Of a stretch of 64,000 nucleotides of DNA, positions 1 to 64,000 are shown in pieces. Origin of the DNA: Terriglobus sp. TAA 43. Lineage in GTDB: Bacteria > Acidobacteriota > Terriglobia > Terriglobales > Acidobacteriaceae. The notes under the pieces were generated by a model. The model had not been told where the DNA came from, did not search any database, and worked only from the letters and a program-made list of their open reading frames with translations. The first letter of the stretch is position 1; every line of letters starts with the position of its first letter. The position numbers and the translations under genes were made by a program. Location: the NCBI RefSeq assembly GCF_000800015.1, contig NZ_JUGR01000001.1, positions 2,418,001 through 2,482,000 on the forward strand. The letters run 5' to 3'.

Positions 1-1
1 C

Positions 2-784
2 CCTGCCGCGTCGCGGGTGAAGATGCTCGCCCAGCAGACACCTGCGTCCATCGTTTTCTTTGACATACTCCAGAATGGAGATCACCAACTCCACGATGTT
101 CCATTTCGGGAGCGGCGCGCGAGGCTGGAGCAAGTGCTTGCGGATGCTAAGCCTCCGATCCACCTGACACCCGCCACACAGGATCGTTCAATAGCAGAAG
201 ACTGGTTCACCCGCTTTGAAGGTGCCGGGCTGGATGGAGTCATTGCGAAACCACTGGAAGGCGCGTACACGCCAGACAAGCGCACCATGCTCAAGGTGAA
301 GCATGAACGCGATTGCGATTGCGTCGTAGCAGGTTTCCGATGGCATAAAGATGGAGAGAACGTAGCTGTTGGATCGCTGTTGCTGGGTCTGTATGACGAT
401 GCGGTGGCGCTGCAACACGTGGGTGTATGTGCAAGCTTCACTGCGACCAAGCGTAAGGAGCTGACAGAGTTCCTCGCACCGTATCGTGAGGATGCGTTAG
501 CTCATCATCCCTGGAAAAACTGGGCCGATGCCGCAGCGCAAGCGGGTGGCCGCATGCCCGGTGGACAATCGCGATGGAGTGGCGGCAAAGATCTTTCGTG
601 GGTGCCGCTACGAACTGAGTTGGTAGTAGAAGTCGCGTACGAACATATGCAGGGGGATCGCTTTCGCCATCTTGCACACTTTCGCAGATGGCGGCCAGAC
701 AAGGCGCCGAAGGACTGCACCTACGCACAACTCGAAACGGTACCACCGGCCGAGCTCATGCAGATCTTTCCCGAACGCACGTGA
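2..784 (+). CDS. ATP-dependent DNA ligase, LigC-like (C-terminal part)
   Basis: The frame is open to the left edge of the window, so the N-terminus with the AMP-accepting lysine lies outside. About 260 residues are visible. The end of the adenylation domain shows motif IV (DGVIAKP) and the motif V lysines (MLKVKHERDCD); an OB-fold follows and ends in AYEHMQGDRFRHLAHFRRW. This layout is typical of stand-alone ATP-dependent ligases of the mycobacterial LigC type, which seal nicks in non-homologous end joining or excision repair. The LigD-type polymerase encoded convergently just downstream supports an end-joining role. Its TGA stop abuts the stop of the next minus-strand gene (TGATCA), so the two genes share no spacer. 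Confidence 0.85.
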   Translation, partial: PAASRVKMLAQQTPASIVFFDILQNGDHQLHDVPFRERRARLEQVLADAKPPIHLTPATQDRSIAEDWFTRFEGAGLDGVIAKPLEGAYTPDKRTMLKVKHERDCDCVVAGFRWHKDGENVAVGSLLLGLYDDAVALQHVGVCASFTATKRKELTEFLAPYREDALAHHPWKNWADAAAQAGGRMPGGQSRWSGGKDLSWVPLRTELVVEVAYEHMQGDRFRHLAHFRRWRPDKAPKDCTYAQLETVPPAELMQIFPERT

Positions 785-952
785 TCAACGGTTGCGAAGC
801 AGGATCCAAAGCACAAGCACTACCACCAGCGTAATGAGGGCACCCCGCTGCCAGAAAAAGAAACCCGTGCGTGTGGAATAGCCCACAACAACACAGCCCG
901 TAAGCGACATACATCCGAGGAACAACGCTGACAGGACGGCAATCGGCTTCAT
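785..952 (-). CDS. Small lipoprotein / single-TM protein (55 aa)
   Basis: A 55-residue protein. It starts with a hydrophobic signal ending in a lipobox-like MSLTGC, then has a short polar stretch (VVVGYSTRTGFFFWQR) and a strongly hydrophobic C-terminal helix (ALITLVVVLVLWILLRN). Its ATG overlaps the TGA of the LigD-type polymerase (ATGA), so translation is probably coupled. Its stop abuts the stop of the convergent ligase. I do not recognise a named family. It may be a membrane-anchored peptide unrelated to repair that simply rides on the polymerase transcript. The overlap, a codon-clean frame and a plausible topology support it as a real gene. Confidence 0.6.
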   Translation of the reverse strand: MKPIAVLSALFLGCMSLTGCVVVGYSTRTGFFFWQRGALITLVVVLVLWILLRNR

Positions 953-2301
953 TGCTTACCCTCCGCTTCTGTACGCCACTCGCGCGTTGGATCGTCATCG
1001 GGGTCGGGCGCTTCCTGCGTTGGCCGCATCTCCTCTGGCACGTTTCGCAGATTCACCCGAATGCGATACCAGACGTAAGCTGATCCGCGCATGCGGTCGA
1101 CAAGTACGTCGTCCTCCGCCAGATGCTTCGCGGCTTCCGGGTATTTTTGTTTCCAACGATCCAGCCCAGCCTGTGCTGCTGCTTTATCCGTCGACTGCGC
1201 AATCACCAGCAGCGGCATGGTCGACTTTCTTCGTCCCGTGGCACGTGGCTTCTTTGCAGACGCGGCAGGGTCAACATCTTCTCCTTCTTTTGTGTCAGGC
1301 TTCTTCGCTTTGGATGGTTGAACCCGCTTGCCTTCATTCCACTGCTTCTTAAAGTGCGGAGGCCAAGGTGCGTCACCGATACCGTTCGCTTCATCGCGCG
1401 AAGCCATCTCAAGCAAGGCATTTAGTGAACCCGCATTTTGATCCATTGCCGCCTGCAGATCGCCGATTTTCGCGAAGCGCTCAGGCACCGTCAACACAGT
1501 GAACTTTGCCGGGTCACATTGCATGACCTCATCCCATGCAAGCGGCGTGCTCACACGCGCATCGGGCAGCGGACGCACGCTGTACGCACTGCATGTAGTG
1601 CGATCCTTCGCGTTCTGGTTGTAGTCCAGGAACACACCGTGGCGCTCTTCCTTCCACCATTTGCTGCTGGCCATGGGATGTCGCCGTTCCACCTCGCGAG
1701 CCAGTGCAGGCGCAGCACAACGAACATCTGTAAAGCTCCATTGCGGGTGGATGCGCACGTTGATATGAATGCCACGTGAGCCGCTGGTCTTGGGCCATCC
1801 CACCAAACCTGTTTCATCCAGAAGCGATTTCACCTGCATGGCAACGGAACACACATCATTCCACACGACGCCGGGCTGCGGATCGAGATCAATGCGGAGT
1901 TCATTGGGATGATCCAGATCGTCCGCAGTCACGGCGTGGGGATGCAGCTCAATGCACCCAAGGTTGACGATCCATGCAAGGCCCGCAGCATCGTCCACCA
2001 CTACTTCCTCTGCTGTGCGACCGGAAGGAAAACTGAGAGTCACCGTGCGCAACCAATCCGGTGTATCCGACGGCGCACGCTTCTGATAGAAGGGCTCCTT
2101 CTCCGCACCATCCACAAACCGCTTCAGCACAATAGGGCGGTTGCGGATACCGTTCAGCGCACCATCTGCGACGCTCAGGTAGTAGCGGACAATATCAATC
2201 TTGGAAAGCTGCACACCGCTTGTGAAGTATGGCTTCTGCGGATTGGAGATGCGTACACTTCGGCCCGCGACCTCAATCCACTCCTCTTCCGACTTAGCCA
2301 T
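949..2301 (-). CDS. LigD-type NHEJ polymerase (archaeo-eukaryotic primase fold)
   Basis: A 450-residue protein of the non-homologous end-joining polymerase/primase family, which fills gaps at double-strand breaks. Residues 1 to about 300 form the PolDom: IDLDPQ supplies the metal-binding aspartates, SGSRGIHI the nucleotide-binding Ser/His, and DYNQNAKDRTTCSAYSVR the C-terminal active-site block. A lysine-rich linker and a C-terminal extension of about 120 residues follow; the extension is not part of the core domain and I do not recognise it. In many bacteria this domain is fused to ligase in LigD; here ligase and polymerase are separate convergent genes. No Ku gene is in the window. The start at 2301 is an ATG facing a region shared with the small plus-strand gene at 2402. 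Confidence 0.85.
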   Translation of the reverse strand: MAKSEEEWIEVAGRSVRISNPQKPYFTSGVQLSKIDIVRYYLSVADGALNGIRNRPIVLKRFVDGAEKEPFYQKRAPSDTPDWLRTVTLSFPSGRTAEEVVVDDAAGLAWIVNLGCIELHPHAVTADDLDHPNELRIDLDPQPGVVWNDVCSVAMQVKSLLDETGLVGWPKTSGSRGIHINVRIHPQWSFTDVRCAAPALAREVERRHPMASSKWWKEERHGVFLDYNQNAKDRTTCSAYSVRPLPDARVSTPLAWDEVMQCDPAKFTVLTVPERFAKIGDLQAAMDQNAGSLNALLEMASRDEANGIGDAPWPPHFKKQWNEGKRVQPSKAKKPDTKEGEDVDPAASAKKPRATGRRKSTMPLLVIAQSTDKAAAQAGLDRWKQKYPEAAKHLAEDDVLVDRMRGSAYVWYRIRVNLRNVPEEMRPTQEAPDPDDDPTREWRTEAEGKQ

Positions 2302-2401
2302 GTGTATTCCTCTTGTGATTCATGGGATGCGCAGGGGGCACAATGGGGTTTGGTTGGCATAAGATTCCGACACAACTGGTAAAACTTGGTACCTAGGTGT
2401 A

Positions 2402-2578
2402 ATGAACGACGACACAGCACGCGACGTAACACTGGATATGTCTGCGCTTAACGCGAAAAATGTGCAGGCATATACCGACGGCAACACACCGAAGGATCTG
2501 CGGGTTGGCAACGGCAATAACGGATCGCTGCATCTTGCTGCAGGTGGCGGCGCGTTACTCATCTTGCAACCGGAGTAG
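2402..2578 (+). CDS. Hypothetical protein (58 aa)
   Basis: Short open frame from ATG to TAG, divergent from the polymerase gene. The product is polar, then ends in a Gly/Ala-rich beta-like stretch (LHLAAGGGALLILQPE). That ending resembles the last strands of beta-sandwich domains that cap glycoside hydrolases, so this may be a remnant of a larger gene rather than an independent one. No signal peptide or motif is visible. No function is assigned. Confidence 0.35.
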   Translation: MNDDTARDVTLDMSALNAKNVQAYTDGNTPKDLRVGNGNNGSLHLAAGGGALLILQPE

Positions 2579-2608
2579 AACGAGGTTCACCACCGAACGG
2601 AGCGGCCG

Positions 2609-3019
2609 ATGATACTGGCGTGGTGCATCGCGACAACAGTTTGTGCGGCGGCGATGGCAGCGATTCTGTTGACTCCGTCTGTCCTGCGCAGCAGCGGGAA
2701 GCTGTCCATTGCGAAGTTGTGGCTGCTAACTCTGCTTGTGATCCCAGGGCAGGTGCTTCCGCCCATTCTGCTGTGGCTTGCATGGAAAAGAACCTACTAC
2801 ATCATCCCGTTCCTGGGGCCGCCCATCCGAGTTGGGATGGCAGCCGTAGTGTGGGCAGTCTGTGCGCTGTTTTTCAGCTATCTTCCGGCCGCCGTCTACG
2901 CGTTATGCGGACGGTGTCACTGGTTCTGGCTACTGGTGCATCCCATCGAAACCTTCAGAATGCTCTGGAGGCAGTGTGGCACCGACCACGAAATTAAGTT
3001 GCAGAAAAACGTCGATTAG
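2609..3019 (+). CDS. Hypothetical membrane protein (136 aa)
   Basis: A 136-residue protein with about four hydrophobic segments (roughly residues 3-25, 36-60, 72-96 and 98-112) and a short basic/acidic cytoplasmic-looking tail. The ATG at 2609 follows a purine-poor region, so the start is not certain. It ends in a TAG that overlaps the stop of a possible tiny gene on the other strand. I recognise no family. It is kept because the hydrophobicity pattern is consistent and no better frame covers the interval. Confidence 0.5.
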   Translation: MILAWCIATTVCAAAMAAILLTPSVLRSSGKLSIAKLWLLTLLVIPGQVLPPILLWLAWKRTYYIIPFLGPPIRVGMAAVVWAVCALFFSYLPAAVYALCGRCHWFWLLVHPIETFRMLWRQCGTDHEIKLQKNVD

Positions 3020-3135
3020 ACGGAGTGAGCGCCTCGCTTGGCTGCATCGCGCAACACACTGGCGATGAGACAAGGAAGGATCACCGTAACTGCAACACCT
3101 GAGAAAAGCAGAAGCAAAGCATCCATAGGAGCCAT
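3016..3135 (-). CDS. Possible single-TM micro-protein (39 aa)
   Basis: This lies in the 318-base interval between the membrane protein and the transglycosylase. The frame stays open further upstream to 3525, but that would run into the mltD-like gene. An ATG at 3135 preceded by AAAGGGG gives a 39-residue product with one clean hydrophobic helix (ALLLLFSGVAVTVILPCLIA) and a basic tail (RDAAKRG). It converges with the neighbouring gene, with stops overlapping. Evidence is limited to topology and the ribosome-binding site, so it may be spurious. Confidence 0.3.
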   Translation of the reverse strand: MAPMDALLLLFSGVAVTVILPCLIASVLRDAAKRGAHSV

Positions 3136-3337
3136 CCACCCCTTTAAAGTCATCTGCCTGGCTGTACGCCAGAACAGCCAACAGCATCGCGTCGGATTCA
3201 CACGATGCGGAATCGCACAAAAGCCTACCGCGATACACCATCCGTAATCAACTGCTAACACCTTCGGGGCACCACATTCTGTGAAAGACCGAAGATGCGC
3301 CAATCCTGTAGCCGCCGATACAATGGCGGGAGTGCCG

Positions 3338-5083
3338 ATGATCCAGCTTTCGTCCCGAATCCGACCCCTCGTGGCCATAGCGGCTTCGGCATGCACCGTA
3401 TTCCTGCTGGGATGTCCGCAACAGCAGACAGCGGCAAAACCTCCCGCGAACTCCACCGCGCCGGCGCTTCCAAAAACTGTGGGAGGCAACAATGCGCAAA
3501 CGGCCGAGCAGACGAATCCTCGCATCGCAAGCCTTATCCAGCAGGTAGATCGCTCGTATCGCAGCGGTGTGCAGAACTATCGTGCGGGCAATCTGGACGG
3601 GGCACGTAGTGATTTCGATCACGCCGTCGACCTGATGTTGACCAGCGGCCTTGATATCAAATCTGACTCCACGCTGAGCGACGAATTTGAGCGCACAGTA
3701 GACGCGGTCAACTCCCTGGAAATGGACGCGTTGAAGCAAGGCAACGGCTTCTCACCCAAGCAGGAAGAGACTCCGTTGGAAGCCGCCAACGACCTGACCT
3801 TCTCAGACGCCACACCGGAACAAACCGCCAGCCTGAAAAGCACGCTGAACACGACATCGGATTTGCCGCTGGTCATCAATCCCGAAGTCGCGGGCTACAT
3901 CAACGCCTTTGCCAATTCCCGCTCTTTCACGGCTCATATGCGCGCCTCGCTGGAGCGCCTGGGCAAGTACAAGGACATGATGCAGGGAGTGCTGCGCGAA
4001 CAGGGCGTCCCGCAGGACATGATCTATCTGGCCGTCGCGGAATCCGGCTTCCAGCCGCAGGCCATGAATGCTTCCAGCGGAGCGGGCGGCATGTGGCAGT
4101 TCATGCCCTTCAAAGGCGCTTACGGCCTGGAGCGCAACGGCTACTTCGACGAGCGTTTTGATCCGGAAAAGAGCACGCGCGCATACGCCAAGTACATGAA
4201 GGGTCTCTACGATCAGTTTGGCGACTGGTATCTGGCCATGGGCGGGTACGACTGGGGCCCAGGCAACATGCAACGCGCCGTGCAACGCACCGGCTATGCC
4301 GACTACTGGGAGCTCTATCGCCGCAACGCCATGCCGCGCGAGACGAAAAACTACGTTCCGCAGATTCTGGCGGCAATCCTGATGGCGAAGAACCCGGAGA
4401 AGTATGGCCTGACCGATCTGCATCCGGCGGCTCCGGTCCTCTACGACACAGTCACCGTGGATTACGCCATGGATCTGCACCTGGCGGCTGATATCACCGG
4501 TGCCAGCATGACAGACCTAGTTGGCCTGAACCCTGCGCTACTGCGGCTGAGCACTCCCGACGGGATTCCGTTTGACCTGCACATTCCGAAGGGTGCAAAG
4601 GACAACTTCAACGAGCGCATCGCCGCCATTCCCGTGGAAAAACGTACCTCGTGGCGCTTCCACGAAGTCGTCGCCGGGGAGTCGCTGGACAAGGTAGCGC
4701 AGCTTTACAAGGTGAACGGCGCGGACATTCTGGCAGCGAACGACCTACCAGCGAACTCCGCTGTGGAAGAAGGCGATGATCTGGTGATTCCTGTGGTCTC
4801 CGCCACCTCCAGCAATCTGCATCCGCTGCAGTACACCACGCGCCGCGGAGACACGCTGGTGACCGTGGCCGATCGGTTCAACGTGACAACGGAAAATCTC
4901 CGCCAGTGGAATCACCTGGGTTCCAGCACATTGCCTGTGGGGCGCAAGATTTATGTGGCAGAGCCTGTGCGCCTGGCGCCGGGCGCTCGCGGACATAAGG
5001 CAAAAGCCGCGCCTGCAAAGGGAAAATCTACGGCATCCCATTCAACAGCGAAGAAGACAAGCAGCCGCAAGAAAACGAAATAA
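3338..5083 (+). CDS. mltD: Membrane-bound lytic murein transglycosylase D-like lipoprotein with LysM repeats
   Basis: A 581-residue lipoprotein that should cleave peptidoglycan glycan strands in the periplasm (GH23, forming 1,6-anhydro ends). The signal peptide ends in FLLGC. A helical segment follows, then the SLT domain: catalytic Glu in YLAVAESGFQPQ, the SGAGGMWQFMP loop, and GGYDWGPGN further on, all typical of MltD. Two LysM domains lie at the C-terminus (about residues 430-480 and 495-545), followed by a Lys/Ala-rich tail. The ATG at 3338 is preferred over upstream ATGs at 3281 and 3323 because it has GGGAG at good spacing and puts the signal peptide at the N-terminus. Confidence 0.88.
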   Translation: MIQLSSRIRPLVAIAASACTVFLLGCPQQQTAAKPPANSTAPALPKTVGGNNAQTAEQTNPRIASLIQQVDRSYRSGVQNYRAGNLDGARSDFDHAVDLMLTSGLDIKSDSTLSDEFERTVDAVNSLEMDALKQGNGFSPKQEETPLEAANDLTFSDATPEQTASLKSTLNTTSDLPLVINPEVAGYINAFANSRSFTAHMRASLERLGKYKDMMQGVLREQGVPQDMIYLAVAESGFQPQAMNASSGAGGMWQFMPFKGAYGLERNGYFDERFDPEKSTRAYAKYMKGLYDQFGDWYLAMGGYDWGPGNMQRAVQRTGYADYWELYRRNAMPRETKNYVPQILAAILMAKNPEKYGLTDLHPAAPVLYDTVTVDYAMDLHLAADITGASMTDLVGLNPALLRLSTPDGIPFDLHIPKGAKDNFNERIAAIPVEKRTSWRFHEVVAGESLDKVAQLYKVNGADILAANDLPANSAVEEGDDLVIPVVSATSSNLHPLQYTTRRGDTLVTVADRFNVTTENLRQWNHLGSSTLPVGRKIYVAEPVRLAPGARGHKAKAAPAKGKSTASHSTAKKTSSRKKTK

Positions 5084-5109
5084 ACGCCACAGTTAGGAAT
5101 CCGTGTCGT

Positions 5110-6279
5110 TTACGGAGTTCCCTCAGGCTTGCCGTTGCCCGGCACGTGCGATGTAAGTTGTTTGGTGACAAATTCCCGGATCAAGTTCTGCATCGCACGT
5201 CCACCAATGCCGATGGCAGCATTCTGGAAGATCAGGCCAGCTCCCCGATCGTTCGCGGGATAGTACAGGTTCGATAGAGCGCCCGAACTGAGATTGCCCA
5301 GCAGATAGGCGTAGTTCGGCATCGTCGTGCCTTTGTCGCTTCTCGCAATGAACGCAGAGCCTATCGCATGAAATGCGCGCGACCGTGTTGATCCGGAACC
5401 CTGATAGAAATAGCGGGGATCCTGACGAAACATTGAGGCAAAAACCGCCCGGCCTAACAATTCGCCGGTACGCCCGTTTGCAAACTGCGCTCCCCAGCGT
5501 TTGGCGTATCCCTCTGCGCCTTGACCAAAATCGGAGTGGGTATCTGCCGCCTGCTGAATCCCCGCGGCAATGCTGACTTCGACAAAAGTCATGGGATCGA
5601 ACATCTTATGCAACGCCAGCTTGTACTTCTGCTTTGCGTTCATGGGCGCCGCATCCCACACAAAACTGACGTAGAAGTTAGGAAAAAGACCGAACACGCG
5701 CTGTTGTTCCTGCGCGCGGATCTGTTCTTCGGCAATAACTTCTGTCGGCCGCACAGTAATCTCGGTTGCGTCGGATGCCACTGTCAGCCGGACCGGCGGA
5801 GCCTCCAGAGCCTCCCCCTCCGCCACGGTGAGGCGCTCGGTAACAGTCTGGGAGAAGCCCTTTCGTTCCACGAAAAGTCGATAGTTTCCTCCTGGGATGC
5901 CGTGAAACTGGAAAACGCCACCTTCATCCGTCGTCCCACTCTTGTAGAGCTCGCCTCCCTCTCCCAGTAGTTCGACCGTAGCACCCGGGATTCCAGCCAT
6001 ATCGCTATCCGTAACCGTCCCGGCAAGGGTCGCATTGCCTTGTGCAAGAGGTACGGGAGCCGGCCGGCGGCTTTGGTCAGCTCTCGAGGCGTTCTGTGGT
6101 GCAGGCGCATCAGGCAGCCCCTTAACGACGGCTCCGGCGATTTGCGTCTGTGCGTGTACCTGCAAGACGGCCGTTCCAGTGGGAACCAAAGCCAACAGAA
6201 TCAGCATTCGAAGCGTACGGTACGCAGCCAGTTTCGACTGCTTCTTCACTGCGTTAATGTGCCGCATCTTTGTCTGCAA
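5110..6279 (-). CDS. Carboxypeptidase-regulatory-like domain secreted protein
   Basis: A 389-residue exported protein. A basic N-terminus and hydrophobic signal (about residues 20-44) precede a low-complexity linker. Then comes a carboxypeptidase-regulatory-like (CnaB/TonB-plug-associated) beta domain (about residues 83-160: AGTVTDSDMAGIPGATVELLG and GIPGGNYRLFVERKGF). The C-terminal 200 residues contain FVSFVW and FANGRTGELLG-type stretches seen in an acidobacterial family of unknown role, possibly outer-membrane associated. A TTG start at 6279 is taken because GGGAGAAG precedes it at 6-7 bases; an ATG at 6267 is the alternative. No enzyme residues are seen. Confidence 0.65.
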   Translation of the reverse strand: MQTKMRHINAVKKQSKLAAYRTLRMLILLALVPTGTAVLQVHAQTQIAGAVVKGLPDAPAPQNASRADQSRRPAPVPLAQGNATLAGTVTDSDMAGIPGATVELLGEGGELYKSGTTDEGGVFQFHGIPGGNYRLFVERKGFSQTVTERLTVAEGEALEAPPVRLTVASDATEITVRPTEVIAEEQIRAQEQQRVFGLFPNFYVSFVWDAAPMNAKQKYKLALHKMFDPMTFVEVSIAAGIQQAADTHSDFGQGAEGYAKRWGAQFANGRTGELLGRAVFASMFRQDPRYFYQGSGSTRSRAFHAIGSAFIARSDKGTTMPNYAYLLGNLSSGALSNLYYPANDRGAGLIFQNAAIGIGGRAMQNLIREFVTKQLTSHVPGNGKPEGTP

Positions 6280-6320
6280 ACTACTTCTCCCGCTGGGCCG
6301 ATTCAGATAGACCGCTCCTT

Positions 6321-6360
6321 TATTTTGACGTACTGCGTCGTATTTTGGCGTTTTTTGACG
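6321..6360. repeat. Helically phased 10-bp near-repeats upstream of lpdA
   Basis: Four consecutive 10-mers each begin with T and end in CG: TATTTTGACG, TACTGCGTCG, TATTTTGGCG and TTTTTTGACG. Three of them match TWTTTTGRCG closely. They lie in the 280-base divergent region between the carboxypeptidase-regulatory gene and lpdA. The 10-bp phasing would place the motif on one face of the helix, as for a cooperatively bound regulator. Confidence 0.4.
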
Positions 6361-6561
6361 TCACATCATCCAAGTTTTCACCAGAGATTTGTTTGGGCAC
6401 TACCAACGTTCAAATAAGGCGCAGGAACAGAGGTTTCGGTGTCGAACGAGTCAAAAAGGGGAAGGCGTACTCTAATATCAGGGCGTGGACCAAGGTCTAC
6501 GCGGCAGCCGGGCCACCCGGGAGAACTCGTGGCATCGGGTCTGCGATCTGGAGAAAGATTC

Positions 6562-7980
6562 GTGGCAGAGACCATCTTTGATGTGGCCGTGATCGGCGGC
6601 GGCCCTGCAGGTTATTCGTGCGCATTTCGCGCGGCACAGTATGGATTGAAAGTTGCTCTGATTGAGCTAAGCGACAAGCTGGGCGGTACTTGCCTCCACG
6701 TGGGCTGTGTCCCAACAAAGGCAATGTTGCATTCCGCAGAAATCTTCGACCACGCCAACGAAGCCACCGTGTACGGCATCGACGGCATTGGCAATGGCAC
6801 CGTGAACTGGCCGCAGGTGCTGAAGCGCAAGCAGGCCATTATCGACAAGCATGTGGGTGGCCTGCAGTACCTGGTCAAGAAGAACAAGGTCACGCTCGTC
6901 CGCGGCACCGGCAAACTGACCGGCCCAGCGAAGAACGGCGTGCACACCGTTGATGTGGAGTTTGAAGGTAAGAAGCAGCAGGTACAGACGAAGAAGATCG
7001 TTCTGGCCACCGGCAGCGACGCTCGCATGATCCCCGGCTATACCGCCAGCGACAAGATTCTGACGAACATCGAAATCCTCTCGCTCGACAAGCTGCCGAA
7101 GTCGCTCGTCGTCATCGGCTCAGGCGCTGTAGGCGTTGAGTTCGCTTCGGTCTTCAAGAGCTTCAACTCAGAAGTGACCATCATCGAAATGGCGGAACGC
7201 CTGGTTCCCGTGGAAGATGCCGATATCTCGAAGGAGTTTCTGCGCCAGTACAAGAAGCGCGGCATGGACTGCCACGTATCCGCGAAGGTTAACAAAATTG
7301 AAGAGACCAAAACCGGCGTGAAGGTCCACTTCACCACCAGCGACGGCAAGGACAACATCAAGGAAGCCGAAAAGGTTCTCGTCGCCATTGGACGCGCACC
7401 TCGTACCGCCGCTCTGAACCTGGAATCGACGAAAGTCGAACTGGACCGCACCGCCATCAAGGTTGACCAGTATCAGCAGACCGCTGAACCGGGCATCTAC
7501 GCGATCGGCGACATCGTCTCAGGTCTGCCTCTGCTGGCCCACTCCGGTAGCATGAGTGGCGCAGTTGCCGCAGCACACATCGCTGGCAAGTATGCCCGTC
7601 CGGTCAACCGTCTGCGCATCCCCGGCTGCACTTACTGCGAACCGCAGATTGGCAGCGTTGGCCTGACGGAAGCAGCCGCCAAGGCCGCTGGACACGAAGT
7701 GAAGGTAGGCAAGTTCCCGCTCGCGGGCAACTCCAAGGCTACAATCCTCAACGCTCATGACGGTTTCGTGAAGGTCGTCGCGGATGCCAAGTACGGCGAA
7801 ATCCTCGGCGTACACATCATCGGCCCCTTCGCCACGGAACTCATCGCGGAAGCAGTCGTTGCCATGGACGCTGAGATGACAGTGGAAGAACTGATGTACA
7901 CCGTCCACGCGCATCCCACGCTGAGCGAGAGCCTGCTCGACGGCTACTCGGCTGTGTACGGCATGTCGCTAAACGCATAA
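6562..7980 (+). CDS. lpdA: Dihydrolipoyl dehydrogenase (E3)
   Basis: A 472-residue flavoprotein that reoxidises dihydrolipoamide on E2 subunits using NAD+. The FAD motif is IGGGPAG (residues 11-17). The redox disulphide is GGTCLHVGC (Cys44 and Cys49). The NAD-binding motif is VIGSGAVGVEF. The dimer-interface HAHPTLSE carries the catalytic His/Glu pair. The GTG at 6562 with GGAGA upstream is chosen because the family begins at this point; the frame runs 41 codons further upstream but that extension is unlike the family. The gene clusters with lipB and an E2 gene, so it likely serves 2-oxo acid dehydrogenase complexes. Confidence 0.93.
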   Translation: MAETIFDVAVIGGGPAGYSCAFRAAQYGLKVALIELSDKLGGTCLHVGCVPTKAMLHSAEIFDHANEATVYGIDGIGNGTVNWPQVLKRKQAIIDKHVGGLQYLVKKNKVTLVRGTGKLTGPAKNGVHTVDVEFEGKKQQVQTKKIVLATGSDARMIPGYTASDKILTNIEILSLDKLPKSLVVIGSGAVGVEFASVFKSFNSEVTIIEMAERLVPVEDADISKEFLRQYKKRGMDCHVSAKVNKIEETKTGVKVHFTTSDGKDNIKEAEKVLVAIGRAPRTAALNLESTKVELDRTAIKVDQYQQTAEPGIYAIGDIVSGLPLLAHSGSMSGAVAAAHIAGKYARPVNRLRIPGCTYCEPQIGSVGLTEAAAKAAGHEVKVGKFPLAGNSKATILNAHDGFVKVVADAKYGEILGVHIIGPFATELIAEAVVAMDAEMTVEELMYTVHAHPTLSESLLDGYSAVYGMSLNA

Positions 7981-8003
7981 CGCATAACGCATCGACAGAA
8001 ACA

Positions 8004-8040
8004 GTGAAGCCCGCATCGCAATGGTGCGGGTTTCACTATT
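8004..8040. terminator. Bidirectional intrinsic terminator
   Basis: GTGAAGCCCGCA at 8004-8015 pairs with TGCGGGTTTCAC at 8025-8036 (one G-U) around a 9-base loop. It sits between the convergent ends of lpdA and the DUF1684 gene and can serve both. Confidence 0.75.
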
Positions 8041-8041
8041 T

Positions 8042-8998
8042 CTATTCGGCGCTGTAGCGCTTCTCACCCGCAGGAATCGCCACAGGCAGACGATTCTCCG
8101 GCGGTGCAATCGGACAATGCGTGTTGGGGTTATAAGCGCAGACCGGATTCACCGCTTGATTGAAATCCAGCATCAGCTTCGTTGGCTTCGCGGAATCAAA
8201 TTTATAGCCCTTCGGAAACTCCAGTGAACCATCGCGCACGTACAAGAACCGGCTGGCGGGATATGTCTCGGTGGTGGATGTCTGATCGCGAAAGACGATG
8301 AAAAGCATAGCTGGATCTTTGCCGTCAGCAGGCAGCGTTTCGCCATACAGACGAAACGGTTTGCCATCTAACGAGAACTGCACATAGCCGTCCATATGCG
8401 CCGGAATATCACTACCTCCGTTTGTGCGGTGATACTGCATCTCTCGTACAGCAGGAACCCAGTCCGCAGATATCCGGTACGCCGCAGTTGGCGCATAGAA
8501 GTTGGGCGCATGAATCGCTTGGAGCGGCTGCGACTTGCCATCAAACGCCTGGAAACGCACGCGCTCGCCGTTTTTCAATAGATGAAGACTCAAACTTCCA
8601 TTTGTGATCCAGGTTGCACCCGAATCCGGCAGCGTCTGCCCGACCGAGATTGGTTTGCCGTCCTGCAAGGTCTCTGACCCACTACTGACTGCAACGACTT
8701 GGGCACCTTTGCGATCTATGCTGAATGGTTTGCCTTGCCAGTGATCCAGCGCAATCCCCTTGCTCTCAGAGTCTCCGATGACAGTATTGCCAGTAATCTC
8801 AATGTTCCGCATAAAGGCAAGATCGCCGCGCGGGTCCGCCAGATTCTTACTTTCATCCGCGCGAATCCGAACCTCATCGGCTTCACTGTACGGAGCAAGC
8901 CCATCGTGACGGCACCCCACAGCAAACAGCGCCATTGAGATAAGGAAACAATTCGCGGCATACCGTCGAAGAGCGTCTTCCATCGCTTCAGACCCCAT
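8042..8998 (-). CDS. DUF1684 lipoprotein
   Basis: A 318-residue protein with a lipoprotein-like N-terminus (hydrophobic segment, then FAVGC at about residue 29). The rest matches the DUF1684 pattern: GDLAF-like start, the beta-rich middle, GYVQFSLDG, LYVRDGSLEF, and the signature end DFNQAVNPVCAYNPNTHCPI followed by PENRLPVAIPAGEK. The family is widespread in bacteria and its biochemical role is not established. It stands alone and converges on lpdA. The start could also be the ATG at 8983, which places the signal closer to the N-terminus. Confidence 0.8.
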   Translation of the reverse strand: MGSEAMEDALRRYAANCFLISMALFAVGCRHDGLAPYSEADEVRIRADESKNLADPRGDLAFMRNIEITGNTVIGDSESKGIALDHWQGKPFSIDRKGAQVVAVSSGSETLQDGKPISVGQTLPDSGATWITNGSLSLHLLKNGERVRFQAFDGKSQPLQAIHAPNFYAPTAAYRISADWVPAVREMQYHRTNGGSDIPAHMDGYVQFSLDGKPFRLYGETLPADGKDPAMLFIVFRDQTSTTETYPASRFLYVRDGSLEFPKGYKFDSAKPTKLMLDFNQAVNPVCAYNPNTHCPIAPPENRLPVAIPAGEKRYSAE

Positions 8999-9038
8999 AG
9001 TTTGAGAAAATGTATCAGGCTGTACTGGTATCTACGTT

Positions 9039-9788
9039 GTGATTGTCCATCTGGTTCAACTCGGCCGTGTTTCATACGAAGAAGGCCTGCGCGTGCAACT
9101 GGAGCTCGTAGCCGCGCGCAAGGCAGGCAGCATCGCAGATACGCTTCTTCTGCTGGAGCACCCGCCCGTCCTCACTCTCGGCCGCAACGCCCATCGCGAA
9201 AACATCCTTGCGTCCGACGAAGTTCTGAAGAACAAAGGCGTAGAAATCCACGAGATCAACCGAGGCGGCGACGTGACGTATCACGGTCCCGGTCAACTCG
9301 TCGGCTATCCCATCGTTGATCTCCGCGGCGACCTTCCCGGTAAGAAAGGCCCGCACCTCGGCCCGGTCGACTTCGTCCGCTTACTCGAAGAAGTGCTCAT
9401 CCGCACCTGCCGCAACTTCGGCGTACAAGCACAACGCATCAAGGGTCGCACTGGCGTATGGACAGTAGGCGGAGGCTCTGTGCTCGAAGGCAAACTCGCA
9501 GCCATCGGCGTTCACGTCTCGCAGGGAGTCACCTCGCACGGCTTCGCCCTCAACGTCACGACAGACCTGCGCGACTTCCAGTGGATTGTCCCCTGCGGCA
9601 TCACCGACCGCATGCCCACCTCACTCGAAAACGAAGTGGACGATCCGGCCTTGCTCGCGCCCACGATGGAGAACGCGCGCAACATGGTCTCCCGTAACTT
9701 TGGCACCGTCTTCGAACGGCAGATGCTCGCAGTCGAATCACTCGAGTCATTATTCCAACAACCGATACTCGAACCAAACGTGCGATAA
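9039..9788 (+). CDS. lipB: Octanoyltransferase LipB
   Basis: A 249-residue enzyme that moves octanoyl groups from acyl carrier protein to the lipoyl domains of E2 and GcvH proteins, the first step of lipoate synthesis. Family signatures are GRNAHRENIL, RGGDVTYHGPGQLVGYPI, the catalytic lysine in EGKLAAIGVHVSQGVTSHG and the acyl-accepting cysteine in WIVPCGITDR. It starts with GTG at 9039 and ends 101 bases before the triple-lipoyl E2 gene, which would be a substrate. Confidence 0.93.
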   Translation: MIVHLVQLGRVSYEEGLRVQLELVAARKAGSIADTLLLLEHPPVLTLGRNAHRENILASDEVLKNKGVEIHEINRGGDVTYHGPGQLVGYPIVDLRGDLPGKKGPHLGPVDFVRLLEEVLIRTCRNFGVQAQRIKGRTGVWTVGGGSVLEGKLAAIGVHVSQGVTSHGFALNVTTDLRDFQWIVPCGITDRMPTSLENEVDDPALLAPTMENARNMVSRNFGTVFERQMLAVESLESLFQQPILEPNVR

Positions 9789-9889
9789 CCGCTCAAACAT
9801 GCGCGGCCCCTTGCTGTCGCTCTATAATCTTCTGGTCTGGAATAAAGGCCCATCAGTGGCCATAACGATCACTTTTACAAAGGAATCTC

Positions 9890-11770
9890 ATGGCAACCGA
9901 AGTCGTCATGCCCCAGATGGGCGAGTCCATCACCGAAGGCACCCTTACCAAGTGGCTGAAGCAACCGGGCGACACGGTCGCGCGCGACGAACCTCTTTTT
10001 GAGATTTCGACGGACAAAGTCGACGCGGAAATCCCCTCGCCCGCAGCCGGTGTGCTGAAAGAAATCAAGGTGAAGGAAGGCGATACCGTCGCTATCAACA
10101 CGATCGTGGCGATTCTGGACGCGGAAGGTTCCGCCGCCGCTCCGGCACCTGCTGCCACACCTGCTCCTGCAGCCGAAGCGCCCAAGCCAGCAGCCGCTGC
10201 TGCGCCTGCCGCAACGACCGGTGCGAGCACGGACGTTCTGATGCCGCAGATGGGCGAGTCAATCACCGAAGGCACCATCACCAAGTGGCTGAAGAAGGTC
10301 GGCGATACCGTCAAGCGTGACGAGCCCATCTTCGAAATCTCCACCGATAAGGTCGACGCAGAGATCCCGTCGCCCGCTGATGGCGTCCTGACTGAGATCA
10401 AATCCGCAGAAGGCACCACAGTCGGTATCAACACGGTAGTTGCCGTCATCGGCGGAGGCTCAGCCGCTCCCGCAGCGGCACCCACTGCATCGGCTCCAGC
10501 CGCAGCGCCCGCTGGTGCAGCTACCGAAGTCCTGATGCCGCAGATGGGTGAATCCATCACCGAGGGCACCATCACCAAGTGGCTGAAGAAGGTCGGCGAC
10601 AAGATCGAGCGCGATGAGCCGATCTTTGAAATCTCCACCGACAAGGTCGACGCGGAAATCCCATCGCCCGCCGCTGGCGTTCTCACTGAGATCAAGGCTG
10701 CGGAAGGAACAACGGTTGCCATCAACACCGTCGTCGCCCTCATCGGCGGCGCGGCAGGCGCATCGGCTCCAGCTGCTGCAGAACCGGCCGCAACTCCTGC
10801 GGCTGCACCTGCTCCCGCTGCCGCTCCAGCCGCAGTTGCAACCTCGGGTGAAACACCACGCTCCTCGCCGCTTGTCCGCAAGATTGCGAAGGACAACAAC
10901 ATCGACCTCGCCGCAACCGGTATCGCCGGCTCGGGTTCCGCGGGCCGCATCACCAAGAACGACATCGTCGGCTACATCCAGGGTGGCGCAAAGCCCGCTG
11001 CAGCCCCGGCACCTGTCGCTGCACCGGCGAAGGCCGCAGCTCCCGCTGCACCGCCCGCTCCCATGCCGGGCGATCTGGTCCCCATGTCCAAGATGCGTTC
11101 CATCATCGCCAAGCGCATGGTGGAATCCAAGGCCACTTCGCCGCACGTCCACACCGTCTTCAAGGTGGACATGACACGCATCGTGAAGCTGCGCGAAAAA
11201 GAAAAGAACAAGTACGAACAGCGCAACGGCGTGAAGCTCACCTTCATGCCCTTCATCACCCGCGCCGTTACGGAAGCTCTGCGCAAGCACCCCATCCTGA
11301 ACGCTGCCGTCCAGGGCGACGCCATCAAGTACAACAAGAACATCAACATCGGTATTGCCGTCGCGCTCGATTGGGGCCTGATCGTCCCTGTCATCAAGCA
11401 GCTTGAAGAGAAGAACTTCCTGGGCATCGCACGCGGCATCGTCGACATCGCTGATCGCGCCCGCAACAAGAAACTGGCTCCGGACGAAGTGGCAGGCGGC
11501 ACCTTCACCGTCACCAACTCCGGCATCTTCGGCGAACAGTTCGGCACGCCCATCATCAATCAGCCGCAGGTGGCCATCCTCGGCATCGGCGGTCTGAACA
11601 AGGAAGCACTCGTGGTCCAGGACAAGGATGGCGGCGACGTCATCGCCGTCCGCAGCGTCCAGCGCTTCACGCTCGGCTTCGATCACCGCATCGTTGACGG
11701 CGCAGATGCGGGCAAGTTCATGACCGACTTCAAGAACTTTCTGGAGAACTGGTCCGAAGACATCGGCTAA
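9890..11770 (+). CDS. sucB: 2-oxo acid dehydrogenase E2 with three lipoyl domains (probably 2-oxoglutarate dehydrogenase E2)
   Basis: A 626-residue acyltransferase core of a 2-oxo acid dehydrogenase complex. Three lipoyl domains lie at about residues 2-76, 110-186 and 204-280, each with the FEISTDKVDAEIPSP lipoylation loop (Lys43 in the first). They are joined by Ala/Pro-rich linkers. A peripheral subunit-binding domain follows (about 325-360, SSPLVRKIAKDNNIDL), then the catalytic domain with FDHRIVDGADAGKFM. The multi-lipoyl layout and catalytic domain resemble SucB of Actinobacteria/Acidobacteria, though pyruvate or branched-chain specificity cannot be excluded. AAGGA precedes the ATG. No E1 gene is in the window. 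Confidence 0.85.
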   Translation: MATEVVMPQMGESITEGTLTKWLKQPGDTVARDEPLFEISTDKVDAEIPSPAAGVLKEIKVKEGDTVAINTIVAILDAEGSAAAPAPAATPAPAAEAPKPAAAAAPAATTGASTDVLMPQMGESITEGTITKWLKKVGDTVKRDEPIFEISTDKVDAEIPSPADGVLTEIKSAEGTTVGINTVVAVIGGGSAAPAAAPTASAPAAAPAGAATEVLMPQMGESITEGTITKWLKKVGDKIERDEPIFEISTDKVDAEIPSPAAGVLTEIKAAEGTTVAINTVVALIGGAAGASAPAAAEPAATPAAAPAPAAAPAAVATSGETPRSSPLVRKIAKDNNIDLAATGIAGSGSAGRITKNDIVGYIQGGAKPAAAPAPVAAPAKAAAPAAPPAPMPGDLVPMSKMRSIIAKRMVESKATSPHVHTVFKVDMTRIVKLREKEKNKYEQRNGVKLTFMPFITRAVTEALRKHPILNAAVQGDAIKYNKNINIGIAVALDWGLIVPVIKQLEEKNFLGIARGIVDIADRARNKKLAPDEVAGGTFTVTNSGIFGEQFGTPIINQPQVAILGIGGLNKEALVVQDKDGGDVIAVRSVQRFTLGFDHRIVDGADAGKFMTDFKNFLENWSEDIG

Positions 11771-11792
11771 CCCTGATCTTCACGACAAACAC

Positions 11793-11827
11793 AACGGCTG
11801 CCACACTTAACGTGGCAGCCGTTTCTC
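11793..11827 (+). terminator. Intrinsic terminator after the E2 gene
   Basis: A perfect 12-bp stem, AACGGCTGCCAC (11793-11804) with GTGGCAGCCGTT (11812-11823), 7-base loop, followed by TCTCTTT. Confidence 0.85.
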
Positions 11828-11927
11828 TTTCCTACCCCGCATTCATCGAGAAATAACCGCTCTCCTCCACACTGTAAGCGCTGCACCGCATCAAACCTTC
11901 AGTTTCAACCCGAAAGAGAGATTTGCC

Positions 11928-12173
11928 ATGATGACAGAGGAAATGCAGAACACAACTGAGTTTTTCCCAATGGGAAGCCTGCAGGATGAAATCGACAACT
12001 CTCTCGCGTTCGCCAGCGAAGATGACGAGGACGAGTTGGAAGACGAAGAAGAAGTCGAAGACGACGAAGAGGATGACGAGGACGAGCTGGAAGACGAAGA
12101 AGAGGCTGAGGCAGACGAAGACGAGGAAGATGACGAAGATGAAGACGAAGTAGACGGCGCGGAACAGGAATAG
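11928..12173 (+). CDS. Extremely acidic Asp/Glu-rich protein (81 aa)
   Basis: An 81-residue protein. Residues 1-30 are of mixed composition (EFFPMGSLQDEIDNSLAF). From residue 31 to the end it is almost only Asp and Glu with a few Leu, Val and Ala. There is no signal peptide, so it should be cytosolic and intrinsically disordered. Its own unit is bounded upstream by the E2 terminator. AAAGAGAG lies upstream of the ATG. Such tails can mimic nucleic acid or bind basic proteins or metal ions, but no named family is recognised and no function is assigned. Confidence 0.65.
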   Translation: MMTEEMQNTTEFFPMGSLQDEIDNSLAFASEDDEDELEDEEEVEDDEEDDEDELEDEEEAEADEDEEDDEDEDEVDGAEQE

Positions 12174-12220
12174 ACTTCGCTTACTTCAACCGCTGCGAGG
12201 AAAGCTGCGAACGCCTGGGT

Positions 12221-13537
12221 TTACAGCCTTTCCTGCGTGGCCTGTTCATTCGCCGCCATCAGCGCCAAGCCCTGCGCTACAGACGTAAACGCCTCGCCGC
12301 TCACCACCCGCTCTTCACCAAATCGCGAAGCAAACACCCTCCGCACCGCTGGCACCAGCGAAGTTCCGCCCGTAAGAAAGACGCGATCCACCTGCGCAGC
12401 CGCAATACCAGTCTTCTGCAAAACATCGTCCAGCGAACGTTCCATCCGCTCCAACTCAGGAGCAATCCATCCTTCGAATGCTGCGCGGGTAACCGACTCG
12501 CGCAGTGAGACTGCGTCTGTCTCCAAAACAAACTCTGTCGTGTCGTGTGAAGACAAATCAATCTTCACGCGCTGCACAGCCTGATGCAGGCGATAGCCGA
12601 GATCATGCTCCACCACGGCAATCAACGCGTCGATCTTTTCCGGTTCCAGCGCGCGCTTCCGCGTGGTGCGCAGCAACTCCATCACCTGACGCGTCCGTAG
12701 AAACGACAGCGTATGCCAGCGTTCCAAATTCGCATAAACCCACGCTGGCAATGCAGGCAACACCTTGTTCAACGACCGCGCCATCGAGTCTGAACCCAGC
12801 GCGGGTGAAACAAGATAATGCACGATCTTTGCATCAAACGCATCGCCCGCAAGACCCACACCAGTCGTGCCAAGTACTGTGCGTTCAGTAGGCGAAACAC
12901 GCAACAACGAGAAGTCCGTAGTACCACCGCCAAAGTCGCCAATCAGGACAGTTTCTTCCCGCTGGATACCTTCCGCGTATGTATGCGCCGCAGCGATCGG
13001 CTCCATTGCAAATCGCACATCGGTAAACCCGGCTTGCAAGAAGGAAGCCCGTAGCCGTTGTTCGGCAAACTCGTTATCGCTCTCGTTATCTGCGTTAACA
13101 AATGCAACTGGCCGTCCAACAACCGCCCGCGTCACATCGAATCCAAGCGCGGCACTCGCACGAAGACGTAGATCTCCCACCATCTTCGCAACTAAATCTT
13201 CTACGCGATAATGCCGCCCAAAGATCTCCGTTCCGTTGAACGATCGCGCAGCCAGGTAGCTCTTCAACGACTGAATCAGCCGCCCATGAACCTCATCCTC
13301 AAAATTGTCGGTAGCAAGATAACGCTCAATCGCCTCTGGCCCACTCCAAACAGAAGCAGCTCGCGGAGCACCCATCTTCTTCTGCAGATACAGCACCGAT
13401 CGCGAAGACCTCGTCAGCGCACCAGCAAACGGAAACTCGACAAAACGCACCAAACCATCCGGCAACGCTAGCGCTACCGAACTATTCGTCGTGCCAAAAT
13501 CAATGCCCACAACGGGCGATGTATTCACTGAAGCCAC
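12221..13537 (-). CDS. Hsp70-family ATPase-only protein (YegD-like)
   Basis: A 438-residue actin/Hsp70-fold protein. The phosphate-1 motif is GIDFGTTNSSVAL, phosphate-2 is IGDFGGGTTDFSLL, and the adenosine motif is VFLTGGTSLVPAVRR. The protein stops after the nucleotide-binding domain and has no substrate-binding domain or lid, as in the YegD-like group whose clients are unknown. It begins six bases after purK ends, so it is probably transcribed with purE-purK; a role in purine synthesis is not implied by its sequence. Confidence 0.85.
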   Translation of the reverse strand: MASVNTSPVVGIDFGTTNSSVALALPDGLVRFVEFPFAGALTRSSRSVLYLQKKMGAPRAASVWSGPEAIERYLATDNFEDEVHGRLIQSLKSYLAARSFNGTEIFGRHYRVEDLVAKMVGDLRLRASAALGFDVTRAVVGRPVAFVNADNESDNEFAEQRLRASFLQAGFTDVRFAMEPIAAAHTYAEGIQREETVLIGDFGGGTTDFSLLRVSPTERTVLGTTGVGLAGDAFDAKIVHYLVSPALGSDSMARSLNKVLPALPAWVYANLERWHTLSFLRTRQVMELLRTTRKRALEPEKIDALIAVVEHDLGYRLHQAVQRVKIDLSSHDTTEFVLETDAVSLRESVTRAAFEGWIAPELERMERSLDDVLQKTGIAAAQVDRVFLTGGTSLVPAVRRVFASRFGEERVVSGEAFTSVAQGLALMAANEQATQERL

Positions 13538-13543
13538 GATTCG

Positions 13544-14740
13544 TTACAACGCAGCCTTTGCCGCCAGCACACGCTCGCGGGCCTCGTCCGCAGTCTCGCC
13601 CACCGCGCTTAGATGCCCCATCTTGCGCCCCTTGCGCGGCTTCAACTTCTCATACAGAGTCAGCCGCACACCGGGAACAGCCAGGGCTTTATCAAACGCG
13701 GGCTGCTTTTCCTTGCCCTCATCGTCCAGCCAAACATCGCCCAGCAGATTCGCAATCGCCGTAGGCTGCACCAACGACACATCGCCGAGCGGCAGGTTAC
13801 ACGCAGTTCGAATGGCCTGTTCAAACTGTCCCGTCGTGCATGCGCGTTCGCTGCCGTGATAGCTGTTGTGCGGACGCGGTGCCAGTTCATTCACCAACAA
13901 CTGACCATCGGTGGTCAGGAACATCTCCACCGCAAGCAGACCTTCCAGCCCAAACGTATCGGCAATCTCGCTCGCCACCGCCTGCGCCTTCGTCATCAAC
14001 TCATCAGAAATGCTCGCCGGAATCACGCTCCAGATAAGAATCTGGTTCTCATGGAAATTCTCCGCCGCAGGATAGACCTTCACCTCACCATTCGGAGCAC
14101 GGGCCACCATCACGCTAATCTCTTTCGCCAGATCAAGCGCACGCTCCGCAACGCAATCTGTGCCGCCAACACCTTCCCAGGCCTGACGCAGTGCAGCATC
14201 ATCCACAGCAGCGCCGCCAAATCCCAGTTTCGCCTGTCCGCGGCCGTCATAACCACCACGAGCAGACTTCACAAACACTGGCCCATTCAGTGCCTTCACT
14301 GCCTCGGCCAACTGCTCAGGCGAACGCACCGAACGATACGGCCCCACAGGGAAACCATGTTTCTGCAGCCAGTCCTTCTGCTCCACGCGATCCTGAATCA
14401 CTGCCATCATCGCCGCTCCGGGCCGCATCGGCGCCCATCGCGAAGCCTCGTCCAGACTCGTAATCGAAACTTGCTCAATCTCCAACGTTACCGTCGAAGA
14501 TTCACGAGCAAGATTCGCAGCAGCCCAGCGATCATTCCACGAAGCCTCAATCACCTTGTCAGCGATATAGCCCGCCGGGCAAGCGGGATCAGGATCCAGC
14601 ACGTGAACCTTATAGCCCATCGAACGCGCTGCGATGCCCATCATGCGGCCAAGCTGGCCGCCACCAAAGATGCCAATCGTCGCTCCCGGCAAAACCGGTC
14701 CGCGTAGCTTTTCCAACAGGTCAGCAGGAGTAGTGTTCAT
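13544..14740 (-). CDS. purK: N5-carboxyaminoimidazole ribonucleotide synthase
   Basis: A 398-residue ATP-grasp enzyme making N5-CAIR from AIR, bicarbonate and ATP in purine synthesis. Signatures: [12 protein letters not shown] near the N-terminus, [14 protein letters not shown] in the ATP-grasp fold, [22 protein letters not shown] (metal-binding Glu/Asn), and LPLGDV toward the end. The ATG at 14740 overlaps the TGA of purE by four bases, fixing the start; the frame extends 20 codons upstream but inside purE. Confidence 0.93.
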
Positions 14741-15240
14741 GCAGTCGCTCCATCTTCCAGCGTCTCTGCGCGAACAACTGTCTCGCGCTCCTTGCGCCAT
14801 TTCTCCAACCGATCACCCAGCGCAGCATCCGTCGTAGCCAGCACTGCAATCGCTAACAGCGCGGCATTCACCGCACCCGCTTCACCAATCGCCAGTGTCC
14901 CAACAGGAATGCCCTTCGGCATCTGCACAATCGACAGCAGCGAATCCATACCATTCAATGACGTCGCATTCACCGGCACACCAAACACCGGCACGATCGT
15001 CTTCGCCGCCAACATGCCAGGCAAATGCGCTGCTCCGCCCGCACCAGCAATGATCGCCCGCAGACCACGAGGCCGGGCCTGCTCTGCATACTCAAACAGC
15101 AGGTCCGGCGTACGATGCGCGGAAACCACACGCGCCTCGTGCGCCACACCAAATTCCTTCAGAATGCGGACCGCCGCGCCCATGCACGCGTAGTCGCTCT
15201 TCGATCCCATCACCACGCCAATCAGCGGACTATCAGCCAT
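14737..15240 (-). CDS. purE: N5-carboxyaminoimidazole ribonucleotide mutase
   Basis: A 167-residue class I PurE, converting N5-CAIR to CAIR. Visible family features are [42 protein letters not shown] and the Asn-Ala-rich C-terminal helix. Coupled to purK by an ATGA overlap. It is the last housekeeping gene before the phage-like block, and 58 bases separate its start from that block. Confidence 0.94.
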
Positions 15241-15298
15241 ACCATTGATTATATTGGCGACACTACTGGTGGCGGCGATGAGTTTGCTGGATCATGCG

Positions 15299-15553
15299 TT
15301 ACTTAGCCCAGATGCTCGCATTCAGGCACGCCACAACACCGTCAATCACCAGTCCTAGACCACTGGAAAAGCCATCCGCATTGACAATCGTCTTGTTCGC
15401 AACGGCATCCGTCATCTTCACCGCGGCACTCACAATCTCCAACGCGGCACTCTTCTTCTCATCACCAGTCTTCGCCCCATAGACCGACTCAATGCCCTGA
15501 ATCAGACTCGGCAGCACAGCAATCCCGCGCAGAAACAATTTCAAGAAATTCAT
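15299..15553 (-). CDS. Hypothetical protein at the end of the phage-like block (84 aa)
   Basis: An 84-residue protein with an amphipathic/hydrophobic N-terminus (FLKLFLRGIAVLPSLIQGIESVYG), a charged GDEKK turn, and a hydrophobic C-terminal half (GLGLVIDGVVACLNASIW). AGGAGAAG precedes the ATG. It is the last gene of the block; a terminator-like hairpin stands between it and the gene upstream. Small proteins of this kind at the end of phage tail regions are often membrane-associated or holin-like, but no family motif supports a firm call. Confidence 0.6.
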   Translation of the reverse strand: MNFLKLFLRGIAVLPSLIQGIESVYGAKTGDEKKSAALEIVSAAVKMTDAVANKTIVNADGFSSGLGLVIDGVVACLNASIWAK

Positions 15554-15564
15554 CCTCTTCTCCT

Positions 15565-15597
15565 AAAAAATATGAGCCGCCCCATCCGGAGCAGCCC
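15565..15597 (-). terminator. Terminator-like hairpin between the two last small phage-like genes
   Basis: Read on the minus strand, GGGCTGCTCC pairs with GGGGCGGCTC (three G-U pairs) around GGAT, followed shortly by six T. It lies just upstream of the ribosome-binding site of the 84-aa gene. Confidence 0.5.
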
Positions 15598-15624
15598 TTG
15601 TCATCCAAACCTGGTTGTTGCCAA

Positions 15625-15840
15625 CTAACGTCGCATCACATCCAGTGCCACGTGAAACAGCGTCATCAACACACTTAGCGCGCCGCCCACACCCTTCATC
15701 CGTTGCACTGTTCGTTCATGCCGCTCCACACGCTCCTCCAGTAAGCTCAGCCGTCCCGGCTGCCCCACACCTAGCAGCGCATGCATCTGGCTTTTCAGCG
15801 CGCTAAGATCACCCAGGACCTGCGCTTCAAAGTCCGTCAT
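15625..15840 (-). CDS. Small coiled-coil plus TM protein, XhlA/holin-associated-like (71 aa)
   Basis: A 71-residue protein starting at ATG 15840 behind a strong AAGGAGG; the frame runs 12 codons further but without a better site. Residues 1-50 predict a helical coiled coil (ALKSQMHALLG, RLSLLEERVERHERTVQRMKG) and the last 20 form a hydrophobic helix (GALSVLMTLFHVALDVMRR). This architecture is that of XhlA-type phage lysis accessory proteins, which support a holin. No endolysin gene is found nearby, so the assignment rests on shape alone. Confidence 0.5.
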   Translation of the reverse strand: MTDFEAQVLGDLSALKSQMHALLGVGQPGRLSLLEERVERHERTVQRMKGVGGALSVLMTLFHVALDVMRR

Positions 15841-15881
15841 TGCAATCCTCCTTCGCCCACGCGGAATATCCGGCACATCGC

Positions 15882-17984
15882 CTAACTCACCGGCAGGCTC
15901 GTCAACACAACACTCGATACAGCGGAGTATTTCGCAGGCACCGAGTTGTCATACATCCGTACAAAAAAGCGCTCGGCAAAAGCCGCACGCGGAATCGAAA
16001 AACCGCGCGCCGCACTGCGCAACACAAGGTCCGACGTCGTCGTCAAACCAAAGTTCGCATCACTCCGCCGCACCTCAAAGCCACAACCATCCGGAGCATC
16101 CACGCCGCTATCCACTTGCAACGCAGCGGTGGTTGCCGCTGTCACCTGCAGACCAGCGAGGCTCACAGGCAACGCAACATCTCTCACCACAGCCACATTC
16201 CCCGGAACATCCGCAGCAAGTCCGTCTCCCACATGGAAATCCAAACTCACATCGCGCCCCTGTCGAAATGCAGCCGTATACGTCACCTGCTCTGGATCGC
16301 AGTTGCCATCCACCATGCGCACACTCTGCACAGGCAGTGTCTGTGTGCCTTCATCACTTGCAATCAGCAACGTGTCGCCCGGCGCCACATCCGCAGCCAA
16401 TGCGGCATTCCGCAACCAGGTCACCGATCCCGAAATCCCCGTTGCAGATCCAGCGGAAAGCGCCAGGAGTGCCTTCGCCGCAGATTCGCAATCCGCCGAA
16501 CTACGCGCCAATGGTGATCGAACTTCGCCTGACCACGCAGGCATACCCGGCAAGCCAAGCGACTCTCTCACGAACTCCGCCGTGTCATCGATCACTCTCG
16601 CAACAGCGCGACCACGGCGACGATAACGCACCGTCACCAACTCGCCCGGTTGTGGCAGAAGTCCCGCAGCAAAAGTCACCACACCCGCAGCACCCACAAC
16701 ATAGTCAGCTCCGCTCGTGGAAACACCCTGCCTGCGCGTCCGCTGCGTTCCATCCGCCGCCGTCGACACCACAAGGCATGATCCAGTGCGCGTTAACGTC
16801 ACACGCCCTACACTGCCGTTCAACGCAACACTGTTCACCGGCGCAAAGACACACTGATACGGCGAAATCGCCATGGCCCCGTCATACAAAACGGTCGGCA
16901 GCGTGCTCGAAGCCAATCCCAGGTCAGCAACTTCAATCACTACATGCATCGGCGCGCCCACCGAATCGCCACCAAACTGCTGCAGGACACCATCCACCAA
17001 CACGCCGTAACGGCTACGAATCCTTTGCATCTCCGCACAATGCAAACGCACACGCAGAACATAACGATGACCATTCGCAAAGTCATAACTCGACGTCTGC
17101 TCCACACCATTCACAATCGCAACCAGTGAATGCGAACCCGCCGTCCCACGCACCCGCACACCGGCGGTGCAATGGTTGCGCGTTGTCGTGCCGTCATAGA
17201 AGCCCAGCAAAACACCATCGCTGCCAGCCGTCAGCATTACATCGCTTGCCTCTGCAACGAGACCGCCCCCAAGCTCAACCGGGGTTTTACTGCTTAGCAG
17301 CGTAGCTCCGTCCGCCCCTGTCCCACCGTTCATGCGAAGACCGCCACTGCCCAGAGACAGATAGCTCGCCACATCCACCCGCGACCAGACATTCGAATCG
17401 AACACGCTACCATCGAATGCATCATCCAGCAGTGTGTCGTTCCCACTCTCGCGGAACGGCGCGTGTTGCAGAGCGAAACTAGCTGTCGCACCATCACCGC
17501 GAAACAGCTCGGTGACATACTGCGTCGGTTCATACTCACCGCTCACCATCACGTCCTGCGCCAGGTCTGAGAATAAGGAAGACGTCGCGTCCATCTTCAA
17601 TGTCACGTCGTGCAGGGCCATTGCGTGTTGCATCGACGTTGCAGGCTGCAACGCATCAGAAGGGGAACCCTGTGTGAGCCACGCCATCTCCACTGCCCGA
17701 AGCACCACGCAATCATCAGAACCGTTCGTTCCTGCCATCGCGCAAGATGCTCTCGATGTGGCTTCCAAAATTCCATGAAATAACACGGCCCCTGAAGAAT
17801 CGAGAACTCGCATCTGCGAGCGACTCTGCGGCATCACCAGGCCACTCCCCGCCAAATCCAACCCGGCCGAACACACCGTCCATTTCCCGCGATTTCGAGT
17901 AATTTCCAACGGCATATCTGTACGCACCGCCGGTGTGTAATCCACTTCACCCGCACCATCGTTGTTATCAATCCGCAGAATCAT
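15882..17984 (-). CDS. Large tail/baseplate-like protein with LamG-like insert
   Basis: A 700-residue protein. The N-terminus (EITRNRGKWTVCSAGLDLAG, MRVLDSSGAVLFHGILE) resembles baseplate-hub style beta domains. Residues about 175-340 read as a concanavalin/LamG-like sandwich (DDAFDGSVFDSNVW, LGFYDGTTTRNH, HRYVLRVRLHC), a fold often used for glycan binding. The C-terminal 100 residues look like a fibronectin-III-type unit ending in FFVRMYDNSVPAKYSAVSSV. GGAGAGG precedes the ATG. It lies downstream of the tail-tube-like gene, the usual place for tail-tip proteins, but no tape measure intervenes. Assigned by position and domain pattern only. Confidence 0.5.
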   Translation of the reverse strand: MILRIDNNDGAGEVDYTPAVRTDMPLEITRNRGKWTVCSAGLDLAGSGLVMPQSRSQMRVLDSSGAVLFHGILEATSRASCAMAGTNGSDDCVVLRAVEMAWLTQGSPSDALQPATSMQHAMALHDVTLKMDATSSLFSDLAQDVMVSGEYEPTQYVTELFRGDGATASFALQHAPFRESGNDTLLDDAFDGSVFDSNVWSRVDVASYLSLGSGGLRMNGGTGADGATLLSSKTPVELGGGLVAEASDVMLTAGSDGVLLGFYDGTTTRNHCTAGVRVRGTAGSHSLVAIVNGVEQTSSYDFANGHRYVLRVRLHCAEMQRIRSRYGVLVDGVLQQFGGDSVGAPMHVVIEVADLGLASSTLPTVLYDGAMAISPYQCVFAPVNSVALNGSVGRVTLTRTGSCLVVSTAADGTQRTRRQGVSTSGADYVVGAAGVVTFAAGLLPQPGELVTVRYRRRGRAVARVIDDTAEFVRESLGLPGMPAWSGEVRSPLARSSADCESAAKALLALSAGSATGISGSVTWLRNAALAADVAPGDTLLIASDEGTQTLPVQSVRMVDGNCDPEQVTYTAAFRQGRDVSLDFHVGDGLAADVPGNVAVVRDVALPVSLAGLQVTAATTAALQVDSGVDAPDGCGFEVRRSDANFGLTTTSDLVLRSAARGFSIPRAAFAERFFVRMYDNSVPAKYSAVSSVVLTSLPVS

Positions 17985-17993
17985 GCCTCTCCT

Positions 17994-18962
17994 TTACACG
18001 CGTCGCATCGCCGCAGGTAGATAACTTCGAAAACTAACCGCGCCCACACCATCCACTGCATCGACCACCGGCAACGCACGCATACGTGCCACGGGTCGCC
18101 ATCGCGCAACGCCCTTCGCAATCTCCAACGCATTTTCCGCAGCGCCTTCACCAGCGGGTTGCAACCTCGGATAATGCAGAATCAAACGATCGCCTTGAAA
18201 TCCATCCACAACAAACAGCGCCGACCATTCCTGCGCGAAACTACCGCCGTTGCGATCGACAAATCCCACAACAATAGAAACCTTCGTGCCTGGATCGGGT
18301 ACTCCATCAGGCAGCGCCGAAGCCAGTGTGACCACACCTGCGTCCACACTCAGCACACGCGCGACGTTGAAGCTCACTCGGCGGATAAAATCCACATCCG
18401 GTATCTCCGGAACAGTCGCAACATAAGCGCCCGCAACGCCGCTCCCCACATATCCCGTCGCACCGGCATAATCGACGTCCACCACAACAACATCCCCAGG
18501 CTGCACCGCCGTCGTCGAACCAAGTCGCAAGACAGTAGCCGTCGACCCACTGCCAACAACGTCTGCCCCGGCACCCGCGCCACCTGAGGGATTCGCACCA
18601 GCACCCACTGTAGTTTTCAGCAGGTTCATCGCCTGCGTGCCTGCCGATAACGCCACTGCCAACCGCGTCCATCCAGGCAGCAACACCTCAACGACCTCTT
18701 CTACCTTCGATCGCCCTTGCGACTTCACCATCGCAGGCGCACCACTCCAAACAGCCTTCCAACTCTCGCCCGTGTCACGCTTCACGCCGGAGACAACACC
18801 TGCGTCGATCCATCCCGCAGGAGGCGTATCCAGGTTGAATCGCCCCATGGAAGCCGCGTCAAACGCCATCGGAGTACCCGTCGCCCGATCTACAGGCGCA
18901 AAGTACGCACGAATATCTCCGGCAAACAGAGAACCCGCCTCCAACACACTCGTCGAATTCAT
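17994..18962 (-). CDS. Probable phage tail (tube-like) protein
   Basis: A 322-residue, Ala/Gly/Val-rich beta protein. It begins MNSTSVLEAGSLFAGDIRAYF and contains DTGESWKAVWSG and VSGVKRDTGE, in keeping with a major tail protein type N-terminal domain, followed by a Gly/Ala-rich linker (AGANPSGGAGAGADVVGSGS) and a second beta domain. Its ATG overlaps the TGA of the preceding gene (ATGA). The order connector-neck-terminator-tail tube supports the call, but sequence identity to a known family is not evident. Confidence 0.5.
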   Translation of the reverse strand: MNSTSVLEAGSLFAGDIRAYFAPVDRATGTPMAFDAASMGRFNLDTPPAGWIDAGVVSGVKRDTGESWKAVWSGAPAMVKSQGRSKVEEVVEVLLPGWTRLAVALSAGTQAMNLLKTTVGAGANPSGGAGAGADVVGSGSTATVLRLGSTTAVQPGDVVVVDVDYAGATGYVGSGVAGAYVATVPEIPDVDFIRRVSFNVARVLSVDAGVVTLASALPDGVPDPGTKVSIVVGFVDRNGGSFAQEWSALFVVDGFQGDRLILHYPRLQPAGEGAAENALEIAKGVARWRPVARMRALPVVDAVDGVGAVSFRSYLPAAMRRV

Positions 18963-19447
18963 TGCTCTGTCTCCTCCAACGCAAACACAGTCAACTTCGC
19001 CACGCGCTGCAACGTATCACCATCCACCGCAGCCGGCGACGACTCCATCTCTGACCACCAGACACGCGTCGTACACGTCACAACGGAGCTTCCAGAAAAG
19101 TCCTGCAACACCGTAGACCGTGGCTGCAACATCTGCGAGAACTCCGCATCCAGAGCAGCCAGCACACGTCCGCGATCCATGCCCGCCAACTCCTGTGTGC
19201 CACGCGTTGCATAACGCACCTCGCACTGCAATGCATGGAGAGGCAACGGCTCGCTGAGATCAACTACCTCATCCAACCACTGCAGCACAAAACAATCCAT
19301 CGGATCGCTTTGCGCTGGCACAAGCTCCACATCATCCGCAATCACCGCGGGCCGCATCGCACCGCGAATGCTCACAATCCTCGCGGCATTCACTACAGCA
19401 AGACGATCGCGCAACGCCAACAGAAACGTATCCTTCACACTCTGCAT
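18959..19447 (-). CDS. Probable tail-terminator/neck protein
   Basis: A 162-residue protein starting at ATG 19447 with GGAGG upstream; the longer frame to 19498 overlaps the previous gene. It begins SVKDTFLLALRDRLAVVNAAR and contains CFVLQWLDEVVDLSEPLP and CEVRYATRGTQELAGMDRGR, a pattern like phage minor tail/tail-completion proteins. It sits between the head-tail connector genes and the tail-tube-like gene, with two bases to the gene before and a four-base overlap with the gene after. Confidence 0.45.
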   Translation of the reverse strand: MQSVKDTFLLALRDRLAVVNAARIVSIRGAMRPAVIADDVELVPAQSDPMDCFVLQWLDEVVDLSEPLPLHALQCEVRYATRGTQELAGMDRGRVLAALDAEFSQMLQPRSTVLQDFSGSSVVTCTTRVWWSEMESSPAAVDGDTLQRVAKLTVFALEETEQ

Positions 19448-19449
19448 CG

Positions 19450-19848
19450 CTACACCACCTCCGTACCATTCGCAGTCAGCAGCAATCGATATAGGCAAGC
19501 CTCGCTCTTAGCCTTTACACACTCCGTCGCTGTCATGCGATAACGCACATCACCAATCACCACGCCATACACCGCTGTCATCGCAGCCGCGACGGCGCCA
19601 TATCCACGTACACCCAGCCGATCCTCCAGCACATCCGCAGCCACCAGCACTTCCGTGGCATTCTTTGTATTGCGGACCGCAACAGGCGCTAACGACTTCG
19701 CCATGAACTCTGGAGCGCGCAATCCAAGCTGCTCACCGTCATCGCCTGCAACAGGCGGAGCCGGCATCTCCAATCGCGCTGTATCACCACCAACAAACTG
19801 CACCATCGCGCACACAGCTCTGCGCTCTGCCACATACATTCCCTGCAT
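19450..19848 (-). CDS. Hypothetical phage neck protein (132 aa)
   Basis: A 132-residue protein. The ATG at 19848 is taken because it follows the connector stop by five bases; the frame extends to 20010 but inside the connector gene. It contains RRAVCAMVQFVGGDTARLEMP near the start, KSLAPVAVRNTKNATEVLVAADVLEDRLG in the middle, and an Ala-rich end. Gene position suggests a head-closure or neck role. I recognise no motif. Confidence 0.45.
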   Translation of the reverse strand: MQGMYVAERRAVCAMVQFVGGDTARLEMPAPPVAGDDGEQLGLRAPEFMAKSLAPVAVRNTKNATEVLVAADVLEDRLGVRGYGAVAAAMTAVYGVVIGDVRYRMTATECVKAKSEACLYRLLLTANGTEVV

Positions 19849-19853
19849 CGCGG

Positions 19854-20459
19854 CTACCCTACTCTCTCGGCAACGTACGGCTGCAGCAGCCGCTGCACCT
19901 CTGCGTCCAGCAACGCGCCCTGGAAATACTCCATCTGCATGCCATCCAGAGCCTGACGTTTCACATTCAGAGCAGGCATTGCTTGCGCATTCTTCACAAT
20001 CTGCGCACACGCAATCTTCACCGGCACCGGCACATCAACATAGCCAGACGTATAAGTCACTTCAGCTTCTAAATAAGGCACACCCAGCAGATGAGGCAGC
20101 AGTGTGAATACACCATCCTCACTTACAGTGACAGTGCTTACATCCACATCCACCCATTGCCCCGCAAGACCAAAGGCACACAGCGCTTCAGCCATCGGAA
20201 CACCTGCAACCGCACGCCCCAACCGAACACGCACACTCACCAGTGCGCTCGCAGCACCATTCAATGGTGCAATCGGCAAGAAGCTCAACTGCGCCTCGCA
20301 CCCTCGGCGCAACCGCATGCGCTCCACATACTGCATCACCGCAAGTGAGGTCCGGCGACAGAACGCATCGATCATCGCCGACGCGGCCACCACCAGCTCA
20401 TCCGCGGTATCCTCTCCCAGCCCAAACGTCACATACTCAGCTGCGCTCAGATACTGCAT
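19854..20459 (-). CDS. Head-tail connector-like protein
   Basis: A 201-residue protein from ATG 20459 with AAGGA upstream; an ATG at 20480 lacks a ribosome site. The N-terminus (LSAAEYVTFGLGEDTADELVVAASAMIDAFCRRTSL) is the helical start typical of gp6/HK97-type head-tail connectors, which read out a short DNA-side helix pair. Later parts include YLEAEVTYTSGYVDVPVPVKIACAQIVKNAQA, also usual in this family. It follows the capsid gene with a terminator in the 91-base gap. Confidence 0.65.
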   Translation of the reverse strand: MQYLSAAEYVTFGLGEDTADELVVAASAMIDAFCRRTSLAVMQYVERMRLRRGCEAQLSFLPIAPLNGAASALVSVRVRLGRAVAGVPMAEALCAFGLAGQWVDVDVSTVTVSEDGVFTLLPHLLGVPYLEAEVTYTSGYVDVPVPVKIACAQIVKNAQAMPALNVKRQALDGMQMEYFQGALLDAEVQRLLQPYVAERVG

Positions 20460-20495
20460 CTGTCTCTGTCCTTTCCACATTCAAAACATCGAGAA

Positions 20496-20530
20496 CAAAA
20501 GGGCGGGATGGTCATCGACCATCCCGCCCT
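20496..20530 (-). terminator. Intrinsic terminator after the capsid gene
   Basis: GGGCGGGATGGTC and GACCATCCCGCCC form a perfect 13-bp stem with a 3-base loop; read on the minus strand it is followed by TTTTGTT. It lies between the capsid stop (20572) and the connector start. Confidence 0.85.
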
Positions 20531-20571
20531 CGAACCGATCGCCATCATCCTGAGCAAGACTCAGGCGCTTC

Positions 20572-21543
20572 CTAGCGATCCACCAACACCTGGTAATGCG
20601 CATAGCTCGCGCCCTTCACCACCACGCCGCCAAACTTCACAACGACATACTGCGAAGCCAACGAACCCGGCGTGCCAAGCTGGAACACACGCGGATTCGG
20701 ATCGGTCAACCAGTGATACTCAATTAGATCTTCCGTCACGATGTATGCCGGCAGCACTGCCGAACCCGAACCAGGTGTGCCGGTATAACCCAGCGTCCAC
20801 TCCGGAATCAGCGGAATCTCACCCGCCTGCGTCGACAGCGTCTTCACCGTCACACCTGCAGAGATCTCCTTCGTGTTCAGCACAACGTTGAACTCGCTCT
20901 TCATCTCGCGATCAATCAGGTCCAGCAGAACAGGATTGGCATAGATCGCCGTGGGACGCACGGCATAGTTGCTGTTCGCAACCATCTGGGCGACGGTCGA
21001 CTTCAAACCATCCACGATCGAGGCCGTCGTGCCAATCGTCGTAGTATTACCGCCCGCAACAATCTGCGCAGCAGCACCGTAATACTGCGTGCTGGTCGGA
21101 GTACTCAGACTGGTATCAGCACCATTCCACAGCGCAACATCATGCGTGCGTATCACGCCCTCAACAGTGTCCGCCAGATCCTTCGCCTGCAGATACGCAA
21201 ACTGGCTCTGCTGCTGGCCAATCTCCATATCAAACAGGTTGTAATTCAGCTGTGCCACCAGAGCCTTCAGAGGAACACTGCGCTCCACACGCGTGGGCGA
21301 AACCACCGGTGCCACAATGTTGCGCGGATCAACGAACCCCGCCGCAGCCGAAGGAGAGGGGATACCCGTTTCCTCAAAGAAACGCGAAGGATGGCCCGTC
21401 GCAGGCACCTGCTTCATGCGCTGGCCGAACACGCCGCGACGGCGAACAATATCGGTAATCTCCTGCTGATAGTGTGGAACTTCAACAGCACCAGGTCCGA
21501 TAAAATCCGCTGCTGCATGAATGTCCTTAAACTGTGCGATCAT
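20572..21543 (-). CDS. Major capsid protein (HK97-fold-like)
   Basis: A 323-residue protein. The ATG at 21543 with GGAAAGGGAAAA upstream is chosen; the frame continues to 21675 but the extension is composition-odd and crosses a hairpin. N-terminal Glu/His region (VEVPHYQQEITDIVRRRGVFGQRMK), central helix AYLQAKDLADTVEGVIRTHDVALWNG, and RPTAIYANPVLLDLIDREMKSEFN with FNVVLNTKEISAGVTV are the E-loop/P-domain type segments of this coat family. The 5-prime neighbours are a prohead protease and a small helical protein, the expected order. Flanked on both sides by hairpins, so its dosage may be set separately. Confidence 0.75.
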   Translation of the reverse strand: MIAQFKDIHAAADFIGPGAVEVPHYQQEITDIVRRRGVFGQRMKQVPATGHPSRFFEETGIPSPSAAAGFVDPRNIVAPVVSPTRVERSVPLKALVAQLNYNLFDMEIGQQQSQFAYLQAKDLADTVEGVIRTHDVALWNGADTSLSTPTSTQYYGAAAQIVAGGNTTTIGTTASIVDGLKSTVAQMVANSNYAVRPTAIYANPVLLDLIDREMKSEFNVVLNTKEISAGVTVKTLSTQAGEIPLIPEWTLGYTGTPGSGSAVLPAYIVTEDLIEYHWLTDPNPRVFQLGTPGSLASQYVVVKFGGVVVKGASYAHYQVLVDR

Positions 21544-21559
21544 CTTTTCCCTTTCCAAA

Positions 21560-21590
21560 AGCAAAGCGCGTGGCTCGAATCGCCACGCGC
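21560..21590 (-). terminator. Hairpin upstream of the capsid gene (possible attenuator)
   Basis: GCGCGTGGC pairs perfectly with GCCACGCGC around TCGAATC; on the minus strand it is followed by TTTGCTTTT. It lies 23 bases before the capsid ATG, in a 146-base gap, so it may be a terminator of the upstream genes or a 5-prime leader hairpin. Confidence 0.6.
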
Positions 21591-21689
21591 ATTTAGATAC
21601 ATCGGACATCGCCATCATCGAGCGAAGCGTATTCAGCGCTCCCTCACATAACAAGACGATGCAACTCGTCCACAATCAAAGTGGCCGTT

Positions 21690-22013
21690 CTAAAGCAAGC
21701 CAGCCCTAATCAGGCCGCTCTTCACCGCAATGCGCTGTTCCACACTGAGCGAACGAAACGCCGCATCCATATCTGGACTATCTGCACCTTTCGCCATCAT
21801 CGAAGCCGAAGTCTTACGGCCCGTCGCAGCAGAAGCCTTCACACTGTGCATCTCCCCCATCGCAGACTCCAGCTCACGAATGCGTCGATCCAACTCCGCA
21901 ATCGCTACCTCCTGCGACTCCTCCGCAGTAGCCTCAATCACATCCGGCTGACTTGCTGACTCGCCAACTTGCTCAATCGCCAAGTTTGCCTCTTCCATTT
22001 CACTCTCCCTCAT
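21690..22013 (-). CDS. Small helical protein, scaffold-like (107 aa)
   Basis: A 107-residue protein whose ATG overlaps the stop of the protease gene (ATGA). It is Glu/Ala-rich and helical (MEEANLAIEQVGESASQ, AIAELDRRIRELESAMGEMHSVKA) with a Ser/Thr/Lys-rich middle and a C-terminal helix (FRSLSVEQRIAVKSGLIRAG). Position between protease and capsid, size and composition fit a scaffolding or capsid-assembly protein. No motif proves it. Confidence 0.5.
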   Translation of the reverse strand: MRESEMEEANLAIEQVGESASQPDVIEATAEESQEVAIAELDRRIRELESAMGEMHSVKASAATGRKTSASMMAKGADSPDMDAAFRSLSVEQRIAVKSGLIRAGLL

Positions 22014-22621
22014 CGAGTTCCTTCCTTCACAGCACAACGCCGCACCGGCATCGGCTCCATCGCAGGCGCACGGCGAACACTCTTACGTGCTCCCGTCCTC
22101 GCCGAACACGCCGCCATCTTCTCTCGGACCACGCGAAAGCTGGTATTGCGATAAGCTGCCTTCGTCCGCAGCAGAATCGCCGCGCCCGTAAACGTGGCTT
22201 TCGTCAATCGCCACGTCTCCGCACGCATATCTTCCACATGCGCGTCGGCCAATTCGTAACTCATGCCCAGCGCATCATCACCATGCGCGTGCATCTCCTG
22301 CATCATCTCGGCAAAATCACGCGCAAACAGATATCCGCTCACACGCACGGCATCACCTTCAATTACGGCCGACGTGATGATGCCGCACTTCTGTTTCGCA
22401 TCATGTCCATCCCAACCCGCCTTGAAATCCACCGCCATCCCCAACAGACTTGGCAATGCCGCCTCCGCAGCATCGCGCGTTAACACCACACGATGCCCAC
22501 GCGCACCGCTCGGAGCCTTATCACTCGGCGCGTCCACCCGCGTTAGCACACCTTCAAACGGCACACGGTTCGGATGCCCCATTACCGCCGGAAACTCCAC
22601 AGCCATTCCCTGAAGCTGCAC
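22010..22621 (-). CDS. Prohead protease-like protein
   Basis: A 203-residue protein. GTG at 22621 with AAGGAGG upstream is preferred; the frame extends to 22660 through a TTG. It has the prohead-protease-type core: GVLTRVDAPSDKAP, FKAGWDGHDAKQKCGIIT (candidate catalytic His), and GMSYELADAHVEDMRAETW followed by RLTKATFTGAAIL. These proteases cleave the scaffold/capsid delta domain during maturation. Placed directly between portal and the small scaffold-like gene, as in HK97-type heads. Confidence 0.7.
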   Translation of the reverse strand: MQLQGMAVEFPAVMGHPNRVPFEGVLTRVDAPSDKAPSGARGHRVVLTRDAAEAALPSLLGMAVDFKAGWDGHDAKQKCGIITSAVIEGDAVRVSGYLFARDFAEMMQEMHAHGDDALGMSYELADAHVEDMRAETWRLTKATFTGAAILLRTKAAYRNTSFRVVREKMAACSARTGARKSVRRAPAMEPMPVRRCAVKEGTR

Positions 22622-22669
22622 CTTCCCTCCTTTCAGCAACCACTCACATAACCTCAACAACCAGGCTCA

Positions 22670-23890
22670 CTAGCTGACCTGCTGGCTCGCTGCTTCCAAC
22701 ATCGGCAATCCACGCAGCGCCCGTACTTCGCCCACGGAAAGCACACCAGCGTTCAACAGCTTGATCTGCAGGTCTGCCTCATCCGCCGAATCTCGTGAAA
22801 GCAAGTCATTAAAGACAAACTCAACATCCGTCCATCCCAGTGCCTTCGCAATCACGTCGCGCGTCAGATGCTCCGCAACCAACTTTGCAACCGGCACAAT
22901 GGCACTCTGAAACGCCTGCTCTGCCAACTCGCCAGCAGTCGAGCGATTCACATCATGCTCTAAACCCAGCAACATCGGAGGCAGATCAAACGCATTCGCC
23001 ATCACGCGAAGCAGAAATTCCTGCCACTGCAATCGCAAATCCGCATCCGTTCCACCTGCGAACCGCAACACCTCAGGCTTTGTCTTAGTAGAAAGAATCG
23101 GCACCTGCGCCGAACCCTCCACTTCGTCCTGCCACCAACGCGTCAATCGTTCCTGCTGCTGCGGCGTCACCTCGTCCAACCACAATGCATACTGCGCCAC
23201 ACCATTGCTCGCCAGCTTCGCCGCATAGCGATGCGCAGAGAGGAAGTGATTGATCGTCTCGAACGCAACTTCCAGTCTTCCAAGACCGAAAGGCGTGTAC
23301 GATCGCGCATTCAACCGCACGTACATCAATTCGCGATCCAGCAACGGAACACTCTTCGCCGCACCAATCACAGTCTGCAAATAGCGCGGCTGTTCCGCAT
23401 CCCCATTCCACGAACCATCCATGGCAATCGTCGCGCCATCCACTGACCACAACCGCACGGGAGAATCCGCATCGCCGGTAGTCTCAATCTCGGCAGCACC
23501 AAAGCCACCAACGATCACATCTTCCAGTAGCGGCTCCAACAGCGTACGAAAACTATCATGCGGATTCGGCGCAGCAAACACATTGCGAAGGGCCTGCAAT
23601 CGCTGCTGTAGCTCCTCACTCACAACCGCATCCGACTTCGCTCTCACCTGCCAATCCATGCTCGCAATGCGATCCTTCACCACATTGATCGCGCGCCGCG
23701 CCATCGGCATCTCAGCAAACCGACGCAGATTTGCAGGCGTAGGTTTCGGCAACGCATTCACACTTGCACCTGGCCGCCACGGACTCAGCACCGCTGGCAA
23801 CATCTGAGTCTTACGCTGGCCCTCGCCTGTCGCATCCACATCACCCTTCCAACCACGCATCGCCCCACGCACCCGCTCCACAACTCCCAC
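22670..23890 (-). CDS. Phage portal protein
   Basis: A 406-residue portal subunit, which forms the dodecameric DNA gate. GTG at 23890 with GAGGAGG upstream is chosen; a TTG at 23911 would begin inside the terminator T-run. Recognisable portal features: MPMARRAINVVKDRIASMDWQV near the N-terminus, TLLEPLLEDVIVGGFGAAEIE, LNARSYTPFGLGRLEVAF, and VMANAFDLPPMLLGLEHDVNRSTA toward the end. Follows the three-gene kinase insert rather than terminase, which is unusual. Confidence 0.85.
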   Translation of the reverse strand: MGVVERVRGAMRGWKGDVDATGEGQRKTQMLPAVLSPWRPGASVNALPKPTPANLRRFAEMPMARRAINVVKDRIASMDWQVRAKSDAVVSEELQQRLQALRNVFAAPNPHDSFRTLLEPLLEDVIVGGFGAAEIETTGDADSPVRLWSVDGATIAMDGSWNGDAEQPRYLQTVIGAAKSVPLLDRELMYVRLNARSYTPFGLGRLEVAFETINHFLSAHRYAAKLASNGVAQYALWLDEVTPQQQERLTRWWQDEVEGSAQVPILSTKTKPEVLRFAGGTDADLRLQWQEFLLRVMANAFDLPPMLLGLEHDVNRSTAGELAEQAFQSAIVPVAKLVAEHLTRDVIAKALGWTDVEFVFNDLLSRDSADEADLQIKLLNAGVLSVGEVRALRGLPMLEAASQQVS

Positions 23891-23914
23891 GCCCACCTCC
23901 TCGTCACCCAAAAC

Positions 23915-23942
23915 AAAAAGGCGCAGCCAAATGGCCGCGCCC
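23915..23942 (-). terminator. Intrinsic terminator before the portal gene
   Basis: On the minus strand GGCGCGGCC pairs with GGCTGCGCC (one G-U) with an ATTT loop, followed by TTTTTG. It separates the kinase/DUF3037/103-aa genes from the portal gene. Confidence 0.75.
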
Positions 23943-23965
23943 TCGTATAAATCTTCTATTTCTAG

Positions 23966-24277
23966 CTACTGGCTCAACACCTTCACGTGATCCACAAGCA
24001 CATGCAACGACATCTTAAGTTCCTGGAGACTAAGCCGGATGCCATACACATTGTTGATGTTTTCGATCAGCACCTCAGGATCAGCCATTGAGCAATCGAG
24101 GATTGAAGCTTCGTCTGATATCCAGTAGCTCTCAATAAACTCGTGTTCCTCCTCGGGGAGTGTCTTCGTCAAAAACGCATCAATCGCCGGTCGGTCTATC
24201 TCTGTATGTGTGTCGACCGCGAAGTCGATGGGCTTACGCTTATCGAACCTTCCGAAAAGTCTCTTGAGGCTGATCAC
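23966..24277 (-). CDS. Hypothetical protein of the kinase module (103 aa)
   Basis: A 103-residue soluble protein starting at ATG 24277, which overlaps the DUF3037 stop (ATGA). It begins ISLKRLFGRFDKRKPIDFAV and has an acidic middle (KTLPEEEHEFIESYWISDEASILDC) and a helical end (LQELKMSLHVLVDHVKVLSQ). No family recognised. Coupling to DUF3037 and the HipA-like gene suggests a third member of the same functional unit, ended by the terminator that follows. Confidence 0.6.
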   Translation of the reverse strand: MISLKRLFGRFDKRKPIDFAVDTHTEIDRPAIDAFLTKTLPEEEHEFIESYWISDEASILDCSMADPEVLIENINNVYGIRLSLQELKMSLHVLVDHVKVLSQ

Positions 24278-25101
24278 ACCAGCAACTCCCGACGTGCTGT
24301 CTCCGCAACACGCGAAAGATCATTCACCGTCAGTACGCGAAGCCCTTGCTCTTCCATAGTCTCCACGCCAAAGCGATACCGATCCTCTGCCTCACCACCA
24401 TCACCCGCAACCAACTTCAAAGGCTCCACGATCGCCGCAAGATCAAGCTCCGCAGCTTCCACCTTGCGCACTCCAACCCGCAAACGATCCACAGAAAATG
24501 CCAGCACTTTCGCGGCTTCCAAATCGCCTTCCAACGACACCGCCTGGAACATCCTCACCAGTGCAGCCGAACGATAGCCACAATCCAACTTCAACGGATC
24601 ACCCGCGCGCGTGTACTGCGAAGCAGCAATTCTCTTACGCATCAAATCCCAGGCACCCGCACGCTCAAACTCACTTCGCATCGAAGCCGCAATCGACGCA
24701 CGCCCACTCTTCTTCCGCGAGACCTTCTCGCGCATCGGCTCCACATACAGCCGCATCAGCTGTTCCAACTCAGCGGGCATACTTTCGGCCAGCGCACCAC
24801 GCACTTCCGTAATCTGCACTGAGGTTGAAAGCGACTCCTCCAACAACTGCATCGCAGGCTTCGACGCATACCCACCATCACGAACGCGGCCCGCAATCTC
24901 GCCTTCCATCGCTTCCAGCAAAGCGGTATCCGCATCCGGATCCATGCAGCGAACACGGCTCCAGTCGCGCGTAAATCGCACCCGTGTCGTCTCGATGCGA
25001 CCCGCCTCGCGCAGCATTACACCAATGTTCACGAACTCGTTCTTCACCGCATCCGGCACATACCGCAGCAGAAAGAACTCGCACTGTATCCGTTCAGGCA
25101 A
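24274..25101 (-). CDS. DUF3037 protein
   Basis: A 275-residue protein whose N-terminus matches the DUF3037 pattern: CEFFLLRYVPDAVKNEFVNIGVMLRE, followed by RFTRDWSRVRCMDPDAD. The C-terminal half is helical and contains VGVRKVEAAELDLAAIVEPL. The molecular role is unknown. The family is commonly encoded next to HipA-like kinases, as here: the kinase ends 20 bases upstream, and a 103-aa gene overlaps its stop. Coding strand and spacing fit one transcript. Confidence 0.8.
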   Translation of the reverse strand: MPERIQCEFFLLRYVPDAVKNEFVNIGVMLREAGRIETTRVRFTRDWSRVRCMDPDADTALLEAMEGEIAGRVRDGGYASKPAMQLLEESLSTSVQITEVRGALAESMPAELEQLMRLYVEPMREKVSRKKSGRASIAASMRSEFERAGAWDLMRKRIAASQYTRAGDPLKLDCGYRSAALVRMFQAVSLEGDLEAAKVLAFSVDRLRVGVRKVEAAELDLAAIVEPLKLVAGDGGEAEDRYRFGVETMEEQGLRVLTVNDLSRVAETARRELLV

Positions 25102-25121
25102 CCGCTCTCCTTACCGTACTC

Positions 25122-25985
25122 TTACATAACAAACTTAGACGCCGCTTCAACTTCCGCAAAAGCCCCCGGCACCACAATTCTTCCTACCTTTCCCCAATTC
25201 GGGAAAGGATTTCGCGAGCTCTCACGAAACGAGGTAATCAACTCCCGCACACGCGAACGTCGCTTCAGCATGGCCTCCATCAGCGATTCCAACTCTGATG
25301 GATCGCCGTACCACTCCGGTGGCACCACCTCTGCAATGGCCCACAGCGTCTCCGCCTGCATCTCTTCCACACGCGTGATCCAGGGCTCAAAACTATCCCA
25401 ACCTGTCACCCACTCATACACACAGTTACGCATGTACACACCGCGCAACGGCGAGTCAGGAAATTTCCACTCCGTCGCATGGAAGCAATACCCCTGGTCA
25501 ATAAACACCGCGCGATACTTTCGCTCTCTAGGCTTCCGCGTAAATACCGCCTGACGCCCGTTGCTATTGCCAGTCCATTTATCAATGCACAGCATCCCCG
25601 CGAACTCGGAAAGATTCCGAAGTTCCGGCAATAACTCTTCCGGCAGGTAGTCCACCACCTGCCCCGGCATCAATCCACCCACAAACTGCGAACCGAACGC
25701 CAACCCCTCCGAACATGCCGTACGCTCACCGCGGCCAGCATCCACCCACATCTCGGGCGAGTTCCGAATCAGCCATCCACTCACATCCACCGCGTCTGAC
25801 AGAGGGACCGTCAATCCGACCGCCTCAGCCATGCGCGTCGCAATCAACTCATTCGCCAACACGCGCTCGCCCTGCGGATTATTGCGAAACTTCACCACCC
25901 ACAGGTTGCCGTCTGCACCCAGCATCAACTGGCTCTGCGCACCGCCTCGCATCCTGCGAATCGCCTGTACTGCCTGCACCGCCAA
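25122..25985 (-). CDS. HipA-like protein kinase
   Basis: A 287-residue protein of the stand-alone HipA-like kinase family. TTG at 25985 has GAGGTGA upstream. Kinase residues are visible: Lys in LWVVKFRNNPQ, the ANELIATRMAEAVGL helix, catalytic-loop-like CIDKWTGNSNGRQAVF (Asp and Asn), and the metal-binding VFIDQGYCF. Unlike HipA toxins it lacks the N-terminal HipA-N domain, and no HipB-type DNA-binding antitoxin lies nearby. It lies between the terminase and DUF3037 genes. Substrate unknown; phosphorylation of a host or phage protein is an inference. Confidence 0.8.
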   Translation of the reverse strand: MAVQAVQAIRRMRGGAQSQLMLGADGNLWVVKFRNNPQGERVLANELIATRMAEAVGLTVPLSDAVDVSGWLIRNSPEMWVDAGRGERTACSEGLAFGSQFVGGLMPGQVVDYLPEELLPELRNLSEFAGMLCIDKWTGNSNGRQAVFTRKPRERKYRAVFIDQGYCFHATEWKFPDSPLRGVYMRNCVYEWVTGWDSFEPWITRVEEMQAETLWAIAEVVPPEWYGDPSELESLMEAMLKRRSRVRELITSFRESSRNPFPNWGKVGRIVVPGAFAEVEAASKFVM

Positions 25986-26022
25986 CGAATCACCTCAACC
26001 GGAAGCATACTAGAGCCAACGC

Positions 26023-27459
26023 CTAAGCTATCCTCGCGCGTACAGCCTGCGCAATTGCCATACTCATCACCAGGTCATCATGACAGCCGACCGCAGCCGC
26101 AGGCCGCCCGCGTTCATCCACAACAAAGCTCCGCATCTCCGCCAACAGCCGCTCACCTTGGAACAACGACCGAGAAGAAGACAACAACACCGCCAACGCG
26201 CTCAACATCCGCGGTCGCGAAGCAACATCCGTCAACCACCCCGGCAACCCATCGCGATCCACAAACACATTCGCGCCACGTTCCTGCTCCAGATAAGCCA
26301 GCACCGCAGCCCCATGATTGTTCCGTTCCACTACGAGCATCGCGCCGTTATACTCATGCGCAATCTCCGCTGCCGCCTTGGCCAGATCACGCGGAGACAT
26401 CTTCATCTGCAACTCCGCGCACTGCATTCCTGTGGCAATATCCACTACCTGCACTGCGCTATAGTCGCCTCCACTGCCACCGCCTGCGACATCCACCGCA
26501 GCAATATACCTGCGACCAGGCACCGCAGGCAGCCATACCTGCAGTGCTCCGTTGCGGCGCACATCCATCGGCGCATTCATATCCTTCGCGCAAGCAGCCA
26601 ATGCATCCCGATCGAAGAAGCAATCACCACTCTCGCGGAAGCAGCTAACAGCGTCCTCTGCGAACTCCTGCACACGCATCGCACCAAATCGACGCGCGAG
26701 CTCACGGCGAAACCCAACCTGCTCCGCCGTGAGCCCTTCGCGCTGCACCAGCACCTCTTCCTCCTCCGTGAAGTCCGCAACCCGCGCACCCACATACGCC
26801 GGCTCATACCACCACGGAAAGAAGTGCCGCACCATCCCGCTCGTCTCCGCCTGCTGCCACTGCTCATAGAAGCAGCCATACGCACCATTCGGAGTACTCT
26901 CTAACACCAGCTCACCGCCCGGCGCCAACGCCGCACGCAGCCCCGCCAATGTTTCCGACGAATCGCCCTGCCATCGCGCCATCTCGCTACAGTGCAGATT
27001 GGTCACACTCAACCCGCGTCCCGCATTCGGCTCCCCTGCACTCGCCACACGAAACTCAGAATCCATCGCGGGGAACGTCATCTGTCGCGCATTCGCACGA
27101 CCACGTTTTCCAATACCCGACTGCAACGGAGTGGGCAGGTTCTCCCACATCCGCTGCACCATCGCAAAGAGGGCTTCCGCACTCTCCTGCGTATTCGCCA
27201 CCATCAACGTCGTTGTCCCCGGAATGAACAACGTTTTCAGCAGAAACCGTCCTGCGATCCAGGTACTCATCCCCATCTGCCGCGCCTTCAGCACAATGTT
27301 TTCCGCATCACGCCGCGCTTCATATCTACGTTGCGCAACATTGGCTCGTAGTGGTTTCAGCAGACCAGAACGATCCCGCACGCACAGCATGTGCTCTGCA
27401 AGGAAGAGCGTGCCCTTTGGCTGTTGCAGCAACGAAGCAAATTCACTCCACTGATCCAT
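26023..27459 (-). CDS. Terminase large subunit
   Basis: A 478-residue packaging motor ATPase/nuclease. The Walker-A-like motif is VLKARQMGMSTWIAG, a variant with no lysine before Ser/Thr; the Walker-B-like region is LHCSEMARW. The coupling motif region is LVLESTPNGAYGCFYEQW. The nuclease domain shows AAVDVAGGGSGGDYSAV, LVVERNNHGAAVL and VGCHDDLVMSMAIA (acidic triad). GGAG lies upstream of the ATG. It follows the fibre-like genes and precedes the kinase module. No clear small subunit is adjacent, though the 127-aa gene at 31798 is a candidate. Confidence 0.9.
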   Translation of the reverse strand: MDQWSEFASLLQQPKGTLFLAEHMLCVRDRSGLLKPLRANVAQRRYEARRDAENIVLKARQMGMSTWIAGRFLLKTLFIPGTTTLMVANTQESAEALFAMVQRMWENLPTPLQSGIGKRGRANARQMTFPAMDSEFRVASAGEPNAGRGLSVTNLHCSEMARWQGDSSETLAGLRAALAPGGELVLESTPNGAYGCFYEQWQQAETSGMVRHFFPWWYEPAYVGARVADFTEEEEVLVQREGLTAEQVGFRRELARRFGAMRVQEFAEDAVSCFRESGDCFFDRDALAACAKDMNAPMDVRRNGALQVWLPAVPGRRYIAAVDVAGGGSGGDYSAVQVVDIATGMQCAELQMKMSPRDLAKAAAEIAHEYNGAMLVVERNNHGAAVLAYLEQERGANVFVDRDGLPGWLTDVASRPRMLSALAVLLSSSRSLFQGERLLAEMRSFVVDERGRPAAAVGCHDDLVMSMAIAQAVRARIA

Positions 27460-27480
27460 GCTTCGATCTCCGGAACCGAC

Positions 27481-28527
27481 TCAGAAAGCGCTCAATGCAG
27501 CGCGCGACCACGTATTCGCCGCGCGGCACACATACAGATAGCTCGCGTCCCACGCCACGGTGCCCGTTGTACAAGTCGCACTGGACGACGCCGGCGTGTA
27601 CAGAGGTGCGTTGAATCCGCCCGACGTTGCACTGCTGTTCACGACTTCGTTAAACATCGCTGAAACAGGCGCAATGCCGTTACGTGTAACGGTCAGCCAC
27701 GAATTCGCACTACTGTTCGCATCGTTCACCATGCGGAACATCAGCGTGTTGGTGCCTGCGAGCGCATCCCACAATTTGGCATTCGCTGCGCCACCCGATG
27801 TCTCCCACCCAATCTGTCCACCGCCAGCAGCAGACGCAAGAAACTGAAAGGTCGTCGGACAGGTCACAGACGCTCCGAGCTGCAATCCTGCGCACAACAC
27901 GGATCCCCCACTCAAACCGGCCTTGCCAGATGCCTGGATTGTTGTGAACGATCCGGTGCTTTGCGCCGTAGCACCAATCGACGTTCCGTTGATCGAACCC
28001 CCTGTAATCGCCACGGCAGAACTTACCGCAGGAACGGAAGCCACCGCAGACCACGCGCCCGTGGAAGGATCGCAATAGTAGTACTGAGATTGGGTGCCCG
28101 AGCAAACCAGCGCACGTCCCTGCGTCGCTGTCGCCGCCACAATCTGGCCCAACGCATTCGTCGCAGCGATTCCAGCGGTCGTCGGAACACTTGCTCCATT
28201 CACTCCCGTGACAGTGGAAGTTGCAACGCCTGCCGCCTTCGTCACATCTCCTGTAATTGCGGACATGCGTGCTGCTGGCAATGTCCCACTCGAGATGTTT
28301 GCAGCATTGGTAGTGTCAGTCGTAGCAGAAGCAGCAAACGCGACTCCATTGGTCTTGGTGCAGGTCGCCACACCATTGCTTGCTACGCTGCAATCGCCAC
28401 TCATCAGCGGCGCCACACCAGTTGTCTGTCCATGGACTCCGGCGGCGAACAGTCCCGCAAATAAAAGAGGCAGCCATTTGGCTGCCCCTCTCACCGTGTT
28501 GCGTGTATCGATATTTCGTTTACTCAT
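27481..28527 (-). CDS. Fibre-like protein with signal peptide (348 aa)
   Basis: A 348-residue, Ser/Thr/Ala/Gly-rich protein. The N-terminus has a Sec-type signal (KWLPLLFAGLFAAGVHGQ). The body has tail-fibre-like units (NISSGTLPAARMSAITGDVT, GVATSTVTGVNGASV) and a CDPSTGAWSAVAS-type stretch, then a beta-rich C-terminus ending in WDASYLYVCRAANTWSRA. Its ATG overlaps the stop of the larger fibre gene by eight bases, so translation is coupled. A terminator-like hairpin lies within its signal-peptide codons. A structural tail fibre is not expected to be exported, so its role (surface adhesin versus fibre) is unresolved. Confidence 0.6.
   Translation of the reverse strand: MSKRNIDTRNTVRGAAKWLPLLFAGLFAAGVHGQTTGVAPLMSGDCSVASNGVATCTKTNGVAFAASATTDTTNAANISSGTLPAARMSAITGDVTKAAGVATSTVTGVNGASVPTTAGIAATNALGQIVAATATQGRALVCSGTQSQYYYCDPSTGAWSAVASVPAVSSAVAITGGSINGTSIGATAQSTGSFTTIQASGKAGLSGGSVLCAGLQLGASVTCPTTFQFLASAAGGGQIGWETSGGAANAKLWDALAGTNTLMFRMVNDANSSANSWLTVTRNGIAPVSAMFNEVVNSSATSGGFNAPLYTPASSSATCTTGTVAWDASYLYVCRAANTWSRAALSAF
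28461..28494 (-). terminator. Terminator-like hairpin within signal-peptide codons
   Basis: On the minus strand GAGGGGCAGCC pairs with GGCTGCCTC-type bases around AAAT and is followed by TTTTATT. It lies inside the first 25 codons of the 348-aa gene, after the stop of the large fibre gene, so it would act as an attenuator. Confidence 0.55.
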
Positions 28528-31500
28528 TAATCGCTCCAGGATTCAAAAGCGTGACCCCATCGGTATCCACTACCAGTTGTTGCACAAGATACTTACCTGC
28601 CTGGGTATAACCTGCTGCGCCGCTCGTGCCGTTGGTCACAAACCCTCCATGCACTTGCGATGACCACGCCACCGTATATCCCGGGGTACTACCCACTTGG
28701 AAGATCAGCGTTATGCGTTGCCCCGCCGTTAAACCAGTGAACGTCTCGTTCGTCACGTTTCCTGTCAACGGCATGTGAAACGTTGCATTAGCGCAAGTCA
28801 CAGCGAAGGTCGGATTTGCACTATAGGACACGTTGCTCGCACAAATACCCGCATTTGCCGGCAAACGTGCAGGATCCAGCGTTCCACTCGTCAAATCACT
28901 TGCGCTACCACTCGTCGCCACATTCGCCAGCACCGAGCTGGAGGCCATTGGTCCCAAGGTCACGCCACCCACATCAGAAGCGGTCGCTGTTTGCATGCCA
29001 TTGATGCGCGAAACATTCAGTGTCGTCGCGTTAATCGTTCCTGCAGTCAGACCCGTCGGGGAGATGACATACGGTGTCCCACGCATCGAGAACGTTAGCG
29101 TCGAAGTCGACGGTGAATAGTTCACCGTATCCGCACCAGCGCTGCTCTGCAGGTTCAGCAAACTAAAGGTGGAGTTCCAGTTCGCACATCCATGCGAATT
29201 GCAACGCACATGAATAGCGGATGTCTCGCCCGCCTGCATGTCTAATGCATCAGTCCAAACGCCTTTCACCTGCAACGCAGCCTGCGGAGGTATGTGTGTT
29301 CCTCCACTGCCGTAGTACTGGTTTGCATTCGCACTGTTATTTACCATCCATCCGGTAACACCCGCGCCCACGACTCCATCGAACTGAATACCAGCGTGCT
29401 GTTCCAACATGCCACGCGGCATGTACTGTGTGACGAAAGAGACGTCGCTATTCTCACGCAACTGGAAAAAGTGCGGTTGCTCCACGGGATCGCCCGCCGC
29501 CCACGCTACCGTATTCGGTGCAAGAACAAACGTCCCATCCACCGTGTTCGTCGACGCGTTCATCACGCTCAGCACTTCCGCCATCGGATAAAGAACATAG
29601 CCACCATTCTGGTAGCTCGCAGTACCTCCGGAACTCGTCGCGTTGGGTCCCGTCTGTGCATAAGTAAACTGATTCGCTGCTGTCGACGTAATCGCAAACG
29701 TGCCATTGAAACTCGCATCGGTCGCGCCCGCAATGGTGAGCTTCAGACTGTTCAAGTCAGCGGGAAAAGCCGATGCAATGGTCGCGGTCACGACATTGCC
29801 ACTTCTCTGCAACGATGTGATTGTCGAAGTGATATTTGCAAAAGCGCTTGGCCCCTGTTGCTTGCCCAGGTTGGGGGTCGCAAGCGACGAATAGAGAAGC
29901 ATCGTCGGTGTGATCGAACCAATCACCGGGAACAACTGTCGTATCGTGCCCGCCGTATCTGCAGTCTGCTCGATGCCGTAACCACAAAGGCCACCGATTG
30001 CAATCGTCGCTCCGGCAAACTTCGGCTTATTCAGCGTGAGCTGGATGTGGCTACCATCCATCACCGTATACGGCGCCATCTCAAAGCCGTCGGCACTTGC
30101 CGTCCCAAGAGGATCCACAACGCAGGCAATGCCTGACCCCGCAGGCGCATTTGCAGTGTTGGTCGAATATCCTGTGCTCACACCGCTCGTAACGATAGGA
30201 AGCGTCACCGTCCCAGGAGCCATGTTATTGCTCTGCGAAAGCGCCGCCGATGCTGTCGTGAAGAAGGTGCTCAGTGCAAACGATGTCCCACTGAACTGCA
30301 CTGAGGAATGTACGGTATTCGAACCCTGTCCCACAATCAGTCCTGCAGACAGTGTCTTCGATGGCGCCTTATCAATCAGATATCGTCCGTCACCCTGTGT
30401 CCCGCCGCCCGTAGTAGCCGTTGTCGTCAACTGCGTCGAACCGCTTGTGCATCCAGTGGCACACGTGCCTGTAAACACGCTCGTGTCTTCCGAAATCTGG
30501 ACGTCGTAAGGATGCGATCCTTCATCACCATCATCACGAACGCCACCGGAGTTGTAGAGATACTGTGAACCCATAAGGCAGTCGCCCACGCCGTAGCAGC
30601 GTTGTTCGCGGCTCTCCAGCACATGCTGCCCCTGCGTATTGTTCCTTCCCTGGATGCTCACCGCACCGTATGTCGTCTTGAAATACGGCGTAACGGTAGA
30701 ACCTTGCAGAAAGGTATTGTTGCCACCGGCGAGAGCATTCGCCGTGATCGAAAGAGCGAACTGATTCGCCAGGTTGAAACCGTTTACCTTTCGAGCAGAC
30801 GCGCCCATCGTCCACGTGGTGTTCAGGCTATGTCCATAGCCACCGCGGGCATTCAGTGTGTACTCGTCGTTGTTATTCAAACGTTGATCGATGACGCGAC
30901 CGCCGTCACGTGTCACCGTCGCTGGCTCAGTGCCGCTATACGACGGATCAGCCACCACGGTGCATGATGTTGAGCAATCGCTGCTTGCAAACGCGTTTGC
31001 AATACCATCAGAAGCACCCTGCGTCTGGTACGACTTCGCATAGACGCTTCCATTGAGCAGATTCACTCGCAGTTGGGTTCCCGCAGGCTGTGTCACCGTC
31101 TGCGTCGCCTGCGGTATAAGCGACACTTTCTGTGCCATCCCCGCCTGCAGGCCAGTTGTTGTCGCGTCCACATAACTCTTCGTCGCGGCCTGCAATCCTG
31201 AAGTCGGATCGCCCGGCAGCACCAAAGCACCGGTCATCGTATCGCCGGTCTTCTGGACGTAGGGCGAAGCATCCTCTGGCACAGCGCCAGTAAGCGCTGC
31301 ACGCGCAATCGCCTGGTCCACATATTGCCTTGACACCGTCTGCATCGCCACGCTGGTCGGCAGCACTGTGTTGCGCACAGCAGTCAACTTAACCGGCGAA
31401 CTATTCACCGGCACCACCCAGTACTCACGGCTCGTCGAGCCATCGTTCAGGTGATACACCACGGTGTAATAGGTGCCTGCCGGAGTCGCCGATACGTTCG

Positions 31501-31780
31501 GTGCCAGCGACACAGTCAACACACCACCCGCACTCAACGTCACGGACGTGCTTCCCTTCGGCACACTCTGCCCTGAGGCAGTTGTGAACGCGGGCCAACT
31601 CACCAGCACCGTTCCCGAAGCCGGAGTTCCATCTGCCTGATACACCGTGTCGCTCACCGTCGTCGTAGCCACCTGCGCCAACGCTCGATGCTCAACTCCC
31701 AGCGCCAACACCAGCCACAGCAGTACCCACGTAGGCGGCCATCCGGCCCGCCACAGGCTTCCGCTTGATCTCTCGCGCAT
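28520..31780 (-). CDS. Large fibre-like protein with signal peptide (1086 aa)
   Basis: A 1086-residue protein starting at ATG 31780, 18 bases after the preceding stop; a frame to 31837 overlaps that gene. After a Sec signal (VLLWLVLALGVEHRALAQ) come beta domains (SDTVYQADGTPASGTVLVSW), the SVAMQTVSRQYVDQAIARA motif, ATKSYVDATTTG units, a long beta-rich body with repeated Ser/Thr/Gly/Asn, and a C-terminal GTLDPARLPANAG-type fibre end that folds into a beta cap. The motif set is typical of phage fibre/appendage proteins and of an acidobacterial secreted family. It may recognise a host glycan, but no catalytic motif is evident. Confidence 0.65.
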   Translation of the reverse strand: MRERSSGSLWRAGWPPTWVLLWLVLALGVEHRALAQVATTTVSDTVYQADGTPASGTVLVSWPAFTTASGQSVPKGSTSVTLSAGGVLTVSLAPNVSATPAGTYYTVVYHLNDGSTSREYWVVPVNSSPVKLTAVRNTVLPTSVAMQTVSRQYVDQAIARAALTGAVPEDASPYVQKTGDTMTGALVLPGDPTSGLQAATKSYVDATTTGLQAGMAQKVSLIPQATQTVTQPAGTQLRVNLLNGSVYAKSYQTQGASDGIANAFASSDCSTSCTVVADPSYSGTEPATVTRDGGRVIDQRLNNNDEYTLNARGGYGHSLNTTWTMGASARKVNGFNLANQFALSITANALAGGNNTFLQGSTVTPYFKTTYGAVSIQGRNNTQGQHVLESREQRCYGVGDCLMGSQYLYNSGGVRDDGDEGSHPYDVQISEDTSVFTGTCATGCTSGSTQLTTTATTGGGTQGDGRYLIDKAPSKTLSAGLIVGQGSNTVHSSVQFSGTSFALSTFFTTASAALSQSNNMAPGTVTLPIVTSGVSTGYSTNTANAPAGSGIACVVDPLGTASADGFEMAPYTVMDGSHIQLTLNKPKFAGATIAIGGLCGYGIEQTADTAGTIRQLFPVIGSITPTMLLYSSLATPNLGKQQGPSAFANITSTITSLQRSGNVVTATIASAFPADLNSLKLTIAGATDASFNGTFAITSTAANQFTYAQTGPNATSSGGTASYQNGGYVLYPMAEVLSVMNASTNTVDGTFVLAPNTVAWAAGDPVEQPHFFQLRENSDVSFVTQYMPRGMLEQHAGIQFDGVVGAGVTGWMVNNSANANQYYGSGGTHIPPQAALQVKGVWTDALDMQAGETSAIHVRCNSHGCANWNSTFSLLNLQSSAGADTVNYSPSTSTLTFSMRGTPYVISPTGLTAGTINATTLNVSRINGMQTATASDVGGVTLGPMASSSVLANVATSGSASDLTSGTLDPARLPANAGICASNVSYSANPTFAVTCANATFHMPLTGNVTNETFTGLTAGQRITLIFQVGSTPGYTVAWSSQVHGGFVTNGTSGAAGYTQAGKYLVQQLVVDTDGVTLLNPGAINE

Positions 31781-31797
31781 TCTCACTCTTAGTCTCC

Positions 31798-32181
31798 TCA
31801 ACAATCCCGCTTCAATTCCGTCTCGCGGGCCTCCCACGCTCGGAAGCCCGCCAACATCTTTCGCGCAAACCCTGTCGTCCGCTTACTCCCGGACTGTTCC
31901 GCCCCACCCGTCTCCAGGGCCATCTGCATCAGCAGCTTCAACGACGCCAGATCGCCATCTTGAATCGTCCGTGTCAGCAGCATCGTGCAAATCTGTGGAA
32001 GCGCATCCGCTATCTCGCGCCGAACAAATTTTTGACAACCACTTGGTCTCGGCGCTCGCCGCACTGCAACGATTTCCTTCACCGACGTCACAGAGTCCGA
32101 CTCGGCTGCTTCTGTTTTTCTGCGGACACGACTGCACACCGGTCGCACACTCTTGCCGTTTGCTCTCTTTACCTTCGCCAC
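31798..32181 (-). CDS. Hypothetical protein, candidate small terminase subunit (127 aa)
   Basis: A 127-residue basic protein. GTG at 32181 is taken because the frame beyond it enters the upstream terminator. The N-terminal half is Lys/Arg-rich (VKRANGKSVRPVCSRVRRKTE), the second half helical (FVRREIADALPQICTMLLTRTIQ, DLASLKLLMQMALETGG) with a basic tail. A nucleic-acid-binding role is plausible, and small size plus location in a packaging locus fits a small terminase, but the fibre genes separate it from the large subunit. No motif recognised. Confidence 0.4.
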   Translation of the reverse strand: MAKVKRANGKSVRPVCSRVRRKTEAAESDSVTSVKEIVAVRRAPRPSGCQKFVRREIADALPQICTMLLTRTIQDGDLASLKLLMQMALETGGAEQSGSKRTTGFARKMLAGFRAWEARETELKRDC

Positions 32182-32209
32182 GCTCTCACCAACATCGGGG
32201 AGCCACCAC

Positions 32210-32245
32210 AAAACAAAACACGGAGAACGCAAGCGTTCTCCGTGT
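32210..32245 (-). terminator. Intrinsic terminator after the sigma-like regulator
   Basis: ACACGGAGAACGC and GCGTTCTCCGTGT form a perfect 13-bp stem with a 2-base spacer; on the minus strand it is followed by TTTTGTTTTG. It lies between the regulator stop (32335) and the 127-aa gene. Confidence 0.85.
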
Positions 32246-32334
32246 CCATTACCGCCAGATTTTGACGAGTGTCTCGCAGTGGCTCGGCCCCCGCTTTCTT
32301 TCTCGCCTATTCAGAATAACAATTGGCACGGAAA

Positions 32335-32973
32335 TTACATGCCAACAAATTTTGGCTCGCAACTCTCGTCAGGAGAGTGACTTACCAGCTTCACCGTAGC
32401 CTCGCCCTCTTGACAAGGATCAGAGGCAATTCTTTCCAACAGCTTTTTCCGCAGGAAGATTGAGGTCAGTTCATCCAGCGCCTGGAAGTAACGCCGCTGC
32501 ACCGAACGAAGACTCAAACGGAACATCGACGCCGCTTCTTCCAACGTGTACTCCTGCACGCCGATTCGAAGGATCAACCGCTGCTGTTCCGGCTCCAGCT
32601 CTGCAATGCAGCGATCCACGTCATGGACAAAGATCACCACGTCGTCGAACGCATGCACCCGATAGCTCGTCACCTTGCCACGAAACATCTCGCGACCCAG
32701 CAACGAAGGCACACGCCCGCTCTCCATCGACAGCACACCGTAGCGTCGAAGCATCGCCTCGGTGTACGACCGGTAGAAAGCCGTGCCCGGTGCCAACAGT
32801 TTGCGGAACACAGGAGCTGCGCGCTCCTCCTCCGTCTGCTGCGCCACTGGAGCCGGAGCCACCGCATGCGCAAGAGCCCCGTCCGTCGCCCAAACATGCG
32901 TGAGAACGTTCTGCTGTTCGTCCGCGCCAACACCCATCGACTGCCTCTTGCTTGGCATCTGCAGAAGCTTCAT
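32335..32973 (-). CDS. Sigma-70 region-4-like transcription regulator
   Basis: A 212-residue protein. ATG at 32973 has AAGGGGG upstream and overlaps the stop of the zinc-finger-like gene (ATGA). The C-terminal part matches the helix-turn-helix of sigma region 4 (LEPEQQRLILRIGVQEYTLE then AASMFRLSLRSVQRRYFQAL), preceded by a helical region (DVVIFVHDVDRCIAEL) that could be a partial region 2. The N-terminal 90 residues are unassigned. Located at the head of the phage-like block, it is a natural candidate to activate the downstream genes, as phage late regulators do. Whether it replaces a sigma factor or modulates one is not shown. Confidence 0.7.
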   Translation of the reverse strand: MKLLQMPSKRQSMGVGADEQQNVLTHVWATDGALAHAVAPAPVAQQTEEERAAPVFRKLLAPGTAFYRSYTEAMLRRYGVLSMESGRVPSLLGREMFRGKVTSYRVHAFDDVVIFVHDVDRCIAELEPEQQRLILRIGVQEYTLEEAASMFRLSLRSVQRRYFQALDELTSIFLRKKLLERIASDPCQEGEATVKLVSHSPDESCEPKFVGM

Positions 32974-33170
32974 GCTGCACCCCCTTGTTTGTTTGTCTGC
33001 ACCATTCGCGAGGCCCGGCACGGCCGTCCCGGACGCAGCTTTCGCCGCGCTGGAAGTTCGGCCATTCGGGGGGTGCAATGCCGGCAGTAGACGCCTGCAG
33101 CCACTCCAGTGCGGACCCAAAGTCCTCCGCACCCCTCACACACCTTCAAGTCCCTGCGCAAGTAATTCAT
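32970..33170 (-). CDS. Small zinc-ribbon-like protein (66 aa)
   Basis: A 66-residue protein with two CxxC pairs (CEGC at about residues 11-14 and CRHC at 29-32), a spacing suited to a zinc ribbon, then a basic tail (RRKLRPGRPCRASR). Its stop overlaps the start of the sigma-like regulator and its start overlaps the stop of the 42-aa gene, so all three are translationally coupled. DNA or RNA polymerase binding is an inference from the ribbon and neighbour; no named family is recognised. Confidence 0.6.
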   Translation of the reverse strand: MNYLRRDLKVCEGCGGLWVRTGVAAGVYCRHCTPRMAELPARRKLRPGRPCRASRMVQTNKQGGAA

Positions 33171-33295
33171 GCTTCTGTCTCACCTTCATCACCGGTACCC
33201 GCCTCGTTTCTCCAAGGTCGATCTCCGGTCTGTTGTGCCGCGAATGTGGCTGGCTCTCCGGCCAGTCGGCCACCTTCGCAACGGGTTGTCGTCAT
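33167..33295 (-). CDS. Leader micro-protein (42 aa)
   Basis: A 42-residue polar protein. The ATG at 33295 lies five bases after the structured leader element (33301-33349); GGGAGA inside that element could be its ribosome-binding site. It ends in TGA overlapping the ATG of the zinc-ribbon gene. Without that overlap it would not be called. Acidic C-terminus, no motif. It may act mainly as a translated leader. Confidence 0.4.
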   Translation of the reverse strand: MTTTRCEGGRLAGEPATFAAQQTGDRPWRNEAGTGDEGETEA

Positions 33296-33300
33296 ACAGA

Positions 33301-33349
33301 TTTCGCGTCTCCCGGGAGAAGGCATAAGGGGGCTTATGCCCGCGCGAAA
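33301..33349 (-). promoter_or_regulatory. Structured leader RNA, three-way-junction-like
   Basis: An outer stem pairs TTTCGCG (33301-33307) with CGCGAAA (33343-33349). It encloses two inner elements: the palindrome TCTCCCGGGAGA (33308-33319) and the hairpin GGCATAAG/CTTATGCC (33321-33340, GGGG loop). On the minus strand it lies directly before ATG 33295 and contains the GGGAGA that could serve as ribosome-binding site. A separate CCGCAC/GTGCGG stem lies at 33362-33378. Confidence 0.55.
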
Positions 33350-33406
33350 CCCGCAGGTTCTCCGCACATCGTGTGCGGCGTCTCATGGCGTCATGTTGGT
33401 TTTGAG

Positions 33407-33436
33407 AAAGTAAGTTCTCGCAAAAAACCAAGTCAA
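33407..33436 (-). promoter_or_regulatory. Weak candidate promoter of the phage-like block
   Basis: On the minus strand TTGACT (33436-33431) is followed after 18 bases by TACTTT (33412-33407). The -35 is good, the -10 is poor (3 of 6), so activation by a regulator would be needed. Confidence 0.3.
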
Positions 33437-33461
33437 CGCGAATTCAATAGAGAAAAAATCG

Positions 33462-33523
33462 AAAGTCGTAAGTCTGTATTGAAAGAAGTGGCAGGGGTAT
33501 ACCCACTATCCTAACGACTTTTT
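33462..33523. terminator. Nested hairpin with T-runs on both strands at the block head
   Basis: AAAGTCGT (33462-33469) pairs with ACGACTTT (33514-33521). Inside lie AGTGG (33487-33491) with CCACT (33503-33507) and the palindrome GGGTATACCC (33495-33504). T-rich tracts follow on each strand. It may be a bidirectional terminator, an operator or a small RNA. The remaining sequence from 33524 to 33745 holds nothing I can support. Confidence 0.5.
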
Positions 33524-33745
33524 CTTCGCCTTATATTCGCCCCAGCTCAAGACGTTGGCAAGCTTTTTCTTTCGTAAATCAGTGGATTTCCCAATCTGGT
33601 ATCTGCTCGAAGGACTTACAACTCCCAACCATCTGAAACGGAAGCAACATATCGAACCAACTCACAATGGATTCAAGCAACGAAGTATGGCAAAGACGTT
33701 ACATAGCCACTTGCTCCGCCGTCATCAAACTGCGAACCTAACCAC

Positions 33746-34741
33746 GTGAAGTTCCTTGGCTTCCTTCTCCTGCTCGTCCTCATCGCCTTAGGCGGTGCCG
33801 CTTACCTTGTCTACGCGCCGATTACGCCGTCGCAGGAAACCTTCGTCGATCTTCCCGTCGGCACCGGCACGCAAGCCATGGCGCAAAAGCTTCAGGACGC
33901 GCACGTCATCCGTACGCGTTATGCCTTCCTGATTCTTCGTGTTTGGAAAGGTGGCAACCTCAAAGCAGGCGAATACCGCTTCGCCGATCCCGCCTCCGCA
34001 CTCACGGTCTATCAGCGCATCGCACGCGGAGACGTCTACACACGCGCCGTCACCATCCCTGAAGGCTTCAACGTCTACGACATCGCCACAGCCATTGAAG
34101 CTGCAGGTCTCGGCACCCACGCCGCTTTCCTGGAAGCCACGCAAAAGAACACAGACCTCATCGCTGATCTGTCACCGAACGCGCAGACGCTCGAAGGTTT
34201 TCTCTACCCTGATACCTATCGCTTCAGCCGACACACCACGATGCGCACCATGCTCGACACGATGGTCCGCCGTTTCCGTAAAGAAACAGCGCTGCTCGAT
34301 CTTCAACAGCCACAGGCATGCGCCGGCCTCTGCACCTCGCTCGCACAGACCGTAACGCTCGCATCACTTGTAGAAAAAGAAGTTCACTTCGACGACGAAC
34401 GCACGCAAGCGGCAGGCGTCTTCATCAATCGTCTAAACCGCAACATGCCATTGCAGACAGATCCAACGGTTATCTACGCCGCGATACTCGCAGGACATTG
34501 GACTGGCGTCATTCATCGCAGTGACCTCGACCGCGACTCCCCATACAACACCTACAAACACCCAGGCCTGCCGCCCGCGCCGATCTGCTCACCAGGAGCC
34601 GCAGCGCTTAAAGCCGCATTGCATCCGGTCGACACCGAAGCCCTCTACTTCGTAGCGGACAACACTGGCCACACTCGCTTCTCCAGCAACATCAGCGAAC
34701 ACAACGCCAACGTAGCCGACTACCGCAAAGGCCAACAATAA
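33746..34741 (+). CDS. mltG: Endolytic murein transglycosylase MltG
   Basis: A 331-residue inner-membrane enzyme (YceG family) that cuts nascent glycan strands and may set their length. One N-terminal TM helix (FLGFLLLLVLIALGGAAYLVY), a LysM-like segment, then the catalytic domain: LEGFLYPDTYRF, LASLVEKEVHFDDER with the catalytic Glu, DPTVIYAA, and SPYNTYKHPGLPPAPICSPG. The start is GTG at 33746. It stands first in a plus-strand position after the phage-like block and converges on mnmG. Confidence 0.92.
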   Translation: MKFLGFLLLLVLIALGGAAYLVYAPITPSQETFVDLPVGTGTQAMAQKLQDAHVIRTRYAFLILRVWKGGNLKAGEYRFADPASALTVYQRIARGDVYTRAVTIPEGFNVYDIATAIEAAGLGTHAAFLEATQKNTDLIADLSPNAQTLEGFLYPDTYRFSRHTTMRTMLDTMVRRFRKETALLDLQQPQACAGLCTSLAQTVTLASLVEKEVHFDDERTQAAGVFINRLNRNMPLQTDPTVIYAAILAGHWTGVIHRSDLDRDSPYNTYKHPGLPPAPICSPGAAALKAALHPVDTEALYFVADNTGHTRFSSNISEHNANVADYRKGQQ

Positions 34742-34759
34742 GTTGTAGGGATAGGGCTG

Positions 34760-36727
34760 CTAGACCTTAGCAGTCTTCCGCCCTTCCACCTCAATCAACA
34801 GGTGGATCAGCGTAACCGCTGCAGGCGTAACGCCGGGAATGCGGCTCGCCTGCCCAATCGTCTGCGGACGCACACGCTCCAGCTTCTCCTGCATCTCGCG
34901 CGAAAGCCCACTGATACCGCGATACACAAACGAAGCCGGGATCACGTGCCCCTCGGCCTTCTTCAGCTTTTCAATCGACCGCCGCTGCTGCTCCAGATAG
35001 CCCGCAAACTTGATCTCCGTCTCTACTGCACGAAGTTCATTACGCACACGCGAAGTCATCGCCTCATCCGCATACTCGCGCAAGTCAGCAATCTTCTCGA
35101 TCTCCTCGCGCAGAAACGGAACCAGCATCTCCACACGGACTTCAGGCCGCTTCAACAACTGAGCGTAAGTCTGACCCCGGACCGAAGCAGTGGACACAAC
35201 CTCAGAACCATCCACCAACTCAGTCAGCATCAAGCTAACCGGCTGACTCGCTGATTCGCTAACGCGCTGCGTCTCCAACAAAACCGTCATCGCAGCCATG
35301 CGAGCCTGACGCGCTTCATAATCCGCCCACGCGTCATCCTCAATCAATCCAAGCCGACGCCCATGCGGAGTCAGACGACGATCAGCATTATCAATGCGCA
35401 AATGCAAACGAAACTCCGCCCGCGAGGTGAACATGCGGTAAGGCTCATTCGTTCCCTTGCTGATCAGGTCGTCAACCAGAATGCCGGTGTAACCCTCTGT
35501 GCGATCCAGCGTGAACGCAGGTTCATCCTTCACTGCAAGCGCCGCATTAATACCCGCCATCAAACCCTGACACGCAGCCTCTTCATAGCCGCTGGTGCCA
35601 TTGATCTGCCCAGCAAGATAAAGCCCATCAATCGACTTCACCTTCAACGCACGATCCAGCTCCGTGGGATCAATCGAGTCATACTCAATCGCATAACCCG
35701 GTCGCAGCATCGTCACATTCTCAAGACCCGGAATCGAACGCACCATCTGCAACTGCACATCGCGGGGCAGCGACGTGCTCATGCCGTTGATGTACACCTC
35801 ATCGGTGTTCAGTCCTTCCGGCTCCAGGAAGAACTGATGCTGCTCCTTATCCGGAAAGCGAACAATCTTGTCTTCAATGGAAGGACAGTAGCGCGGTCCA
35901 ATGCCTTCAATCCGTCCCGAGTACATCGCTGACCGATGCACGTTATCGCGAATCAACTGCAACAACGCAGGCGTGGTGTAAGCAATGTGGCAGGACACCT
36001 GCCGCAACTGCGGAACCTGCTTCGAGCGGAACGAAAACGGCGTGGGATCGTCATCGCCCGGCTGCTCTTCAAACTTCGACCAGTCAATGGTGCGGCCATC
36101 CAGCCGAGGCGGCGTTCCTGTCTTCAAACGGCATCCACGCAACCCCAGCTTCTTCAGGTTCTCGCCAAGAAAAACACTCGCAGCTTCTGTTGGAGTACGT
36201 CCCGCGCTGGTGCGTTCTTCACCGCAATGAATCAGGCCGTTAAGGAACGTACCAGTAGTAATAACAACAGCCTTAGCTCGGACCTCAGACCCATCGCGCA
36301 GCTTCAATCCAACACAGCGCCGCGGCGCTGATTCGCCACCGTCCTCCAGAACCACGTCAACAACTTCCGCTTCCACCACGGAAAGATTCGGCACACGCGC
36401 CAGCACCTCGCGCATCTTCACGCGATACATCGCCTTATCGCACTGCGCACGCGGCGACCACACAGCAGGGCCGCGCGATGTGTTCAACAGACGGAACTGA
36501 ATGCCACAGGCGTCAGCCACTTCGCCCATCACGCCACCGAGCGCATCCACTTCGCGTACAAGATGTCCCTTTGCAATGCCGCCGATCGCGGGGTTGCAGC
36601 TCATCTGCGCAACCATCTCCACGCTCAACGTGAACAGCGCGGTGCTCAGGCCCATGCGTGCCGAGGCAGCAGCAGCCTCACAACCGGCATGCCCAGCACC
36701 CACCACCAGCACATCGAACTGTCCCAT
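34760..36727 (-). CDS. mnmG: tRNA uridine-5-carboxymethylaminomethyl modification enzyme MnmG
   Basis: A 655-residue FAD protein that works with MnmE to add the carboxymethylaminomethyl group to U34 of several tRNAs. FAD motif [19 protein letters not shown], then [40 protein letters not shown] and [16 protein letters not shown] are family signatures. The C-terminal helical domain ends in [22 protein letters not shown] 36727 is chosen over a GTG at 36736; it has AGGGTG upstream. MnmE is not in the window. Confidence 0.95.
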
Positions 36728-36763
36728 CACGCCCACACCCTTATTCTACGAGGGTTTCGCGCA

Positions 36764-38065
36764 TTACCGCGGGGCCTGCAGATCGCCTGTAATATCTGTG
36801 GGATCCGGCTGTGGAGATTTCGGCGCGACCGGCCTCGCTACATCTGGACCAGTACTTGGCGGAGCAGCGGCAGGCGCTGGCAAAGCAGCCGGGGCCACGG
36901 GTGCTGGCGGTGTCGCAGCCGTCGGCGGCTTCTCCTCGTCAAAATCCTGTGCCGACCCATGCGAAGCCGCACCGCTATCCGCGGCAGCCTCTTTCGTTGC
37001 CATCAGCGTGCCATGCTCCACAGTGGGATCCTGCATTTCATTCGGCGCTGCAATCGGGACGGAAATTCCCGCAATCCGAATGAGATCGCGCGGATGCCCG
37101 TCCTCCACCTGGATGTAATGAATCCCGGGTGGCAGCTTGTCCGGCCGCGGAAATTCGATGATGTACCGGCCGCGCGCAAAATCCACTGGCTGCGCCAAAG
37201 ACTTCCCGAACCCTTGGGTTGAAGTTCCCAGCAGGATGCCACCACTTAATTCAGCCTGCGTCGTCATCGCCTGCACTGCGTCTGTATCGACACCCGGATT
37301 CATCGACGGCACAATCTGGGTCTGTCCACGGCCTTGCCGTCCCACGCTATAAGGAATGTTGATGGTCATCGCGGAAGAGTGGACGATGGGAAACATCGTA
37401 ATGCTGTTTTGTGTAAGCAGCCCATGGATGTCCTGCGCCAGTCGCTGATCCAGCTTGGCGCCCGGGCCAAGCGTCACCAGAATCTTTCTTCCCGGAAATT
37501 GCGAAAGCTTCTTGGCCGCATAGGTCACCATCTCCCAGTAGGTAAGCGGCCTCGGACAGGTCTGCTTCTTTCCGCTAAACGGCACCATGTCCGTGACCGT
37601 CTTCGCCGTCTGGCGTATCCAGTCTGCATCAAACGGCGCCATGTCCGGTCCGTATCGCCGCGCCGTGCATCCGTCCATCGCCAGAAAGGAGATATGGTCA
37701 CGCGGGCGCAACGACTCGATCAACGGCTCTACCGATTTCGGAAGGTCATTCCACAGTGGGTCATCTTTCACGCTGCCGCGGTCCACAAGCAGCGTGAGGT
37801 TGATAGGGTCTTCCCCCTCCAGGCGAATCCGTGCAGGATGTATCTGCCCAAGCCCGTCAATGGTGACTCGGAAACTGCCGTCTGGAATACGTGGAATCTG
37901 GTGCAGCGAACCGTTCAGAATCAGCACAGGAATCTGCACCAGGTTCACATAGACATGCAATGTGGATTTGTCATCGTCCATTTTTGCAGTTTGAGCACAG
38001 CAAATCTGGGCTGACAGGAATCCCGCAGCGCATACCGCCGCCGTTCTGGCAATCCATCGCAGCAT
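36764..38065 (-). CDS. Secreted VWA-related protein
   Basis: A 433-residue protein with a Sec signal (RTAAVCAAGFLSAQICCAQ). Residues about 30-300 match the acidobacterial VWFA-related layout: VYVNLVQIPVLILNG, LTLLVDRGSVKDD (a modified MIDAS DxGxS-like site), LRPRDHISFLAMDG and SQFPGRKILVTLGPGA. A Pro/Ala-rich tail of about 80 residues follows. Role unknown; probably extracytoplasmic. The standard MIDAS DxSxS is not intact, so metal-dependent binding is uncertain. Confidence 0.7.
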   Translation of the reverse strand: MLRWIARTAAVCAAGFLSAQICCAQTAKMDDDKSTLHVYVNLVQIPVLILNGSLHQIPRIPDGSFRVTIDGLGQIHPARIRLEGEDPINLTLLVDRGSVKDDPLWNDLPKSVEPLIESLRPRDHISFLAMDGCTARRYGPDMAPFDADWIRQTAKTVTDMVPFSGKKQTCPRPLTYWEMVTYAAKKLSQFPGRKILVTLGPGAKLDQRLAQDIHGLLTQNSITMFPIVHSSAMTINIPYSVGRQGRGQTQIVPSMNPGVDTDAVQAMTTQAELSGGILLGTSTQGFGKSLAQPVDFARGRYIIEFPRPDKLPPGIHYIQVEDGHPRDLIRIAGISVPIAAPNEMQDPTVEHGTLMATKEAAADSGAASHGSAQDFDEEKPPTAATPPAPVAPAALPAPAAAPPSTGPDVARPVAPKSPQPDPTDITGDLQAPR

Positions 38066-38112
38066 GACCGTGGAGACAAACTAGCACGCTGCATGGACGA
38101 TATGCACGCGCT

Positions 38113-39096
38113 CTAATCGAAGCGGGGCAAATGCCGGAGCTCTCCGGCAGGCACTAACTCTGTCGGCCAGCCAGCCTTCAGCCACGCGCGCAGCCCACCT
38201 TCAATTACGTGTACCTTTGTGCCACGCGATTCCATTGCGTATGCAATCCGAATGCTTGTGGCATCCCGCACACACGAACAGTACACGTAGATATCGCATT
38301 CCGGCGCCAGCGTCTCGCGCAAAGCGTCCAGCTCCACCCCCAGCCGATTCGGTTCCACCCGAATGCTGTTCTTGATCCGCAGCATCCCGGGGTCGTAATA
38401 ACCGTGGGAACGCACATCCGCAATCACAATCGGATGGCACGGATCAGGATTTTCCAGCCGCCGCACCACCTCATCCGCAGAGATACGATGCACATTACGG
38501 TAGCGGCGGTCGCGCAACGAAACAAAGACCCAAAGCGCTGCATAACCTGCCAAGATCAACAACACAAAGCCGACGGCAACATGGCCCACCACAGCTAGGG
38601 CATTCGTCACCACTTTGATGTAGCGGCTGGCGAAATATCCAACCCCCGTCCACACACACACATGCAGTGCCGCGCCCAACACGTCCAACTGCCAGAACTT
38701 CCAAAAACGCATGTTCAAACTGCCTGCAAGCGGCGGCGCCATGCTATTCAATCCGGGCAAAAACCGCGCAATCAACAGCACCCGGGGCCCGCGTTCATAA
38801 AAGAAATCCGCGGACCGGAAGATGCAGTTTTCTGGGTCCATCGTCAGCCGACACAGCCGCCCCAACAGCCACCACCCCGTCAGCCGGCCGCCGGTGTAAA
38901 GAATGCTTGCGCCAAGATTGTCAGCGAGTATCGCCAGTGGGATCAGTACCCCAGCGCGCAACAACCCACCATGCGCGGAAGCACCGGCCAGAATCAGCGC
39001 GAGCCCCGCCGGTAGCGGCAATCCCAAAGAGGACAGCATCAGCAGCCCCAGCACCGTCACGTATCCGTGCGCCGCAATCCACGCCGCCAAACTCAT
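38113..39096 (-). CDS. DedA-family membrane protein fused to a rhodanese domain
   Basis: A 327-residue protein. Residues 1 to about 195 form a DedA/SNARE-associated membrane domain (SSLGLPLPAGLALILAG, GRLTGWWLLGRL, FYERGPRVLLIARFLPGLNS with the family Arg). A soluble rhodanese domain follows (about 200-320): VIADVRSHGYYDPGML, YVYCSCVRDATSIRIA as active-site cysteine loop, GGLRAWLKAGWP. DedA proteins transport undecaprenyl phosphate or related lipids; the rhodanese could couple transport to sulfur or redox chemistry. Such fusions are known in Proteobacteria and Acidobacteria. The 249 bases between it and the S9 peptidase gene hold nothing clear. Confidence 0.85.
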   Translation of the reverse strand: MSLAAWIAAHGYVTVLGLLMLSSLGLPLPAGLALILAGASAHGGLLRAGVLIPLAILADNLGASILYTGGRLTGWWLLGRLCRLTMDPENCIFRSADFFYERGPRVLLIARFLPGLNSMAPPLAGSLNMRFWKFWQLDVLGAALHVCVWTGVGYFASRYIKVVTNALAVVGHVAVGFVLLILAGYAALWVFVSLRDRRYRNVHRISADEVVRRLENPDPCHPIVIADVRSHGYYDPGMLRIKNSIRVEPNRLGVELDALRETLAPECDIYVYCSCVRDATSIRIAYAMESRGTKVHVIEGGLRAWLKAGWPTELVPAGELRHLPRFD

Positions 39097-39345
39097 CTAC
39101 TGCCCTGCCTCCGGGAAATCTTGCAATGTGCCTTTGCTTGGATGCAGGGATCGGGAAAGAATCAGCTGGAGAGTTTGACGCAGCCAAGCCCGGCTTGAGA
39201 AACAATCACCTCATCAACACGTCGTTCCAAAGTGGGAAAACAGGCCATGCGGAGGGACCGCGTAACCGGAAACACCCGTCGCCAGAGCTTCGCTCGAAAC
39301 GAAATCGCTTTCTTTCCCAAGACTTGCAAAGGAAGGCGTGTTTCG

Positions 39346-41544
39346 CTACTTCCCCTTCAACTTCCGGTCAAAGAAATCAGCCGCAGCCTGATACGCCGCC
39401 ACCCAGTTCCGGTGCAGCAGAAAATCGTGTACCTCATCCGGAAAGATCTTCTCTTCTACATCAACGCCTTCGGCACGCAAAGCCGCGGCCAGCCGCACTG
39501 TCTGCCCGAACAACACATTGCGATCGTCATCGCCCTGCATCAACAACACGGGCGACTTCCACTTCGCCACATCTGCCATGGGCGAAGCAGCAAACGCAAT
39601 CTTCGCCCGCGCCGCCGCATCGTAATTCGGATCGCTGGTCTGCTTCCACGAATCCATCTCAAACGACCAGTCATGGACACCATGCAGATCGACACCGGCT
39701 ACAAAATCCGCAGAATCACGCGCAAGTGCAAGAGCCGTCATGTACCCGCCATAACTGCCGCCCCATGCGCCGATGCGTTTCGCATCCACATTCGGCTGCG
39801 CCTTCAACCACTTCACCGCACCTTCAATATCGCGATACTCCGAGCCGCCGAAGACGCCATAATCCTTAGCCTGCCGAAACTCCATGCCATAGCCAGTGCC
39901 ACTGCGATAGTTCACACTCAACACCGCATACCCACGCGACACGAAGTATTGATTCAGTTCATAAGCCTGCGCGTAATACTGCATGGCGTTGTAACCCAGC
40001 AGCATCTGCCTCCGCGATCCACCATGAAAGAAAACAATCGTCGGTAGCTTGTCGCCCGGCTTCGCGTTCGTGGGCAAAAACCACTGTCCATGAATCGAAA
40101 GCCCATCACTTGCAGGAAACACGACCATCTTCGGTTCAACAAATACCGTGGATCGTTGCAAATGAGCAGGGCTCGCGTGGTAGGGCACGAGTGGGGTTAA
40201 CCCTGCTCCTGCTTCACATCGATTGATGTCACGTTGAAGTCCATTGATCGCACAAGTGTGGAACAGAGGTCCTTTTTGAAAAGGGCGTGGCATGAGGAGG
40301 ACAGGCGCGAATGACACACGCCAGTTTGCCTGCATCGCAGCCATCTGCCCGTTCGCAAGGATTGTCGGATTCGTCTCCAGTCCCGTCCCCCATGTGGCTG
40401 GCTCAGGAGCAGGGCGATTCTGTTCCACAGACCAGATGTGTTTTCGGTCGATGTCGTCGGACTTTTCTGCTACTTGATTACTGCTGTAAACGATCCGTTC
40501 GCCATCCGTGACAACGTCATCGATCTCAAACTCACCGGGTGTCAGTTCCTTTGCCTGCTTCTCCCCAGGCAGCAGTGAGTAAAGGTGTAGCCATCCCGTC
40601 TTCTCCCACGCAAAAACAATCCGGCCATCCTTCATGCCCAGCAACTGGTTCGTCGCCACCATCTCGTGAAACAGCGAACCCGTACCCTTGTCCGCCTGCC
40701 AAATCTGCCTGCCTTCACCGCTCGCAACATCCGCCATCCGGATCGACCACGGCACCGGCACACTTCGCATCCAGCGCAGATCAAGTTCCGTCAACACAGG
40801 CGACTCACGGATGAACGCGATCCGCCGCGAATCTGCGGACCACACCGGATCATGATCTTTTCCGGTGCCTGGATCGACATACTCCAACGTCTTCGTTGCA
40901 AACGTAAACACGCCGATGAAACTGTGGTCGCCGCGCTCTGAAACAAACGCCAGCTTCGCGCCATCCAGAGAAGGCCGAAGTTGCGACGCATGACCCTCCG
41001 CAATCACAAGCTGCTCCGGCTGCTTTGCGGCATCCGTAACATCTGCGGCATAAATCTTTCCTTCATGCAGATAAAACATCCGCCTGCCATCCACAGAAAA
41101 CACAGGCTTATGCCCCGCGCCCACAACGCGCACAGCACCATCCCACGTAGCAATATCCACCCGCTGTTGCACGTCCTCCTGCAGATGCGCCGGATTCGCC
41201 GCCACCGGATGCTCACTGCCGTCCGGACCGGTGCCATGCGTGTAAGCCACGCGCTCACCGTCCGGCGACCAAATGATGTCGTCAATATCTTGTCCATCAT
41301 CCTGCGTGTAATGGGTCAGCGAACGTGCCTTCTCTGAGGGCGACGCAGCCCACACGTTGCGCTTCCCCTCGTCATCGACAAACCACGCCACGCGGCTTTT
41401 CGACGGCGCAGCAGTCAGTTGATTCATAAACGGAGCAGACAGCGCATCCGCCACGCTGAACGGCTTCTGCGCGATAGCAACAGAGACGGAGACACACAAC
41501 GCAACTACGGCGGGGAGAATTCGCATGGTCGGTGCTGTGAGCAT
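39346..41544 (-). CDS. S9 family prolyl oligopeptidase (DPP4/acylaminoacyl peptidase-like)
   Basis: A 732-residue secreted serine peptidase. Signal peptide from about residue 7 (RILPAVVALCVSVSVAIAQ), then a beta-propeller (PDGERVAYTHG, SADSRRIAFIRES, YSSNQVAEK). The alpha/beta-hydrolase domain has GGSYGGYM with the nucleophile Ser, LLMQGDDDRNVLFGQ with the Asp and DEVHDFLLHRNW with the His. About 50 residues just before the hydrolase domain (LMPRPFQKGPLFHTCAIN onward) do not fit the family and contain a palindrome-rich DNA segment. Start uncertain between 41544 and 41526. The reaction is likely dipeptide release in the periplasm. Confidence 0.88.
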   Translation of the reverse strand: MLTAPTMRILPAVVALCVSVSVAIAQKPFSVADALSAPFMNQLTAAPSKSRVAWFVDDEGKRNVWAASPSEKARSLTHYTQDDGQDIDDIIWSPDGERVAYTHGTGPDGSEHPVAANPAHLQEDVQQRVDIATWDGAVRVVGAGHKPVFSVDGRRMFYLHEGKIYAADVTDAAKQPEQLVIAEGHASQLRPSLDGAKLAFVSERGDHSFIGVFTFATKTLEYVDPGTGKDHDPVWSADSRRIAFIRESPVLTELDLRWMRSVPVPWSIRMADVASGEGRQIWQADKGTGSLFHEMVATNQLLGMKDGRIVFAWEKTGWLHLYSLLPGEKQAKELTPGEFEIDDVVTDGERIVYSSNQVAEKSDDIDRKHIWSVEQNRPAPEPATWGTGLETNPTILANGQMAAMQANWRVSFAPVLLMPRPFQKGPLFHTCAINGLQRDINRCEAGAGLTPLVPYHASPAHLQRSTVFVEPKMVVFPASDGLSIHGQWFLPTNAKPGDKLPTIVFFHGGSRRQMLLGYNAMQYYAQAYELNQYFVSRGYAVLSVNYRSGTGYGMEFRQAKDYGVFGGSEYRDIEGAVKWLKAQPNVDAKRIGAWGGSYGGYMTALALARDSADFVAGVDLHGVHDWSFEMDSWKQTSDPNYDAAARAKIAFAASPMADVAKWKSPVLLMQGDDDRNVLFGQTVRLAAALRAEGVDVEEKIFPDEVHDFLLHRNWVAAYQAAADFFDRKLKGK
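40164..40208. repeat. Inverted-repeat element inside the S9 peptidase gene
   Basis: GAGCAGGG (40164-40171) pairs with CCCTGCTC (40201-40208). The loop contains the CTCG/CGAG inner pair, and the palindrome GGGTTAACCC overlaps the right arm. A second palindrome-like block (CCTTTTTGAAAAGG) lies at about 40271. The surrounding about 150 bases encode residues unlike the peptidase family. Confidence 0.45.
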
Positions 41545-41655
41545 AACGCGATTTCCAGCGGATTTTGCGCAGCATGCACACGAACCGCAGTAGAATGAGT
41601 GCCGAACGTCGGCGGCCCCTCCGCCACCATCTCAGCGGCACAGGATACACACGTC

Positions 41656-42351
41656 ATGCATAAGGTACTCTGTAGCACCCTCCTAGCACTCGCCCCCGTG
41701 ATGCTTTACGCACAGGCTCCCGCGGGCGCTATGCAGCACGAAGAAAAAGCGACTCCCATCAAGGACGGCGGCGTCTTCGTTTCCGGATGGAAGGCAACCG
41801 TGGACGCTGGCGCCATCAAGCAGGGCCAAAGCGAAAAGGACTCCAGCTTCAAGGCCGAAGCCGGTGGCTTCCACATTATGACCGGCCCCGCGCTCACCTA
41901 CTGGGACAGCAAGAAGGCCCTCAAAGGTGACTACACCGTTTCCGCAACGTTCACGGAAGCGCAGTACATGAACCGCAACGACCATCCGCATCCCTACGGC
42001 ATCGCTATCGCAGGTGAAGGCGGCAACGGCCTGTATTGCGCCGCATATGGCAACGGCACCTTCATCGTGCGCGGATTCTCGCCCGATGCCTTCCAACTGG
42101 GTGGACGCCGCCCCACAGCAAACGATGCCGTGCATAAGGCTGCAGGCCCCGGCGAGCCGGTAACCCAGATGATCGCCATGCAGGTGAAGGGCGACTCCGT
42201 TTCCTGCATGATCAATGGCGCAACCGTCGCCACCTACAACAAGTCAGAGGTCGTAGGCGATGGCAAGCTGAAGTCGACTGACGGCTTCGCTGGCATCCGC
42301 ATGGCACACAATACCGACGTAACCGTGAAGGACTTCAAGGTTTCGAAGTAA
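41656..42351 (+). CDS. Secreted LamG/3-keto-disaccharide-hydrolase-like protein
   Basis: A 231-residue exported protein. ATG 41656 is used so that the Sec signal (LCSTLLALAPVMLYAQ) is N-terminal; an ATG at 41599 would add 19 residues. The mature part is a single beta-sandwich: GGFHIMTGPALTYWDSKKAL, YTVSATFTEAQYMNRNDHPH, GIAIAGEGGNGLYCAAYGNG, and an end GFAGIRMAHNTDVTVKDFKV. This matches the DUF1080/concanavalin-like group, some of which bind or cleave sugars. No catalytic residues can be named. It is divergent from the S9 peptidase. Confidence 0.7.
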   Translation: MHKVLCSTLLALAPVMLYAQAPAGAMQHEEKATPIKDGGVFVSGWKATVDAGAIKQGQSEKDSSFKAEAGGFHIMTGPALTYWDSKKALKGDYTVSATFTEAQYMNRNDHPHPYGIAIAGEGGNGLYCAAYGNGTFIVRGFSPDAFQLGGRRPTANDAVHKAAGPGEPVTQMIAMQVKGDSVSCMINGATVATYNKSEVVGDGKLKSTDGFAGIRMAHNTDVTVKDFKVSK

Positions 42352-42370
42352 CGATCTAGTCATAAGGAAA

Positions 42371-42397
42371 GGGCGCAGCCAAGGCTGCGCCCTTTTT
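42371..42397 (+). terminator. Intrinsic terminator, shared by convergent genes
   Basis: GGGCGCAGCC (42371-42380) pairs with GGCTGCGCCC (42383-42392), followed by TTTTT; the other side has TTTCCTTA on the minus strand. Confidence 0.85.
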
Positions 42398-42418
42398 CAT
42401 TGCTCGAAAGCGATCTCT

Positions 42419-43954
42419 CTAAGTGATGGGTGCGGGATTAAACAAAGCGAACTCATTGTGCAAACCGTAATGGTCCGCCCACGTTGTATGTTTCCCGCTC
42501 GCCGTATCCAGGATCATCTGGAAGATGCGCTCGCCCACCTGCGCAATCGTCTCTTCACCCGTGGCAATCGTGCCCGCGTCGATATCAATCAGGTCATGCC
42601 AACGCCGCGCCAGCGGCGTCCGTGTGCTCAATTTGATCACCGGCGCCATCGCCAAACCATAGGGCGTGCCACGACCAGTGGTGAACACGTGCATGTTCAT
42701 CCCAGCAGCAAGCTGCAGCGTGCCGCACACAAAATCACTCGCAGGCGTTGCGGCAAAGAGCAATCCTTTTGTCGATGCACGCTCCCCTGGCCCAAGCACA
42801 CCATGAATCTGCGAACGCCCACTCTTGGCAATGGAACCCATCGCCTTCTCCACAATGTTGTTCAACCCACCCGCCTTGTTTCCGGGAGTTGGATTCGCGC
42901 TACGATCCATGCCGCCATGCGCAAGATAATCGTCGTACCACTGCATCTCGCGAACTAATGCACGCGCTACATCGTCGTTCGCCGCGCGTGCTGTCAGCAT
43001 GTGGATGCCATCGCGCACTTCAGTGACTTCACTGAACATCACCGTAGCGCCCGCACGCACCAGCAGATCGCTGGCGTAACCCACTGCAGGATTCGCCGTG
43101 ACTCCGCTGAACGCATCGCTTCCGCCACACTGCATACCCACGACAAGATCGCTTGCAGGGCACGTCACACGTGTGCGCCGATTCAGCTCTTCCAAACGCT
43201 TCTCTGCCATCTCCAGAATGGCAGCGACAATCTCCATGAATCCGTGATGTTCTTCATCCTGCAATGTCACAACATAGGGCGCTTGTTGCAGCACAGGCAA
43301 CGTCGACGCAGGCAGCATGGACGAAGGCTGCATCTTCTCGCAGCCAAGGCTAACCACCATCGGCGCGCCACCAAGATTCGGATTCAACGCAAGGTTCCGC
43401 AACGTGCGAATAGGAATCTCAGAACCCGGTGCGTAAAACGCAATGCCGCAACCATAGTTATGAGTGATGGCAATGACGTCGTCCACATTGGGATACTTCG
43501 GCAGCAGGTCCTGCTTGATGCGTTTTACCGCATAGTCCACCGTGGCCGAAACACACTGCACCGTGGTGCTGATGGCAAGAATGTTTCGTGTTCCCACCGT
43601 GCCATCGGCATTGCGATAGCCCTGAAACGTAATGCCTTCCAGCGGAGACATATCCGGAATCGGCGCGCCACCAAACGGAGCATCGTGCAACGAAGGCGCG
43701 GCAGGTTCTTCCATCAATCCCTCATGCACCCACGCACCGCGCGGCACATCCGCATTCGTGGTGCCGATGGTGACACCATAGCGCGTCACCGGCGAGCCCT
43801 TCGGCAGATTCACAAGTGCAACCTTGTGCGCCTCCGGCACATGCTCCACCAGCATCAATCCATCGTCAAAGACTGTGCCTGCAGGCAAGCCGCCTTCGTT
43901 CACCACGATGGCTACGTTGTCTTCCGGCTGAAGCTGTATGCGTAACGGTTTCAT
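42419..43954 (-). CDS. garD: Galactarate dehydratase (UxaA/GarD family)
   Basis: A 511-residue Fe-dependent dehydratase. The N-terminal SAF domain ([20 protein letters not shown]) is followed by [30 protein letters not shown] and [19 protein letters not shown], and [20 protein letters not shown] near the end, the GarD/altronate dehydratase signature set. It should dehydrate D-galactarate (or D-altronate) to 5-dehydro-4-deoxy-D-glucarate. As the last gene of the hexarate operon it overlaps the dehydrogenase gene by four bases. GarD specificity is inferred from the operon; UxaA activity cannot be excluded. Confidence 0.85.
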
Positions 43955-45531
43955 GCGGTGTACAACTTTCCATCGACAAGGCGCGCATGTTCCGAAAGAT
44001 GCTCATCCTGCAACTCCGCCGGCAACAACTCTGCCGGAAAATCCTGATAGCAGACAGGCCGCAGAAAGCGCTCAATCGCCATCGCTCCGACGCTGGTGGC
44101 ACGCGCGTCTGATGTCGATGGAAACGGGCCACCATGCACCATGGCGTAACTCACCTCAACGCCCGTGGGGAAGCCATTGATAACGATGCGTCCCGCTTTG
44201 CGTTCCAACACCGGCAGCAACTGCGCAGCCAGCGCATGGTCTTCGGCTTCCAGGTGCATCGTCGCCGTGAGCTGTCCTTCAAACTGGTTCGCCAGCTTAA
44301 CCATTTCGTCCGCATTGCGGCATTCAATGACGAGAGCGGCAGGCCCGAATACTTCTTCTGACAACTTCGGATTCGCCGCAAACTCTGCAGCCGTCGTGGC
44401 GAACAAAGCAGGCTGCGCCGCTGTGGGATGAGTCGCCTCTGTACCTTCGCCCAGCTTCTTCACACCATTCGCTTTGCCAAGTGCACCTACGCCATGTGCA
44501 AACGCCTGTTGAATGCCGCTGTTCAGCATGGTTGCGGAAGCAGCCGCAGAGATCCAATCCGTCGCCGCGACCTTGAACGCATCAAACGCAGGCCCAGCGA
44601 TGCCGAAGATCAAGCCAGGCTTGGTGCAGAATTGTCCAACGCCCAACGTTGCAGATGACACCAGCCCCGCAGCAATTGCAGCACCGCGTATCTCCAGTGC
44701 AGCAGGCAAAAGAAACAGAGGGTTGATGCTGCTCATCTCTGCGAACACCGGAACCGGCTGTGGACGCGCGGCAGCAAGCGCCATCAACGCCTGCCCGCCT
44801 CTGCGTGATCCGGTGAAAGCAACCGACTGCACCGCAGGATGCTGCACCAATGCCGCACCCACTTCATTGCCCACGCCGACAAGCAACGAGAACACACCTG
44901 CTGGCAATCCCAGCGAAGTCACAGCCGACTGAATTGCACGTCCCGCGAGTTCCGACGTACCTAAGTGTGATGGATGCGACTTCGCAATTACAGGACATCC
45001 CGCAGCCAACGCCGCAGCCGTATCGCCACCCGCTACGGAGAATGCGAGCGGGAAATTACTCGCGCCAAACACTGCGACCGGACCTACCGGAATCTTGCGA
45101 GAGCGCAGATCGGAACGCGGCAATGGCTTGCGATCGGGGAGCGCCGTATCAACCGTGACATTCAGGAAACGCCCCTCACGCACCAATGAAGCGAACAGAC
45201 GAAGCTGTCCGCACGTGCGTCCGCGTTCGCCTTCCAGCCGTGGGCGAGGCAACCCACTCTCTGCCATTGCGCGTTCGATCAGCTCATCACCAAGCGCCAT
45301 CAGGTTGTCGGCGATGGTCTCCAGCAAAAGAGCACGCGTTTCGAGCGGCGCGCTCCGGAACGCATCGAAATCCTGCGCAGCAAGCGAGCAGGCGCGATCG
45401 ACATCTTCCAGCGTTCCGCCACCAAACACAGGGTCCAGCTCTGCGTTTGTTGCTGGATTCACCGCACGCTGCGTTCCCGCGGTGCCGACGATTTCTTCAT
45501 TGCCAATCAGTATGGATCCCGTGATCGCCAT
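43951..45531 (-). CDS. 2,5-dioxovalerate (2-ketoglutarate semialdehyde) dehydrogenase
   Basis: A 526-residue aldehyde dehydrogenase. ATG 45531 with GGAGAG upstream is chosen over an ATG at 45549. Features of the ketoglutaric semialdehyde group: [14 protein letters not shown] for the cofactor lysine, [28 protein letters not shown] in place of the usual ELGG, and the catalytic Cys in [11 protein letters not shown]. It should oxidise 2,5-dioxovalerate, the product of the kdgD step, to 2-oxoglutarate. It lies between kdgD (20 bases before) and garD (overlap after). Confidence 0.88.
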
Positions 45532-45551
45532 ATCTCTCTCCTGCACCAACG

Positions 45552-46463
45552 TTACGAACGGCCTTCCAGCAGCTTCGCCAGCATTGCCATCTCTTCTTCT
45601 GTCAGATCACTCAGCGGCGTACGCACCGGGCCACAATCATGTCCCTTCAAACGCACACCCGCCTTCACAATAGACACCGCGTAGCCTTTGCGACGATCAC
45701 GAATGGCAAGGTACGGCACAACGAACTCGCGCATCTCCTTCGCAACATGCGCATGGTCGCGCCGACGCACCGCAGCATAGAACGCTGTGGCCCACTTGGG
45801 CAGGAAGTTAAAGATGGCCGATGAATACGTTGTTACGCCCATCTCCAGATAGCTCAATGCAAACGTTTCTGCCGTGGGCAAGCCGCCAATGTACGTAAGC
45901 CGATCGCCCATACGCAGATAGATCTTCATCATCAACTCAAGATCGCCCACGCCATCCTTAAACCCAACCAGATTCGGGCACGCATCGCACATCCGCGCCA
46001 GCGTTACATCCGTGGCGATTGCATTGTCGCGGTTGTAAACAATTACACCCAGCGATGTGGAGTCGCACACCGCCTTCACGTGGCGAAACAATCCATCCTG
46101 ATCCGCATTCACAAGATACGGAGGAAACAGTAGCAATCCCTGCGCGCCCGCTTTCTCCGCGGCCTTTGCATACTCAATCGCTGTGCGCGTGCCGTAGCCG
46201 CAGCCGCTCAGAATCGGCATGCGACCTGCGACTTCACTGACTGCAGCGCTCACAACGCGGCTGTACTCGTCCAGAGTCAACGAGAAATACTCGCCCGTTC
46301 CACCTGCCGCAAACAACGCAGCCAATGGCGTCTCGCCCAACCACGCAAGATGCTTGCGGTACGAATCTTCGTTGAAGTCACCATCTGCAGTGAAGTGCGT
46401 TACAGGAAAAGAGAGAAGGCCGGAGCCAACCCTCTGCGCAAGTGCTTTGGGATCCATGGTCAT
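45552..46463 (-). CDS. kdgD: 5-dehydro-4-deoxyglucarate dehydratase
   Basis: A 303-residue DHDPS-superfamily aldolase-fold enzyme. ATG 46463 is preferred (GTG at 46475 is possible). Motifs: [37 protein letters not shown] with the catalytic Tyr and [11 protein letters not shown] with the Schiff-base Lys. It decarboxylates and dehydrates 5-dehydro-4-deoxy-D-glucarate to 2,5-dioxovalerate. The gene is the third of five in the hexarate operon. Confidence 0.9.
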
Positions 46464-46490
46464 TTCGATTCTCACTATAACGTTGAAACA

Positions 46491-47828
46491 TCAACGAACA
46501 AGGCACGCCTTCTTCGGGTCAAACTTCCAATTCGGGATCAGGTACTGCATCGCCGCCGCATCGTTGCGAGCACCTGCAGGCAAGCTGTTATACACGGCAT
46601 GAGCCTGTTCCACTTGCTCCATATCCACTTCCACGCCCAGCCCCGGCTTGTCCGGCACAGTGAGCAAACCATCCTGAATTCGCAACGGCTCTTTTGTCAG
46701 ACGTTGCCCGTCCTGCCAGATCCAGTGTGTATCAATAGCTGTAGTGTCTCCTGGCGCAGCCGCGGCGACGTGCGTAAACATGGCCAACGAAACATCAAAA
46801 TGATTATTCGAGTGTGAACCCCATGTGAGCCCGTGCATCTGGCACGTCTGCGCCACACGCACAGAGCCTTCCATCGTCCAGAAGTGCGGATCAGCAAGTG
46901 GAATGTCCACAGAATGCAATTGCAATGCGTGCTGAAGCTGTCGCCAGTCGGTTGCAATCATGTTCGTGGCTGTGGGCAAGCCGGTTTCCTTACGGAACTC
47001 AGCCATGATCTCGCGGCCACTGAAACCATCTTCCGCACCGCACGGGTCTTCTGCATACGCGAGTACATCATGCTTGCCACCACACAGCCGCACCGCTTCT
47101 TTCAGTGACCACGCACCATTCGGGTCCAGCGTGATGCGTGCTTCTGGGAAGCGTTCTGATAACGCGGTGACTGCTTCTATTTCATCGTCGCCCGCAAGCA
47201 CGCCGCCCTTCAGTTTGAAATCGCGAAAGCCATAACGCGCATATGTGGCCTCAGCCAAGCGCACGATACTTTCGGGTGTCAACGCTTCTTCATTGCGGAG
47301 GCGAAACCATTCTTCTTCAGCCTGATCTTCATTGCGATAAGGAAGATCGGTCTTCGCACGATCGCCGATATAGAACAGGTATCCCAGTACCTCCACCTGC
47401 GAACGCTGCCTGCCTTCACCCAGCAAGTCCGCCACAGGAAGGTTTACAAACTTACCCATCAGGTCCAACAGCGCCGCTTCCAGCGCTGTGACCGCATGGA
47501 TCGCCACACGCAGATCGAATGTCTGCAATCCGCGTCCGCCTGAATCGCGATCTGCGAAAGCTGTATGCACGCGTTGCAGCGTGGTGCGATACGCCGCAAT
47601 GCTGCTGCCAACAACAATTTCGCGCGACTGCTCCAGCACTTCACGAATCGACTCGCCGCCAGGCACTTCGCCAACACCTGTGTTGCCCGCGCTATCCGTC
47701 AGCAGCACCAGATTGCGCGTGAAGAACGGAGCGTGCGCGCCGCTTAAATTCAGCAACATGCTATCCTGCCCCGCCACAGGGACAACGCGCATCTCCGTGA
47801 TTACCGGCGCGCCTTTCAATTCACTCAT
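46491..47828 (-). CDS. gudD: Glucarate dehydratase
   Basis: A 445-residue enolase-superfamily enzyme that dehydrates D-glucarate (and L-idarate) to 5-dehydro-4-deoxyglucarate. Visible family features: [48 protein letters not shown] (Lys pair), LDPNGAWSL and [15 protein letters not shown] (metal ligands), and [18 protein letters not shown] with the catalytic His. GGGGAGAGCGGG precedes its ATG, which overlaps the transporter stop (ATGA). Confidence 0.93.
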
Positions 47829-49159
47829 CCCGCTCTCCCCTGCAACTGCTCCGGCGTAAACTCCACGCGGCGAATCTCACCCACAATCAGCAGATAACTA
47901 ATGATGGCTGTCAGCGCCATGAAACCCACATACACCAGCGCCATCTCAAACGATCCAGTCTTTTCGCGGATGTAACCAATAATGATCGGCGTCGTGATGC
48001 CCGCGGTATTGCCAATCAGATTGAACAGTCCACCATTCAATCCAATCATGTTCTTTGGCGAGACGTCTGAAATCACCGTCCAGCCCAGCGCACCGAAGCC
48101 CTTGCCAAAGAATGCAAGCGCCATCAGCGCCACCACCACAGTGCTGCTATCCGTGTAATTGCAACCGATCATCGTCAGCGAACACAGCATGCCCGCCACA
48201 ATCGGCGTCTTGCGTGCAATAGTTGCACTCTTCGTTTTGCGCAACAAAATGTCGCTAACCACGCCGCCAAGAATACCGCCCACCACGCCACACAACGCCG
48301 GCAGTGCTGCGAGAAAGCCAACCTTTTGCATGGACATGTGCCGTGCCTGGCTCAGGTAGATGGGGAACCATGTGAGGAAGAACCACGTTAGCGCCGTAAT
48401 GCAGTACTGGCCTATGTAAATGCCTACGAGCATGCGGTTGCTAAGCAAGAGCTTCACGCCAGACCACGTCAGCGTGGACGCACGCTTTGCCGTACCGGAA
48501 TCCATGGAAGCAAGACCGCCACCAACCTCAATGTGCTCAATCTCAGCCTGGCTGATGCGCGGATGCTCTTTCACGCTGTAGACCGCGCGAAACCACAGCG
48601 CACTCAGCAGCAGACTCATTACACCGCCGAGCCAGAAGCACGCCTCCCAGTTGCGCTTGGTCACTAGCCAGCCCATCAGAGGACCGAAGAACACCAGTGC
48701 AAAGTACTGGGAAGAATTAAAGATTGCCGAAGCACGACCGCGTTCCGCAGCGGGAAACCAGGCAGCCACGATACGTCCGTTACCCGGAAAGATGGGCGAC
48801 TGCACAGCCCCCGATAGCAATCGAAGAAAGAACAATGCTCCAAACGCCATCGCAACGGGCAGATATCCCACAAAGCCCGCCGCGAGCGCACAGATGGACC
48901 AGCCCACGATGCTGTAGCCGTACACGCGCTTCGACCCGTAGCGATCCAGCAGGCTGCCTGCGGGCAACTGCATCACCACATACGCCCAACTGAACGCAGA
49001 CAAGAGATAGCCAAGCTTCAGCGCATTCAGATGCAGGTCCTTACTCAATGCCACGCCGACAATCGACAACACCACGCGATCGCCATAACTAAACGAACTG
49101 GCGAGGAAGAGCATCAACACAATCAGGTAACGGATCCGCGTCTGTCGCGATGTGATCAT
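47825..49159 (-). CDS. MFS hexarate (glucarate/galactarate) transporter
   Basis: A 444-residue, 12-TM major-facilitator transporter of the GudP/GarP-like anion:cation symporter family. ATG 49159 (GGAGG upstream) is chosen over a frame start at 49237. Signature: [54 protein letters not shown] and [16 protein letters not shown] at the end. It is the first gene of the hexarate operon and overlaps gudD. A candidate promoter lies at 49204-49233. Confidence 0.88.
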
Positions 49160-49203
49160 GCTGGCTGGAGTTCCTCCGGGTGGACTGCGTGCAGGCACCA
49201 GAA

Positions 49204-49233
49204 CTATAGCGGGTGGCACGGACAATTGGCCAT
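49204..49233 (-). promoter_or_regulatory. Candidate promoter of the hexarate operon
   Basis: On the minus strand TGGCCA (-35-like) and TATAGT (-10-like) are 18 bases apart, leaving a 5-prime leader of about 38 bases before ATG 49159. It lies in the 122-base region divergent from the FAD/Fe-S dehydrogenase. Confidence 0.45.
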
Positions 49234-49281
49234 GCACGGTGGGAGCGGTAGGATGGCAGCAGGGAGTTCGCCGCCGACGTC

Positions 49282-52215
49282 ATGAGCACCACCTCGCCAT
49301 TTCCCATCCTTCAGCAAACGCTCTCCGACCCTCATCCCCACGAGCGGTTTTCTGATGCCGCGCGCCTGGAACAACGCCTGCGCGCCACGGTTCAAGGTGA
49401 GGTGCGATTCGACGACGCCTCGCGAGCACTCTACGCTACCGATGCTTCGAACTATCGCCAGGTGCCCATCGGCCTCGTCATTCCTAAGACCATCGACGAT
49501 GTGGTTGCAACCGTTGCTGCTTGCCGAACCTTTGGCGCGCCGGTGCTGTCACGCGGCGGTGGCACCAGTCTTGCAGGCCAGTGTTGCAACGTGGCCGTGG
49601 TGATGGATTTTTCCAAGTACCTGAACCACATCGTCTCGCTCGATCCGGATGGCCGCATGGCACAGGTACAACCCGGCATTGTGCTGGATGCACTGCGCGA
49701 CGAAGCCGAAAAACACGAGCTCACCTTCGCACCTGATCCTGCAACACATTCGCGCTGCACGTTAGGGGGCATGATCGGCAACAACTCTTGCGGAGTGCAT
49801 GCGCTGATGGGTGGCAAAACCGTCGACAACATCGAAGAGCTAGACATTCTTCTTTACGACGGGACGCGCATGACCGTTGGCCGCACCAGCGAAGAAGAAT
49901 TGGAACAGATCATTGCTGCAGGTGGCCGCAAGGGCGAGATTTACGCAGGATTGAAGCGCCTTCGCGACATGTACAGCAATCTGGTGCGCGAACGCTTCCC
50001 GGATATTCCGCGCCGCGTCTCCGGCTACAACCTGGATCAGCTACTAACGGAAAATGGCTTCAACGTAGCGCGCGCACTCGTAGGCACTGAGGGCACTTGC
50101 GTCACAATTTTGGGCGCGAAGTGCGAACTGAAACAAAGCCCGCAGAAGCGTCGTCTCGTCGCACTTGGATTTCCTGATCCGTACATTGCGGCCGATCACG
50201 TCCCGAACGTGCTGAAACACAATCCCATCGGCCTGGAGGGCTTTGATGGCCTGCTGGTCGACTTCATGCTGCGGAAGAATCTCGCGGTGGATGACGTGAA
50301 GCTTCTACCCGAAGGACGCGGCTTCCTGCTCTGCGAATTCGGCACCAACGACGACGCAGAAGTTGACGCCATCGTGGAGCGCTTCCTGGAAGATGTGCAG
50401 ACGTTTCCTGTAAAGCCCACCATTGGCCGCTACAGTGAAAGCGAAGCCGCGCGCGTGTGGAAGGTGCGTGAATCGGGCCTTGGTGCCAGTGTATTTGTTC
50501 CCGGTGAAAAGAGTGGATGGGAAGGATGGGAAGACTCCGCCGTTCCGCCAGAACATCTTGGCAACTACCTGCGCGATCTCTTCCACTTGCTGCACGAATA
50601 TGACTACCGCACACCCATGTATGGCCACTTCGGCCAGGGATGCGTGCATCTTCGTATCTCGTTCGATCTGCGCACGCACGAAGGCGCGGAGAAGTATCGA
50701 TCCTTTATTGATCGTGCTGCAGACATTGTGTTGAAGTACGGCGGCTCATTCTCCGGAGAACACGGCGATGGGCAATCGCGCGCATGCCTGCTGCCAAAGA
50801 TGTTTGGCGACGAATTGATGCAAGCTTTCCGCGAATTCAAGCGATTGTGGGATCCCACCAATCACATGAATCCGGGCAAGCTCATTGATCCTGTTGCGGT
50901 CTATGACGCCATCGACAATCTGCGCATTGGCCCCGGCTACGAAGCCGCTGCAACAAAGACATGGTTCACCTATCCGAATGACGAAGGCTTTGCAGGAGCC
51001 ACGGAACGTTGCGTTGGTGTGGGTGCATGCCGGCGGCACGATCACGGCACCATGTGCCCCAGCTATATGGCCACGCACGAGGAGAAGCATTCCACGCGTG
51101 GCCGCGCCCACCTGCTGTGGGAGATGCTGCACGGCAATACCATCAGCGAGGGCTGGAAGAGCGAAGAGATTCACGATGCGCTGGACCTCTGCCTGTCCTG
51201 CAAAGCATGCAAGACAGAATGCCCTGTGAACGTGGACATGGCCACGTGGAAGTCAGAGTTCCTGGCGCACTACTACGAAGGCAAGCATCATCCGCTGGCG
51301 CACTATGGCTTCGGATACATGGATAAGTGGGCATCGCTCGCATCGATTGCACCCACACTGGCGAATCTGCCGATGAAGATTGCGCCATTGGCATCGGTTG
51401 CAAAGCGGGTGCTTCACATAGCACCGCAACGTGAACTTCCGCAGTTCGCAAAGAGCAACTTCCGCGACGACTTCAATCGCACACACGCATGGAAGCCACA
51501 GCAAACCGACGCGATTCTGTGGGCCGACACGTGGAACAACTACTTCCATCCATCCGCGTTACACGCCGCTGCCGATCTGTTGAACGATGCCGGTTACACC
51601 ATCACCACGCAGAAACGCCACATCTGCTGTGGACGCCCGCTATACGACTTCGGCTTTCTGGATGAAGCCAAGAAGTACCTCCGCCGCGTGCTGGATACCT
51701 TTGCCCATGAGATCGATGCTGGAATCCCCGTCATCATGCTGGAACCAAGCTGCGCCACCGTCTTTCGCGACGAACTGCTGAACTTCTATCCGAATGACGA
51801 ACGTGCAAAGAAGTTAGCAAAGCAAACCATTCTGCTAAGCGAGGCACTCGCACGCAAACAATGGCAGCCACCGCAGATGCCAGACCGCCGTATCGTTGTG
51901 CATGGCCACTGCCACCAGAAGACACAGCTCACCATGAAGGACGACATGGCCTTGCTTCAGGCAACGGGAGCACGGATAGAACTGCTTGACTCCGGCTGCT
52001 GTGGCATGGCCGGTCCATTTGGGTTTGAGAAGGATAAGTATGAAGTCTCGCAGACACTCGCCGAACGAGTGCTGATGCCCGCGGTACGCGCCGCATCGGA
52101 ACAGGACATCATCGTCAGCAACGGCTTCAGCTGCCGCGAACAAGTTGCGCAGAATGGCCCTCGCCGCGCTGTGCATCTATCGGAGGTTCTTGCTGGTCGC
52201 TGTGGAGGAAACTAA
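49282..52215 (+). CDS. FAD-linked and Fe-S oxidoreductase (GlcD-GlcF-like fusion)
   Basis: A 977-residue protein. Residues about 45-250 form an FAD-binding (PCMH) domain (RGGGTSLAGQCCN, GGMIGNNSCGVHA), about 260-560 an FAD-oxidase C domain with GHFGQGCVHLRI and SGEHGDGQSRACL. A ferredoxin-like region has CLSCKACKTECPVNVDM, and two CCG domains end the protein (HICCGRPLYDFGFL, DSGCCGMAGPFGFE). It resembles YdiJ-like D-2-hydroxyacid dehydrogenases (D-2-hydroxyglutarate or D-lactate). Divergence from the hexarate operon, whose product is 2-oxoglutarate, hints at a hydroxyglutarate-type substrate, which is inference. Confidence 0.88.
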   Translation: MSTTSPFPILQQTLSDPHPHERFSDAARLEQRLRATVQGEVRFDDASRALYATDASNYRQVPIGLVIPKTIDDVVATVAACRTFGAPVLSRGGGTSLAGQCCNVAVVMDFSKYLNHIVSLDPDGRMAQVQPGIVLDALRDEAEKHELTFAPDPATHSRCTLGGMIGNNSCGVHALMGGKTVDNIEELDILLYDGTRMTVGRTSEEELEQIIAAGGRKGEIYAGLKRLRDMYSNLVRERFPDIPRRVSGYNLDQLLTENGFNVARALVGTEGTCVTILGAKCELKQSPQKRRLVALGFPDPYIAADHVPNVLKHNPIGLEGFDGLLVDFMLRKNLAVDDVKLLPEGRGFLLCEFGTNDDAEVDAIVERFLEDVQTFPVKPTIGRYSESEAARVWKVRESGLGASVFVPGEKSGWEGWEDSAVPPEHLGNYLRDLFHLLHEYDYRTPMYGHFGQGCVHLRISFDLRTHEGAEKYRSFIDRAADIVLKYGGSFSGEHGDGQSRACLLPKMFGDELMQAFREFKRLWDPTNHMNPGKLIDPVAVYDAIDNLRIGPGYEAAATKTWFTYPNDEGFAGATERCVGVGACRRHDHGTMCPSYMATHEEKHSTRGRAHLLWEMLHGNTISEGWKSEEIHDALDLCLSCKACKTECPVNVDMATWKSEFLAHYYEGKHHPLAHYGFGYMDKWASLASIAPTLANLPMKIAPLASVAKRVLHIAPQRELPQFAKSNFRDDFNRTHAWKPQQTDAILWADTWNNYFHPSALHAAADLLNDAGYTITTQKRHICCGRPLYDFGFLDEAKKYLRRVLDTFAHEIDAGIPVIMLEPSCATVFRDELLNFYPNDERAKKLAKQTILLSEALARKQWQPPQMPDRRIVVHGHCHQKTQLTMKDDMALLQATGARIELLDSGCCGMAGPFGFEKDKYEVSQTLAERVLMPAVRAASEQDIIVSNGFSCREQVAQNGPRRAVHLSEVLAGRCGGN

Positions 52216-53381
52216 GCGCTGAGTTGTACCAGCGCATCCGCAGGCTTCTCTGGTTCTACAGTGCGCTTCAACTGGCCGCAGGCTGCGTAGATGTCGCGAC
52301 CACGTGGACGGCGGATGTAGCAGGGCAAGCCGTTCTGGATCAGCGTCTGCTGAAACACATCCACGTCTTCTGGGGTGGGTTGCGTATACGGCATGTCCGG
52401 CCCTGGATTCCACACGATCAGGTTTACCTTCGCGTGCATGCCTTTCAGCAACGCAAGAACTTCATGCGCGTTTGAAAGCTGATCGTTGATGCCGCCCAGC
52501 ATGACGTATTCGAACGTGACCCAGTCGCGCTTGCTCAACGGGATGGTATTCACCGCGTCCAGCAGCTTTTCAATGTTCCATTTGCGCGTGATGGGCATTA
52601 CCTGTTCACGCACCGTGTCGTTTGATCCGTTTAAGGACAGTGCCAGATTGGGCCGAACCGTCTCCTGCGCAAAGCGGCGAATGGCCGGTTCAATGCCGCT
52701 GGTGCTCACCGTCATACGCGACGCAGGAATGCCGATGCCCTCTACGAGCAGCAGAACAGACTTCATGAAGTTGTCGTAGTTCAGGAAGGGCTCGCCCATG
52801 CCCATGAAGACAAGGTTGATACGGTCCTTGCCCATCTGAATTTTGTGACGGTTGAGCACCGCCGCCACCTGCCCCGCAATTTCGCCTGCCGTCAGATCGC
52901 GCTTGATGCCAAGCTTTGCCGTCAGACAGAATTGGCAGTTCACCGCGCAGCCTACCTGCGACGAAATGCAGATGGTGGAACGTCGATATCCCAGCGGAGC
53001 GAGTGCGCCCCAATTCCGCTTATCTAGAAATTTCGCGTCGGCGCGATTGTCGGCGGCCTCTTCGGAGTCGTCAGTATTCTCCACGCCATCGCCATCCGGC
53101 ATCCAGACGGTTTCCACCGTTTCGCCGTCTTCCATGCGCATCAGGTAGCGCTCGGTGCCGTCCACGGAAACCGCAGTCTGCACAATCTCGGGCATGCCCA
53201 CTGTGTGTTCCGCGGCCAGCGAGGCGCGCAATTCCTGCGAAAGTGGCGTGATGGCGTCAAAGTCCGTCACACGCTGTTTGTACAGCGCATCGAAGATCTG
53301 CCGCGCACGGTAGGGCTTCTGGCCCAGCGTGGCGGCCAGTTCGGTCAATTCCGGAAGCGATTTACCAAAGAGCGCAGACAT
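52212..53381 (-). CDS. rlmN: 23S rRNA (adenine-2503-C2) methyltransferase
   Basis: A 389-residue radical SAM enzyme methylating A2503 of 23S rRNA and A37 of some tRNAs. Radical SAM cluster motif CAVNCQFC, then GEPFLNYDNFMKSV, STSGIEPAIRRFA and the final YAACGQL with the second methyl-carrying Cys. The central ADN-like linker is acidic and Gly-rich. Its end overlaps the FAD/Fe-S gene stop by four bases. Confidence 0.94.
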   Translation of the reverse strand: MSALFGKSLPELTELAATLGQKPYRARQIFDALYKQRVTDFDAITPLSQELRASLAAEHTVGMPEIVQTAVSVDGTERYLMRMEDGETVETVWMPDGDGVENTDDSEEAADNRADAKFLDKRNWGALAPLGYRRSTICISSQVGCAVNCQFCLTAKLGIKRDLTAGEIAGQVAAVLNRHKIQMGKDRINLVFMGMGEPFLNYDNFMKSVLLLVEGIGIPASRMTVSTSGIEPAIRRFAQETVRPNLALSLNGSNDTVREQVMPITRKWNIEKLLDAVNTIPLSKRDWVTFEYVMLGGINDQLSNAHEVLALLKGMHAKVNLIVWNPGPDMPYTQPTPEDVDVFQQTLIQNGLPCYIRRPRGRDIYAACGQLKRTVEPEKPADALVQLSA

Positions 53382-53458
53382 CGTCTTCTAGGATAAATCC
53401 TTTGCACAGTGCGCCGGTTGACCCGTTCGGAGCGGTAGAGTCTAAAGCAGCGAGGTAC

Positions 53459-56182
53459 ATGTTCGTTTTGAAAGCACGCACGCCGCTCGTTCTAGCCGCC
53501 GTTCTGTCCGTTGCCGTTTCTTCTCCGCTGTTTACCATCGCGCAGAAGAAGCCCGCCGTTGCCAAGCGCGCCTCCACGAAAACGCTGGCAGACGGCCCTA
53601 ATGTGACGCGTGAAACACTGCCCAACGGCCTGCGCGTGGTGATTGTGAGGAACCGGCTGGCGCCCGTGGCCACGGTGGAGCTGAACATCCTTGCCGGTGG
53701 CAACCAGACGCCCGTCGGCTTCCCCGGCACCGCACATGCGCTGGAACACATGGCGTTTCGCGGCTGCACCGGCATGACAGCCGACCAGACTGCGGCCATC
53801 TACGCGCGCCTGGGTGGCGACAACAACGCCGACACGCAGGGCAATGTCACCCAGTTTTACGCCACCGTTCCGTCGACTGACGTGGAAGTAGCACTGCGTG
53901 CTGAAGCCGCCTGCATGGTTGGTATCGACAACGCGGATCATGAATGGGAGCAGGAACGCGGCGCGATTACACAGGAAGTGCAGCGCGACCTTTCCTCGCC
54001 CACGTACAAGCTGATCTCGCGGTTGAATGAAGGCATGTTCGCCGGAACGCCCTACGCGCATGATGCTCTGGGCACCAAGGAAAGCTTTGAAAAGACGACC
54101 GGTGCCGATCTACGTGCGTTTTATGACAAGTGGTACGCACCGTCGAATGCCGTGCTGGTCATTGTCGGCGACGTCGATCCCGCACAGACCATGACGCAAG
54201 TCCGCGAATTCTTCGGTCCGGTAAAGCGTCGCGAAGTGCCGAAAGAAGCCGCATTTACGTTAAGCCCCGTGAAGACGGAGACCTTTACGCTGGACAGCAA
54301 TCTCCCTTACACGCTGGCGGTCATTGGCTATCGCCTACCCGGTACTGAGAGCAAGGATTACGCTGCGGCGCAGGTGCTGGCTGACGTTCTTAGCAGCCAG
54401 CGTGGTGATTTGTACGCGATGGTGCCCGCAGGCAAGGCCCTGGGTACGCAGTTCGGCATGGCAGGCAGCTATCCCAAGGCCAGCCTCGGTTTTGGCATGG
54501 TGGCGGTAGCCAGCGAAGCCGATGCAAAACCCGCGCTGGACGAGATGCGCACGATCCTGAACCGCTACGCACAGGATGGCGTTCCCGCTGACCTGGTAGA
54601 TGCTGCAAAACGCAGCGAAATTACGGAAGATGCTTTCGGCGCAAACTCGATCCCGGGACTGGCACAGCAGTGGTCGCAGGCTCTGGGTGCGGATCGCAAG
54701 AACTCCCCGGCAGAGGCGACGGAAGCCATTAAGCGCGTAACCGTAGCCGATGTGAACCGCGTGGCAAAGCAGTATCTGCTTCATGTGAACACCATGACGG
54801 CAACGCTGAAACCCGTTGCCAGCGGCGCGCCCACGGAAGGCAAGGGCTTTGGTGGTGGCGAGAAACTGACCTCAACTCCTACCAAGGAAGTGGCGCTGCC
54901 TGAATGGGCGGCAAAGCCGCTGGCAGAACTTCGCCTGCCGCATCCCATGACGTTGCCCAGCGATGAGAAGCTGCCGAATGGCGTGCGCCTGATCGTCCGC
55001 ACCGATCACACCAGCCCCACCGTAACGCTCACCGGCTCTGTGCAGCACAATGAGGATCTGGACACGCCGAAGGGTAAGGAAGGCGTCGCCGACGTTCTGG
55101 AAGAGCTCTACGGCTACGGCACCACGTCGCTGGATCGCATCGCGTTCCAGAAAGAACTGGACGACATTGGCGCAACGGAAGATGCTGGCTTCAGCTTCGG
55201 GCTGAAGGTGCTAAAAGAGAACTTCGCCCGTGGCGTGGAACTGCTGGCGGATAACCAGCTTCATCCCGCATTGCCCGCCGAAGCCTTCCCCGTGGTGCAG
55301 AAGCAGACGGCAGAGTTGACCGCCGGCAATCTGACGTCGCCCGGCTATCGCACGCGTCGCGCACTTAGCGAAGCTCTGCTGCCGAAGAACGATCCTTCGC
55401 TCCGCCAACAGACGCCGCAGACCATCACCGCACTGAAGCTGGACGACGTGAAGAGCTACATGAAGTCCACCATGCGGCCTGACCTGACGACCATCGTCGT
55501 GGTGGGTGACATTACACCTGCAGAGGCTCGCGCGCAGGTCGAGAAGGCCTTTGGCGCATGGACGGCAACCGGGCCCAAGCCACAGGTGGACCTGCCTCCC
55601 GTACCGCCGAACAAGCCAACGGCCGCAATCGTGGGTGACCCTGAAGCCGTGCAGGATTCTGTCACGCTGTCGCACACGTTGCAGATGAACCGCTTCAGCC
55701 CGGATTACTATCCCATGCAGCTTGGCACGTACGTGTTGGGTGGAGGTTTCTACGCCAGCCGTCTGTATCACGACCTTCGCCAAGTGGCAGGCTATGTCTA
55801 CACGGTAGACGTGAACCTTCGCGCTACGCGGACACGCGCCACATACACCGTGGACTACGGCAGTGAGCCGGTGAATGTCTCCAAGGCCCGCGCACTGGTG
55901 GAACGCGATCTGCAGTCGATGAAGACCACGCCTGTTACGCCCGGTGAACTGACGTTGGCCAAGAGCCTGATTCTGCGTCAGCTTCAGCTCAGCGAATCCA
56001 GTCAGGCCGCGGTTGCGGGTGCCCTCCTGGCACGTGCGCAAATGGGGCTACCGTTGAACGAAAGTGACAACGCCGCAAAGACCTACCTGGGCCTGAGCGC
56101 AGAAGAAGTACAGGCGTCCTTCGCAAGAAATCTGCGTGTGGAAGACCTGGTGCAGGTGGTACGCGGACCGGCACCGCAGTAA
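53459..56182 (+). CDS. M16 family metallopeptidase
   Basis: A 907-residue protease. ATG 53459 (AGCGAGG upstream) is used; a 19-codon extension precedes it. A Sec signal (LVLAAVLSVAVSSPLFTIAQ) is followed by four M16 repeats in two halves. The first half has the inverted zinc motif HALEH with the downstream Glu (EWEQERGAITQEV). The second half lacks a clear HxxEH, as in many processing-peptidase-like proteins. It likely degrades peptides in the periplasm. It diverges from rlmN across a 77-base gap. Confidence 0.9.
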   Translation: MFVLKARTPLVLAAVLSVAVSSPLFTIAQKKPAVAKRASTKTLADGPNVTRETLPNGLRVVIVRNRLAPVATVELNILAGGNQTPVGFPGTAHALEHMAFRGCTGMTADQTAAIYARLGGDNNADTQGNVTQFYATVPSTDVEVALRAEAACMVGIDNADHEWEQERGAITQEVQRDLSSPTYKLISRLNEGMFAGTPYAHDALGTKESFEKTTGADLRAFYDKWYAPSNAVLVIVGDVDPAQTMTQVREFFGPVKRREVPKEAAFTLSPVKTETFTLDSNLPYTLAVIGYRLPGTESKDYAAAQVLADVLSSQRGDLYAMVPAGKALGTQFGMAGSYPKASLGFGMVAVASEADAKPALDEMRTILNRYAQDGVPADLVDAAKRSEITEDAFGANSIPGLAQQWSQALGADRKNSPAEATEAIKRVTVADVNRVAKQYLLHVNTMTATLKPVASGAPTEGKGFGGGEKLTSTPTKEVALPEWAAKPLAELRLPHPMTLPSDEKLPNGVRLIVRTDHTSPTVTLTGSVQHNEDLDTPKGKEGVADVLEELYGYGTTSLDRIAFQKELDDIGATEDAGFSFGLKVLKENFARGVELLADNQLHPALPAEAFPVVQKQTAELTAGNLTSPGYRTRRALSEALLPKNDPSLRQQTPQTITALKLDDVKSYMKSTMRPDLTTIVVVGDITPAEARAQVEKAFGAWTATGPKPQVDLPPVPPNKPTAAIVGDPEAVQDSVTLSHTLQMNRFSPDYYPMQLGTYVLGGGFYASRLYHDLRQVAGYVYTVDVNLRATRTRATYTVDYGSEPVNVSKARALVERDLQSMKTTPVTPGELTLAKSLILRQLQLSESSQAAVAGALLARAQMGLPLNESDNAAKTYLGLSAEEVQASFARNLRVEDLVQVVRGPAPQ

Positions 56183-56189
56183 GCCGATG

Positions 56190-56223
56190 GCGGCAATTGC
56201 ACATGGGACCGTGCAATTGCCGC
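56190..56223 (+). terminator. Intrinsic terminator after the M16 gene
   Basis: GCGGCAATTGCAC (56190-56202) pairs perfectly with GTGCAATTGCCGC (56211-56223); the following bases are T-poor at first, then TTTT at 56236, so its strength is uncertain. Confidence 0.6.
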
Positions 56224-56304
56224 TTCCTCCTTCGCTTTTCAGCTTTCCATGTTTGATTGCGTCGCTATAGGCTGAATCAACATTCCTGCGAAGGCAACAG
56301 AACC

Positions 56305-57513
56305 ATGTCCTCAGCCGCACATCCCTCTTCTCTCATTGGTCTTCCGGAAACGGAGATTCACACCGCGGTGCGCGCCACAGAGTCCGCCACTGTTCCCTGG
56401 TACATCTGGACATGCGTCGCCGGGGTCACCTCCGCGTTCATTGGTGGCCAGTGGGATGTCTCGTGGCACCGCTCCATTGGCCGCGACACCTTCTGGACGC
56501 CCGCCCACCTGATGATCCAACTCTGCGGCGTGATCGCAGCGGTGGTGGGACTGTACCTGGTCTACCAGTGCACCTTCCGTCGTGAATCGGAACTTGCTGC
56601 TTCCTCCGTCAGTGTCTTCGGACTGCGTGCGCCGCTGGGCGTGTTTGTGGCGGCGTGGGGCGGCGTGGCTATGATCACGTCCGCGCCGTTCGATAACTGG
56701 TGGCACGACGCCTACGGCCTGGATGTGAAGATCATCTCGCCACCGCACACGCTGCTGATTCTGGGCATGCGCGCAGTATCCCTGGGCGTCTTCTTCCTCA
56801 TCCTGGCCACTATGAACCGCGCCGCGGACGAGGGGTCGGAGAACTTCGCGCCGCTTCAGCGACTCCTGCTGTACGTGGGCGGACTCACCATCTGCGGGCA
56901 AATGTTCTTTCTGCAGGAATACACCACAGAAGTGGCGATGCACCGGGTACTCGCTTACCTCGCCCTGGCCATCGCTGTGCCGGTTGCGCTGGCCATGGTT
57001 TCGCAGGCATCGCGCTTCAAGTGGGCAGCCACGACCGCAGCCAGCATCTACACGGTCCTGCTGATCGCAGAAATCCTGATCTTCCCGCTGGTGAAGGCGG
57101 AACCCAAGCTCGGGCCTGTCTACTTCCCCGTCACGCACCTGGTTCCCACGAAGTTTCCTGTGCTGATCCTGATTCCGGCATTTGCGCTGGATCTGCTGTG
57201 GCAGCGCACGCAATCGTGGAGGCGTTGGCAGGTTGCGCTTGCCTCGGGCTTCCTCTTCATCGCCGTGCTCGTCGCTGTGGAGTGGCCTTTCACGAATTTC
57301 CTTATGACACCTGCCGCCGCCAACCGTTTCTTCGGCACCACCTATTTCAGCTTCTTCCAGAACCCAAATAGCTTTGACGTCCGGCGTCAGTTCTTCTCGC
57401 CGGACAGCGGCGTCACGCTTTGGATGGGTCTTCTGAAGGCATCGATCTACGCTTCGCTTTCCGCGTGGTGCGGTCTTGCTTTCGGCAAGTGGATGCGTGG
57501 AGTGCGTCGTTAA
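56305..57513 (+). CDS. Multi-pass membrane protein of unknown function
   Basis: A 402-residue protein with roughly 8-10 hydrophobic segments from ATG 56305. An HLMIQLCGVIAAVVGLYLVY segment, an MFFLQEYTTEVAMHRVLAYL segment with His, and HxxH-type spacing (WDVSWHRS, NWWHDAYG) suggest a metal or haem site in the membrane. It is followed after one base by the Met/His-rich protein, whose ATG uses the same GGAG region, so the two are coupled. Conserved in acidobacteria by impression; no family name is certain. Confidence 0.65.
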   Translation: MSSAAHPSSLIGLPETEIHTAVRATESATVPWYIWTCVAGVTSAFIGGQWDVSWHRSIGRDTFWTPAHLMIQLCGVIAAVVGLYLVYQCTFRRESELAASSVSVFGLRAPLGVFVAAWGGVAMITSAPFDNWWHDAYGLDVKIISPPHTLLILGMRAVSLGVFFLILATMNRAADEGSENFAPLQRLLLYVGGLTICGQMFFLQEYTTEVAMHRVLAYLALAIAVPVALAMVSQASRFKWAATTAASIYTVLLIAEILIFPLVKAEPKLGPVYFPVTHLVPTKFPVLILIPAFALDLLWQRTQSWRRWQVALASGFLFIAVLVAVEWPFTNFLMTPAAANRFFGTTYFSFFQNPNSFDVRRQFFSPDSGVTLWMGLLKASIYASLSAWCGLAFGKWMRGVRR

Positions 57514-57514
57514 A

Positions 57515-58996
57515 ATGCGTCGTATCATTCTGCTTCTTCTCTTTTGCGTAGGCTTCGTCCTGCCTGCACGCGCACACGTTGGCTCTAAGGATGTCTTCGA
57601 GCACGTGCAGGCCGGTCCGTACAAGCTTTACGTAACGGTGCGTCCACCTGACGTCATCCCCGGCGTAGCCGTGGTGGAGGTGCGTGTGTCCGGCGATGCC
57701 GTACCCGACACGCTCCGCGTAACCCCCATTCCCATGACCGGCGACGCCAGCAAGCATCCACCGACGCCCGACTCATTGAAGGTCTCCGGTGCTGACGCGA
57801 AGTTCTTCACCGGCTCCGTCTGGCTCATGGCTCCCGGCTCGTGGAAGGTGTCGCTTCAGGCGGATGGCCACGCTGGCTCCGGTGGTGCCAGTGTTCCTGT
57901 TCCCGCCGTGGCTCTGCAAATGCTGCGCATGAACCGCTCCATTGGAATTGTGCTCGGCGCTCTGGGATTTCTGCTGGTGATCGGTGTCGCAGCCATCGTT
58001 GCTGCGGCTGCCCGCGAATCGCGCCTGACGCCGGGAGAGAAGCCATCCACCAGCAACAACCGCCGCGCATGGATTGGCGGTGGCGCGACGCTTGCCATAG
58101 CGATCATCGCCGTGTGGCTTGGAGCGAGATGGTGGAACGTGGAAGCTGCGGATTACGCGGAGGCCGTCTACCATCCGCTTTCGCTGACGCCCACGCTTCA
58201 GGGTGACAATCTTGCTCTGGCCATCGGAACGGATGCGGCGGACGATCGCCGCTGGCACCGCAAAAATTCCGACCTGGTACCAGACCACGGCCACCTGATG
58301 CATCTGTACGCCATCCGCGAGCCCGGCATGGATGCCGTCTTTCACCTGCATCCGGCCCCCGCAGGAGACGGTGAACTGAAGATGGCTTTGCCAGCCATGC
58401 CCGCAGGGCACTATCGCCTGTTCGCGGACATTGTCCACCGCAGCGGATTGCCTGAAACGCTCACTTCGACGCTGGATATTCCGACTGATTTTCACGGCGG
58501 CGCACTTGCCACGGAAGACGCCTCTGCGGCACCTGCTCCAGTATCCGCAGGCGAACTCGGTTCACAATTCCACCTACCGGACGGTTACACCATGGTCTGG
58601 GACAAGCCCGCCTCGCTGAAGTCCGGCGAAGGAACTACCTTCCGTTTCCATTTGCAGGATGCCAGCGGCAAACCTGCCACAGACGTGGTCCCTTACCTCG
58701 GCATGGCTGGTCACGCTGCCTTCGTGAGTGACGACTTCTCCACCTTCGCGCATACGCATCCTGAAGGTTCCGCACCGATGCAGTCCATGGAGATTGCCAA
58801 CGGCGAAAGCGACATGGCCATGCAGAACATGGATTCCATGGCAGGCATGCCCGGCATGAATATGCCGGAAACGCACATCGCCCCTACCGTTGAATTCCCC
58901 TACGGCTTCCCGAAGCCCGGACGCTATCGCATCTTCGTCCAGATGAAGCATGGCAGCACGGTGGAAACCGGCGTATTCGACGCCGACGTTCAGTAA
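57515..58996 (+). CDS. Membrane-anchored Met/His-rich protein (YtkA-like plus metal-binding tail)
   Basis: A 493-residue protein. ATG 57515 is chosen, one base after the neighbour's stop; a 13-codon extension exists. Sec signal (IILLLLFCVGFVLPARA), a beta domain of YtkA/FixH type (YKLYVTVRPPDVIPGVAVVE), two TM helices at about residues 140-165 and 185-205, then an outer beta region with HGHLMHLYAIREPGMDAVFHLHP. Toward the end it has a Met/Asp-rich block (NMDSMAGMPGMNMPETH). Such Met- and His-rich segments usually bind copper or silver. Function in metal tolerance or cytochrome assembly is inferred. Confidence 0.75.
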   Translation: MRRIILLLLFCVGFVLPARAHVGSKDVFEHVQAGPYKLYVTVRPPDVIPGVAVVEVRVSGDAVPDTLRVTPIPMTGDASKHPPTPDSLKVSGADAKFFTGSVWLMAPGSWKVSLQADGHAGSGGASVPVPAVALQMLRMNRSIGIVLGALGFLLVIGVAAIVAAAARESRLTPGEKPSTSNNRRAWIGGGATLAIAIIAVWLGARWWNVEAADYAEAVYHPLSLTPTLQGDNLALAIGTDAADDRRWHRKNSDLVPDHGHLMHLYAIREPGMDAVFHLHPAPAGDGELKMALPAMPAGHYRLFADIVHRSGLPETLTSTLDIPTDFHGGALATEDASAAPAPVSAGELGSQFHLPDGYTMVWDKPASLKSGEGTTFRFHLQDASGKPATDVVPYLGMAGHAAFVSDDFSTFAHTHPEGSAPMQSMEIANGESDMAMQNMDSMAGMPGMNMPETHIAPTVEFPYGFPKPGRYRIFVQMKHGSTVETGVFDADVQ

Positions 58997-59012
58997 ATCT
59001 CACCAGCAAAGC

Positions 59013-59040
59013 AAAGGGCATGGCGCAAGCCATGCCCTTT
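59013..59040. terminator. Bidirectional intrinsic terminator
   Basis: A perfect 12-bp stem, AAAGGGCATGGC with GCCATGCCCTTT, GCAA loop. Lies between the Met/His-rich gene and sthA, which converge. Confidence 0.85.
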
Positions 59041-59060
59041 CTGTATCTTGCGAAACCGAA

Positions 59061-60473
59061 CTAGTCGCCGCGACGCAGGCGGTTGAGGCCATTGAACGCT
59101 GCCACCTTGTAGCACTCGGCCAGAGTCGGATAGTTGAAGACCGTCTCCACGAAGTAATCGACGTTGCCGCCCAGCGCCATCACAGCCTGCCCAATGTGCA
59201 GCAGTTCGCTGGCACCTTCGCCAATGATGTGCACGCCGAGGATCGACTTGTTCTCACGATGGAAGATGAGCTTCAGACGTCCGGTGGTATCGCCGCGAAT
59301 CTGTCCACGCGCGATCTCACGGTAGTACGCCACACCCACTTCGTAAGGCACATCCTCTTCGGTGAGTTGCTCTTCGGTCTTACCGAGGAAGCTGATCTCA
59401 GGAATGGTCCAGATGCCGTACGGGTAGAAGCTGGGGTTGGAGAGGATCGTTTCGTCACCAAAGGCGCGAGCGCCTGCGATGCGGCCCTGCTCCATCGATA
59501 CCGAGGCCAGTGACGGGAACCCGATCACGTCGCCCACGGCAAATACGGTGGGGCACTTCGTGCGGTAATCCTTGTCCACGGGGATACGGCCACGTTCGTC
59601 GGAGTCCACGCCAATGTTCTGCAGCATCAACTCGTCCACGTTGCCCTGACGGCCAACGGCGTACAGCAGCGCATCGCCCTGCACCTTCTTCTTCGATTCC
59701 AGGTTCGCAGTCACCGTGCCGTCTTCGTTCTCTTCGACGGACTCCACCTCTTCGTTCAGGCGCATGGTCACGCGACTGTCGCGCAGGTGGTAGCTAAGGG
59801 CTTCCACAATTTCCTGATCGGCGAATTCCAGCAGGCGCGGACGACGCTCAATCAGCGTGACGCGCACACCCAGCGCAGCGAACATGCAGGTGTATTCCAC
59901 ACCAATGACGCCGCCGCCCACCACAATCATGGTCTTGGGAAGCTGTTTCAGGTCCAGCACCAGGTCGCTGTTGATGATGGTGTTGCCGTTAATCGGCACC
60001 TTGTCGCTGCTGGCCGGCTTGGTGCCGGTGGCGATGATGATGTTCTTCGCCTCGTAGACGTTCGATCCGCGGCTATTGGTCACGCGGAGATGGGTCGGGT
60101 CTTCAAAGGAGGCGACGCCGGTAAACATCTCGATGTTGTTACGGGAAAGCTGAGCTTCGGTAACGTCAATTTCGGTCTTGATGACGTGCTGCACACGGAA
60201 GGCCAGGTCGGCCATCGTGATGCGCTCCTTCACACGGTAGTTCATGCCGTAGATAGAGCGGTAGTTATAGCCCGAGAGGTGCAGCACCGCCTCGCGCATT
60301 GTCTTGCTGGGGATGGTTCCGGTGTTGATACAGGCTCCGCCCACCACTTCGCGCATCTCGACGAGGGCGACCCTCTTGCCGAGCTTTGCGCCGTAAATGG
60401 CAGCGCGTTGTCCGGCGGGGCCGGAGCCGATCACGATCAGGTCATACACACTGGCCGACGATGCACTGCTCAT
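59061..60473 (-). CDS. sthA: Soluble pyridine nucleotide transhydrogenase
   Basis: A 470-residue FAD flavoprotein that exchanges hydride between NADPH and NAD+. FAD motif VIGSGPAGQRAAIYG; the redox site reads GGACINTGTIPSK, so the second active Cys is replaced by Thr, which marks SthA rather than lipoamide dehydrogenase. NAD motif VVGGGVIGVEYT and C-terminal YPTLAECYKVAAFNGLNRL agree. The 275 bases to the GH28 gene hold no gene; divergent promoter sequences there are not clear. Confidence 0.92.
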   Translation of the reverse strand: MSSASSASVYDLIVIGSGPAGQRAAIYGAKLGKRVALVEMREVVGGACINTGTIPSKTMREAVLHLSGYNYRSIYGMNYRVKERITMADLAFRVQHVIKTEIDVTEAQLSRNNIEMFTGVASFEDPTHLRVTNSRGSNVYEAKNIIIATGTKPASSDKVPINGNTIINSDLVLDLKQLPKTMIVVGGGVIGVEYTCMFAALGVRVTLIERRPRLLEFADQEIVEALSYHLRDSRVTMRLNEEVESVEENEDGTVTANLESKKKVQGDALLYAVGRQGNVDELMLQNIGVDSDERGRIPVDKDYRTKCPTVFAVGDVIGFPSLASVSMEQGRIAGARAFGDETILSNPSFYPYGIWTIPEISFLGKTEEQLTEEDVPYEVGVAYYREIARGQIRGDTTGRLKLIFHRENKSILGVHIIGEGASELLHIGQAVMALGGNVDYFVETVFNYPTLAECYKVAAFNGLNRLRRGD

Positions 60474-60748
60474 TGCGATGGCGCTTTCCTCTGGTTGGCA
60501 GGACGCTGCGCGCTCTGGCGGTTCGTTAAACGCTTTCTAGCGAGTGGAAATGTGCCGCCGTTGTGCAGCTCCGCTCGCCCCTGTTCGGTTTTCAGGCTAC
60601 CACAGCACGGGGGCCGCGTCCGCGCTCCCACTTTCGTCTATCGGCTGGCGGCAACCGAAAGGTTACCGCTTACAGGTTTCGGCATTACCATCATGTCCGC
60701 GTCATGACTCTCGCCTAAACTAATGCTGCTTTCCACGCAGACGAGTTT

Positions 60749-62464
60749 ATGGGGATGAAAAACGTGCAGGAGTTTCGTCGTGAGTTTTTGAAGATGGCCG
60801 GGTTGGGCATGGCCGGTGGCGCGGTCACACTCGCCGGATCGATGGAGGCGCAGCCGCGTAAGGGAGCTGCCACGGCCGCGCGCGAGGTCTACTATGACGT
60901 GCGCCGCTTTGGGGCCACGGGCGACGGCCAGACCATCGACTCACCCGCCATCAACCGGGCTATTGAAGCGGCTGCCAACGCTGGCGGCGGCACGGTGATG
61001 TTCCCGGCGGGCGTGTATGCCAGCTACTCCATCCGCCTGAAAAGCAATGTCGCCCTGTATCTCTCACAGGGCGCGACCATTCTTGCCGCCACCGTTCCCA
61101 TGGACGGCCTGAAAACCGGCGGATACGACGCTGCTGAACCGCAGAATCCGACCATCGAGAAGTTTCAGGACTACGGCCATAACCACTGGCACAACTCGCT
61201 GATCTGGGGCGAGGATCTGCACGACATTGGCATCTTTGGTCCGGGATTGATCTGGGGTAAGGGGCTGGCGCGCGGCGAGAAGGCAGAAGTCGACCTGCCT
61301 GCCAGCACGTCACCCGGCGTGGGAAATAAAGCTATTGCCTTGAAGAACTGCCGCAACGTGATCCTGAGCGACTTCTCCGTGCTGCGCGGTGGTTGGTTCT
61401 GCATTCTGGTGACGGGCGTGGACAACCTGACCATCGACAACCTGAAGATCGATACCAGCCGCGATGGCATTGACGTGGATTGCTGCCGCAATGTGCGTAT
61501 CAGCAACTGCACCGTGAACTCGCCGCAGGATGACGGCATCTGCCCCAAGAGCAGCTATGCACTGGGCTATCGCCGCGACACCATCAATGTGACCATCACG
61601 GGTTGCTACGTCACCGGCGGTTATCAGGTCGGCACCGTACTGGATGGCACGTGGAAGCCGCACGTGAACCCCGTCCGCTTCTACGGTCATGGCCGCATCA
61701 AGTGCGGGACGGAATCCAATGGCGGATTCCGCAACATCACCATCTCCGACTGCACCTTCGACACCTGCCGCGGCTTCGCGCTTGAGACCGCCGATGGCGC
61801 AAACCTGGAAGACATTACCTTCACCGGCATCACGATGCGCGGTGTGCGTGGTGCACCGCTGTTCCTGCGCCTGCAATCGCGCATGCGCGGACCGAAAGAG
61901 ATTCCCGTTGGCACGCTGAAGCGCGTGTTGATGAGCAACGTCACCAGCCATGACGCCGATCCCATGCCGAGCATCTTTGCGGGCATTCCCGATCACGCGA
62001 TTGAAGATGTGAAGCTCTCGGACAGCTACTTCCATCACGCGCCTATTGAGAGTGTTGCCGCAGCCTCGAATGTGCAGATGAGCGCCATCGACAAGGGGCA
62101 TGCCTCATCCGGTTATGGGCAGGCCGGACCTGCACCGTTGGGGCCCGATGGCATTCCACAGGAACTTCCACAGGGTTATCCCGAACCGAATATGTTCGGC
62201 GATGTCCCGGCCAGCGGCCTGTACGCGCGACACATCCGCAACCTGGAACTGACGAACGTGGAGTTCGCCAACCAGTCCACCAGCGACACACGCCCCACCA
62301 TGCTGCTGGCTGATGCAGACGGTGTGGACCTGTTCCGGCTGCGTCTGCCGCGTCGTCTGCAGGAGAAGCAGTTCCGCCTGCACAACGCGCAGGACTTCCG
62401 TCTCTTTGGCTGCCAGTTTTACCGCGACGAGAAAGTGGACCACGCGACGGACCAAACCGTGTAA
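60749..62464 (+). CDS. Tat-exported glycoside hydrolase family 28 (polygalacturonase-like)
   Basis: A 571-residue right-handed beta-helix enzyme. The N-terminus carries a Tat signal (FRREFLKMAGLGMAGGAV). The pectate-lyase/GH28 opening DVRRFGATGDGQTIDSPAIN follows, and the GH28 catalytic set is readable: DGIDVDCC, NSPQDDGICPKS (paired Asp) and HGRIKCGTES. It probably hydrolyses rhamnogalacturonan or polygalacturonan, with substrate unsettled. Export through Tat suggests folding before secretion. The window's hexarate operon could use the products of such plant-polymer breakdown. Confidence 0.88.
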   Translation: MGMKNVQEFRREFLKMAGLGMAGGAVTLAGSMEAQPRKGAATAAREVYYDVRRFGATGDGQTIDSPAINRAIEAAANAGGGTVMFPAGVYASYSIRLKSNVALYLSQGATILAATVPMDGLKTGGYDAAEPQNPTIEKFQDYGHNHWHNSLIWGEDLHDIGIFGPGLIWGKGLARGEKAEVDLPASTSPGVGNKAIALKNCRNVILSDFSVLRGGWFCILVTGVDNLTIDNLKIDTSRDGIDVDCCRNVRISNCTVNSPQDDGICPKSSYALGYRRDTINVTITGCYVTGGYQVGTVLDGTWKPHVNPVRFYGHGRIKCGTESNGGFRNITISDCTFDTCRGFALETADGANLEDITFTGITMRGVRGAPLFLRLQSRMRGPKEIPVGTLKRVLMSNVTSHDADPMPSIFAGIPDHAIEDVKLSDSYFHHAPIESVAAASNVQMSAIDKGHASSGYGQAGPAPLGPDGIPQELPQGYPEPNMFGDVPASGLYARHIRNLELTNVEFANQSTSDTRPTMLLADADGVDLFRLRLPRRLQEKQFRLHNAQDFRLFGCQFYRDEKVDHATDQTV

Positions 62465-62512
62465 GGCATACTCCCGCGCGCAAATCCTTCACCGGCTTTA
62501 TGTTGGTGAAGG

Positions 62513-62632
62513 ATGCAAACAAAGGAACAGGCTCGACTACAACGGCTGCAACTGGCGGCAGCGATCGCGGTCGGCGTAGTCATGCTGGTTATCGTGGTGC
62601 TGCGTGCGTGGCGTGGGGGAATGCTGCCGTGA
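62513..62632 (+). CDS. Single-TM micro-protein coupled to miaA (39 aa)
   Basis: A 39-residue protein with a polar N-terminus (MQTKEQARLQRLQ), one hydrophobic helix (LAAAIAVGVVMLVIVVL) and a basic end (RAWRGG). Its TGA overlaps the GTG of miaA (GTGA), so translation is probably coupled. No family recognised. Conservation of the coupling in relatives would decide whether it is real. Confidence 0.5.
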   Translation: MQTKEQARLQRLQLAAAIAVGVVMLVIVVLRAWRGGMLP

Positions 62633-63549
62633 GCACACTTCCTCTGCTGCCCGTCATCGTCGGCCCTACTGCCAGTGGCAAGACGGCACTTTCGCTTGCG
62701 CTGGCGGAAAAGCTGGATGGTGAAATCGTCTCCTGCGATTCCGTGGCGGTGTATCAGGATATGGAGCTAGGGACAGCGAAGCCATCGCGAGAAGAATGCG
62801 CGCGAGTGCCGCATCACATGATCGACGTGGTGTCACCCAACGTGGAATACACTGCAGGCGAATACGGTCGAGCTGCGCGTGCGGCAGTGCAGGACATTGC
62901 CAGTCGCGGCAAAGTCCCCATCGTGGTCGGTGGAACAGGGCTCTATCTGCGCGCGCTGCTGGATGGCTTCAGCCCGGTACCGCAACGCGATGAATCTCTT
63001 CGCGACAGGCTGCGTGCGGCAATGGAACGTCGCGGACCATCCGTACTGATGCGTGTCCTACGAAGACTGGACCCCGCTGCAGCTTCGCGGATTCATGAGA
63101 ACGACCATCCCAAACTGATTCGTGCGATTGAGGTCTCCGTACTTGAAGGCAGGCCGATGAGCGATACGTGGCAAGCCCGCTCCCCTTCACCGCTGGAAGG
63201 ATTTCGTGTGGTGCAAATGGGGCTGGCTCCGGATCGCGCCGCGCTGTACGAACGCATCAACGTGCGCTGTGCAGCGATGTTTACGGATGGACTCGTAGAG
63301 GAAACACGCGGACTGGTGGCGAAGTACGGAACCGATTGTCGCGCATTAGGTTCGTTGGGATATGCAGAAGCACAAGCAGTATTGCGTGGCGAAATGACTG
63401 AAGCCGAAGCCATTGAGAAGGCGCAAACTGGCCATCGCAACTACAGTAAGCGGCAGGGTACGTGGTTCCGTCGCGACACACGCGTGCAGTGGCTGCACAG
63501 CTTTGGTGGCGATGCGGTGGATGACGCATTGCACTTGCTCGCGATCTAA
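62629..63549 (+). CDS. miaA: tRNA dimethylallyltransferase
   Basis: A 306-residue enzyme adding a dimethylallyl group to A37 of tRNAs reading UNN codons. The GTG at 62629 is used because the P-loop (GPTASGKTALSLALAEKL) begins at residue 12 as in the family; a longer frame from 62500 overlaps the micro-gene. DSVAVYQDMELGTAKPS, VGGTGLYLRALLDG and TGHRNYSKRQGTWFRRD are further signatures. The C-terminal region is full length. Confidence 0.94.
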   Translation: MSTLPLLPVIVGPTASGKTALSLALAEKLDGEIVSCDSVAVYQDMELGTAKPSREECARVPHHMIDVVSPNVEYTAGEYGRAARAAVQDIASRGKVPIVVGGTGLYLRALLDGFSPVPQRDESLRDRLRAAMERRGPSVLMRVLRRLDPAAASRIHENDHPKLIRAIEVSVLEGRPMSDTWQARSPSPLEGFRVVQMGLAPDRAALYERINVRCAAMFTDGLVEETRGLVAKYGTDCRALGSLGYAEAQAVLRGEMTEAEAIEKAQTGHRNYSKRQGTWFRRDTRVQWLHSFGGDAVDDALHLLAI

Positions 63550-63652
63550 AGCCTGACTCTGCGCGATTTTTTTATCAATGCTGGCGCGCCATGGCGATAC
63601 ATTGAGAGGCGTCTTCTGCGACTTCGAGATGGATGAGGCATCTGAGGGAAAT

Positions 63653-64000
63653 ATGGAATTTCGACAGCTTGGCAACAGCGGTCTGATGGTTCCCGTGCTC
63701 TGCTATGGCACCGGGACCTTTGGTGGTGCGAACGAGTTCTTCAAGACGTGGGGTTCCACGGACGTTGAAGAAGCGCGGCAACTGATTGACCAGTGCATGG
63801 ACGCTGGCGTGAACTTCTTTGACACAGCCGATGTGTACTCCGAAGGCCGCTCAGAAGAGATTCTGGGTGAGGCCATTAAGCATCTGCCGCGTGAGAGCGT
63901 GTTGATCAGCACGAAGTCCACCTTCGGTTTTGGCCCCGGACCGAACGAGAGCGGATCAAGCCGTTACAACATCACGAAGCAGCTTCACGGCAGCCTGAAG
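63653..64000 (+). CDS. Aldo/keto reductase (N-terminal part)
   Basis: The gene continues past the right edge, so only 116 residues are visible. ATG 63653 with GAGGGAA upstream. TIM-barrel start EFRQLGNSGLMVPVLCYGTG and the catalytic Asp/Tyr region NFFDTADVYSEGRSEEILGEA mark the Tas/YajO-like aldo/keto reductases, which reduce sugar or keto-aldehyde carbonyls with NADPH. Full activity cannot be judged. Confidence 0.88.
   Translation, partial: MEFRQLGNSGLMVPVLCYGTGTFGGANEFFKTWGSTDVEEARQLIDQCMDAGVNFFDTADVYSEGRSEEILGEAIKHLPRESVLISTKSTFGFGPGPNESGSSRYNITKQLHGSLK

Follow-up and report, generated by a model that had tools for sequence, protein, structure and literature searches.

Gene content of the locus

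The window, a 64,000-nucleotide stretch of the genome of Terriglobus sp. TAA 43, contains an intact set of phage-particle genes (15299-33132) in the interval between purE (14737-15240) and mltG (33746-34741). As an earlier sequence-only reading of this DNA had described, the locus is uniformly oriented, with all 19 of its ORFs on the minus strand, from 33132 down to 15299. From the 5' end, its features are:

32335..33132, minus: sigma-70 region 4-like protein, opening the locus at its 5' end (Pfam Sigma70_r4_2, E 9.4e-9)
31798..32232, minus: small terminase candidate (named from its position and a brief motif recognised by eye)
28520..31837, minus: tail-fibre-like protein, 1105 aa (apparent N-terminal Sec signal peptide)
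27481..28527, minus: second fibre-like protein, 348 aa (phrog_17312 tail protein at the C-terminus, E 1.8e-7)
26023..27459, minus: terminase large subunit, TerL (phrog_2, E 5e-31)
25122..25985, minus: HipA-like kinase (Pfam HipA_2, E 6.6e-8; PADLOC PDC-M66A, E 6.5e-7)
24274..25101, minus: DUF3037 protein (Pfam DUF3037, E 6.1e-22; PADLOC PDC-M66B, E 2.7e-10)
23966..24277, minus: small accessory ORF (ORF listing)
22670..23911, minus: portal protein (PF04860, E 1.6e-48)
22010..22660, minus: prohead protease (position and conserved H/S)
21690..22037, minus: scaffold-like protein (position; likeness by eye)
20572..21675, minus: major capsid protein (position; weak profile matches)
19854..20480, minus: head-tail adaptor (phrog_442, E 3.2e-16)
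19450..19848, minus: neck protein, head-closure candidate (ORF listing, relatives)
18959..19447, minus: tail-completion/terminator candidate (position only)
17994..18962, minus: tail-tube-like protein (AlphaFold2 model and Foldseek)
17985..17993, minus: 9-bp junction between tail tube and hub, the slot of chaperone and tape-measure-like genes in relatives
15882..17984, minus: probable tail-tip/hub protein with a lectin-like insert (model and Foldseek)
15625..15876, minus: small holin-like protein (hydrophobic C-terminal segment)
15299..15553, minus: small conserved protein, lysis candidate (phrog_36560, unknown function, E 2.4e-7)

Head, packaging and regulatory proteins

The sigma-70 region 4-like protein is a candidate dedicated activator of the locus, its role being inferred. 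It is matched in 19 of 20 other regions, with the copy in G044 lying far off on the other strand, and shows a dN/dS of 0.225 against the nearest relative bearing the locus (G031), the comparison used for the per-gene values of this locus unless other genomes are named. The adjacent candidate small terminase is inferred from position and the motif alone; Pfam and PHROG scans return no confident family match, and small ORFs occupy the same slot in several other genomes (dN/dS 0.21). TerL (dN/dS 0.091) retains K58, R60, G63, T66, D323, D332, E378, H460, D461 and D462 as near-invariant residues across 71 sequences, and the portal protein (dN/dS 0.059) is present in all 20 other regions. The profile matches of terminase, portal and adaptor bear out the earlier claim that these, including a connector, are readable. 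The small accessory ORF has a listed relative in only one of 80 named loci (L074).

The capsid and the prohead protease, also called readable in that reading, stand on narrower ground. For the protease (dN/dS 0.039), position and the near-invariant H86 and S134 (94 sequences) support the name and profiles do not, the sole notable match being to the portal family phrog_859 (E 5.8e-4). The major capsid protein (dN/dS 0.041) is named mainly from position, because its matches to SU10_MCP (E 0.0078) and phrog_264 'major head protein' (E 0.011) are weak and each occurs in just one of 21 members; an ORF of 300-420 aa takes this place in 79 of the 80 named loci. The scaffold-like protein between them bears a likeness, judged by eye, to the C-terminal end of the fused protease ORF in the phage contig L179. 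The start of the neck protein was set after the adaptor stop, as inferred from relatives, and that of the tail-completion candidate was inferred from alignment A4; the dN/dS of 0.36 for g186 includes a stretch overlapping the adaptor gene.

Tail proteins, the missing tape measure and lysis candidates

The tail-tube-like protein yields an AlphaFold2 model with a pLDDT of 91.4, whose best Foldseek matches come from the tail tubes of phages (9n71_A, E 4.2e-11; Chi, YSD1), at TM-scores on the query of just 0.28-0.41; one of 21 members also matches the phrog_476 major tail protein (E 0.0011). The adjoining protein is, on its model (pLDDT 87.8), a probable tail-tip/hub protein. Its Foldseek matches to the lambda tail tip (8k35_A, E 5e-5, probability 0.47), eCIS 7aef_q and lectin folds are weak, and those to viral ConA-lectin and minor tail proteins reach a best E of 5.8e-14 yet a TM of 0.20. 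Profiles of the capsid, tail tube and hub found nothing at E 5 among solved structures, a search with a further locus alignment gave one chance match (E 1.1), and PHROG and Pfam scans of the hub and the fibre N-domain gave chance-level matches only. The sequence-only reading, correct about the missing tape measure, had overlooked both tail proteins; the locus is a tailed-phage set minus the tape measure rather than a tail-less set.

The gap between tail tube and hub does not exceed 1068 bp in any of the 19 measurable regions. In phage contigs related to the locus, and in a sister lineage, this slot still holds genes for a chaperone and a tape-measure-like protein, and long ORFs fill it in L179, L180, G751 and G849, the tape-measure labels in L179 and L180 resting only on position, length and N-terminal look. 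The tape-measure-like ORF measures at least 900 aa in the phage contigs and 420 aa in the sister lineage (f91), and is absent from Acidobacteriaceae. The 420-aa protein itself has only weak PHROG tape-measure matches (E 0.038-0.63); in G736, where TerL is displaced to the other strand, its match is divided between two frames. Within the locus, a 115-aa ORF matches the tape-measure family phrog_16889 weakly (E 2.8e-4, over 48 residues), which was taken as a coiled-coil artefact. Supply of a tape measure in trans was likewise rejected, PF10145 matching nothing in the window's genome and matching three of 21 locus-bearing genomes, two of them above the cut-off; this model is not exhaustive (positive in 7 of 14 control genomes), which leaves room for a divergent tape measure elsewhere.

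Two small proteins close the locus. The first is inferred to be holin-like; it has no PHROG match, shows a dN/dS of 0.059 and survives in several deletion scars. The second, a candidate lysis gene by inference, has a dN/dS of 0.039 and persists at full length in the G095 scar. Pfam and PHROG scans found no convincing endolysin gene in the locus, as previously stated, the weak match of a 322-aa ORF to phrog_7887 (E 0.041) being taken as chance.

Fibre proteins and the HipA-DUF3037 pair

Beyond what the sequence-only reading had described, the locus carries a HipA-DUF3037 pair as well as fibres whose N-termini look like signal peptides. The second fibre-like protein also has an apparent signal peptide at its N-terminus, and such peptides appear in 28 of 28 fibre N-domains. 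The N-domain of the 1105-aa fibre occurs in all 12 locus-bearing genomes searched and in none of three that lost all or half of the locus, and the fibre region varies in length and content across loci. The hydrophobic-window test is not specific alone: its cut-off also fired for the N-termini of the sigma-like protein (12/22), purK (7/18), g186 (11/71), the adaptor (10/78) and HipA (8/48), and rarely for the capsid (1/80) and TerL (3/54). Charge and AxA-like features were assessed visually.

The HipA and DUF3037 genes adjoin one another between terminase and portal and meet the HipAD/PDC-M66 domain criterion. By homology, the kinase would be the toxin half and the DUF3037 protein the antitoxin half of a PDC-M66/DS-6/HipAD-type pair. 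K32, D135, N140 and D163 of the kinase are near-invariant in 64 sequences, dN/dS is 0.035 for the kinase and 0.041 for its partner, and both proteins are present in 18 of 20 other regions. One genome (G032) keeps the particle genes without the pair, and in two (G128 and G148) the pair alone persists, with dN/dS of 0.054 and 0.035.

Distribution, chromosomal site and selection

The capsid gene is single-copy in 88 of 150 family genomes, with 73-93% identity outside its own genome, and likewise in 157 of 249 order genomes; in a phylum sample, all 35 matches among 396 genomes fall in the window's family. Presence is family-wide rather than strain-specific, the latter being an outcome that the sequence-only reading had named as refuting it. 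With no capsid match in 62 of 150 family genomes and in 92 of 249 genomes of the order, the function is dispensable. The gene set is conserved in 20 other genomes of 20 genera, including the window's own, and across the 80 named loci; where the flank is long enough to tell, 31 of 38 loci adjoin purE/purK or E2-side genes. Locus-lacking relatives show scars rather than empty sites, with remnants at the same place in eight of nine lacking genomes that have an orthologous purE. Three genomes of the sister family f91, of the same class, bear a homologous locus. Exceptions to intactness comprise a split TerL (G039), a short portal match (G092) and, within the stretches examined, the absence of TerL, HipA, DUF3037 and the sigma-like gene (G008) or of TerL to protease (L104); 14 of the 88 capsid matches run across one stop codon, probably at the N-terminal edge, judging by open frames of at least 323 aa.

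The capsid has no match among 50,697 phage records, and portal and TerL share less than 31% identity with phages among the matches listed. At least 24 of 31 IMG/VR contigs with this capsid look like pieces of a host locus. The absence of mobility genes asserted by the sequence-only reading holds in the scope scanned: the window contains no tRNA gene, none of the 20 largest repeat families listed, out of at least 60, contains direct repeats bracketing the locus, a genome search for the phage-integrase domain finds none nearby (the closest lies about 0.76 Mb off), and Pfam/PHROG scans recognise no repressor or replication gene in the locus. An integrase or attachment repeats just outside, which would have refuted that reading, were thus not encountered. 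GC content is 0.55-0.59 in the locus and 0.56-0.61 in the flanks.

Selection on the locus resembles that on its surroundings. Capsid, portal and TerL give dN/dS of 0.04-0.09, without, against the nearest locus-bearing relative, the relaxed selection that the earlier reading had named as pointing to a prophage remnant, and the flanking housekeeping genes give 0.045 (purE), 0.029 (purK) and 0.055 (mltG); dS is 0.29-0.93 in the locus (1.7 for the second fibre) against 0.38-0.53 in the flanks. Among distant pairs (n=693), median dN/dS is higher (capsid 0.15, TerL 0.31, neck 0.50) and is also raised for purE (0.19) and purK (0.20). Distances correlate with those of MnmG (Mantel r 0.60-0.81; none of 2000 permutations as high), and eight of 17 tree splits are common to the locus and this single host marker, against a shuffled maximum of three; the nine unshared splits possibly reflect some transfer between relatives or tree error.

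Interpretation and rival explanations

The best explanation, with a probability of about 0.7, is that Acidobacteriaceae inherit vertically a domesticated locus for tailed-phage particles, a viriform resembling gene transfer agents (GTAs); packaging, transfer and control by the host are inferred, and neither particles nor packaged DNA, expression or transfer have been observed. In-place orthology, selection and partly host-congruent trees support the domestication first suggested from sequence and contradict its alternative, a small degraded prophage. A common gene set and chromosomal neighbourhood (E2, purE/purK, mltG), purifying selection and deletion scars are demonstrated at the level of sequence, and a single ancestral insertion is inferred. 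Three of the GTA criteria given in the consulted parts of the classification paper (PMC9662315) are fulfilled: caudoviricete-derived particle proteins by profiles and the tail-tube-like fold, the particle being unobserved; a fully endogenised genome by the common site and lack of mobility genes, on sequence evidence only; and mostly vertical inheritance with host co-diversification, on one host marker. The definition further asks for mostly random host DNA in the particle, a head too small for the whole locus and delivery of DNA to other cells, for which the locus is at most a candidate.

In the proposed mechanism, the sigma-region-4 protein would switch on the operon in some cells, protease, scaffold and capsid would assemble the head, and TerL would fill it with host DNA because the locus lacks replication and excision genes. 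Adaptor, neck and tail-tube proteins and the lectin-bearing hub may form a tail that is very short because tape measure and chaperone are gone, and small membrane proteins may assist lysis. The DNA would leave the particle at the envelope of the recipient or inside it, and its uptake may be aided by the cell's own ComEC, which occurs in 29 of 29 genomes, locus keepers and losers alike, and does not discriminate. The fibres, apparently exported through Sec, would meet the particle outside the cytoplasm or act at the cell surface. The HipA-DUF3037 pair is probably a toxin-antitoxin module stabilising the locus and/or coupling particle production to phage infection or cell arrest. A bolder version, tentative and as a whole improbable, goes further: the ancestor of Acidobacteriaceae already had this gene-transfer viriform without a tape measure, and the anti-phage pair became core to its operon, tying production to infection or arrest. 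The adhesion fibres would be exported through Sec instead of being assembled onto the particle inside the cell, binding would be provided by cell surfaces, either of donor debris or of the recipient, and the recipient's own uptake machinery would take over the DNA in the periplasm. Among the points against the GTA reading, a siphovirus-type tail without a tape measure might fail to deliver DNA into a cell, and no endolysin was found in the locus.

PBSX kills, and a domesticated particle that packages host DNA yet kills competitors, its variable fibres targeting them and HipA-DUF3037 or other genes serving as immunity or control, is unlikely here but the most credible rival. Vertical inheritance and purifying selection fit it equally, the fibre region is variable, and tape-measure loss would hinder DNA delivery; however, the apparent signal peptides would be odd on a particle-borne targeting fibre, and no separate toxin cargo has been recognised. 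PBSX itself packages evenly dispersed chromosomal pieces of 13.4 kb (PMC12946183, in the excerpts available).

It is very doubtful that the genes are kept mainly for defence, with HipA-DUF3037 as the selected function and the particle genes as sensors, decoys or passengers. The strong selection on the lone pairs in G128 and G148 is consistent with this, as is phage defence by pairs of this type (PMC12548924 and PMC13092281, in the sections available), but selection acts on capsid, portal, protease and TerL much as it does on the flanking housekeeping genes, catalytic residues of particle proteins are near-invariant, and G032 has particle genes and no pair.

An ordinary or decaying prophage is typically recognised by an integrase, attachment repeats and a variable insertion site, none of which the scans above found for the locus; the common site across genera, the scars, flank-like dS and the lack of a recognised repressor or replication gene leave this reading hardly any room, and an ordinary remnant was rejected on site, selection and scars. 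Its support is that a VirSorter/PHASTER survey (Eichorst 2018; PMC5900883, known from part of its data) listed the same loci as prophages. By coordinates, its prophage cluster 153 is this locus in the two comparable of six acidobacterial scaffolds, T. roseus NC_018014 (150-180 kb, against 154271-175251 in L073) and KBS 89 scaffold00005 (60-90 kb, against 59307-80296 in L094). A capsid-forming phage satellite, which has an integrase/replication module, lacks tail genes and would borrow tails from a helper, could account for head genes without a full tail set, but is scarcely conceivable and fails on membership given the tail-tube-like fold, the probable hub, the common chromosomal site and the lack of an integrase nearby.

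Comparison with known systems

The closest known systems include RcGTA and CcGTA, Alphaproteobacterial type I elements that are likewise compact, one-directional, vertically inherited structural clusters (PMC9662315, as far as seen). CcGTA is acted on by GafZ, a regulator with a sigma-factor-like HTH (PMC11150451, from an extract), which the sigma-region-4 protein here recalls. Unlike these elements, this locus has no recognised tape measure or endolysin, holds HipA-DUF3037 inside its structural operon and bears fibres with apparent signal peptides, and transfer has not been shown. BhGTA/VSH-1 of Brachyspira, a 16.3-kb cluster, likewise lies outside Alphaproteobacteria and resembles known phages hardly at all; according to the same incomplete source (PMC9662315), it has an endolysin gene, a putative TerL elsewhere and an order not kept across species, whereas here TerL lies inside and most of the gene order is preserved. 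Two phage-like elements in bacterial chromosomes, PBSX (Bacillus subtilis) and FpGTA (Faecalibacterium, described as podovirus-like), have been linked to the packaging of random host DNA in short pieces (PMC12946183, excerpted); they differ in phylum and, as far as described, in gene set, and packaging has not been shown for this locus.

Among acidobacterial records, provirus group (ii) of the Tunturi paper (2025) is possibly the same kind of locus. That group and cluster 153 were treated as proviruses or prophages, with vertical inheritance, scars and tape-measure loss unmentioned in the accessible portions. Phage-like contigs of the Sphagnum core virome match prophage regions that lack modules for excision and replication; of five such regions, one lies in a genome of Acidobacteriaceae, and the study names GTAs among possible fates of cryptic phages (PMC12142844). 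Its available text makes no GTA claim and contains no inheritance analysis. Acidobacteria are not mentioned in the available text of the GTA classification paper (PMC9662315) or the 2026 gut survey (PMC12946183). GTAs are recognised in few lineages, and Acidobacteria are a dominant soil phylum; with a locus whose capsid is matched in 59% (88/150) to 63% (157/249) of sampled genomes, capsid-mediated gene exchange in soil would become open to direct test. The series from phage contig through sister lineage to Acidobacteriaceae is a natural experiment in how short the tail of a DNA particle can be.

Published HipAD, DS-6 and PDC-M66-type pairs have the same two domains side by side, PADLOC matching both halves here, and toxin/antitoxin behaviour and phage defence were shown for other members; in the portions available (PMC12548924, PMC13092281), they are two-gene systems, one beside a retron, whereas the present pair lies inside a particle operon. 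It could be a second immune-type module tied to a GTA, beside the CARD-NLR-like LypABC of Caulobacter (PMC13236601, in part). Relative to all these systems, what appears new from the predicted genes is a tail tube adjoining the hub with the tape measure lost, apparent signal peptides on the fibres, and HipA-DUF3037 inside the operon.

Gene content and position of the locus

The phage-particle locus comprises 19 consecutive minus-strand genes (33132 down to 15299), and the ORF listing of the window thus agrees with the uniform orientation described in the sequence-only reading. The features needed below are as follows.

14737-15240: purE, flanking the locus
15299-15553, minus strand: 84-aa gene
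15625-15876, minus strand: 83-aa gene
15882-17984, minus strand: 700-aa protein, probable tail-tip/hub
17994-18962, minus strand: 322-aa tail-tube-like protein
27481-28527, minus strand: second fibre (348 aa)
28520-31837, minus strand: main fibre (1105 aa)
32335-33132, minus strand: sigma-70 region 4-like protein
33746-34741, plus strand: mltG, flanking the locus

Profile searches identify the portal (PF04860, 1.6e-48), TerL (phrog_2, 5e-31), the head-tail adaptor (phrog_442, 3.2e-16), the sigma-70 region 4 protein, and a HipA-like kinase and a DUF3037 protein lying between TerL and portal. The names capsid and protease rest on gene position; family support for the capsid is faint (SU10_MCP in one of 21 members, E 0.0078; phrog_264 in one of 21, E 0.011). 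The absence of integrase, tRNA and attachment repeats, noted from the sequence alone, is borne out: the closest integrase domain lies about 0.76 Mb from the locus, the window contains no tRNA genes, and no repeats bracket the locus among the families listed.

Capsid, portal, protease, adaptor and tail tube are present in all 20 regions compared (20 other genomes from 20 genera, 40 kb each, with G031 from the window's own genus). TerL and the sigma-like protein occur in 19 (missing from G008), and HipA and DUF3037 in 18 (missing from G032 and G008). In G044 the sigma-like gene is distant from the locus on the opposite strand; exceptions to intactness are G039, with TerL split, and G092, whose portal match is short. 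The 3' end is adjoined by purE (8 regions) or an E2 gene (7) in 15 of the 20, and 31 of 38 named loci with sufficient flank adjoin purE/purK or E2-side genes. Comparison of this interval across relatives, proposed in the sequence-only reading, reveals conservation of both gene set and neighbourhood. Internal order varies across the 80 named loci: the terminase-portal block precedes the capsid in 47 and follows it in 24, and in one (L104) the TerL-to-protease block is missing from the DNA examined.

Selection, descent and loss

Between the window and G031, dN/dS is 0.041 for capsid, 0.039 for protease, 0.059 for portal and 0.091 for TerL, beside 0.045, 0.029 and 0.055 for the flanking purE, purK and mltG; relaxed selection, named beforehand as a sign of an ordinary prophage remnant, is not seen for these genes. 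Values are higher for tail tube (0.123), hub (0.114) and neck (0.36). The corresponding dS is 0.29-0.93 for locus genes (second fibre 1.7) and 0.38-0.53 for the flanks. Over 693 more distant pairs, for which dS is close to saturation, median dN/dS rises to 0.15 (capsid), 0.26 (portal), 0.31 (TerL) and 0.50 (neck), with purE at 0.19 and purK at 0.20. For seven locus proteins, pairwise divergence tracks that of the host marker MnmG (Mantel r 0.60-0.81, n=19-21; no permutation out of 2000 reached the observed value). When five locus proteins from 20 genomes are combined in one tree, 8 of its 17 splits also appear in the MnmG tree, against at most three with shuffled labels; the remaining nine differ.

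purE was located in 15 genomes lacking the capsid or holding only a fragment, 13 of which (not G600 or G116) were searched for locus genes. Nine of the 13 have an orthologous purE (68-98%), and eight of these retain locus remnants beside it, so that absence in comparable cases reflects deletion and not an empty site. In G095, which has an MnmG 97% identical to that of the window, the order is mltG, the final part of the 83-aa gene, the complete 84-aa gene, purE and purK. G128 and G148 retain HipA and DUF3037, G539 and G541 each keep about half of the cluster, and small pieces remain in G450, G504 and G383. No remnant was found near the orthologous purE of G458, nor at the distant purE (~50%) of G028, G050, G049 and G082.

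A small, degraded prophage, the alternative originally left standing, is contradicted by the gene set kept in place, the deletion scars, the low dN/dS against G031 and the partly host-congruent trees. A domesticated, vertically inherited particle locus is the preferred reading, with a probability of about 0.93.

Distribution across genomes

The capsid protein is single in 88 of 150 family genomes, with 73-93% identity outside its own genome. With a 21-row profile it is detected in 157 of 249 order genomes, where G539 counts as a fragment and G626 as a partial score. The same profile finds it in 61 of 299 class genomes, three of them from another family, f91, and in 35 of 396 phylum genomes, every one from the window's family, with at least nine family members among those listed without it. 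The 80 named loci, retained from 207 relatives, include Terriglobus, Granulicella, Edaphobacter, Acidipila, Acidobacterium, Bryocella and Silvibacterium, and all are labelled Acidobacteriaceae, Terriglobia or unplaced Acidobacteria except L105, L100 and L111; L100 and L111, labelled as other groups, may be mis-binned. The locus is not a stray prophage.

In IMG/VR, 24 of 31 contigs with the capsid (L151-L170, L172-L174 and L181) carry at least three close locus genes each and appear to be fragments of the locus in the host, so viral databases store this element as a virus. Three further IMG/VR contigs, L176, L177 and L178 (124, 74 and 214 kb), encode a capsid ~70% identical to that of the locus, and no other locus genes were matched in the 21 kb examined. 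By eye, L176 has genes typical of large phages (polynucleotide kinase, CCA-adding enzyme, RNA ligase). A quick tree places these capsids within the clade of locus capsids, with a long branch, which suggests that a phage acquired the gene from the domesticated locus.

A probable tail without a recognised tape measure

The 322-aa protein (pLDDT 91.4) finds tail tubes as its best Foldseek matches (E down to 4.2e-11), but the TM-scores are low (0.28-0.41) and the rmsd is large. The 700-aa protein (pLDDT 87.8), a probable hub on its predicted structure, shows a lectin-like insert and weak matches to eCIS proteins and the tail tip of lambda; in viral models it matches lectin/minor tail proteins of phages. 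The gap between the two genes is at most 1068 bp in all 19 regions where both are seen and, among 40 named loci, at most 183 bp in all but L104, where it measures 4801 bp and holds the fibre. In two distant phage contigs whose head genes are similarly ordered, L179 (capsid 48%) and L180 (45%), ORFs of 908+ and 1192+ aa respectively lie downstream of the adaptor/tail-tube region; both lengths are lower bounds, as the ORFs extend past the DNA examined, in which no HipA or DUF3037 match was found.

A homologous locus in which a tape-measure-like gene is kept occurs in a second lineage, the sister family f91 of the same class (L287-L291; G736, G751 and G849). In G751 and G849 a gene between those for tail tube and hub encodes a 420-aa protein that resembles a tape measure, with weak PHROG support, and the chaperone slot holds a 235-aa protein related to the L179 protein (28%, E 1.6e-10); in G736 the 420-aa match is split across two frames. 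Neither protein has a tblastn match in the 20 regions or in any of the 80 named loci; among six f91 proteins tried there, only a 145-aa neck protein matched, once, in L098. Each of the three f91 loci contains HipA and DUF3037. G736 and G751, which belong to different genera, have flanking ORFs in common by eye.

Fibres and the HipA-DUF3037 pair

The main-fibre N-domain bears a charged, hydrophobic, AxA-like leader in 28 of 28 cases (found by motif); similar leaders occur in the second fibre of the window and, by eye, in the G751 and G849 fibre. The fibres are apparently exported, although these calls rest on motif or by-eye features and not on a trained predictor. The N-domain occurs once in 11 of 12 locus-bearing genomes and twice in the other, and is found in none of three genomes with the locus wholly or half lost (G095, G128, G539). 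IMG/VR yields five matches, four on contigs already known with the locus capsid. Additional large ORFs lie between the sigma-like gene and TerL, beside the fibres, in L054, L058, L064 and L066; most have apparent signal peptides, and some resemble secreted beta-helix proteins by eye.

On sequence grounds, the HipA-DUF3037 pair is identified as PDC-M66/DS-6/HipAD: both window proteins match PADLOC models, and kinase residues are near-invariant in 64 sequences. Defence was reported to be lost on deletion of HipA, while cells suffered toxicity on deletion of DUF3037 (PMC12548924), and a kinase mutation removed defence (PMC13092281). In G128 and G148 the pair lies beside purE (L254, L256) under strong purifying selection, and other locus genes were not found near purE. 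Since dN/dS between G128 and G148, where only the pair is found, is 0.054 and 0.035 for its two genes, it is probably useful without the particle.

Relation to known elements

Eichorst 2018 (PMC5900883) reported a prophage cluster, 153, from Terriglobus among others. Six acidobacterial coordinate sets are given for it, and the only two compared match L073 and L094. L098, from Acidobacteriaceae bacterium KBS 146, carries the locus, though that survey gave this strain no prophage. A provirus group of Terriglobales that is related to Koribacter, described in the Tunturi study (PMC11924767), may overlap the locus. A Sphagnum virome study (PMC12142844) matches a short contig to an Acidobacteriaceae prophage region and mentions gene transfer agents (GTAs) as one outcome for cryptic phages. 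GTAs are also given, in PMC6172770, as a possible origin of non-viral reads in soil. No claim of an acidobacterial GTA was found among the titles and abstract openings listed, in a literature search without bioRxiv and most subscription papers.

Packaging of host DNA by the locus is judged likely, and movement of genes between cells somewhat more likely than not. Of the six features in the GTA definition of PMC9662315, three are fulfilled on sequence evidence and the other three are experimental. The best overall reading is that the locus is a GTA-like viriform, of a variant not described before.
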